Source: a virus. Taken from it: DNA of 28,421 nt. The notes beneath the pieces are model-generated. The model saw nothing but the letters and a program-made list of their open reading frames with translations, was not told where the DNA came from and ran no database searches. Of the stretch, positions 1 to 28,421 are shown piece after piece. Location: positions 1 to 28,421 of the IMG/VR virus record IMGVR_UViG_3300023049_000003. The stretch is one strand, 5' to 3'. The translations under genes were made by a program, and so were the position numbers. The first letter of the stretch is position 1; each line of letters begins with the position of its first letter.

Positions 1-127
1 TGAGATAATAAATAATTGAACCCGTTTTGCTTGACCACCCCATGTTTTCCTGAATAGGTACCACAGAGATGAGTTGCCACCCATTTGAGCCCAGTGTGTT
101 GAGCATTTCATCAGTAGCGTCAGCGTC
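1..127. repeat. 127-bp terminal repeat, left copy (assembly overlap)
   Basis: Bases 1-127 are identical to 28295-28421. Removing one copy lets the gene that starts at 190 continue in frame through the join to a stop at 28278-28280. This shows a circular (or circularly permuted) molecule of 28,294 bp. The length 127 is a typical maximum k-mer of short-read assemblers, so the repeat most likely comes from assembly rather than being a physical phage end. Confidence 0.95.
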
Positions 128-190
128 GATTGTTTTTTTTGTGAACCCTTTTGTCATTCGAGGGGTTGCTGTCATGTATTCGTATTTCAT
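1..190 (-). CDS. DUF4177-like small protein (runs through the contig join)
   Basis: The ATG is at 188-190. The frame is open to the left edge and, after removal of the duplicated 127 bases, continues from 28294 to a TAA at 28278-28280, giving 68 residues. The protein begins MKYEYMTATP and has the core LNTLGSNGWQLISVVP followed by a YYLMR end. This pattern (N-terminal YEY, central GW-L-SV, C-terminal YYL-R strand) is typical of the small DUF4177 domain, whose function is unknown. It follows the gene ending at 193 by two bases and precedes the SSB-like gene by 13 bases, so it is co-transcribed with both. A gene caller would probably miss or truncate it because the contig was opened inside it. 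The family assignment rests on motif memory only. Confidence 0.8.
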   Translation of the reverse strand, partial: MKYEYMTATPRMTKGFTKKTIDADATDEMLNTLGSNGWQLISVVPIQENMGWSSKTGSIIYYL

Positions 191-192
191 GA

Positions 193-414
193 CTAGAATT
201 CGTCATTGAGACGGTCGTCTCTCTCAATATCAAGTGCAAGCTCTCTCAAGATTGCAGGGAATTCATGAGACCCGATGCCGTAGGGGTTTGCTAGTCCTCG
301 AACAAGGTCGATGATTTGTTGCTTGAATTGTAGATAATAATTGTCGTCAATGTTGATTTCAAAGTCTCGAGTGACTGTGAATTTGTCTGTACATTTTTCT
401 GTGTTTTTTGCCAT
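193..414 (-). CDS. hypothetical protein, 73 aa
   Basis: I do not recognise this small soluble protein (MAKNTEKCTDKFTV...). It has a beta-like N-terminal half and an amphipathic, acidic C-terminal helix that ends in DDRLNDEF. There are no membrane segments, and the single cysteine argues against zinc binding. The ATG at 412-414 is preceded on the coding strand by CTAATCAAACACACT, the A/C-rich box found before many starts in this genome; there is no Shine-Dalgarno. It sits between a small zinc-finger protein and the DUF4177-like gene at the end of the recombination module. Confidence 0.75.
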   Translation of the reverse strand: MAKNTEKCTDKFTVTRDFEINIDDNYYLQFKQQIIDLVRGLANPYGIGSHEFPAILRELALDIERDDRLNDEF

Positions 415-425
415 AGTGTGTTTGA

Positions 426-608
426 TTAGGTTTTTGTAATTTGAGCAGTGAGTTTCACTTTTCTTGTGTACCCGTTCGGGTGCCAGTTTTGATTGAGTCC
501 TTTTTCAAAGTCAGCAACCATTCTGAGAATCGTGACACATAGAGTGCAATTTTCACTGTATTGATTTGATGTAGGTGCATTGCACGATTCGCACTTTCGC
601 ACCGCCAT
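426..608 (-). CDS. small zinc-finger-like protein, 60 aa
   Basis: The reading frame is open further upstream, but the ATG at 606-608 (MAVRKCESCNAPTSN) lies two bases after the stop of the nuclease gene and begins directly before the zinc motif, so I chose it. Four cysteines are arranged as CESC and, 12 residues later, CTLC, which suggests a single zinc ribbon. The remainder is a short helix and a basic C-terminus. A role in nucleic-acid binding next to the recombination nuclease is inference only. Confidence 0.7.
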   Translation of the reverse strand: MAVRKCESCNAPTSNQYSENCTLCVTILRMVADFEKGLNQNWHPNGYTRKVKLTAQITKT

Positions 609-609
609 A

Positions 610-1449
610 CTATTTGAGAGTTTTAGCGATGACAGGGTCGATTCGGTGAACATCGAGCAATGCTTTGAAAGCCTTGAATGATGTCACCAGTTCGCCACGA
701 CTCACTGTGTGCGTCATGTATGAACCTGCCTTGCGAATAATGTTGTCATCTTTGTCGGTGATGTCATCTTTTGTGAAGTTCACAATTTTTGCACCGGCGA
801 CCTTTTTGCCTGTCATTTCCTCATACGCTTTCATGTATGCAGCGATTTGATACACCTGCGAAGTATAAACACCCTTTGATGTTTTATAATCTACGATGTA
901 GAGTTCACCGCCAATTTCAGCGAGAGCATCACAGATTCCGACATAATTCCACCGCTTTGAATACACTTTGAATTCGTTTGAGATGAATGTCGGTGACATG
1001 ATTTTTTTCCATTCGTTGAATGCGTCGACCCCTTGCTGTGCAAGTTTTTTGTCCTCGTCTGAGAGCTCAGCGAATTGTTCAACCTCGTTGATGTCTGAGC
1101 GGTTATGCTCAGCGAAGTCATGAACCACTGACCCCACGTCGGCAGCCTCTTGTTTGCGTTCGTTGTACGCACCTTTTGAGATTTTCAACATTGCGAGCAC
1201 ATCATCTTTTGTGAAGTTTGCACCGTCACGCATGTGAGCAATCATTGTTTCCTCAAAAGTGTTCACAGCCCACGACATGAGCGGTCGTGATTTGTCGAGC
1301 TTGTTCACCACCGATGAGGGTGATGCGAGCCATTCCTTTTTTTCAACACCGTCAACACTGATGAGCTTGTATCGGTGTGATGTCGGGTAGAAGTCGATGA
1401 CAACAGATTCATCGTAGAGCGTGAATCGCTCAGTGATTGTTTTTGCCAT
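610..1449 (-). CDS. PD-(D/E)XK nuclease (RecB/Cas4-like), 279 aa
   Basis: The motifs of the PD-(D/E)XK exonuclease superfamily appear in order: GSVVHDFAEH with His110, GICDALAEIGG with Asp174, IVDYKTSK with Asp187 and Lys189, and QIAAY at about 201-205. This is the arrangement of RecB-like and Cas4-like phage nucleases that process DNA ends with Mg2+. Length is normal for a one-domain enzyme. The start ATG at 1449 almost touches the stop of the Sak4-like ATPase at 1451, so the two are translated as a pair. With the ATPase and the SSB-like protein it forms a recombination module, probably generating single-stranded ends for annealing or helping to process replication intermediates. The superfamily is secure from the motifs; the exact substrate is not. 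Confidence 0.88.
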   Translation of the reverse strand: MAKTITERFTLYDESVVIDFYPTSHRYKLISVDGVEKKEWLASPSSVVNKLDKSRPLMSWAVNTFEETMIAHMRDGANFTKDDVLAMLKISKGAYNERKQEAADVGSVVHDFAEHNRSDINEVEQFAELSDEDKKLAQQGVDAFNEWKKIMSPTFISNEFKVYSKRWNYVGICDALAEIGGELYIVDYKTSKGVYTSQVYQIAAYMKAYEEMTGKKVAGAKIVNFTKDDITDKDDNIIRKAGSYMTHTVSRGELVTSFKAFKALLDVHRIDPVIAKTLK

Positions 1450-1450
1450 A

Positions 1451-2422
1451 TTATTTTGCAGCCTCAGCGAGGGCAGTTGAGATTCTGATAATCAATTCGG
1501 TTTTTGTACCTCCGACAGTCAAATTCATTTCCTTTGCCTTTGCAACGAGTTGAGCTGCTGTCATGTCTCCGAGTTCGAGCTCTTGAGAGCCGTTCTCAGC
1601 GTCCTTTGTCGTTGAATCGACTGTTGTATCAGATTCAGCGGGTACGCTTGATGCAGGGGTGTTTTCGCTAGTTTCAGCAGGTGTTTTCGGCTCATCTGTG
1701 CCTGCTGTCTTGTCAGTTTCGGTGTTTCCGAGCTGATTTGCAATATAGTTGTAGTCGGGCTTGATATATTTCCCGAGTTTCCCTGTTCGGTCTTTTGAGA
1801 CTCGTGATTCGTCAGACGGGTCGAGGAATAGTACACGCTTTGATTCACTCTCTCCGGTCTCTTTGTTTTTTCCGGTAGTTGTTCCCATGTAGGCAACAAT
1901 GTCGACCATTGTGATGAGTTCGTCTGAGAGCTTTGTTGCAATCATCGGTCGTCGCACGATAGTTTCACCGTCAGTCTTTTCATCGACGTGAGCAACAATA
2001 ACGATATTCTTGTCGGTGTCCCTCAGCCATTTCACGAAGTTTCGCATTTTCTTTTTCACTTCACCCCACCCTGCAATCGTCAAGTCGCCTGAGCCACCTT
2101 GTCGGTATTTTGCCCCGTTGATTGATTGTGATTCCATGAGCTTTTGCATTGCCTCTCCGATAGGGTCGACAATGATTGTGTCATAATTTGCGATTGCAGC
2201 TTTGAGCTGAGTGAAGTCCTCCTGTGTGAACCAGTCTTTTTGTTGTGCAACGTCCACAGAGATGCCACGTTCTCCGAAGTATTTTGCACCGTTTTCAAAG
2301 TCAATGAGTAATGGTTTCGGGAATGATGCCGCAAAAGTTGTTTTTCCGACTCCTCCCATTCCGTAGACAATCATCATGATAGATGCGTTTTTCGGATATT
2401 TTGATGTGTTAGTAATTTGCAT
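1451..2422 (-). CDS. Sak4-like RecA-core ATPase with C-terminal SAP domain, 323 aa
   Basis: Starting at the ATG at 2420-2422 (MQITNTSKYP), a Walker A loop GMGGVGKTT lies at residues 21-29 and a Walker B strand DTIIVDP at about 81-87. IVIVAHVDE and a KLSDELITMVD segment follow. This is the layout of the phage AAA_24/Sak4 family of RecA-like ATPases that work with phage SSBs in recombination. After a low-complexity T/E/P/S linker, the last 40 residues (DMTAAQLVAKAKEM... KTELIIRI) form a SAP-like helix-extension-helix DNA-binding motif, which is not part of the basic family as I know it. The longer frame to 2467 was rejected because it runs over the previous gene, and because the ATG at 2422 carries the CTACACACCATT start box. 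The next gene is the nuclease. Confidence 0.85.
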   Translation of the reverse strand: MQITNTSKYPKNASIMMIVYGMGGVGKTTFAASFPKPLLIDFENGAKYFGERGISVDVAQQKDWFTQEDFTQLKAAIANYDTIIVDPIGEAMQKLMESQSINGAKYRQGGSGDLTIAGWGEVKKKMRNFVKWLRDTDKNIVIVAHVDEKTDGETIVRRPMIATKLSDELITMVDIVAYMGTTTGKNKETGESESKRVLFLDPSDESRVSKDRTGKLGKYIKPDYNYIANQLGNTETDKTAGTDEPKTPAETSENTPASSVPAESDTTVDSTTKDAENGSQELELGDMTAAQLVAKAKEMNLTVGGTKTELIIRISTALAEAAK

Positions 2423-2435
2423 AATGGTGTGTAGA

Positions 2436-2717
2436 TTATGAGCGAGATTCCGGTCGCCCGAATGCAATCATATGTGATGCAGTGAAAGCGAATGAATCGT
2501 TGCTCTGTTTGTAATACTCGTACTTGATTGAGCCGTCAGACTCGACGTGTGCACGAACCGTCTTTTTTGTGGGTGCTGAGTCGAATACCACTTTGATTTT
2601 TCCCTCGACTAAAAGGTCGAAAGGCTCTTTGCGATATACATGACCCATGTCTCGCACCGCATAGCCTGATTGCCACAGCTTTTTTTTGACTATGCTTTTT
2701 TTATCGTTTTTGGTCAT
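2436..2717 (-). CDS. hypothetical basic protein, 93 aa; weak nuclease-fold resemblance
   Basis: The N-terminus is lysine-rich (MTKNDKKSIVKKKLWQSGYA), followed by alternating strands around FDLLVEGKIKVVFDSAP and ending HMIAFGRPESRS. The pattern of a helix, FDLL, then a strand resembles small PD-(D/E)XK folds, but the second acidic-x-Lys pair is absent (VVFDSAP), so an active nuclease is not supported. It is the first gene after a strong promoter whose -10 box ends 8 bases before the ATG, so its mRNA would have almost no leader. It heads the transcription unit of the ATPase and nuclease genes. Function unknown. Confidence 0.7.
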   Translation of the reverse strand: MTKNDKKSIVKKKLWQSGYAVRDMGHVYRKEPFDLLVEGKIKVVFDSAPTKKTVRAHVESDGSIKYEYYKQSNDSFAFTASHMIAFGRPESRS

Positions 2718-2725
2718 GTGATTTC

Positions 2726-2754
2726 ATTATAAATGATTTATGATGAAAGTACAA
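2726..2754 (-). promoter_or_regulatory. sigma70-type promoter with overlapping palindrome (copy 1)
   Basis: On the minus strand the -35 box TTGTAC (2749-2754) and the -10 box TATAAT (2726-2731) are separated by 17 bp. A near-palindrome, ATCATAA-5-TTATAAT on the coding strand (2726-2744), covers the spacer and the -10. A near-identical promoter occurs at 4309-4337. The predicted start of transcription falls at or within about two bases of the ATG at 2717. Confidence 0.75.
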
Positions 2755-2786
2755 TGAACCGACTGTGAATCTTGTGTGCATAAGTG

Positions 2787-3161
2787 CTATTGATTCGATG
2801 CTATAAGTCGCAAGACTGCATCACCATAGGCACATGAATCATACGGCACGCCGTATTTATTGACCCCGCTTGAACACGTCACCGTGCCACCGTTCCACAC
2901 ATGAGCAATTTGTCGCTCACTGAACCCTCTGTCTAGTAATTGCTGAATCTTGAGAATTGCCACAGTTTCCTCGTTTTTGCAGGTCTGTTCCGGTATCTCT
3001 TTGAGCATCTGTTTTGCATAGATGTTCCACGTTGCCGGCATGAATTGATATGCCCCGTTTTCGCCTGAAAGTCCCTCAGCGTTGCAGTTGCCTCGACTCT
3101 CATGTTCCTTGATAGCGAATGCTATTCGTTGAGCGTCGGGGCTGACCCGAAAGACACCAGT
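2787..3161 (-). CDS. lytic transglycosylase domain without a canonical start codon
   Basis: The open frame between a TGA (3162-3164) and a TAG (2787-2789) holds a nearly complete SLT-type lytic transglycosylase domain. It reads IAFAIKEHESRGNC with the catalytic Glu at frame residue 21, then GENGAYQFMPATWNIY. These enzymes cleave glycan strands of peptidoglycan. The only ATG (3039-3041) starts inside the QFMPATW motif and would lose the catalytic glutamate. There is no ATG, GTG or TTG before the domain. The upstream gene (3122-3523, membrane anchor plus coiled coil) overlaps this frame by about 40 bases in the frame one base off. A fused membrane-anchored enzyme made by a -1 frameshift, reinitiation on ATA (which overlaps the upstream TAG), or an assembly indel are the alternatives. 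Domain identity is good; expression is unresolved. Confidence 0.7.
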   Translation of the reverse strand, partial: TGVFRVSPDAQRIAFAIKEHESRGNCNAEGLSGENGAYQFMPATWNIYAKQMLKEIPEQTCKNEETVAILKIQQLLDRGFSERQIAHVWNGGTVTCSSGVNKYGVPYDSCAYGDAVLRLIASNQ

Positions 3162-3523
3162 TCATGTCTCACGTTTTCAAGTTCAGAATCGAGCCCTGCT
3201 TTTTCAGCGTCGAGGTCGGCAATGATTTGTGCACGTCGTGCAGCAAGTTCATCACGTTGCTCGTTGATGTAGATTTCCTCAGCGAGCAATGATTGCTGTT
3301 TTTGGAATTCTGCACGAGTCATGATTTTTTCAAGAGCATTCTGTTTTTCTTTATCGACAGGGCTCTCGTCTTTGATGACTGTTGTTGATTCGGTCTCCAC
3401 CTCATAGGTCGTCGAGAGCATATCGTTTTTGCTTGCAAAGAATGCAGCGTATGCGATGAGCCCGAGAATGACGATGATGAATAGATTTCGCCCGAATTTT
3501 GATTTTTGTTTGTTACGTTTCAT
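3122..3523 (-). CDS. membrane-anchored coiled-coil protein, 133 aa
   Basis: A basic N-terminus (MKRNKQKSKFGRN) is followed by one transmembrane helix (LFIIVILGLIAYAAFFA, about residues 14-30). A long charged helix rich in Glu, Ala and Arg follows (about 65-125) and looks like a coiled coil. The orientation should be N-terminus inside, with the coiled coil outside the membrane. Its last codons overlap the start of the transglycosylase frame, so it may be the membrane anchor and spacer of one split enzyme. On its own it could act as a spanin- or anchor-like protein. It is the third-last gene of a small run of membrane proteins behind the promoter at 4309-4337. Confidence 0.75.
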   Translation of the reverse strand: MKRNKQKSKFGRNLFIIVILGLIAYAAFFASKNDMLSTTYEVETESTTVIKDESPVDKEKQNALEKIMTRAEFQKQQSLLAEEIYINEQRDELAARRAQIIADLDAEKAGLDSELENVRHELVSFGSAPTLNE

Positions 3524-3532
3524 ATAGAATGA

Positions 3533-3775
3533 TTAGCGTATAATCTCACCGTCAACACCTCGAACCGGTGCATCGACCTCGATGCCTATTGAGTCACACA
3601 TTGTGTCCTCAGATTCGGTGATGTAAAAGCCTCGATACTCTTGAGATTGATTTTGCAGTTTGATGCAAGTCACCTCAGATTGCTTGTTGAGACCTGTGAG
3701 CATGGCAAAGAATAAGATTGCGATTGCCACTAGTGCGAGCACTATACTCACACAATTTTGAATGATTTTTGTCAT
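3533..3775 (-). CDS. small membrane protein with two conserved-looking cysteines, 80 aa
   Basis: One N-terminal transmembrane helix (about residues 8-27, IVLALVAIAILFFAML) is followed by a short exported domain, TCIKLQNQSQEYRGF, and then MCDSIGIEVDAPV. The two cysteines (in VTCIK and TMCDS) frame this domain and could form a disulfide outside the cytoplasm. I do not recognise the family. It lies between a zinc protein and the coiled-coil membrane protein, in the same operon as the transglycosylase, so an envelope role is likely. Confidence 0.7.
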   Translation of the reverse strand: MTKIIQNCVSIVLALVAIAILFFAMLTGLNKQSEVTCIKLQNQSQEYRGFYITESEDTMCDSIGIEVDAPVRGVDGEIIR

Positions 3776-3776
3776 A

Positions 3777-4088
3777 TTATTTGATGATAGTTATTTGTGC
3801 ACCACAATGGTGACAGTTGATAATTTCCTCAGTTCCGAGCAGTGATGTGAGCAGTTGGTCACAATTCACATTCGGGCATTCTTGACGGTTGCAGTAGCAT
3901 TTCTCATTTTCCTCGCAACAACCGTATCTGTCGCAGCAGTAGGGTTGAGGATATTCGAGAATGATTTGTTGCTTGAGCAATGGTTCAGCGAGATGAAGTT
4001 TGAGCGGCATGACTGAATAGAATGCTTTGTGCAATTCAAATTTCAGACTGCCGACAGCATTGTTCAAGTCGGTGAGTTTTTGCATCAT
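3777..4088 (-). CDS. cysteine-rich zinc-ribbon protein, 103 aa
   Basis: The C-terminal half carries many cysteines: CCDRYGCC, CYCNRQECPNVNC and, near the end, CHHCG. Together they could bind two or more zinc ions. The N-terminal half is a helical region without recognised motifs. The frame can be extended to a TTG (4113-4115) or an ATG (4104-4106). I chose the ATG at 4086-4088, which follows the stop of the preceding small gene by four bases and has the CTAAAACA context common at starts here. Function unknown. Confidence 0.65.
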   Translation of the reverse strand: MMQKLTDLNNAVGSLKFELHKAFYSVMPLKLHLAEPLLKQQIILEYPQPYCCDRYGCCEENEKCYCNRQECPNVNCDQLLTSLLGTEEIINCHHCGAQITIIK

Positions 4089-4092
4089 TGTT

Positions 4093-4242
4093 TTAGGCTG
4101 TTGCATGTTCGTCAATGTGATTGAGCGTTCGATTCAATACTGCGATTGATTCCTCGAATGTTGAGACTTTTGACATTTTATAGTCTAGGTACTCGCCCAT
4201 GTCCTGAGTAATTGTTTTTTGCTTTTTGTTTTTCTTTGCCAT
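4093..4242 (-). CDS. small basic protein, 49 aa
   Basis: This short frame starts with the ATG at 4240-4242 (MAKKNKKQKTITQDMGEYLD) and ends at a TAA at 4093-4095. The start follows a CAACACACC box, and the gene is the first one behind the promoter at 4309-4337. The protein is lysine-rich at its N-terminus and then helical (STFEESIAVLNRTLNHIDEH). No family is recognised. It is just below common ORF-length cut-offs and easy to miss. Confidence 0.6.
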   Translation of the reverse strand: MAKKNKKQKTITQDMGEYLDYKMSKVSTFEESIAVLNRTLNHIDEHATA

Positions 4243-4279
4243 GATGTTTTGGTGTGTTGATTATGGTTTTTGATAATGT

Positions 4280-4300
4280 GGTGAGTTCGACTCTCTCACC
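4280..4300 (-). promoter_or_regulatory. leader hairpin behind the 4309-4337 promoter
   Basis: GGTGAG (4280-4285) and CTCACC (4295-4300) form a 6-bp perfect stem with a 9-base loop, in the predicted 5' leader of the mRNA that begins near 4302. There is no T-run after it, so it is a leader structure rather than a terminator. Confidence 0.4.
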
Positions 4301-4308
4301 TGTTTTAT

Positions 4309-4337
4309 ATCATAATTGATTTATGATGAGAGTGCAA
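4309..4337 (-). promoter_or_regulatory. sigma70-type promoter with overlapping perfect palindrome (copy 2)
   Basis: The minus-strand -35 box TTGCAC (4332-4337) and the -10 box TATGAT (4309-4314) have a 17-bp spacer. The spacer and -10 contain the perfect palindrome ATCATAA-5-TTATGAT (4309-4327), an operator-like site. The element matches the promoter at 2726-2754 over about 30 bases with only a few differences. It would drive the small membrane/zinc genes and the transglycosylase. Confidence 0.75.
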
Positions 4338-4356
4338 GCATCATGCAATGTCTGCC

Positions 4357-4365
4357 TGTGGATAA
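4357..4365 (-). other. consensus DnaA box
   Basis: TTATCCACA on the minus strand (TGTGGATAA on plus) is an exact match to the bacterial DnaA-box consensus. It lies in the longest intergenic region, between the tail adhesin and the next operon. A single box may be chance (one 9-mer in 28 kb), so a role in replication or host-linked control is inference. Confidence 0.45.
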
Positions 4366-4370
4366 CTTTC

Positions 4371-4408
4371 GGGAATAGAAAAGCACCTGCCCGAGAGCAA
4401 GTGCCTTT
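4371..4408 (-). terminator. intrinsic terminator after the tail operon
   Basis: The coding-strand stem AAAGGCACTTGC pairs with GCAGGTGCTTTT (12 pairs including two G-U) around a 6-base loop, and TTTTCTATT overlaps and follows the 3' arm. It lies about 100 bases after the adhesin stop, just upstream of the next promoter, and should end late tail transcription. Confidence 0.75.
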
Positions 4409-4455
4409 CAGTATTGATTGTGCCTCGTATTATCAAGACCATACCAACACACCAT

Positions 4456-4471
4456 GTCGACCGAAGTCGAC
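4456..4471. repeat. GTCGAC hairpin with cUUCGg tetraloop
   Basis: The minus strand reads GTCGACTTCGGTCGAC, a perfect 6-bp stem closed by C-UUCG-G, one of the most stable RNA tetraloops. It sits in the 3' untranslated region of the adhesin mRNA, before the intrinsic terminator, and could protect the transcript end. Confidence 0.6.
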
Positions 4472-4473
4472 TG

Positions 4474-4501
4474 CTACATTGTATCATGTAGGCTTTTTTT
4501 T
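4474..4501 (+). terminator. plus-strand hairpin followed by a T-run
   Basis: On the plus strand CTACAT (4474-4479) and ATGTAG (4486-4491) form a stem with a 6-base loop, followed by GC and eight T. The orientation would stop transcription entering the adhesin gene in antisense. No plus-strand gene was found, so it may block stray antisense transcription. The short A/T-rich stem makes the call moderate. Confidence 0.5.
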
Positions 4502-4507
4502 ACTATA

Positions 4508-5380
4508 TTAGAATGTAGTCACGACCACAAGTCCGTCACCACCTGCACCTGAGTTTTGATTGTTCTCATTTCCACCTCCACCTCCTGCGGGGGTTTGACC
4601 AGTCTCAGCACCACCTGTTGCGTTTCCATTTCCACCATTTCCACCGACTATTGATTGCCCCCCTGTTACTGATGAACCTGTACCACCACCACCACCTCCT
4701 CCGAAGTAGCTATCACCTGCGGGTGAATAGGTTGCGTTTCCATACCCTGAACCACCACCTGCTGAATAGATACCGTTAGTATCTCCAAGTGTTCCGTCTG
4801 AGTTTTGACCATTACCAAAAAAGCCTATAAGACCATATTTGTTGTCCCCCGAATCACCACCTGATGTGTTTGACCCGCCTCCGACTTGACCGACTCCGTC
4901 CCATGAACCACCACCACCACCTGAGCCGTTGTTCGCGCTATTACCTTGACCACCACCTCCTCCTCCATAGGCTTCAAGAAGTGAGCCGAGTGATGATTTT
5001 CCACCCGCTAGACCGTTTTGACCGTTTGAGGTACGGGCTGCACCACCCTCACCGACAGTCACTGATTCTGTTGCTGAAAGGTCGTCAGCCGAAAACATAA
5101 ACTCATTATATGAACCACCACCACCACCTCCCGCATCACCTGTATTTCGTCCACCTGAACCACCGCCACCCCACATTTGAACAAGCACACGGGTTGCACC
5201 GTCTGGTTTCGTCCATGTTCCTGATGACGTAAATTCTTGAACGTCAGTCGAGGGTTCGTTGAATGATTTGTCGATTTTTCCGCTTGCCTTTGTCACAGGA
5301 ATTTTTCCTGCTGAACCGTCTGATGAATCGTGAAAGTCTGATGCTTTGACGACTGTTCCTGCTGTTTTTGCTTGTGCCAT
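4508..5380 (-). CDS. glycine-rich tail adhesin / receptor-binding protein, 290 aa
   Basis: The N-terminal region (MAQAKTAGTVVKASDF to about residue 50) looks like a tail-attachment part. It is followed by the FTSSGTWTKPDGATRVLVQMW strand motif, shared by many phage glycine-rich adhesins. Long poly-glycine stretches then make up most of residues 70-280, ending GGDGLVVVTTF. In known adhesins of this type, glycine runs pack as polyglycine-II helices and the loops between them contact the receptor. It is the last gene of the tail operon, as expected for the host-recognition protein, and is followed by a terminator. The host-range loops are probably the Ser/Asn/Tyr-rich segments between glycine runs. 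Confidence 0.85.
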   Translation of the reverse strand: MAQAKTAGTVVKASDFHDSSDGSAGKIPVTKASGKIDKSFNEPSTDVQEFTSSGTWTKPDGATRVLVQMWGGGGSGGRNTGDAGGGGGGSYNEFMFSADDLSATESVTVGEGGAARTSNGQNGLAGGKSSLGSLLEAYGGGGGGQGNSANNGSGGGGGSWDGVGQVGGGSNTSGGDSGDNKYGLIGFFGNGQNSDGTLGDTNGIYSAGGGSGYGNATYSPAGDSYFGGGGGGGTGSSVTGGQSIVGGNGGNGNATGGAETGQTPAGGGGGNENNQNSGAGGDGLVVVTTF

Positions 5381-5381
5381 A

Positions 5382-5867
5382 TTATGATGTGCTAAAAGTT
5401 ATCTGATAATTGATGAGCGTGTCCTCACCGCTTGCCTTTGTGAATGCAGGGCTGATGATTGACCGAGCGAAAAGCTGAGTGTCACAAAAGATTCCGAATT
5501 CCGAATAATTGCCGTTTGTCAGTTCGGCATCTGTGATGAAAAAGTCAAGTGAGATTGATGTTGCATCTCGATTGACAATGTCAGCCCGTGCGATTCCTGA
5601 CAATACTGCTGTCTCAAGACCTGTGTCAGTTGCTGCGGGTGCAGTCGTTCCTGTACCGATTGCAGCTGAATCAATATCAAGCGGGAATGTTGTCACTCCC
5701 ACAAGATGTTGAGTGATGAGGTCGAGCCCTGCATTTGTCGTTGAGACAACAAGGTTTGTGTGATGTGACTCACTGATGAGCTCACGAGTTCCTGCTTTGA
5801 ATTTCTGAATCGTGTACTCACCTTTGATTTTGATGCCACTATTTTTTTGTATGATGTTTTTTTTCAT
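5382..5867 (-). CDS. distal tail / collar-type structural protein, 161 aa
   Basis: The protein has the pattern of small phage tail-tip proteins: an IGTGTTAPAATDTGLE segment, a conserved-looking EFGIFCDTQLFARS turn, and a C-terminal beta strand with INYQITFS. I recognise this layout from tail proteins encoded next to adhesins, where it links the baseplate to the fibre. No enzymatic motifs are visible. The gene almost touches the adhesin gene (stop at 5382, adhesin start at 5380). Confidence 0.7.
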   Translation of the reverse strand: MKKNIIQKNSGIKIKGEYTIQKFKAGTRELISESHHTNLVVSTTNAGLDLITQHLVGVTTFPLDIDSAAIGTGTTAPAATDTGLETAVLSGIARADIVNRDATSISLDFFITDAELTNGNYSEFGIFCDTQLFARSIISPAFTKASGEDTLINYQITFSTS

Positions 5868-5881
5868 AATGATTTGATATG

Positions 5882-6151
5882 TTAGCCTTTGATTGAATGA
5901 GTGACCTCAGCCTTTTCGAGTTTTCTGACAGTCTTGATTTCATCATCGACTTCGTCTCTCTTTTTCTGCATTCTCTCGATGTCTCTATCAATTTGTCGAC
6001 GTTTTTGTCGCATCTCTTTGGTGTCGAGCTTTTTCTTTTTGACAATAACATCAGAGCTGTTGTCGAGCACTTTTTCCGTCACTCGAATCACCTCCTTTTC
6101 AGTAGGTTTCAGCGGGTTCGTTTGTGTGATGTAGGTGATTGTTTTTTTCAT
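5882..6151 (-). CDS. charged coiled-coil protein in the tail module, 89 aa
   Basis: MKKTITYITQTNPLKPTEKE is followed by a long, highly charged helix (about residues 35-80: KKKKLDTKEMRQKRRQIDRD and IERMQKKRDEVDDEI), very likely a coiled coil. A structural linker or folding helper for the neighbouring tail proteins is plausible but unproven. Its start lies exactly 6 bases after an extended -10 box, so a separate leaderless mRNA is predicted in addition to read-through from the hub gene. Confidence 0.7.
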   Translation of the reverse strand: MKKTITYITQTNPLKPTEKEVIRVTEKVLDNSSDVIVKKKKLDTKEMRQKRRQIDRDIERMQKKRDEVDDEIKTVRKLEKAEVTHSIKG

Positions 6152-6157
6152 AATTTC

Positions 6158-6166
6158 ATTATATCA
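6158..6166 (-). promoter_or_regulatory. extended -10 promoter giving a leaderless mRNA
   Basis: The minus strand reads TGATATAAT, an extended -10 (TG-N-TATAAT), and the last T is 6 bases before the ATG at 6151. Transcription starting 6-7 bases after the -10 would begin at the start codon. The preceding AAAATC is shared with the promoter at 21093-21101. No -35 box is seen. Confidence 0.6.
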
Positions 6167-6170
6167 GATT

Positions 6171-7754
6171 TTATCCTGCTGCATAAGTTGAATATCCATA
6201 TTTTGCAGCATCAGTTGTTGTTCCTGCATCATTACTGAACACATACGGTGATTGTTGCAAGGTGACTGTCATTGCGTCAGCAACAACAACCTCATCATCA
6301 CCCTCAACAAGAATATCGTACCGACCGTATGTCGAATAATTATATCGAGCAGCATTCGGGGTTGTGCCGGCATCGTTTGCGTAGACATACGGTGCAATGA
6401 GAGTTTCGGGCACACCGATTGTGTCAGTGATTGCCAGTTCCTCAGTTGCCTGCAAATAGTTGAGCAGGGTCTCAGATTCACCCTCAGAGAGCTCATCGTC
6501 ATCAAGTTGTCTCAATAGGTAGTCGATGATTCCCAGTGACCGCAGTGATGCGAATGTGACGCTATATTCGGGCTTGAGTCCCTCATGGTCACGATATGCC
6601 ATAGACACCGACTGAATCAACACAGTGAGCGTTTTTGAGCGTTGTGTGCTGTTTATTGTGAGTATCTGACCTGACCTCAGTCCTGATGTATATGTTTTGA
6701 ATGACCCGTTGTTGATTGTTGCAGCATATGCACTGAGTTCAGCTTTCGCTCGAGCGATTGCCTGCTCATTCGAGATGATTGATTTGTCTTTGATGACAGC
6801 CTCATAGAGACCATATTGAGAGATTGAAACAGCTGACGGCACACGCACAAGAATAGGAATGAGCGGTGTTCCGGTCATTTCGATGTTGCGAGTACCTGCT
6901 GCGGGAATGTTCCCTGACGTGAATCGAATATATTTCTCGTTATAATTCCACATACAATCAAAGTCAGCATCGTCATTCAAGCCGTCGATTCCGACAGTTT
7001 GTTCAACCCCGCCCACCTCAACGACAGGCTGATTGCTGAATTTGAGCTTTGTGTCGAATGTATCTTTGACCCCGTCTCCGTCCTCATACACTACACGCTC
7101 ATCACCGATTTTTGTCCCACCCTCAACCGTGATTGAGTTCCTGATTTGAGACAAGTCCTCAGAGATTGTGAGTGAGTCGTATTGATAATTTCCTGATGTG
7201 TCAGTCAATGAGAATGGTGCAGGCTCTGTGTTTTTACTGAAAAAATGAATGTCTTTGTCATAGTCGACATACCACGAAAAGTTTGTGAGCTTGCTCAATT
7301 TTTTGAAACATTCCGACAAGGGAATTCTATTGAAAGCGATTGAATTGATTGTGAGACCGGCACCACCGACATTGTTCACAGTGAATGATTCAGCATCAGC
7401 ATAGGTTGTGATGAGATAGTCGACAATGAACCAAAGTGTTTTATTCTCGAATCTCTCAGTCACTACTTTTCTGTCAAGATGTTGTGAATTGTCTTTGCAT
7501 GATATTTTGTATCGCACAATTTTTCTCTCAGTGCTCTGACTCACAGATACAATCACCCCGCTGAATTCTTTTGTGCCGTTCTCAGTGAGCACGACAGCTT
7601 GATTGATTGTAGGCACGAATGTTTTGTTTTCGTGAGTAGTCACCTCAAAAGAGAGCGAATCGACTCGCTCATTGAGATTGTCTCTTTTTCTTATTGAAGT
7701 TGACACCACACTCAGTGTGCGGTCAACAGCATTGATTGTGAGAATGGTTGCCAT
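6171..7754 (-). CDS. tail hub / baseplate protein with C-terminal repeats, 527 aa
   Basis: The protein is large, beta-rich and lies directly after the tape measure, the usual position of the tail hub or Tal-like protein. The N-terminal part (about 1-190) reads like the gp27/gp44-type hub: short strands, LFIVDYLI-like helix segment, and FKKLSKLTNFSWYVDYDKD. The C-terminus carries two related copies of about 24 residues, YVYANDAGTTPNAARYNYST (near 457-480) and YVFSNDAGTTTDAAKYGYST (near 503-525). They are separated by a VEGDDEVVVADAMTVTLQQ linker, and may be copies of a small binding unit. Assignment rests on order and fold-like pattern, not on a specific motif. Confidence 0.75.
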   Translation of the reverse strand: MATILTINAVDRTLSVVSTSIRKRDNLNERVDSLSFEVTTHENKTFVPTINQAVVLTENGTKEFSGVIVSVSQSTERKIVRYKISCKDNSQHLDRKVVTERFENKTLWFIVDYLITTYADAESFTVNNVGGAGLTINSIAFNRIPLSECFKKLSKLTNFSWYVDYDKDIHFFSKNTEPAPFSLTDTSGNYQYDSLTISEDLSQIRNSITVEGGTKIGDERVVYEDGDGVKDTFDTKLKFSNQPVVEVGGVEQTVGIDGLNDDADFDCMWNYNEKYIRFTSGNIPAAGTRNIEMTGTPLIPILVRVPSAVSISQYGLYEAVIKDKSIISNEQAIARAKAELSAYAATINNGSFKTYTSGLRSGQILTINSTQRSKTLTVLIQSVSMAYRDHEGLKPEYSVTFASLRSLGIIDYLLRQLDDDELSEGESETLLNYLQATEELAITDTIGVPETLIAPYVYANDAGTTPNAARYNYSTYGRYDILVEGDDEVVVADAMTVTLQQSPYVFSNDAGTTTDAAKYGYSTYAAG

Positions 7755-7766
7755 ACGTTGTTTTTG

Positions 7767-9899
7767 TTAGCTCACGAATCGTGAGTTGAATTTTAGACTT
7801 TCGATGATACGGTCACCCATTTTGACAGCAAAGTCATCATCACCGACCATTGTGTCGATGTTGATTGATACTGAGCCACCACCTCCGACACCGAAGTTCT
7901 TGAGCTTGTCGAGTGGAATCACTGCCTCAGCACCTGCCTCACCGATGTTTGCAAGTGTTGATTTTGTGACGATTCCACCCTCAGCAAGACGAGGAATTTC
8001 GACCTTTGCAATTTCATTGATATTCACACCGAATGATTTACCTCCAATTTTCGGCACCCAGTCGGGAATCTTGACCTGAATTTTGTTCATTCCTTTGATG
8101 AGGAAGTTCAGAGCAGTGATGACACCGTTGACCATTCCCTCGAACATTCCGGCAATACCGTTGATGTATTGTTTGAATGCACCCGAGATGCTTTGAGCAA
8201 CGAGCAATGCACCGGCTTTGATTTTTTCCCACACTCCGGCAATGGTTGTCCCGATTGCTGTGAATGTGCTGACAGTCCAGTTTTTGATTTTGTCCCAGTT
8301 CATGATGATGAGTGCTGCGAGCCCTGCGACTGCTGCACCGACTAAAATGAAAGGTAGCAATGGCAAAAGCACCGCTGTTGCGAATGAGATGATTGCAGGA
8401 ATCACGGTCGTCATTATCATCGTAGCGAATGACGCAAGTCCTGCGATTGCACCGGCAACAAGTGATGTCACGAATGATGCGATTGCAGTCACTCCCGAGG
8501 TTATCATTGACGCTGCAAATTTCAGCACAGCGGGAATTCCCTGAGTCACAAGAGTTGTAATGAATGAACCGATTGCAGGAATCGTTTGAGTCACAATCAT
8601 TGTTCCGAATGAAAGGAATGCACTGAGCACGGTTGTGGTGATAGTTGTTGCCAGTGTGAGGAATGCAGGCAATACAGCCCCTAGAATCGCACCTGTGATG
8701 ACTGATGCCCACACAGGGTGTTCATAGACAAAGTCCATGATTGATTGCTTGAGGTCAGCCACAAGTTGCTTGATTCCCTCGATAGCACCACCGATGCCGT
8801 CTTTGATTGATTGCCATGCGTTATAGATACCGTCACGAGCAACCTCGAACCCTCCGACTATATTGTCGATGAGAGTTGATGTCACTTGCTTGATTTTATC
8901 CCAGTTTTTCACAATGAGCACAGTCAGACCAACGATTGCAACAATCAGCAGTCCGATAGGGTTTGTCGCTAAAAACATCATGGCACCTCCGAGAGCTTGC
9001 ACACCGAAAATGACTGACGGCAAGACCAGTCCGATTGTACCGATGACAGCCACGAGTGCAGAGAGTCCGGCAGCCACTCCGACTATTGTCATGAGTGTTT
9101 TCGGGTTCTCTTGAGCCCACAGTGTGAATTTTTCGATGATAGGTGTCACAGCATTCACAAGACGCTCAATCGCAGGAATAAGAGCCTCACCGAGAGATGT
9201 TTTCAAGTTCTCAGTCTTTGCTTTCATTATATCCATGCGGTCAGCCATTGTGAGAGCCGGTTCACCGAGCTTTTTCATAGTAGCCTCAGCCTGTTCCATG
9301 ACGGCAGCGTTGAATGCCATTTCACGAGTCATACCCTCAGTCGATGTCATCAGTTCCTCGATACGTTCACGCACCTTTCCTGATGAGATACCGAATGAGT
9401 CAAGACGCAAAATAGATTGATTCGCCATCATGAGTGCGAAGTTTTCCATAGACTCAGTCGCCCCGTTACCCATAGCGGTACCCAGTTTTGTTGAGATTTG
9501 AGCGAGCTTGCTCATTTCATCTTGAGTCGTTGCGAGTCCCATAGCCATGAATTTGTTACCTGCAAGCATGAGGTCAGTGTCAGCGACCATGCCTCGTGTT
9601 GATGCACGCAGTTTTTCAAGTGAGTCAGATGATACCGAACCGATTGACTTGTTCAATGCGTCGAATGTTACCGATGCACGCTGTGATTCAGCAGCAGCAG
9701 TCACGACTTGCTTTGTACCGTATGCGATACCGGCAAAAGCCGCAGTTCCCACCGCAGCCATTTTCGTGAATGTTGCTGACATAGATTGCAGCTTTGATTT
9801 GAACCCGTCCAGTGACTGACCTGCACCCCGAAAGGCTTGCTGAGTTTTGTTCTCACCGGTCAATACGACTGCGATTTTTTTTGTATTATCTGATGCCAT
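7767..9899 (-). CDS. tail tape measure protein, 710 aa
   Basis: This is the longest tail gene. It follows the chaperone frameshift pair, has a long helical N-terminal half (residues about 1-260, with many Ala/Met/Lys) and several very hydrophobic stretches in the middle (about 280-560). It ends in the phrase GEAGAEAVIPLDKLKNFG, which is characteristic of tape measure C-termini. These proteins set tail length and help deliver DNA; at about 0.15 nm per residue this one predicts a tail near 105 nm. I chose the ATG at 9897-9899 (MASDNTKKIAVVL), five bases after the GT stop, over the upstream ATG at 9959, which lies inside the GT frame. Confidence 0.92.
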   Translation of the reverse strand: MASDNTKKIAVVLTGENKTQQAFRGAGQSLDGFKSKLQSMSATFTKMAAVGTAAFAGIAYGTKQVVTAAAESQRASVTFDALNKSIGSVSSDSLEKLRASTRGMVADTDLMLAGNKFMAMGLATTQDEMSKLAQISTKLGTAMGNGATESMENFALMMANQSILRLDSFGISSGKVRERIEELMTSTEGMTREMAFNAAVMEQAEATMKKLGEPALTMADRMDIMKAKTENLKTSLGEALIPAIERLVNAVTPIIEKFTLWAQENPKTLMTIVGVAAGLSALVAVIGTIGLVLPSVIFGVQALGGAMMFLATNPIGLLIVAIVGLTVLIVKNWDKIKQVTSTLIDNIVGGFEVARDGIYNAWQSIKDGIGGAIEGIKQLVADLKQSIMDFVYEHPVWASVITGAILGAVLPAFLTLATTITTTVLSAFLSFGTMIVTQTIPAIGSFITTLVTQGIPAVLKFAASMITSGVTAIASFVTSLVAGAIAGLASFATMIMTTVIPAIISFATAVLLPLLPFILVGAAVAGLAALIIMNWDKIKNWTVSTFTAIGTTIAGVWEKIKAGALLVAQSISGAFKQYINGIAGMFEGMVNGVITALNFLIKGMNKIQVKIPDWVPKIGGKSFGVNINEIAKVEIPRLAEGGIVTKSTLANIGEAGAEAVIPLDKLKNFGVGGGGSVSINIDTMVGDDDFAVKMGDRIIESLKFNSRFVS

Positions 9900-9903
9900 A
9901 TAG

Positions 9904-10346
9904 TTATCGTTTTTTATTCTGACGCTCGTACTCTTGATTTTTCTTTTTGAGAGCGTCACCCAGTGCCTCGATGTACGCTAGTGAATTGCCCTTGAGCTCA
10001 CTCTCAGTCCACCCCATATCGAGGCATAGATTTGCGTATGGGGCTATGCTTTTTTTCCCTCGTACTTGTTTTTCTCAATCACCTCAGTCAATTCCTCAAG
10101 AGCGTCAGCTGACAGCTTTTTGATGTTTTCGACTGTGATTGCAAGTGGTTTTTCAGCGTCATCGGTGAAGTTCCACTCTTTGATGAGTTTCGGCAAGATG
10201 TAGAAAATTTGTTGCATGTTTGATGATTTCTCATCGAACCCCTCAAGCTCTCCAACGAGCAATGATGAATACATTTCAATTTCAGCCCCCTCATACGATG
10301 AGAGTTTGACTGTTGTTGTTTTTCGTGTGTCTGTTAGTTTTGCCAT
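9904..10346 (-). CDS. tail assembly chaperone GT, made by -1 frameshift
   Basis: The G frame (10044-10346) ends GAG GGA AAA AAA GCA TAG. The heptamer G GGA AAA (10053-10059) is a canonical X-XXY-YYZ slippery site, and an A7 run extends it. After a -1 slip, translation continues SIAPYANLCLDMGW... and ends YERQNKKR at a TAA (9904-9906), giving about 147 residues. The extension has the T-like signature (AxLCLDMGWTESEL) of these chaperones. In lambda-like phages G and GT coat the tape measure during tail assembly, and the slip rate sets the G:GT ratio. It lies directly before the tape measure gene, as expected. Confidence 0.9.
10044..10346 (-). CDS. tail assembly chaperone G, 100 aa
   Basis: This is the zero-frame product MAKLTDTRKTTTVKLSSYEG, a mostly helical acidic protein ending NKYEGKKA. 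Its position between the tail tube protein and tape measure, and the slippery sequence at its 3' end, identify it as the G component of the chaperone pair. The start ATG at 10346 is preceded by CAACACATCATT, a variant of the A/C-rich start box. Confidence 0.88.
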   Translation of the reverse strand: MAKLTDTRKTTTVKLSSYEGAEIEMYSSLLVGELEGFDEKSSNMQQIFYILPKLIKEWNFTDDAEKPLAITVENIKKLSADALEELTEVIEKNKYEGKKA

Positions 10347-10370
10347 AATGATGTGTTGATATTAGTTTGA

Positions 10371-11351
10371 TTAGTAAGAAGTTTGACCATTGATGAGTGT
10401 TGCAGTCACCATTTTTGCATCTGCTACTGAGTAGAGAGCTTTGAATGAGATTGTTGCACTCACAAGGTCGCTGTTTCCGTAGTTTCGTACAAAGTCACTG
10501 ATGTGTGCCTTGTACACGTCGAATGTCAGTTGTGGGAATACTGATGTACCGAGGTCATCAGTGTCATTCAGAATGTCGAGACGTAGTGCGATTTTTGTGT
10601 TCGCTAGTTGCTGAGTCTTGAATGTTTCAGCATCAAAGAGCAATTCGATTTCACCCTCGCAGCTGAACATCTTTGTCAAAAAGTCTTGAGGTGTTGAGTC
10701 TCCGAGTGCCATATCACCCTCAGTGTCTTTTTCAAAGTTCAGTGACATTTTTTGCACTTTCACCTCAGTTCCTGCATCGAGTCCTGCTTGATTCGTTGCA
10801 TATTTCACTGTGATGTTTTTCGGCAAAAATAGATTTTCAGCAACGTATGACGGTGACGGGTCTGCCATTGTAGCCCCTGCCTTTGCCATGAATGCCGAGT
10901 TGAATTTCACATATTGACCGATTTCAGCGTTGATTCCGAATGAGCTCAATACTCCGAGAGCGTGCTTGTAAGATTGCACACTGTCTTTTGAAAAGAGTGT
11001 GAATGCTTGATGTTGTGCTGACTGAGCAAGGTTGAATACATGAGTATTCGAGTCAGTCTCCGGTGTGTCAACGTCTGTTGCCACTCCACCGAATAGAGCA
11101 AGCAAAAAGTGTCCGATTGATTTGTCTCGAACATTTCCCTCGAGGCTCATTTCAGCCCATGTTTTCACATTGTCTGCTGACGGTGAGTCCTCTAGCACTC
11201 CGAGTGCTGATTCGTCATTGATTGATTCAGTCTTGTCGTCGAGGTTGACTGAAAGTCGTGGAATCCACACGTCAGCTGATGCCTCCGCAGTTCCTCTTGT
11301 TGATTCCTTTGCGAGCCCGAAAGCTGCTGTTCGTCCTGTTGATTTTGCCAT
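10371..11351 (-). CDS. major tail tube protein, 326 aa
   Basis: The N-terminus contains ESTRGTAEASADVWIPRLSV, and the middle has the LLALFGGVATDVDTPETDSN and HVFNLAQSAQHQAFTLFSKD segments, a pattern I associate with siphovirus tail tube proteins. The rest is beta-rich with few cysteines. It lies directly upstream of the chaperone pair and should be one of the most strongly expressed late genes, as it builds the hexameric tube. No promoter of its own is visible; the start follows the previous stop by about 11 bases. Confidence 0.85.
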   Translation of the reverse strand: MAKSTGRTAAFGLAKESTRGTAEASADVWIPRLSVNLDDKTESINDESALGVLEDSPSADNVKTWAEMSLEGNVRDKSIGHFLLALFGGVATDVDTPETDSNTHVFNLAQSAQHQAFTLFSKDSVQSYKHALGVLSSFGINAEIGQYVKFNSAFMAKAGATMADPSPSYVAENLFLPKNITVKYATNQAGLDAGTEVKVQKMSLNFEKDTEGDMALGDSTPQDFLTKMFSCEGEIELLFDAETFKTQQLANTKIALRLDILNDTDDLGTSVFPQLTFDVYKAHISDFVRNYGNSDLVSATISFKALYSVADAKMVTATLINGQTSY

Positions 11352-11362
11352 AATAATTTTAG

Positions 11363-11560
11363 TTATTTGTTACTTGATAAAGCTGCGATTTTTTTCTGAT
11401 AAATTTCCTCAGCATCTCGAGCTGAGTCCGCCTCAATCTGCATCGCAGGTGCGTTGATTGTGGGGTTGAAGTTGTACACATTCTTTGAGATTTTCGTTTT
11501 CACGATTTTGCTCTCAGATGTGATTTGTTTGTTTTGATAGTCATTTTTTTTGATTGACAT
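11363..11560 (-). CDS. small tail-module protein, 65 aa
   Basis: The frame extends to 11617, but the ATG at 11558-11560 (MSIKKNDYQNKQIT) lies 13 bases after the stop of the tail terminator gene, avoids a long overlap, and is preferred. The protein is basic at first and ends in a helix (ADSARDAEEIYQKKIAALSS). No family is recognised. It sits between tail terminator and tail tube genes, so a structural or assembly role is likely. Confidence 0.65.
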   Translation of the reverse strand: MSIKKNDYQNKQITSESKIVKTKISKNVYNFNPTINAPAMQIEADSARDAEEIYQKKIAALSSNK

Positions 11561-11573
11561 ACGCTTTTTATGA

Positions 11574-12014
11574 TTAGCTAGTAATAGTATAACAGACTCG
11601 AGGCTTGATTGTGACAACGAACATCACAAGTTGCTTGCCGTTGAATTCATCTTGCTCGATAGGCGACACCGCCGGTGACACCCCACCCTGTGCAGTACCT
11701 CCGAGAGTATGGTCATCATCGAATGCGTTTGCGATAGTCTCAGCCAGTGTCTCCACAGCATCAATATCACTGATGTCGTCTCCTTTCATGACAATGACGA
11801 TGTCAAAGGTATATGTTCGCTCATTCGTCGCTGTGTCGAGCTCAGTGCTCTCAAAAGACGGCGGTTGAACAATAGCAGCAGGGAATTTCACAAGATTAGG
11901 GTCAGCAAGCGGGTGATGCTTGAATGACCGGTTGAGCACAAGAGACAGGTCATTTGATGTGACCAGTGTGTCGAGTTTCGCTTTGATTTTGTTTCGTAGT
12001 GTTGCAGCTATCAT
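11574..12014 (-). CDS. tail terminator / tail completion protein, 146 aa
   Basis: The protein starts with a helical MIAATLRNKIKAKLDTLVTS, followed by a strand with AAIVQPPSFESTELDTATN and TYTFDIVIVMKG. A helix (VETLAETIANAF) and a final strand (GKQLVMFVVTIKP) complete it. This alpha-beta order matches the tail terminator family (lambda gpU-like) that caps the tail tube. Its position between the HK97-gp10-like protein and the tube protein supports this. Its ATG overlaps the upstream stop by four bases (ATGA). Confidence 0.78.
   Translation of the reverse strand: MIAATLRNKIKAKLDTLVTSNDLSLVLNRSFKHHPLADPNLVKFPAAIVQPPSFESTELDTATNERTYTFDIVIVMKGDDISDIDAVETLAETIANAFDDDHTLGGTAQGGVSPAVSPIEQDEFNGKQLVMFVVTIKPRVCYTITS
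11586..11594 (-). promoter_or_regulatory. possible extended -10 promoter before the tail tube operon
   Basis: The minus strand reads TGTTATACT (TG-N-TATACT), 25 bases before the ATG at 11560 and inside the 3' end of the tail terminator gene. It could boost expression of the tail tube gene. No -35 box is evident, and it overlaps coding sequence, so the call is weak. Confidence 0.35.
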
Positions 12015-12391
12015 ATATTTTTGATGAATGCGTCCATTGCATTGTTTATTTCTGTATTGACCTTTTTCTCACCCGCATCAGCAATTCGTTTCATGAATGG
12101 GTTTGATTTTATGAACCGTGTCCCATTGTGAACAAATACTGAATAGTATGTTGTCGGTCTGATTGAGGCATACAGTTTCCTCAATTCGATACCTTTTCCG
12201 AATGACGCTCGAGTTGTGTGCGTCGGTTTTTTGAATTGCAGGTTTTCGGCTTTCTGTGATTCCTCATGTAGTCTGAAAATTCCACCGTGCAATCCTTTTG
12301 TGAGATATTCAGCCGCTTTGCTAGGTGCACTCTTTAGAGCAGCAGCGACCTTTTTCTCATTCCTCAATTCAATTTTCACCGCTACACTCAT
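12011..12391 (-). CDS. HK97 gp10-like neck protein, 126 aa
   Basis: The sequence matches the small, basic HK97-gp10-type neck/tail component family: an N-terminal helix (AAALKSAPSKAAEYLTKGL), LHEESQKAENLQF, a KGIELRKLYASIRPTTYYSV strand pair, VHNGTRF, and the final PFMKRIADAGEKKV helix. These proteins help join head and tail. Start and stop overlap both neighbours by four bases, so translation is tightly coupled. Confidence 0.8.
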   Translation of the reverse strand: MSVAVKIELRNEKKVAAALKSAPSKAAEYLTKGLHGGIFRLHEESQKAENLQFKKPTHTTRASFGKGIELRKLYASIRPTTYYSVFVHNGTRFIKSNPFMKRIADAGEKKVNTEINNAMDAFIKNI

Positions 12392-13014
12392 AAGCCGAGT
12401 GCATGGTTCCGTTTATAAGGTGCGACGAGAGCCATTTCAGCAGGGGTGATGAGTGATTCCCATGTGATGTTTGACTCTCCGAAGTTTGATGTTGATTGAC
12501 CCTCAGTCTCTCGCTTGTTGTATATCTTTGTGCACAGTCTCTCAGCGAGGTCAGAGATGTCAGCCGGTAGTGTGTGAGCAGTATCGTCGATGAATGAGTC
12601 AAAGGCTATTTTGTAGCCCCCTGTGTACGTCACACGCAGGTTTTTGTGCCCTTGTGGTACGAACCCCCCTGTCATCTGAATTCCGTTCAATAGCTCGTCA
12701 AGATAGTAGCTGTCGGCATTCACTGCAACCCATGTCGGGTTGGTGATTGTTCCTGAATTATACTCAAAAGCACTCAGTGCTGTCACAGGTGCATTTGGTA
12801 GCAAAAGAAAGTCGACAGGTTTTCCATAGTTGAGCCCGCTGAATATCTTGTTTGTGTATGTCGTCTCTTTGAATCGTCGCCCGAGATGTTTTTCAAGCAT
12901 ATCAGTCACCGCATAAATAATACCCACGATGATGTCATCAACGTCAGTATTCGTGATGCTGAGCCGAGCTTTCACACGTTCTTTTGTTGTTAGTGCATAG
13001 TCTTTATTTGCCAT
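12388..13014 (-). CDS. head-tail connector (HK97 gp6-like adaptor), 208 aa
   Basis: The N-terminal helices (TTKERVKARLSITNTDVDDI, IIYAVTDMLEKHLGRRF) have the typical start of gp6/gp15-type adaptors that form a ring below the portal. Then come a beta insertion (residues about 60-140, NAPVTALSAFEY, LRVTYTGGYK) and C-terminal helices (LPADISDLAERLCTKIYNKR). It is longer than the minimal family because of the beta insertion. Its position between capsid and neck genes fits. Confidence 0.8.
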   Translation of the reverse strand: MANKDYALTTKERVKARLSITNTDVDDIIVGIIYAVTDMLEKHLGRRFKETTYTNKIFSGLNYGKPVDFLLLPNAPVTALSAFEYNSGTITNPTWVAVNADSYYLDELLNGIQMTGGFVPQGHKNLRVTYTGGYKIAFDSFIDDTAHTLPADISDLAERLCTKIYNKRETEGQSTSNFGESNITWESLITPAEMALVAPYKRNHALGL

Positions 13015-13040
13015 AATCGTGAGTATTGTTATGCGACGAA

Positions 13041-13457
13041 TTATTCGTCGTCAGTTGAATCATCTGAGTCATCGTTTGCTTGTTCAGCAAGTCGAATTCT
13101 CTCAATGATTGCAGCCTTGTTTCCCGATGTAGGAAGTTCAAGAGCTTTTGCCTTTGCTTTCAGCTCGTCAGATGACATGTCGTCAAGACCGTCGCCTGAT
13201 TCGTCGTCAGCATCGTCATCGCTTGAATCATTGTCTGATGTATCGTCGGCATCACCTGAAAGCGATTCTGTCGCAGTAGGTTCACCGTTCACTGAGTTGA
13301 TGAATCTCTCATCAGTCAATTCAGCATCAGTCTTTTCAATCATTGAACCGTATCGCTTTGCCTCGATTGCAGTCAATGCAATCACAGTGCCTTTTGATAC
13401 ACGTCCTTTCGCAGTTGCGATTGCTCGCAGTGTGATGAATTTTAGAATTTTAGCCAT
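13041..13457 (-). CDS. acidic head-region protein with C-terminal SAP domain, 138 aa
   Basis: Starting at the ATG 13455-13457 (MAKILKFITLRAIATAKGRV), a small SH3-like beta region (residues about 4-42, ending AKRYGSMIEKT) resembles accessory proteins encoded next to capsid genes. A long D/S/E-rich linker follows. A SAP-like helix-extension-helix is then seen, DMSSDELKAKAKALELPTSG, continuing NKAAIIERIRLAEQ, before an acidic tail. SAP motifs usually bind DNA; here one sits in a virion-module protein. The start carries the CTACACATCAAA box. The upstream ATG at 13514 was rejected because it places unlikely sequence before a good start. Confidence 0.75.
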   Translation of the reverse strand: MAKILKFITLRAIATAKGRVSKGTVIALTAIEAKRYGSMIEKTDAELTDERFINSVNGEPTATESLSGDADDTSDNDSSDDDADDESGDGLDDMSSDELKAKAKALELPTSGNKAAIIERIRLAEQANDDSDDSTDDE

Positions 13458-13529
13458 TTTGATGTGTAGGTTATCGAGTAATAGTTGAGCGTACACCCTC
13501 GACGATGAGCACAATGTTTCATGTTCATT

Positions 13530-13551
13530 GCCGAGAGCATAAGCTCTCAGC
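13530..13551 (-). promoter_or_regulatory. strong hairpin after the capsid gene
   Basis: On the coding strand GCTGAGAGC pairs with GCTCTCGGC (9 pairs, one G-U) around a TTAT loop, 14 bases after the capsid stop. No T-run follows, so it is more likely an mRNA 3'-end stabiliser or attenuator than a full terminator. The rest of the 107-base gap to 13457 shows no gene. Confidence 0.6.
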
Positions 13552-13564
13552 GTACTGTTACCGG

Positions 13565-14731
13565 TTAGGCAGCAGCACCAGTCGCAACAACGACAGCAGC
13601 AGCAGGAAGTCCCACAGTGATTGCGTGACGGTGTGTCACACGAAAAGCTGTTTGATTTGCAGCAAATACGTTCTTGCCTCCAACAGTTGCAGAGTCAGAC
13701 TTTGCAAAAGATAGACGTTCACGGTCTCCAACAAATAGGGCTTTCCCTAGATTTGCGAATGCCATGAATGCAGTCTCAGCACCGTCAGCTGCATCGTACG
13801 CAGGGAAGTGTGAGCTCAAGAATACAGGGTATTCAGTAAGCACTCCCGCAGGTTTGATACCGTCGACTTGATACGCAGCAGCAAAAGCATTGTTGTTTTG
13901 CCCTAGCAAGTATCGTCCGTCTCCGTCCTTTAGAGTCTTTAGGTGAGCCCACATAGTAGGGTGCATGTACCATGCAGCACCATTGTGAAGTGATGCAGGC
14001 AGGTTTGCCACTACATTTTGAGCGTCGTCGATAGTGAAGTCAGCCATTGAAAGGTCATCAGTCGCAAGAGCGTATGCAGTCACGTTTGCGTCTGCAAGAA
14101 GTCCTGTGAATGGTGAGCCTGTTCCGGCGAACCCTTGCTTGTCAGCCATGTTTGAAAGTCCCTCAGCTGCAAGAGCTAGTAGGAAGTCTCCAATATCAGC
14201 TGATGCGTCAGCAAGTAATGGGTTTGATACACGAAAGATTGTGTACCATGTTTTTGCTGCAAGAGTTGCAACACCGAATGTGACTGCTGTTTCACCTCCG
14301 ACAGTATCGTCGTTTGTGTAGTAAGCACCCTCAAGGTCTGAACCTGCATATCGAGGCACGTTCATTTCGTCAGAGCTCATCGGGAATTTCATTGCATCAC
14401 GCAACACAAGTCCCACTGATGCAGCGATTCGCATGATTCCACGGTGCACTTCAGTTGGTACAGTGTACCCACCTTGTGAATCGACAGTCTCAAGCAATGC
14501 TGCTTTTTCTCCGTTTCCGAAACGTCCCTTTGCAATAGCAATCATGTCAGATGCGAAAGCAGTTTTTTGCTCATCATCAAGACCTGATTTGTCACGTCCG
14601 TAGAGTTCTCTCTCAAGACGCATTTTTCGCACTGTCTCTTTTACGACAGTAGCTGTTTTTTCTCCGACGATTGATTCTAGGTTTTTTGCAACCGAGTCGT
14701 CAATCGCTTTTGTGATTTCTTCTTTATTCAT
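13565..14731 (-). CDS. HK97-fold major capsid protein, 388 aa
   Basis: The N-terminal about 100 residues are helical and charged (MNKEEITKAIDDSVAKNLES), like the delta/scaffold domain that the prohead protease removes. The mature part starts near LLETVDSQGGYTVPTEVHRG, a typical HK97-family entry, with MNVPRYAGSD, GGETAVTFG and a C-terminal FRVTHRHAITVGLPAA strand. The start ATG 14729-14731 was preferred over the frame's upstream ATG at 14965, which would overlap the protease gene by about 200 bases with low-complexity sequence. It follows the protease gene, the standard order. Confidence 0.92.
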   Translation of the reverse strand: MNKEEITKAIDDSVAKNLESIVGEKTATVVKETVRKMRLERELYGRDKSGLDDEQKTAFASDMIAIAKGRFGNGEKAALLETVDSQGGYTVPTEVHRGIMRIAASVGLVLRDAMKFPMSSDEMNVPRYAGSDLEGAYYTNDDTVGGETAVTFGVATLAAKTWYTIFRVSNPLLADASADIGDFLLALAAEGLSNMADKQGFAGTGSPFTGLLADANVTAYALATDDLSMADFTIDDAQNVVANLPASLHNGAAWYMHPTMWAHLKTLKDGDGRYLLGQNNNAFAAAYQVDGIKPAGVLTEYPVFLSSHFPAYDAADGAETAFMAFANLGKALFVGDRERLSFAKSDSATVGGKNVFAANQTAFRVTHRHAITVGLPAAAVVVATGAAA

Positions 14732-14756
14732 AGTAGTTGAATCGTTATTGATAAAA

Positions 14757-15782
14757 TTAGTAATGCTTTTTTGCATCAACCGCCATATCAGCGAGCACGT
14801 CGTTGATAAGTTTCGCAGCCTTTTGAGCTTTGCGACGGTTTCGCAGGAATTTGACAGCATCATCAGTTTCATCAGTTGTCGGCTCGTCTGAGTCGTCATC
14901 TGAATCATCTGAATCGTCGTCAACACCCTCCTCGCTCTCCGAACCTGCAACATCAGTGTCTCCACTGTCCTTGCTATTCTCTAAAGCTGAGAGTCTCTTG
15001 CCGATGTCTCCGAGTGCACTGAGTATTTTTTCCTCAGCAGTCTCGTCGTCAGATTCCTCATCACTATTTTCATCGTCCGATTCTGAGTCAGCTGATTCAT
15101 CTGATGCAGGTGCATCATCGTCAGTTGTCTCGTCATCATTTTCAATTATAGCATTGTCAGAATCTTTGTCATCGTCGTTTTCCTCATCAGAGTTTTCCAC
15201 AGGTACGTCATCACCTGTTTTCATATCCACTGATAGCAGTCCTTTCATTGCTAGTTCAGCAACGTCGAGTCCTGCCTCACGAATAGCGTGCACGTTAGGG
15301 TTTGCAGGAATCGGCACAAAAGAGAATTCAAGCAATTCTGATTTTGTGATTGTTCGTGACTCATCGTCGTAGTCTCGCACAATGAATCCGATTGATGTTG
15401 CAGCAAGTCCCATGTCATACAGCTCACGTTGTCCCTGAGCTTGTGTGTGAGATGCGAATACACCCTTTGCAATAGTCTTGCCGTCTTTTTGAGTGATTTC
15501 AGTACACACTCCGATAGGCAGTGCCCATGAGTTGTGACCGAATAGCACGACAGGGTTTTTCATAAAGTTTGCAGTGTCGAGTCCGTCTTGTTTTACAATC
15601 TCACCGTGACGGTCAACGTCCTCAGTAGAGATGCACACCTCGAATGTACCGTTTGCCTCAGCGAGCTTTTCAAGTCCACTCACAGCATCAGTTGCTGCCT
15701 TTGAGCCGATTGCATCGAAAAGCTGCTTTGCCATTTCATCAGTATATTTGATGTGATTTTTGTTTTCGTTTTCTTTTTTCAT
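14757..15782 (-). CDS. HK97-family prohead protease with long acidic C-terminal tail, 341 aa
   Basis: The protease domain occupies about residues 40-190. FEVCISTEDVDRHGEIV is followed by NPVVLFGHNSWALPIG with the likely catalytic His83, LAATSIGF with the likely nucleophile Ser130, and the family-typical LEFSFVPIPANPNVHAIREA. From about residue 200 the chain becomes extremely rich in Asp, Glu and Ser, interrupted by a helix (ILSALGDIGKRLSALENS), and ends in a basic helical segment. The acidic extension may serve as a scaffold inside the prohead. The gene lies directly upstream of the capsid gene but is separated from the portal by a cassette of envelope genes, which is unusual. Confidence 0.9.
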   Translation of the reverse strand: MKKENENKNHIKYTDEMAKQLFDAIGSKAATDAVSGLEKLAEANGTFEVCISTEDVDRHGEIVKQDGLDTANFMKNPVVLFGHNSWALPIGVCTEITQKDGKTIAKGVFASHTQAQGQRELYDMGLAATSIGFIVRDYDDESRTITKSELLEFSFVPIPANPNVHAIREAGLDVAELAMKGLLSVDMKTGDDVPVENSDEENDDDKDSDNAIIENDDETTDDDAPASDESADSESDDENSDEESDDETAEEKILSALGDIGKRLSALENSKDSGDTDVAGSESEEGVDDDSDDSDDDSDEPTTDETDDAVKFLRNRRKAQKAAKLINDVLADMAVDAKKHY

Positions 15783-15841
15783 ATATTTTCGTATGAATTA
15801 GATTGATAAGTTGTGAGTGGTGTGTGGTAGTAAATAGGCTT

Positions 15842-16126
15842 TTATTTTTGACTGTCAGCCTTGAGCAGTTTGAGCAATTCCTCACTCGACGTGTCGACGG
15901 TCTTTTCAGAGCCCCCGATTTTACGAGCAACACTGTCAACGGTTCCGATACCTGCGACAGTGATGAGCCATAGCTTGATAATCTCAAGCATTTCAGCCAT
16001 TCCACCGCCCCCGATATTAGCCTCGAGAATTGCGACGATTGCGGTCAATGTAACAACCCAGAATCTCACAGACCCGAACAGGTCTTTGAGTTTGTCAATG
16101 ATTGTTTTTGTAGTTGCATTTGTCAT
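15842..16126 (-). CDS. holin-like small membrane protein, 94 aa
   Basis: Two hydrophobic segments (about residues 21-38, RFWVVTLTAIVAILEANI, and about 48-62, IIKLWLITVAGIGTVDS) are separated by a GGGG turn and followed by a charged C-terminal tail. Size, two-helix topology, and position directly after the endolysin gene suggest a holin. It has its own extended -10 promoter exactly 6 bases before the ATG, predicting a leaderless mRNA and separate timing, which would suit a lysis clock. Other small membrane proteins nearby (17482, 18323) are rival holin candidates. Confidence 0.68.
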   Translation of the reverse strand: MTNATTKTIIDKLKDLFGSVRFWVVTLTAIVAILEANIGGGGMAEMLEIIKLWLITVAGIGTVDSVARKIGGSEKTVDTSSEELLKLLKADSQK

Positions 16127-16132
16127 AGTTTT

Positions 16133-16141
16133 ATTATAGCA
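16133..16141 (-). promoter_or_regulatory. extended -10 promoter before the holin-like gene (leaderless)
   Basis: The minus strand reads TGCTATAAT (TG-N-TATAAT); the -10 ends 6 bases before the ATG at 16126. The expected start of transcription is the A of the ATG. The same spacing is seen at 6158-6166. No -35 box is visible. Confidence 0.65.
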
Positions 16142-16149
16142 GTTATTTT

Positions 16150-17469
16150 TTATAAAAGGTTATTTTTTATTCGATACTTGAGTTCGTCAATCAATTCGAT
16201 TGTCTCAAATTGTTTCAGTGGTCGCACAGGCTCAATGACCGGAGGTGTCACCACCACAGGTTTGAGCAAGTCTCGAGCCCATGAGTCACTGAGTCTTTTC
16301 CCGTAGCAGGTTTTGTTTGAGAATGTTCGATGCGGCACGATGTCACTCTCACTGATTGCATCATATCGAGCGATGATTTCAGTCATTAGCTTTTTCAATG
16401 AATCAGTTTGAGCTTGAGTCGGCAGTGTTGCATCAAAGTTCCCTGATAAACAGATGCCGATTGATGTGTCATTGTGACCGATAGCATGAGCACCTCTCAC
16501 GCTCTCTTTTCGACCTGCGACGATTTTCCCGTCCTTTTCAATCACCCAGTGATACCCGATGTCACCCCACCCGAGACCATTGACATGCCAGTTCTTGATG
16601 ATTGCAGCAGTATGATGCGATGTGTCCTCAAGTGGGTTTTTGTCAGTCCCTCCGGTGTGATGAACAATGATTTTTGTCGGTGTGTTCGATGCAGCAACAG
16701 GCACAGGTGTCGGCACAGGTTGTGTCTCAACTTTGATATTCTTTTCGTACTGTGCAATGACATTGTCAGTCCTGATGTTTTTTGTTATCACGTCCCACCC
16801 TCCATTGTCAGTGATTGATGTGAGAGTCCTTTCATAGTTTCCGTCCTTTGTGAATGGTTTGCTGTTTTTGTAGTATTCAACCTCTTTACCTTTCACGACG
16901 GTTTTATCCATGTGGTCAACAACATTGCTGAGACCATTCCTCAGACACCTTTTCACTAGTGCGTGCATCAATTCGTGCAGTGCTGATGTCTTTGCTTTTT
17001 TCAGTCCCTCCCACGGTCTATCATTCACCTCGAGTTCAGTATATTCAGTGTCGAGATATAGCTCGTTGTGGAATGACCATGATGTCACCTCTCCACCTCC
17101 TTTTGAGTTTCCTCTTGAATCATAGAGAGAGTCCCACAGGTCAGATTTCTCAGCATCGTACGCAAAGAGCACCATGTTGAATTGACCGAGGTCATACAGG
17201 CTTTTGAGTGGAATAGCTTTGCGAGTGATGATTTTTCCGTTCACGGTTCCGAGTGCCGGTGTGCCGTCTGAATAATTCTTGAACACTTTGAGCTGCACTT
17301 GCTCATCAGTCACTGAATTGATTGCAGTGATAACAAGGTCGATGTCGCTCACCTCCTCGATGTGGTCATTCCATTCGTCTTGCAAGTATTCCTCAATTTC
17401 ATCACGCCAGTCGTCATTGACTCCGTGATATACGATACCGAGATTGAATTGTTTTTTGTTTTTGCTCAT
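16150..17469 (-). CDS. endolysin: HExxH metallopeptidase-like domain plus amidase_2 domain, 439 aa
   Basis: The C-terminal domain (about 262-405) is a PGRP/amidase_2 N-acetylmuramoyl-L-alanine amidase. It shows KIIVHHTGGT with zinc ligand His270 or 271, IGYHWVIEKDG, a GAHAIGHNDTSIGICLSGNF core, VPHRTF with His380 and KTCYG with Cys388. It cuts the bond between sugar and peptide in peptidoglycan. The N-terminal about 240 residues contain TSALHELMHALVKR, an HExxH zincin motif (165-169), with another His at 186. They may form a peptidase, perhaps cutting peptide bridges. A V/P/T linker joins the two. A C-terminal 40-residue tail could be a wall-binding or oligomerisation part. I know no standard family with this exact pairing. 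Confidence 0.88.
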   Translation of the reverse strand: MSKNKKQFNLGIVYHGVNDDWRDEIEEYLQDEWNDHIEEVSDIDLVITAINSVTDEQVQLKVFKNYSDGTPALGTVNGKIITRKAIPLKSLYDLGQFNMVLFAYDAEKSDLWDSLYDSRGNSKGGGEVTSWSFHNELYLDTEYTELEVNDRPWEGLKKAKTSALHELMHALVKRCLRNGLSNVVDHMDKTVVKGKEVEYYKNSKPFTKDGNYERTLTSITDNGGWDVITKNIRTDNVIAQYEKNIKVETQPVPTPVPVAASNTPTKIIVHHTGGTDKNPLEDTSHHTAAIIKNWHVNGLGWGDIGYHWVIEKDGKIVAGRKESVRGAHAIGHNDTSIGICLSGNFDATLPTQAQTDSLKKLMTEIIARYDAISESDIVPHRTFSNKTCYGKRLSDSWARDLLKPVVVTPPVIEPVRPLKQFETIELIDELKYRIKNNLL

Positions 17470-17481
17470 AAATTTTATAGA

Positions 17482-17700
17482 TTAGTGTGTTGATAATGCC
17501 CTTTTGCAGTCCTCTAGCAGCGATATAGTGCCGAGACATTCAGCAGGTAGGGAATATGTCCTGATGTTGCCATACTCACCCACAGGGGGCTTGTGCAAGC
17601 TCTCATCATCACTCAGATGCTTTGCAGTGAACAGTCCCACGATGAGACTGATGAAAAGCGATGCGATGAGTATTGAAATGAATGTTGCAGCGTTTTTCAT
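17482..17700 (-). CDS. small membrane protein, 72 aa
   Basis: One N-terminal transmembrane helix (about residues 5-26, ATFISILIASLFISLIVGLF) is followed by a short exported domain with two cysteines (AECLG, EDCKR) that could pair. There is no lipobox, so it is not a lipoprotein. It lies between the endolysin and a larger exported protein in the envelope cassette. Possible roles are holin partner, antiholin or spanin-like component; none is established. The start is the ATG at 17698-17700. Confidence 0.68.
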   Translation of the reverse strand: MKNAATFISILIASLFISLIVGLFTAKHLSDDESLHKPPVGEYGNIRTYSLPAECLGTISLLEDCKRALSTH

Positions 17701-17705
17701 GATGA

Positions 17706-18317
17706 TTATTGTATTATTTCGACAATGTCAGCTAATTCAATGATGACCTTTGTCTCACCTGAATCAATAGCCGGCAAAAGTTCCCATGAGTTCGATTGTT
17801 TTGTGACAATCTCAGTTCGATTCTTTGTCACATCAAATTCAAAGACCCACGTCCAATAATACAGCTCACCCACATTGAGTGAGTCGAGAATATATTGAGG
17901 TATTCGAGGCTCAAGCATTATTTCGCCCGTCACCTTGTTGATGACCTCAACATCTTGAGTCCAGTCCCTCACGAATGTCACATTGTTGTCTGATTGAACC
18001 TCGAACAGTACAGGGTTTGCAGTTTTCTTTGTTTTATAGAATAGAGTTGTCACCCCGTCCCTTTCGCTCGTCAGTCTGAGCTCTTGAAATGTTTTGCCGA
18101 ATAAGTCTTTGCGTACGTCACGAGTGAGTGAGATTTCTTGCAGCCATTCACCTTGACGCATTGTTCCGGCATCAACACCTTGCACATCAACAAAGTATTC
18201 AACCGGTGCGAATTTCTCCACAGCTGATGTGAATATAAAAGGCATGACCGTGAATATAACGGCAAAGATTGCCATGTTGATGAGTCGGTGTTTGTTTTTC
18301 AGTGGTGTTTTTTTCAT
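17706..18317 (-). CDS. membrane-anchored exported protein, 203 aa
   Basis: A basic start (MKKTPLKNKHRLIN) and a single hydrophobic helix (about 15-33, MAIFAVIFTVMPFIFTSAV) form a signal anchor. The remaining about 170 residues are beta-rich with segments VEYFVDVQGVDAGTMRQGEW, YYWTWVFEFDVTKN and VIIELADIVE. There are no cysteines or known motifs. It resembles a surface-exposed immunoglobulin-like or adaptor domain, but this is only a fold impression. In this cassette it could change the host envelope (for example superinfection exclusion) or take part in lysis. Confidence 0.7.
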   Translation of the reverse strand: MKKTPLKNKHRLINMAIFAVIFTVMPFIFTSAVEKFAPVEYFVDVQGVDAGTMRQGEWLQEISLTRDVRKDLFGKTFQELRLTSERDGVTTLFYKTKKTANPVLFEVQSDNNVTFVRDWTQDVEVINKVTGEIMLEPRIPQYILDSLNVGELYYWTWVFEFDVTKNRTEIVTKQSNSWELLPAIDSGETKVIIELADIVEIIQ

Positions 18318-18322
18318 GATGT

Positions 18323-18607
18323 TTATTTTCTCAGTCCCTTGATAAAGTCGGCAGGGTTTTTGTCATAAAAGAATCCGACGATAGCCCCGAAAATTCCATG
18401 AATGGCGAAAGGGGTCTGATAGTCAGCCGACCCGATGTCATAGAGCACAGAAAGCACCCACACAATCAAGACCACGAATGAAATGATTGTGCGTTCGCTG
18501 CCCTCGAATTTCTCATTTTTCAGAATGTGCCTGAATGAGTACCCGAGAATGAACCCGATGATGAGCCCTGCAATAAAGATGAGTATAGGTTGTGCTAGTG
18601 ATGTCAT
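18323..18607 (-). CDS. three-helix membrane protein, holin-like, 94 aa
   Basis: Three hydrophobic helices are seen: about 6-24 (QPILIFIAGLIIGFILGYSF), about 41-58 (IISFVVLIVWVLSVLYDIG), and about 66-80 (PFAIHGIFGAIVGFFYD). A short basic tail (DFIKGLRK) follows. Class I holins have three helices and this length, so it is a good holin candidate beside the two-helix protein at 15842. Its start overlaps the stop of the upstream gene by four bases (ATGA), so it is made early in the polycistronic late mRNA. Confidence 0.7.
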   Translation of the reverse strand: MTSLAQPILIFIAGLIIGFILGYSFRHILKNEKFEGSERTIISFVVLIVWVLSVLYDIGSADYQTPFAIHGIFGAIVGFFYDKNPADFIKGLRK

Positions 18608-18885
18608 ACATTGTTTTTCTTTATAACCTCGATGAGTTCACGAACAGCTCTCTCAACCCCTTTGAGGTGATAGTGCGTCTTGCGTGCGATTGCACTTTCG
18701 TTCTCTCGAGATTGAGTGCTTTGTTCGACTAGCGAATTGCACACATTGTCACCGATAACCGGCTTTGCTTGTAATGTTCTCAGACGTTCGACCACCGCCT
18801 CCTTTACGAGAGCAGCTTTGTCTGAGCTGATTGATGCCCCTGATAATACGAGCATGATGTTTTGTTGAATTTCATTATTTGTCAT
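18604..18885 (-). CDS. helical protein downstream of the portal, 93 aa
   Basis: The ATG at 18883-18885 (MTNNEIQQNIMLVLSGASIS) overlaps the end of the portal gene by 11 bases; a second ATG in frame lies two codons earlier (18891). The protein is mostly helical, ending LKGVERAVRELIEVIKKNNV. There are no membrane segments. It could be a small cytoplasmic regulator or structural helper. Family unknown. Confidence 0.68.
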   Translation of the reverse strand: MTNNEIQQNIMLVLSGASISSDKAALVKEAVVERLRTLQAKPVIGDNVCNSLVEQSTQSRENESAIARKTHYHLKGVERAVRELIEVIKKNNV

Positions 18886-21073
18886 GGTCATTATTTTCAA
18901 GTGTTTCGAGTACCTTTGTCAGCAGCTCGACCTCACCGACACCCTTTGTGTCGACAATTTCCTGAGCCTTGCCGTAGTCAATCTCACCGGCAACGATTGT
19001 GCACCGGCATCGAGGGTGCAGTGGTGCCCACGGTAGGTCTAGGAATGCAGTTGCTGATGATGAGCCTGTGATTTCCTCACCCTCTTTGTAAAAGGTTGAC
19101 TCGACAGCGATTTCTTTTCCTTGCAGTGGGTAGCACATAGGGCACACACGCTCGTCTTGAGCTGTGTACCATTTCTTTGTTTTCACCACTCCCGATTGAA
19201 CAAAAGCATCGTTTGTCGCTTGATTCGAGATGTCGAATGTCACAGTCTTTGCCATAAGTTCAGCACGAACCTTGTCAGTGTATTCATACACCTCATTGAT
19301 TCGCTTTTCGATTTGAACAACATTCTCACCCTCACTGATTCCCTCTTTGATTGTGTCATTGAGTGCAGCAATGGTTGTGTCTGTGTAGCTTTGAGCAGTA
19401 GCACCGACATATTTGTCGAACCGTTCCTGAGTTGCGTCAGCTGTCACATCGAATGAGACAATCGGGTTCACTGTCATGATTGTTGCCTCACCCTCCTTTT
19501 GCAAGAGTTCGGTCAATGCAGGTGACATGAGTTCGATTGTGAGGTTCATTTCATCGCTCTTGTTGAGCACATTCAGTGCTTTCTTTGTGTCGATACCTTT
19601 TTTATCTTTGATGTTCTCTCGTGCCCATTTTCGAGCTCTGCGTGCCTGTTGGGCATTGAATTCAATCAAGTCAGCTGTGAGTTGTTCCTCATACGGCTCA
19701 ACACGGTTCACTTTCTTTTCCCACGCCTTGTTGTGTTCCTCGTCCTCGTCATCAGTGAAGTCTTTGACCACGATGTTGCTATTCTTGAAAATATCAGCAA
19801 GGTTGTCAGCGAGGTTTTCTTTTGATGCCACTGATGAGCGTTTGATTCTCATTTTCTTTTTGAATGTGTTTGCTTTTTTCTCTTTTCCGATTGATAGAGT
19901 TCCGAATGGGTTTGATTGTGGAATCTCGTCACCGTCCTCAACGGGTGCAAGCCCTGAGCGTTCACGAGCCTCATTGAGAGTCATGAATGCTGCACCACCT
20001 GTTCCGGCTTTGATAGTTTCAAGTTCATGAGTTTTGTCATCGGGCACGATTGAATCGAAGTCGAGATATAGAGCACCGGTCGGGTCTAGGTCTTTGACGA
20101 CTGTATTGTTCAACCATTCAACGAATCGTCTCATTTTAGGTTCAAGAGTAAAGAATGCGAATGAGTAGTTTTTCGCCTCAGCATCAGCACGAGACATTCC
20201 ACTCTCAGTGATTCCGAGAATAGATTTCGGCACACCGAATGCAGCGAGAATCTTGTCACGATATGTTGCATCAAGAGTTGCGAATTCCATGTCACGCATT
20301 GTTGACCCACCTTTTGCGAGTTTTGTTTTGTTCGGCAAGATAGCCGCATTGTGAGCATTGCTCATTCCTCGATGTTTCATTTCCCACCCCTTGCGAATCA
20401 GCTCAATTTCCTCTCGAGTAGTTGCCTCAGTTTCAAGCACGTCACCCACTGATGCACCATTTTCAAAGAATGACCGATTGAATTCAGTTGCGAATGATTC
20501 AACATCTATCCAGTCAGCAATCTTTTCAGCAACACCCACTCCGATGAATGGGTTTGAAAGGTTCGGGTATCGGTAGTGATACATTTCGTCAGCCGGCACA
20601 TTGATTTTGCCACCTGTATTTGTTCGCACTTCATAGGCAGATATAGAAAGACCGTCAGCAGCCGTTTTGACTGTGACGTTTGTCGGAGGTATAGGAATCA
20701 GTTTGCCGTCCACCTTTCGCCAGTAGGCGTTCCCGATGAGTTCAGCATGACCATGAGCTTGATATTGCAATTCACGACCGTCAAGAAAGTCATTCGGTTC
20801 AGAAAGTATGTCGAGAATAGCATGAGAGAAAAGTTGCTCATCAGCTTTGTCGTCAGCAGTTTGTTTCATGAGCTTGAGTTCAATTCCTGAGAGTGATGAG
20901 GCGATTGTATCGACACACACATAGACCCAGTTTTTGTTTGCACTCATCAATGCTTTTGCACTTGAATCAGCACGACCGAGTGAAAAAGGTGACCATGTCT
21001 GATTGTTGAAAATATCACCGGCAGCTTTGACGCTTGATGAAAAGATTGTTTTGATGTTTGATAGTATTGACAT
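18875..21073 (-). CDS. portal protein fused to a MuF-like minor head domain, 732 aa
   Basis: The N-terminal about 400 residues are an HK97-type portal: WSPFSLGRADSSAKALMSAN, NWVYVCVDTIASSLSG, and an FGVPKSILGI segment followed by GMSRADAEAKNYSF. A charged linker (about 405-470) leads to a Mu gpF-like domain. It ends KKWYTAQDERVCPMCYPLQG (Cys644, Cys647), then LPWAPLHPRCRCTIVAG (His686, Cys689, Cys691), a probable zinc site. Normally portal and gpF are separate adjacent genes. Here one chain would put a MuF domain on each of 12 portal subunits. I chose the ATG at 21071-21073 (MSILSNIKTI) over 21115, which overlaps terL. An extended -10 box lies 19 bases upstream. Confidence 0.9.
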   Translation of the reverse strand: MSILSNIKTIFSSSVKAAGDIFNNQTWSPFSLGRADSSAKALMSANKNWVYVCVDTIASSLSGIELKLMKQTADDKADEQLFSHAILDILSEPNDFLDGRELQYQAHGHAELIGNAYWRKVDGKLIPIPPTNVTVKTAADGLSISAYEVRTNTGGKINVPADEMYHYRYPNLSNPFIGVGVAEKIADWIDVESFATEFNRSFFENGASVGDVLETEATTREEIELIRKGWEMKHRGMSNAHNAAILPNKTKLAKGGSTMRDMEFATLDATYRDKILAAFGVPKSILGITESGMSRADAEAKNYSFAFFTLEPKMRRFVEWLNNTVVKDLDPTGALYLDFDSIVPDDKTHELETIKAGTGGAAFMTLNEARERSGLAPVEDGDEIPQSNPFGTLSIGKEKKANTFKKKMRIKRSSVASKENLADNLADIFKNSNIVVKDFTDDEDEEHNKAWEKKVNRVEPYEEQLTADLIEFNAQQARRARKWARENIKDKKGIDTKKALNVLNKSDEMNLTIELMSPALTELLQKEGEATIMTVNPIVSFDVTADATQERFDKYVGATAQSYTDTTIAALNDTIKEGISEGENVVQIEKRINEVYEYTDKVRAELMAKTVTFDISNQATNDAFVQSGVVKTKKWYTAQDERVCPMCYPLQGKEIAVESTFYKEGEEITGSSSATAFLDLPWAPLHPRCRCTIVAGEIDYGKAQEIVDTKGVGEVELLTKVLETLENNDHDK

Positions 21074-21092
21074 ATATGTTTTAGCTAAAATT

Positions 21093-21101
21093 ATTATAAC
21101 A
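21093..21101 (-). promoter_or_regulatory. extended -10 promoter before the portal gene
   Basis: The minus strand reads TGTTATAAT (TG-N-TATAAT) 19 bases before the portal ATG, preceded by AAAATC as at 6158-6166. It lies in the short terL-portal gap and could start a second late transcript for portal and envelope genes. Confidence 0.6.
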
Positions 21102-21105
21102 GATT

Positions 21106-22482
21106 TTATATCCACATGGGTGCGAGTATTCCACCCTCAGTTGGTTTTTGGAATGTGAGAGCCAGTGCATCGCCGACGTTTGGTGATTTCACACCACGCT
21201 TTGCCATGTCGTCCTTGCTCTCGAGTTGTACTTGACCCTTTGATGTCAGCTTGTATTTCGGTGCAGCGAGTTCGTACCAGTCTTTGTGTTCCTCTAGTAT
21301 CGCATCTCTGAGCCATTCACGCATCACTTGCCACCCCTCAGCACGCAGGTTCAAGAATTGTTCTTTGTCTTGAGCTGCCACTGCGACGTTCACACCCTCG
21401 ACACGGTCACTGAATTTCGGTTGCTCTCTGAGTCTGTCGAATGTTCCGGCACCGAGTCCGATGATGTCGATTCTCAGTCTCGCATTCGGGAATTCTTTGA
21501 GATACTTGATTGATTTTCCTGCGAGCACCATTGTGTCAGTTTTCTCAATCGTCTCGAGCACCTTTGCAAAATTCCCTTTTCGATAGATGAATGCAGCCAT
21601 GTCGTGACCTTTCCTTGAGGGGTCAAGTCCGATGAATTCCTCCTCGCCGTATTCCTCACGTTCAGCATCAATCGCACTCTCAACGAGGTCGAATGAGATG
21701 AGGGTGTCAGTGTCTTTTTTCGGGAATTCTCCGAGCACACGCACACGGTACACGTCAGAGTCCTCACCATACTTTGTTTTCACGTCCTCTATCCATTCCT
21801 TTGTGACGAGTCCATGAATCACTGTCTCACCTGCAATCACGTTCGGTGTATCGAATGCACTGATGTGAATTTTGTTGTAGAGCGGTGATGAGAATGAATC
21901 AAAGAAGTCACCTGACGGCTTTGTGGGGTTTCCTATTTCAACGAGCCGTGAGCCCTCGCCTATCATTCCACCCTCGATTGCCTCTTTGACAGGTCGACCC
22001 ACACCTGACGATTCATCAATCACAAAGAGAATGTTCGGGCTGTGCCACCCTTGCATCGACTCCATTCCTGCGTCACCGTCTTTTGTTGCCACTCCGATTG
22101 CATACCAGTCATCAGCGAATTCAAGCTCTGTCTGTTTCACATATCCACCGAGATTTGTTTTCGCATGAGCATGAGAGCGTTTGATGTTTTTCCACAGTTG
22201 ATTTTTCACCTGCTTGAAAGTGGGTGCAGTTGTCACCACAATGCACGGTGCATACGCAAAGAGATACCACAGCACAGCATCACCCATGACCTTTGTTTTT
22301 CCTGCTGAGTTACAAGAGCGAACCGTGGTGCGTTTATGGTCACGAATAGACTCAACAATCTCGAGCTGCTTTTCCCACAATGTCACTCCGAGAGTTTTCT
22401 CGAAAAAGAGTGTCGGGTCAGCTTTGATGTTCTCTTGATATTCAGTGCCAACATGTTTTGTATTATCTTGAGTGTTTTGCAT
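21106..22482 (-). CDS. terL: terminase large subunit, 458 aa
   Basis: The ATPase part has Walker A RSCNSAGKT (residues 55-63) and Walker B ILFVIDE (151-157) with the catalytic Glu. The nuclease part has FIGLDPSRKGHD (Asp287), RLRIDIIGLGAG (Asp339) and SPNVGDALAL (Asp438), the three acidic residues of the RNase-H-like packaging nuclease. This enzyme pumps DNA into proheads and cuts it. The start ATG 22480-22482 (MQNTQDNTKH) overlaps the small terminase gene by 20 bases; the upstream ATG at 22527 would overlap more and adds unlike sequence. The fold class suggests headful or cos cutting cannot be decided from sequence alone; the circular assembly fits headful or cos equally. Confidence 0.95.
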   Translation of the reverse strand: MQNTQDNTKHVGTEYQENIKADPTLFFEKTLGVTLWEKQLEIVESIRDHKRTTVRSCNSAGKTKVMGDAVLWYLFAYAPCIVVTTAPTFKQVKNQLWKNIKRSHAHAKTNLGGYVKQTELEFADDWYAIGVATKDGDAGMESMQGWHSPNILFVIDESSGVGRPVKEAIEGGMIGEGSRLVEIGNPTKPSGDFFDSFSSPLYNKIHISAFDTPNVIAGETVIHGLVTKEWIEDVKTKYGEDSDVYRVRVLGEFPKKDTDTLISFDLVESAIDAEREEYGEEEFIGLDPSRKGHDMAAFIYRKGNFAKVLETIEKTDTMVLAGKSIKYLKEFPNARLRIDIIGLGAGTFDRLREQPKFSDRVEGVNVAVAAQDKEQFLNLRAEGWQVMREWLRDAILEEHKDWYELAAPKYKLTSKGQVQLESKDDMAKRGVKSPNVGDALALTFQKPTEGGILAPMWI

Positions 22483-23029
22483 TTTTCTCGATATTCTTAC
22501 GCATTTTGATGCCAGTCGACTGAGCAATCACATCAGCGAGTGATTCCTGTGCACCATGATTGAGGTTGATGTCCTCACTCCACCCCTCCACTACTTGCAG
22601 CCATAGCTTTTGAGCGAACACCCCGCCACGAGTAGCACCTTTGAATATTGAGGCAATAACAGCAGGGGTCAGTGACCGCCATGTGTCAGACTGCATCTCG
22701 AATTTCATCTTTTTGATATGACGGTCGATTGTTGTTGTGCCGAGTCCGGTTTCCTCTGCAAGCTCAACCCCTGTCGGTTTTCTTTTCTTTTTCTTGAGTA
22801 GTTTGATGAAAGCCTCTTGAATCATCACCTGATTGTGTTCCCAGTCTCGACGAGTCTTGTCAGCTTTTTTTTCAGCTTTGCCAGTTGCCCCACTTTCCAC
22901 CACTTTGTCAACAACAACAGCATCAGTCTTTTTCACTGATGTTTTCTTTCGAGTCGCCTTTTTACGAGTCACAGGTTGTGATTTCGATGACTTTCCCGTT
23001 TTCTTTTGAGTTGCTTTTGATTTAGCCAT
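22463..23029 (-). CDS. terS: terminase small subunit, 188 aa
   Basis: The first 60 residues are very rich in Lys, Ser and Thr (MAKSKATQKKTGKSSKSQPV, TRKKATRKKTSVKK), like a histone-tail. A helix-turn-helix follows (VELAEETGLGTTTIDRHIKK, about 99-118), then a helical oligomerisation region (APIVASIFKG-like, QKLWLQVVEGW). The HTH, position before terL and 20-base overlap identify the small terminase, which recognises packaging sites. The ATG at 23027-23029 was chosen; the alternative 23053 lies upstream of the promoter's expected start of transcription. It is the first gene of the late operon. Confidence 0.85.
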   Translation of the reverse strand: MAKSKATQKKTGKSSKSQPVTRKKATRKKTSVKKTDAVVVDKVVESGATGKAEKKADKTRRDWEHNQVMIQEAFIKLLKKKKRKPTGVELAEETGLGTTTIDRHIKKMKFEMQSDTWRSLTPAVIASIFKGATRGGVFAQKLWLQVVEGWSEDINLNHGAQESLADVIAQSTGIKMRKNIEKNAKHSR

Positions 23030-23040
23030 AATATAAGACC

Positions 23041-23066
23041 AGTATAGCATCATTTGAAAATGTCAA
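23041..23066 (-). promoter_or_regulatory. late promoter before the terminase genes
   Basis: The minus strand has an extended -10, TGCTATACT (23041-23049), in a 14-mer ATGATGCTATACTG that recurs at 23420-23433. A perfect TTGACA (23061-23066) lies 14 bp upstream, shorter than the usual 16-18 bp spacer, so the extended -10 may dominate. It follows directly after the early terminator. Confidence 0.7.
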
Positions 23067-23070
23067 CAGT

Positions 23071-23103
23071 AAAAAAACACACTCATGCAAAGCACAAGTG
23101 TGT
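23071..23103 (-). terminator. intrinsic terminator between early and late units
   Basis: On the coding strand ACACACT-TG-TGC, loop TTT, GCA-TG-AGTGTGT form a 7-bp outer stem, a 2x2 internal loop and a 3-bp inner stem, followed by TTTTTT(T). It begins 4 bases after the HNH gene stop (23107) and separates early genes from the late promoter. Confidence 0.85.
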
Positions 23104-23106
23104 GAG

Positions 23107-23538
23107 TTAGGTTGAACCGATGAATTGAGTGACGATGATGTCGTACATGGTGAGGCACAAAGGTACTCTCAGACCATGATGCGACCGTGACCGTTCCTCA
23201 CTCTCGATGATGTGTTCAATGTCGTCGTGGCATTCCCGACACAGTAGCACTGTGTGAGCGTTCCACATTGCACGCCATTGGTTGCGATGTTTTCTATACC
23301 ACCGTTTCGGGTAGATATGATGTCGAGTGAGGTTGCAATGCTCACCACATCGTGGGCATTGTCCTTGTCGTCTCATGAGTTCCTCTATTTTGTTGTGAAT
23401 GAAAGTGCGTCTGACTTTCAGTATAGCATCATCGAACAGCGACAGTCGACATGAGCAATCGTCTGTCGAATTGTGCCCGAGTGATTCTCTCAACCCTGAA
23501 TGAGTGATTGAAGTTTCGTCTATCCCACCCGTCAGCAT
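23107..23538 (-). CDS. HNH endonuclease next to the terminase genes
   Basis: The core reads CPRCGEHCNLTRHHIYPKRW followed by LLCRECHDDIEHI, with paired CxxC zinc motifs and the HH...H catalytic pattern of phage HNH nucleases. HNH enzymes encoded beside terminases can assist packaging cleavage. Two starts compete. The ATG at 23536-23538 directly follows the previous stop (TAGATG), giving 143 residues. The ATG at 23374-23376 (MRRQGQCPRCGEH, 89 residues) has a good Shine-Dalgarno (GAGGA, 4-5 bases away), rare in this genome, and lies downstream of a probable promoter at 23420-23428. Both products keep the full HNH core. The late terminator follows. Confidence 0.82.
   Translation of the reverse strand: MLTGGIDETSITHSGLRESLGHNSTDDCSCRLSLFDDAILKVRRTFIHNKIEELMRRQGQCPRCGEHCNLTRHHIYPKRWYRKHRNQWRAMWNAHTVLLCRECHDDIEHIIESEERSRSHHGLRVPLCLTMYDIIVTQFIGST
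23420..23428 (-). promoter_or_regulatory. extended -10 promoter inside/before the HNH gene
   Basis: TGCTATACT on the minus strand, inside the same 14-mer ATGATGCTATACTG as the late promoter at 23041. It would give a short transcript for the 89-residue HNH form with its Shine-Dalgarno, ending at the terminator 23071-23103. Confidence 0.55.
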
Positions 23539-23718
23539 CTATGATTGTGATGTGTGAGTAGTATAGCTTGTGCCATTGTTCACTCGTTTTTTTTCACTCA
23601 GTATCTGAGCAGGTGCTGTGCTTTTTCTTGTGCGTTGTGTTTTAGGTCGTGAACATTCATTGCACCATTTCCATGCAGGCAGTATACCTCGACCACATTT
23701 GCATTTATTGAGCATCAT
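23539..23718 (-). CDS. small zinc-ribbon protein, 59 aa
   Basis: The frame begins MMLNKCKCGRGILPAWKWCN, with CKCG and WCNEC cysteine pairs that form a one-zinc ribbon. A basic, Thr/Ser-rich tail follows. Its start overlaps the stop of the upstream gene as ATGA (23715-23718), and its stop directly precedes the ATG of the HNH gene, so it is a coupled member of the operon. It is just below usual ORF cut-offs. Nucleic-acid binding is likely; family unknown. Confidence 0.7.
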   Translation of the reverse strand: MMLNKCKCGRGILPAWKWCNECSRPKTQRTRKSTAPAQILSEKKRVNNGTSYTTHTSQS

Positions 23719-24113
23719 ACTTTTTGTAATATACGATATGCCTCACGACACCTCTCGACAGTGAAGTCTCCGAAGTGACACTCATGCCGTGTGATGTCGA
23801 GTTCTCTTGCGAGCCAACAATATGCTGATTCTTTGAGATGCTTGTCGCATTTCCATTGACCGTTGAGACATACCTTGATGAATAATTCCTTTGTGAGCTT
23901 TCGAGCTTTTCGCATGTGAGCGTTCGCCATTTGCCCGAGTGGTTGCTTTGTATTGTTGTGACACCCGACATACGCATCACATTGTCTGCATAGCCATATC
24001 ATGTGAGCAGCCTGATTGTATATTCGACCGTATATCTCTGAGTGCGATACCCATTCAGCAGGTGAATCACAGAATGGGCAGTTGATGTCGGGGTGCTTTT
24101 TCTTTTTACTCAT
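23715..24113 (-). CDS. DUF3268 zinc-finger protein, 132 aa
   Basis: Starting at the ATG 24111-24113 (MSKKKKHPDINCPFCDSPAE), the sequence contains CPFCDSPAEWVSHSEIYGR, WLCRQCDAYVGCHNNT, and KQPLGQMANAHMRKARK. This is the pattern I recall for DUF3268, a small phage-borne zinc domain of unknown role. Cysteines in CPFC and CRQC bind the metal; other cysteines and histidines occur near the C-terminus (CDKHLKES, RHECHFGDF). The upstream extension to 24191 overlaps the previous gene and was rejected. Confidence 0.82.
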   Translation of the reverse strand: MSKKKKHPDINCPFCDSPAEWVSHSEIYGRIYNQAAHMIWLCRQCDAYVGCHNNTKQPLGQMANAHMRKARKLTKELFIKVCLNGQWKCDKHLKESAYCWLARELDITRHECHFGDFTVERCREAYRILQKV

Positions 24114-24618
24114 CAGATTCATCAATAATGTTCTGATAAGCATATTCACCATAGAATTTGATTGCGAGTTCATTGTAATACTCAGCAGCATCTTTTTCAG
24201 TCATGAATCTTTTTCTGACTTTCTCACCTTTGCATGATATATCAGTTATCCATTTTTTGTGACCTTGATATGTTGCAGTATAGCTCACCCCTTTATATTT
24301 CGACGTAGGTTTTCCGAGATTTCCTCGAATTTTCTTTTTGTGATAATGGTTTGAGATATATGCAGGCACGACAGCAATGTTGTTTTTCCTATGGTCGAGA
24401 GAATTCCTATTTTTATATAGTGCCTTTTTGTTGTTTTCTGACTGCACAATGAATTTCCACATAGGTACATGAATGGTCTTGCCACTGATATTGAATTCTT
24501 TGAATACCTCATTTTTGTTTCCGAGTACCCATGAAAAGCGATTGAGATATTCAAAGTCCTCTGCATCAACAATGACCTCAGTACCGTTTGCGGTGAGAAT
24601 TATTTTTGAATCAATCAT
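24106..24618 (-). CDS. HNH/AP2-type homing endonuclease-like protein, probably degenerate, 170 aa
   Basis: The C-terminal about 60 residues (SKYKGVSYTATYQGHKKWIT, then KDAAEYYNELAIKFYGEYA) form an AP2 DNA-binding domain, as in free-standing phage HNH endonucleases. The N-terminal part follows the usual frame: VDAEDFEYLNRFSWVLG, HVPMWKFIV, and a NRNSLDHRKNNIAVV segment. In active members this segment reads DHxNxxxLDNRxxNLR; here the DH is replaced (ALYKNRNSLDHRKNN), so the catalytic histidine seems lost. It overlaps both neighbours by a few bases. It may be a decayed selfish element now acting only as a DNA-binding protein. Confidence 0.78.
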   Translation of the reverse strand: MIDSKIILTANGTEVIVDAEDFEYLNRFSWVLGNKNEVFKEFNISGKTIHVPMWKFIVQSENNKKALYKNRNSLDHRKNNIAVVPAYISNHYHKKKIRGNLGKPTSKYKGVSYTATYQGHKKWITDISCKGEKVRKRFMTEKDAAEYYNELAIKFYGEYAYQNIIDESDE

Positions 24619-25043
24619 ACGCTCATTTTTTTAGTCAGCTCTGATACTCCCTCAATCTCGACCCGCTTGATTTCCAGTTGAGGCACATCGACACCTTTGC
24701 CGATGAGATTCTGTTGCTTGTTTTCAATAAAGTGTGTGACTCGTGCCTGAATCATATTCGGCACGCCCTGATATTTTTTCATGATTCCTTTCGATTCAGC
24801 CTCACGATAATCGTCGGGGCTTGAGCCGAATTTGTAGTCGTCATTGTACCCGAGGTCACCGCCATAGTGGGGTGTGATGTCGAATACCTTTGAGACCGGT
24901 CGACCGTTGATGATTGTTTTCCCGTCAAAGAGAAAAACAAAATATGCTTTTTCAACCTCCACCTCGTCACAGATGACGAATGTGTGAGGGTTGAACCCTG
25001 TCACGACTTTGAATTGATATTTTTTTTGTGGTGTGTTGTTCAT
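24615..25043 (-). CDS. hypothetical protein, 142 aa
   Basis: MNNTPQKKYQFKVVTGFNPH is followed by a beta-rich middle (VEVEKAYFVFLFDGKTIING, HYGGDLGYNDDYKFG) and a helix-strand end (PQLEIKRVEIEGVSELTKKM). There are no cysteines in pairs and no membrane segments. The start ATG at 25043 follows CTAACACAACACACC, a clear A/C start box. It lies between the replisome organizer and the AP2 protein, so a DNA-replication accessory role is possible, without direct support. Confidence 0.72.
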   Translation of the reverse strand: MNNTPQKKYQFKVVTGFNPHTFVICDEVEVEKAYFVFLFDGKTIINGRPVSKVFDITPHYGGDLGYNDDYKFGSSPDDYREAESKGIMKKYQGVPNMIQARVTHFIENKQQNLIGKGVDVPQLEIKRVEIEGVSELTKKMSV

Positions 25044-25054
25044 GGTGTGTTGTG

Positions 25055-25918
25055 TTAGAGAATCACCTTGCTCGTCTTTTCAGTGAGCTCAGTTTTCTTG
25101 CGAATAAAAGCATTTGATAATGAGTCCCATTTATCAGCGAGCTGATGAGGGGTTGTGATTTGAGGGAAGTACGGCAGCACGTTTGATTGAGGTAGCAGGT
25201 TGACGACTTTCATCACTTGCTCGAATGAATGAGCTTTGATGAGATGCTCAATCGCTGAGCGTTGAGTCTTGTTGCCATACCACCGAGAGTGAGCCGAGTT
25301 CACGACTACAAAAGCATCAATGATGTCGATGATTTCCTGATTCTTTTTTTTTGATTCAGCATCATCTTTTTCCGCATCGTCAGATGCAATACTACTCTTA
25401 TCTATACTAGTCTTATCTATACTACGGCAACCAGTGGTCGCCATTTGGTTGCCAGACTCCTTTGAGCCTTTGTTTTCAACGTCTTTTGATGATTTAGACG
25501 TTTTTTTCTTTTTTTTTGGTGCCTTGATTTGTTGGTTGCCATTTGGTTGCCGAATGGTTGCCATGTCGTACGAATCATTTTCAGTGTACGACCCATTTTC
25601 CTTGACCTCGAGCATCTTGAATTCATCTTGATACGCTGTCGGTTTGTGCCGGTCTTTTCTGAGTGTGTTGTGCATTCGCCAGTGTTTGACGACACACACT
25701 CCATTCTGAAAAGGAATCATGAACCTTTTTGCGATGAGAATTTTGAGGTCATCGTCGGCAGCCCCTATCATTCGCATGATTCTTTTGATGCTTGAGACGA
25801 ACCCGTCATCGTCTGCTCTCACATTGCTGTGAAAGTAGAGATTTTGTGCTGATGTGGGCATGTCGAGAAAAGCATCACTGTCGACAATGTCCATTGTGAA
25901 CATTCTTTTATTTGCCAT
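25055..25918 (-). CDS. phage replisome organizer (DnaD-like initiator), 287 aa
   Basis: The first 100 residues match the phage replisome organizer N-terminal domain: MFTMDIVDSDAFLDMPTSAQ, VRADDDGFVSS, IGAADDDLKILI, HWRMHNTLRKDRH. This winged-helix domain binds origin repeats. A Lys/Ser-rich linker (about 105-195) contains SIDKTSIDKSSI. A C-terminal DnaD/DnaB_2-like helical domain follows (IIDAFVVVNSAHSRWYGNKT, LPYFPQITTPHQLADKWDSL) and should recruit the host helicase loader. Direct repeats inside the linker's coding sequence (25426-25562) look like the binding sites, as in origins of lactococcal phages and lambda O. A long structured leader precedes the gene, with a start box AACACACCAACT. 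Confidence 0.88.
   Translation of the reverse strand: MANKRMFTMDIVDSDAFLDMPTSAQNLYFHSNVRADDDGFVSSIKRIMRMIGAADDDLKILIAKRFMIPFQNGVCVVKHWRMHNTLRKDRHKPTAYQDEFKMLEVKENGSYTENDSYDMATIRQPNGNQQIKAPKKKKKTSKSSKDVENKGSKESGNQMATTGCRSIDKTSIDKSSIASDDAEKDDAESKKKNQEIIDIIDAFVVVNSAHSRWYGNKTQRSAIEHLIKAHSFEQVMKVVNLLPQSNVLPYFPQITTPHQLADKWDSLSNAFIRKKTELTEKTSKVIL
25396..25424. repeat. 14-bp tandem direct repeat
   Basis: TCTTATCTATACTA occurs at 25396-25409 and again at 25411-25424 (period 15). It encodes the SIDKT/SIDKS linker of the initiator and lies next to the iteron-like cluster, so it may be part of the origin or simply protein repeat expansion. Confidence 0.7.
25426..25562. repeat. iteron-like repeats, probable replication origin
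   Basis: TGGTTGCC occurs at 25533, 25544 and 25555, spaced exactly 11 bp, and again at 25446; a variant TGGTCGCC lies at 25435, also 11 bp away. An inverted copy GGCAACCA is at 25426-25433. Between the two clusters runs a T7CT9 tract (25501-25518 region), which could melt easily. Phased 11-bp repeats, inside the initiator gene, with an A/T tract, form the pattern of an initiator-binding origin. Confidence 0.75.
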
Positions 25919-25964
25919 AGTTGGTGTGTTGTTATGGTGCTGATAATGAGCTCGAGTTTTCTGA

Positions 25965-26032
25965 TTGACTGATTCATTGCCCCTTGTAAGTGCAATGACC
26001 CAGTCAACGAGTACAAGGGTCGAGCGTCCCTT
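25965..26032 (-). promoter_or_regulatory. structured leader of the initiator mRNA with alternative pairings
   Basis: On the coding strand TTGACTGGGTCATTGC (26007-25992) pairs with GCAATGAATCAGTCAA (25980-25965): 14 Watson-Crick pairs, one G-U and one mismatch, around an 11-base loop. The loop ends TACAAGGG, which is fully complementary to CCCTTGTA (26019-26012) just upstream. The CCCTT part can also pair with AAGGG at 26032-26028. These pairings compete, suggesting a switch or a partial pseudoknot. Confidence 0.7.
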
Positions 26033-26034
26033 TT

Positions 26035-26043
26035 ATTATATCA
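26035..26043 (-). promoter_or_regulatory. extended -10 promoter of the initiator gene
   Basis: TGATATAAT on the minus strand (TG-N-TATAAT) overlaps the stop codon of the RusA-like gene. The expected start of transcription is near 26028, giving a leader of about 110 bases before the initiator ATG at 25918. No clear -35 box. Confidence 0.6.
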
Positions 26044-26466
26044 TGAATCAGTTTGCTTGATGTTGTGAGGTTCGACAAGTTGTGCATTTCCTGTGAATAT
26101 CTCGACAACACAATGTGCCTCCTCATCTTTTTTGCATTTCCGGCAGCCCTGCATTGTATAACTGACGTATTTGTTCGAGTCATCGGGCATCAACCCGCCG
26201 TGCACGAACCCGTCCTCAATCATCTTGACCATTGCTGAGAGATTTGATGAATCGAGCAGATTGCCTTTGAGGGCGAATGTGTATTTGATAACGACAGGGA
26301 ATTCAGCAATCTCAAATTCAATGTCCTCGAGTGCCTCTTGTGCTGCGTAGTAGTACGACTCATGCAGTGGTGACCGTGATTTGTAGTGCATTCGGTAGTA
26401 CGCATTTGTGCTCACTTTTTCATGAATAATGACTTTGATGTGGTCGTCGTTTATTTTCTGAATCAC
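26041..26466 (-). CDS. RusA-like Holliday-junction resolvase, 141 aa
   Basis: The key segment KGNLLDSSNLSAMVKMIEDG, followed by GGLMPDDSNKY, matches the RusA signature (D-x-x-N-L...D-G...DD). Asp72, Asp85 and Asp95/96 are the likely metal-binding residues. RusA enzymes cut four-way junctions formed in recombination and replication, and clear branched DNA before packaging. The C-terminus adds three cysteines (CRKCKKDEEAHC, 108-119), perhaps a small zinc site not found in typical RusA. Length is close to the family's 120-140. The start overlaps the upstream stop by four bases. Confidence 0.84.
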   Translation of the reverse strand: MIQKINDDHIKVIIHEKVSTNAYYRMHYKSRSPLHESYYYAAQEALEDIEFEIAEFPVVIKYTFALKGNLLDSSNLSAMVKMIEDGFVHGGLMPDDSNKYVSYTMQGCRKCKKDEEAHCVVEIFTGNAQLVEPHNIKQTDS

Positions 26467-26810
26467 AAGCCGATTTGTTTACGGCTTTTTTTATAGAGAG
26501 ACTCGAGACTAGGGAATGGCACATGAATTCCTGCACCGGCGACATACCGATTGAATGTCTCATATACAGCATCAATGTGAGCCCCCGCATTTTCAGTTGA
26601 CTCGATTCCTGTTTGCTCAATCTGAGCTGCACGCCATATTTCTTTGATGTGTTTTGTCTGAACAGGTACATGCACAGCAGGGAATTCAGTCAGTAATTTG
26701 TGCAGGTCATATCCTGCATTTTCGTATTCTTTTGCCACGAATGCGAACAGTAAGTGCATCGCTTTTCGTTGTTGGTCTGAGATTTGTTTCATCTCTTTTT
26801 TTTCTGTCAT
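26463..26810 (-). CDS. phage protein of a recurrent but unnamed family, 115 aa
   Basis: The pattern QQRKAMHLLFAFVAKEYENA, GYDLHKLL, a WRAAQIEQTGIESTEN segment, and VYETFNRYVAGAGIHVPFPS recurs, as I remember it, in replication modules of many phages without an assigned function. The N-terminal QQRKAMH and C-terminal HVPFPS ends are its hallmarks. It overlaps the RusA-like gene start (ATGA), and so is made in equal amounts, suggesting a role in DNA recombination or replication. Confidence 0.72.
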   Translation of the reverse strand: MTEKKEMKQISDQQRKAMHLLFAFVAKEYENAGYDLHKLLTEFPAVHVPVQTKHIKEIWRAAQIEQTGIESTENAGAHIDAVYETFNRYVAGAGIHVPFPSLESLYKKSRKQIGL

Positions 26811-27034
26811 ATTTCTTTGAGAATTAGTGTCGGCTGATTGAACAATTCCTCAGTGCCGTGATTGTAGAATGTTGTTATCTCTTGATAGTCGGTCATGCCT
26901 TGTGGGGGTTCAGCATCAATGATTGAGCTGTGATTGACTCTCAGTGAGAGACCCACAGTGCGTTGAGTTTGCAACATATCCGGCACATCGAGGTATGTGA
27001 TACCGCCGTGCTTGTAATGTAGTTTTGCGAGCAT
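26807..27034 (-). CDS. hypothetical protein, 75 aa
   Basis: The protein starts MLAKLHYKHGGITYLDVPDM and ends PTLILKEI, with no known motif, membrane helix or zinc site. It looks like a small beta-rich domain. Its stop overlaps the next start as ATGA, and its own ATG at 27034 follows AACACAACAAGCGT, a variant of the A/C-rich box. Function unknown. Confidence 0.68.
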   Translation of the reverse strand: MLAKLHYKHGGITYLDVPDMLQTQRTVGLSLRVNHSSIIDAEPPQGMTDYQEITTFYNHGTEELFNQPTLILKEI

Positions 27035-27048
27035 ACGCTTGTTGTGTT

Positions 27049-27513
27049 TTAGATTTCCGATGCACGAATGACTCGACCTGATTCGATAGTGAACCCGAGA
27101 CCTTGCCAGTATGGTGCATTTTTTCCGAGTAATTTTTTGAGAGTTGTTTTTCCCTCTTTTTCAATGTGCCCGACAGTTCGCTTTGTTGCTTTTTCAACAG
27201 CGGCGACTTTCCATATTTCAGACCCATTCAAGAAGTCGACACCTTTTCGAGTGAGTACCCAGTTGCCGTGTGATTCATGCTTTGCCACGAGACCGTGGTC
27301 GCCGAGCACTGTCATGTTCACTCGTTGAGCCACCGAAAAGAGTCCGAGTTTGAAAAGTTCTTTTTCGGGGTGCACTACATTCACGCCTTTTTTCTCGATA
27401 AATTCTGAGATGATGACAAGCATCTTTGCATATCCTTTTGATAGCACAGCGGGTTTGTAGAGTCTTTGTGAGCAGCATTCGCACCGCTCGTCGATTTTGT
27501 TTGTTTCAGTCAT
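27049..27513 (-). CDS. zinc-finger / winged-helix-like protein, 154 aa
   Basis: Starting at the ATG 27511-27513 (MTETNKIDERCECCSQRLYK), a CxCC zinc-like start is followed by helices and a segment GDHGLVAKHESHGNWVLTRK, GVDFLNGSEIWK. The phrase G-W-LT-KG-xFL is typical of winged-helix-like phage proteins of unknown role. The frame extends to 27537, but the chosen ATG carries AATCAACACACC, the best start-box match. A DNA-binding or regulatory role in the early operon is plausible. Confidence 0.72.
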   Translation of the reverse strand: MTETNKIDERCECCSQRLYKPAVLSKGYAKMLVIISEFIEKKGVNVVHPEKELFKLGLFSVAQRVNMTVLGDHGLVAKHESHGNWVLTRKGVDFLNGSEIWKVAAVEKATKRTVGHIEKEGKTTLKKLLGKNAPYWQGLGFTIESGRVIRASEI

Positions 27514-27602
27514 GGTGTGTTGATTGATTAGTCTCAAGAGCTGTGAGAGTGAGGCTGATGTTTCGGGTCATGTAGCACCCCGATTCGCTTGTCAGTATCA
27601 CT

Positions 27603-27622
27603 CACACAGCCCTCGAGCTGTG
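27603..27622. repeat. intergenic hairpin
   Basis: The coding strand ACACAGC-TCGAGG-GCTGTGT is a perfect 7-bp stem with 6-base loop, within the 116-base gap 27514-27629. No T-run follows on either strand. It may be an RNA processing or stability element between early genes. The rest of the gap holds only very short frames (see rejected items). Confidence 0.5.
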
Positions 27623-27629
27623 TTGATAA

Positions 27630-27863
27630 TTATTCCATACCGATGTGAGCTTTGATTGCTTTGAGTTCAGTGATGAGATTCACCATGATTTCAGAGCGTA
27701 GGCTGTCGGTCAGAATTCCGATGTAGTTTGCAATGATGAGCACTTTTTCAGCGTCCTCTTTGTTGTACGTCATCGGTGAATTCGGGAATGCGTATCGAAC
27801 CTCACCTTTTTTCTTGTCGAGGTCGATTTCTTTGAGGTCTTTGAGTGTGAATTGTTTTGACAT
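27630..27863 (-). CDS. hypothetical protein, 77 aa
   Basis: MSKQFTLKDLKEIDLDKKKG is followed by a YAFPNSPMTYNKEDAEKVLI segment and a C-terminal helix (LITELKAIKAHIG). The protein is soluble, charged and mostly helical, with no cysteines. No family is recognised. The ATG at 27863 is preceded by AATCAATCAAAC, a degenerate A/C box. It belongs to the early operon behind SSB. Confidence 0.72.
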   Translation of the reverse strand: MSKQFTLKDLKEIDLDKKKGEVRYAFPNSPMTYNKEDAEKVLIIANYIGILTDSLRSEIMVNLITELKAIKAHIGME

Positions 27864-27873
27864 GTTTGATTGA

Positions 27874-27969
27874 TTAGTCTTTGAATAATAGATGTAGTAT
27901 CACCCATGCAATGACCCACTGCCACGATGAGCCGGTAGCAAGAGCAATGATTGCGATGAATAAAAACAT
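27874..27969 (-). CDS. 31-residue hydrophobic protein
   Basis: The ATG at 27967-27969 gives MFLFIAIIALATGSSWQWVI followed by AWVILHLLFKD, nearly all hydrophobic: one long or two short membrane helices. It begins 5 bases after the SSB-like stop and ends 11 bases before the next start, so it fills the gap exactly, which supports a real mini-gene. It might affect the host membrane early in infection. Very short, so uncertain. Confidence 0.5.
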   Translation of the reverse strand: MFLFIAIIALATGSSWQWVIAWVILHLLFKD

Positions 27970-27973
27970 AAGC

Positions 27974-28264
27974 CTAGAAAGGAATGTCGTCGGGGTTGAT
28001 GTCCTCAGCAGGGTATTCAATCTCATTGCTGCTGTTGTTTTGAGCAGGTGCTGAGTTTGATTGACCTCCGGCATTGTTGTTTTTTTGTTCAGCCTCGAAC
28101 ACTGAGAATGTCAGACTGCTGTCATTCATCTCAATGATTCGTGAGATTGTTCCGTCCTCTTTGTGGAATTCAGTCATCGTTCCCACGTTTGCCCAGAAAG
28201 TTTTTTCCTCGTTGTTTGAGGTGTATTTTTTCGGGTTTGTGATGTTGTATCTTTTTACTTGCAT
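27974..28264 (-). CDS. single-stranded-DNA-binding-like protein, 96 aa
   Basis: Starting at the ATG 28262-28264 (MQVKRYNITNPKKYTSNNEE), a small beta-rich domain (KTFWANVGTMTEF, SRIIEMNDSSLTFSVFEA) is followed by a flexible Asn/Gln/Ser/Ala linker. The extreme C-terminus is NPDDIPF, the acidic-hydrophobic tip by which bacterial and phage SSBs recruit partner enzymes. The domain is shorter than a classical SSB OB fold. The frame to 28405 was rejected because it crosses the DUF4177-like gene and the ATG at 28264 has the CAACAACACACT box. It fits with the Sak4-like ATPase and PD-(D/E)XK nuclease at the other end of the file, which are close on the circle. Confidence 0.75.
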   Translation of the reverse strand: MQVKRYNITNPKKYTSNNEEKTFWANVGTMTEFHKEDGTISRIIEMNDSSLTFSVFEAEQKNNNAGGQSNSAPAQNNSSNEIEYPAEDINPDDIPF

Positions 28265-28277
28265 AGTGTGTTGTTGG

Positions 28278-28421
28278 TTAGGCGATTTCTCGCATGAGAT
28301 AATAAATAATTGAACCCGTTTTGCTTGACCACCCCATGTTTTCCTGAATAGGTACCACAGAGATGAGTTGCCACCCATTTGAGCCCAGTGTGTTGAGCAT
28401 TTCATCAGTAGCGTCAGCGTC
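28278..28421 (-). CDS. C-terminal part of the DUF4177-like gene (second copy at contig end)
   Basis: This is the last 47 codons and the stop (TAA, 28278-28280) of the gene that starts at 190. Bases 28295-28421 repeat bases 1-127. On the circular genome there is only one gene of 68 codons; the split is made by where the contig was opened. Confidence 0.85.
   Translation of the reverse strand, partial: DADATDEMLNTLGSNGWQLISVVPIQENMGWSSKTGSIIYYLMREIA
28295..28421. repeat. 127-bp terminal repeat, right copy (assembly overlap)
   Basis: Exact copy of bases 1-127. See the left copy: removing one gives a 28,294-bp circle with a continuous gene across the join. Confidence 0.95.

Follow-up and report, generated by a model that had tools for sequence, protein, structure and literature searches.

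Short DNA words of about 20 kinds are almost entirely missing from the phage genome analyzed here, several of these kinds from a single strand. The depletion concerns specific words, is independent of codon phase, is in part asymmetric between the strands, and differs between lineages among the relatives of this phage. We believe that the genome was probably reshaped by host restriction-modification, with a Type III-like (or Type ISP) strand bias added to a loss of Type II-like sites.

The window, that is, the whole stretch of DNA analyzed, is an IMG/VR record of 28,421 bases in which bases 1-127 recur at 28295-28421 (+ strand); this terminal repeat is the assembly overlap of a circular genome, so that the genome closes into a circle of 28,294 bp. 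All genes lie on the minus strand, in one direction. They encode a portal protein fused to a Mu F-like domain (18875-21115, - strand), which served as the query for finding relatives, a terminase large subunit (21106-22482, - strand) that is 92-94% identical to the relatives' copies, and a Sak4-like annealing protein (1451-2467, - strand), together with a head protease, a capsid protein, a tape measure protein and an Amidase_2 endolysin, as well as a PD-(D/E)XK exonuclease, a RusA-like resolvase, a DnaD-like helicase loader and HNH proteins. Among the window proteins scanned, none was recognized as a methylase, an anti-restriction protein or an integrase; no tRNA was found by a search of the window, and DNA nearly identical to it was absent from the phage collection. 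The window represents a complete siphophage, which is apparently lytic. A similar SAP-like C-terminal stretch was seen in two window proteins, the Sak4-like protein and the product of 13041-13514 (- strand); one of these stretches has a weak Pfam score, and the other was spotted by eye.

The original prediction was that GATC, TTAA and GGCC are missing from the whole window, and each indeed has a count of zero in the 28,421 bases. GCGC and CGCG occur once each, at a single place as had been stated; its position is 4932-4940 (+ strand, TTCGCGCTA) rather than 4928. The 11 other palindromic tetramers, said to be present, were all found, with 28 to 224 copies each. The numbers originally expected by chance (about 100 or more for GATC and TTAA, tens for GGCC) were too high for some words. 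As the main null model we used a synonymous codon shuffle within the genome (300 shuffles), which keeps the proteins, codon usage and the dinucleotides at codon junctions fixed. The genes are then expected to contain 72.7 GATC, 18.9 CGCG, 15.0 TTAA, 14.5 GCGC and 8.6 GGCC, and none of the 300 shuffles was as low as the window for any of the five words; the palindromes are therefore far below expectation even once codon and dinucleotide use are modeled. With a looser shuffle that preserves codon usage only, and pooling the phage family, every codon phase was empty or nearly so: expectations for a single phase reached 205 for GATC and 174 for TTAA, and every phase was empty for both.

Losses from both strands extend beyond palindromes and include the asymmetric words GGAGC, GAAGA, GAAGG, GGATG and CCAGC. 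A screen of 617 REBASE sites gave observed/expected counts of 0/96 for GGAGC, 1/77 for GAAGG, 1/72 for GGATG, 2/125 for GAAGA, 0/40 for ATCGAT, 0/37 for GRCGYC, 0/31 for CACGTG and 0/27 for ATGCAT, near-zero values thus spanning many unrelated specificities; the pooled counts of this screen include two nearly identical relatives, G001 and G002, separately. A greedy search, in which each word is masked before the next is sought, was applied to the window, G002 and a further relative, G004; at P<1e-8 it returned 23 words, of which 12 are avoided on both strands and 11 on one. For a list of 21 words, picked after the fact, the genes of the window contain 7 copies against 678 expected, and those of two relatives 10 against 671 and 5 against 725. 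The number of both-strand words in the family, 8 per genome at P<1e-6, is high and not extreme. Bipartite, Type I-like sites (AACNNNNNGTT, CYANNNNNNTTC and other gapped REBASE motifs) were considered as well and rejected, their signal vanishing upon masking of the contiguous words, after which none of the gapped motifs fell below 1e-6.

More unusual are the words missing from one strand only. Over the whole window, counts on the coding (minus) strand versus the other strand were 0:51 for AGTTC, 1:64 for AGTTG, 0:95 for GATTT, 0:53 for ATTTCB, 0:45 for CCTGA, 0:25 for CCTCT and 0:14 for CATTTG. Orientation counts were similar in G002 and G004, and also in the fragmentary relative G003, except for CCTGA (4:9). 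The orientation that is kept occurs at or near its expected count, and AGTTC, GATTT, CCTCT and CATTTG are each confined to one orientation genome-wide. Avoidance is narrowly targeted: the missing words are absent in all codon phases, and the single-base neighbors of six one-strand words have median observed/expected ratios of 0.74-1.31. A few minority sites are left over: the window has one AGTTG, G002 has one CCTGA and G003 four, so that facing pairs would remain if the five-base words are full sites. Of the 13 pooled one-strand words, 12 are missing in their rarer orientation, while rarer and commoner orientations stand at roughly 50:50 among eligible words; the 13 words partly overlap, and past avoidance may itself have lowered the expectation. 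For TTGG, GCAGA, GAAAGA and ACAGA, one-strand words of the greedy list, the commoner orientation was lost. The strand asymmetry of VTCC was examined as a mere effect of codon bias, an idea that was rejected as the asymmetry holds across codon junctions.

Four contigs encode close relatives of the window portal and terminase, and two of them are circularly complete, with an overlap of 127 bases as in the window. G001 and G002 are 99.97% identical and belong to the same species, which leaves three distinct relatives; G001 was dropped from pooled counts made after the REBASE screen. The window shares 79% DNA identity over aligned parts with G002 and likewise with G004, and G003 is a fragment of 4.8 kb. 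In all stretches of the relatives examined, GATC, TTAA, GGCC and GCGC have zero copies and CGCG at most one per stretch. The avoided set is thus shared by the family (L001-L004), and it also changes with lineage. CCGG occurs 46 times in the window versus 0 in the first-fetched stretches of the relatives, and once in the genes of full-length G002; GGAG stands at 76/94 in the window and at 5/47 and 0/48 in relatives; and GGAG and CGGA, avoided in one orientation in the window, are avoided in both orientations in the relatives. The shift in CCGG between such close relatives is what changing host enzymes would give.

In the explanation that we favor, two kinds of enzymes would have acted on these phages. 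Type II-like sites, which can be cut anywhere, would have disappeared from the two strands, mostly through synonymous substitutions; GATC, TTAA, GGCC, GCGC, CGCG, GGAGC, GAAGA, GAAGG, GGATG, CCAGC, ATCGAT and others are the candidates. Against enzymes that need two facing asymmetric sites (Type III, or Type ISP), the phage would have removed one orientation, usually the rarer. Indeed, such an enzyme is defeated by the loss of either orientation, and the rarer one would be the cheapest to remove. The proposed lost/kept pairs are AGTTC/GAACT, AGTTG/CAACT, GATTT/AAATC, CCTGA/TCAGG, CCTCT/AGAGG and CATTTG/CAAATG, and the parallel would be the escape of T7 from EcoP15I. Enzymes are the presumed cause here, of putative class and with putative exact sites, and the host or host population would carry many such systems. 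On balance, we lean towards the view that the lineage escapes at least five orientation-dependent (Type III-like) specificities at once, plus many Type II-like ones by site loss. The earlier proposal that restriction drove the loss of sites thus stands as the best explanation and survives the codon-shuffle control, but the four Type II specificities that it invoked are much too narrow, since both-strand avoidance extends to asymmetric words, and at least five groups of words are avoided on one strand only, the latter being unexplained by ordinary Type II enzymes.

Could the words have vanished through composition only, that is, through biases in codons, codon pairs and dinucleotides? Codon use is extreme, the serine codon TCC being used once among 530 serine codons in the window and 0-2 times in the relatives, and the TA and CC dinucleotides are scarce, which brings the expectations for TTAA and GGCC well under those first proposed. 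Nevertheless, shuffles that fix proteins, codon use and junction dinucleotides still predict the words, which are gone in every codon phase while their one-base neighbors stay near expectation, and L024, a distant Sak4 relative, displays no avoidance. Moreover, word avoidance seems to be at least part of the reason for the codon bias: ATC, GTC and CTC codons are also shunned before C, and the rarity of TCC is apparently a by-product of avoiding words that contain it. We therefore regard composition as a very improbable cause.

Two other readings accept restriction in part or change its agent. As every gene points the same way, the avoidance of each one-strand word is in the sense of the mRNA, and selection on the mRNA strand is inseparable here from selection on a single DNA strand; both-strand losses could then reflect restriction, and one-strand losses selection on mRNA by sequence-specific ribonucleases, from the host or from a defense system. 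This would require several ribonucleases of unrelated specificity, and it leaves the loss of the rarer orientation without a reason; a preference of this kind is not expected from selection on mRNA, and the 12 of 13 words accordingly speak for the Type III-like reading. The same signature is, in addition, found in T7, a phage in which the known cause acts at the DNA level. These points make the mRNA explanation unlikely, the orientation bias favoring the DNA level as an argument and not as a proof. Several enzyme families methylate asymmetric sites on one strand. The one-strand words could accordingly be targets of another orientation-sensitive defense (Type ISP, BREX or an unknown system methylating one strand) rather than of classical Type III enzymes, and for Type III sites, some words, such as AGTTS and ATTTCB, do seem short or degenerate. 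A strand bias arising from an orientation requirement is, however, best demonstrated for Type III enzymes (PMC3874151, PMC12707154), and we hold such a substitution to be improbable.

The avoidance pattern had also been proposed as a fingerprint that could identify the host, an aim that was not achieved, as genome searches found no host. The portal had no match in GTDB genomes, and a terminase profile run against 393 Saccharimonadia and 339 cyanobacterial genomes gave distant matches only; a search of 295 genomes of the class of G009, largely the same set, gave three of the same four matches. Among the four contigs concerned, GATC is absent from one and the full avoidance pattern is seen in none, and the two that are phage-like make clear use of Shine-Dalgarno sequences. 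One phage-like contig with a distant terminase, from a Saccharimonadia assembly (G287:C8), has 0 GATC for 51 expected. When 20 kb of the phage DNA was compared with Patescibacteria, only short, weak matches came up (best E 3.6e-6), many of them returning at a few positions, and none was convincing as a CRISPR spacer. Shine-Dalgarno sequences are missing in the phage family, GGAG being present in 0 and AGGA in 1 of 73 upstream regions. At a few genes, such as 15842-16126 and 5882-6151 (- strand), TATAAT lies six bases before the ATG, and these genes look leaderless. In four Saccharimonadia assemblies (small samples), 27-46% of long ORFs are preceded by a TAnnnT box at a distance of 4-8 bases, and in a further genome labeled Patescibacteria half of six ORFs have such a box. 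This resemblance is a lead only as to the host, profile and DNA searches having given no link to these groups.

To place these observations among known systems, the one-strand test was run blind on T7 and returned only CAGCAG (0 versus 33 in genes, 0:36 genome-wide). CAGCAG is the EcoP15I site, and the 36 copies in T7 all face the same way, which spares the phage from restriction (PMC3874151; PMC12707154). When the genes were picked by another method and the threshold was raised, CAGCAG was lost, no word was returned in the sense direction, and two other words appeared on the genomic strand; single words near the threshold are thus noise that depends on settings. Across 17 control sequences, 0-2 one-strand words were found, except in Geobacillus phage GBK2 with 4-7, compared to 8-13 in the phage family.

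Loss of palindromic sites and the T7 mechanism are known; several one-strand eliminations stacked within one family appear to be new in extent, and such stacking was, unlike the avoidance of restriction sites, not previously known. If our explanation is true, escape by strand bias, hitherto known chiefly from a single word in T7, would be a general anti-restriction strategy, one that phages can stack and that is legible in the sequence by itself. Run across all phage genomes, a test that retrieves the EcoP15I site from T7 could then predict Type III specificities of uncultured hosts, and the words listed above are concrete predictions for the methylome of the host of the window phage.

In their large phage survey, Rusinov et al. 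(2018) saw Type III sites avoided very rarely and Type I and IIG sites not at all; strand-asymmetric avoidance, which they looked for at the known Type I and III sites of hosts, was not systematic (PMC6286503). Like the dsDNA phages of that survey, the window has nearly lost its short palindromes and has no recognized integrase, but it has eliminated asymmetric and one-strand words too. The family suggests that the effect missed by the survey is real all the same, and that a motif-free test is required to see it, the enzymes being uncatalogued. Losses from both strands are matched elsewhere: Pseudomonas phage phiKMV and phage C72C1, with 12 and 9 both-strand greedy words (P<1e-6), have as many as the window, but 0 or 1 one-strand words. 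The 12 words of phiKMV are mostly 6 bp long, and several are palindromic. An otherwise unrelated 14 kb phage stretch (IMGVR 3300033149_003599) contains no CATG, CCGG, CGCG, GCGC or GTAC, and one TCGA.

GBK2 resembles the window in its several one-strand words, so that the pattern is not unique to the family, and stacked strand bias may exist outside it. GBK2 also avoids CCAG, GGACC and GATC; its one-strand words, which include GCCAC, ATTCCG, CAAATC and CATCAA, differ from those of the window, and it encodes a DNA methylase, of which none was recognized among the window proteins scanned. The two portals are 24% identical, and the phages are not otherwise close. With T7 the likeness is in the form of the loss: in both cases an asymmetric word is found in one orientation, the majority orientation being near expectation and the rarer one lost. 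The enzyme is known for T7 (EcoP15I), whereas the one-strand words of the window family are known from their sequences only, and the single such word of T7 compares with 8 to 13 minimal words per genome in the family.
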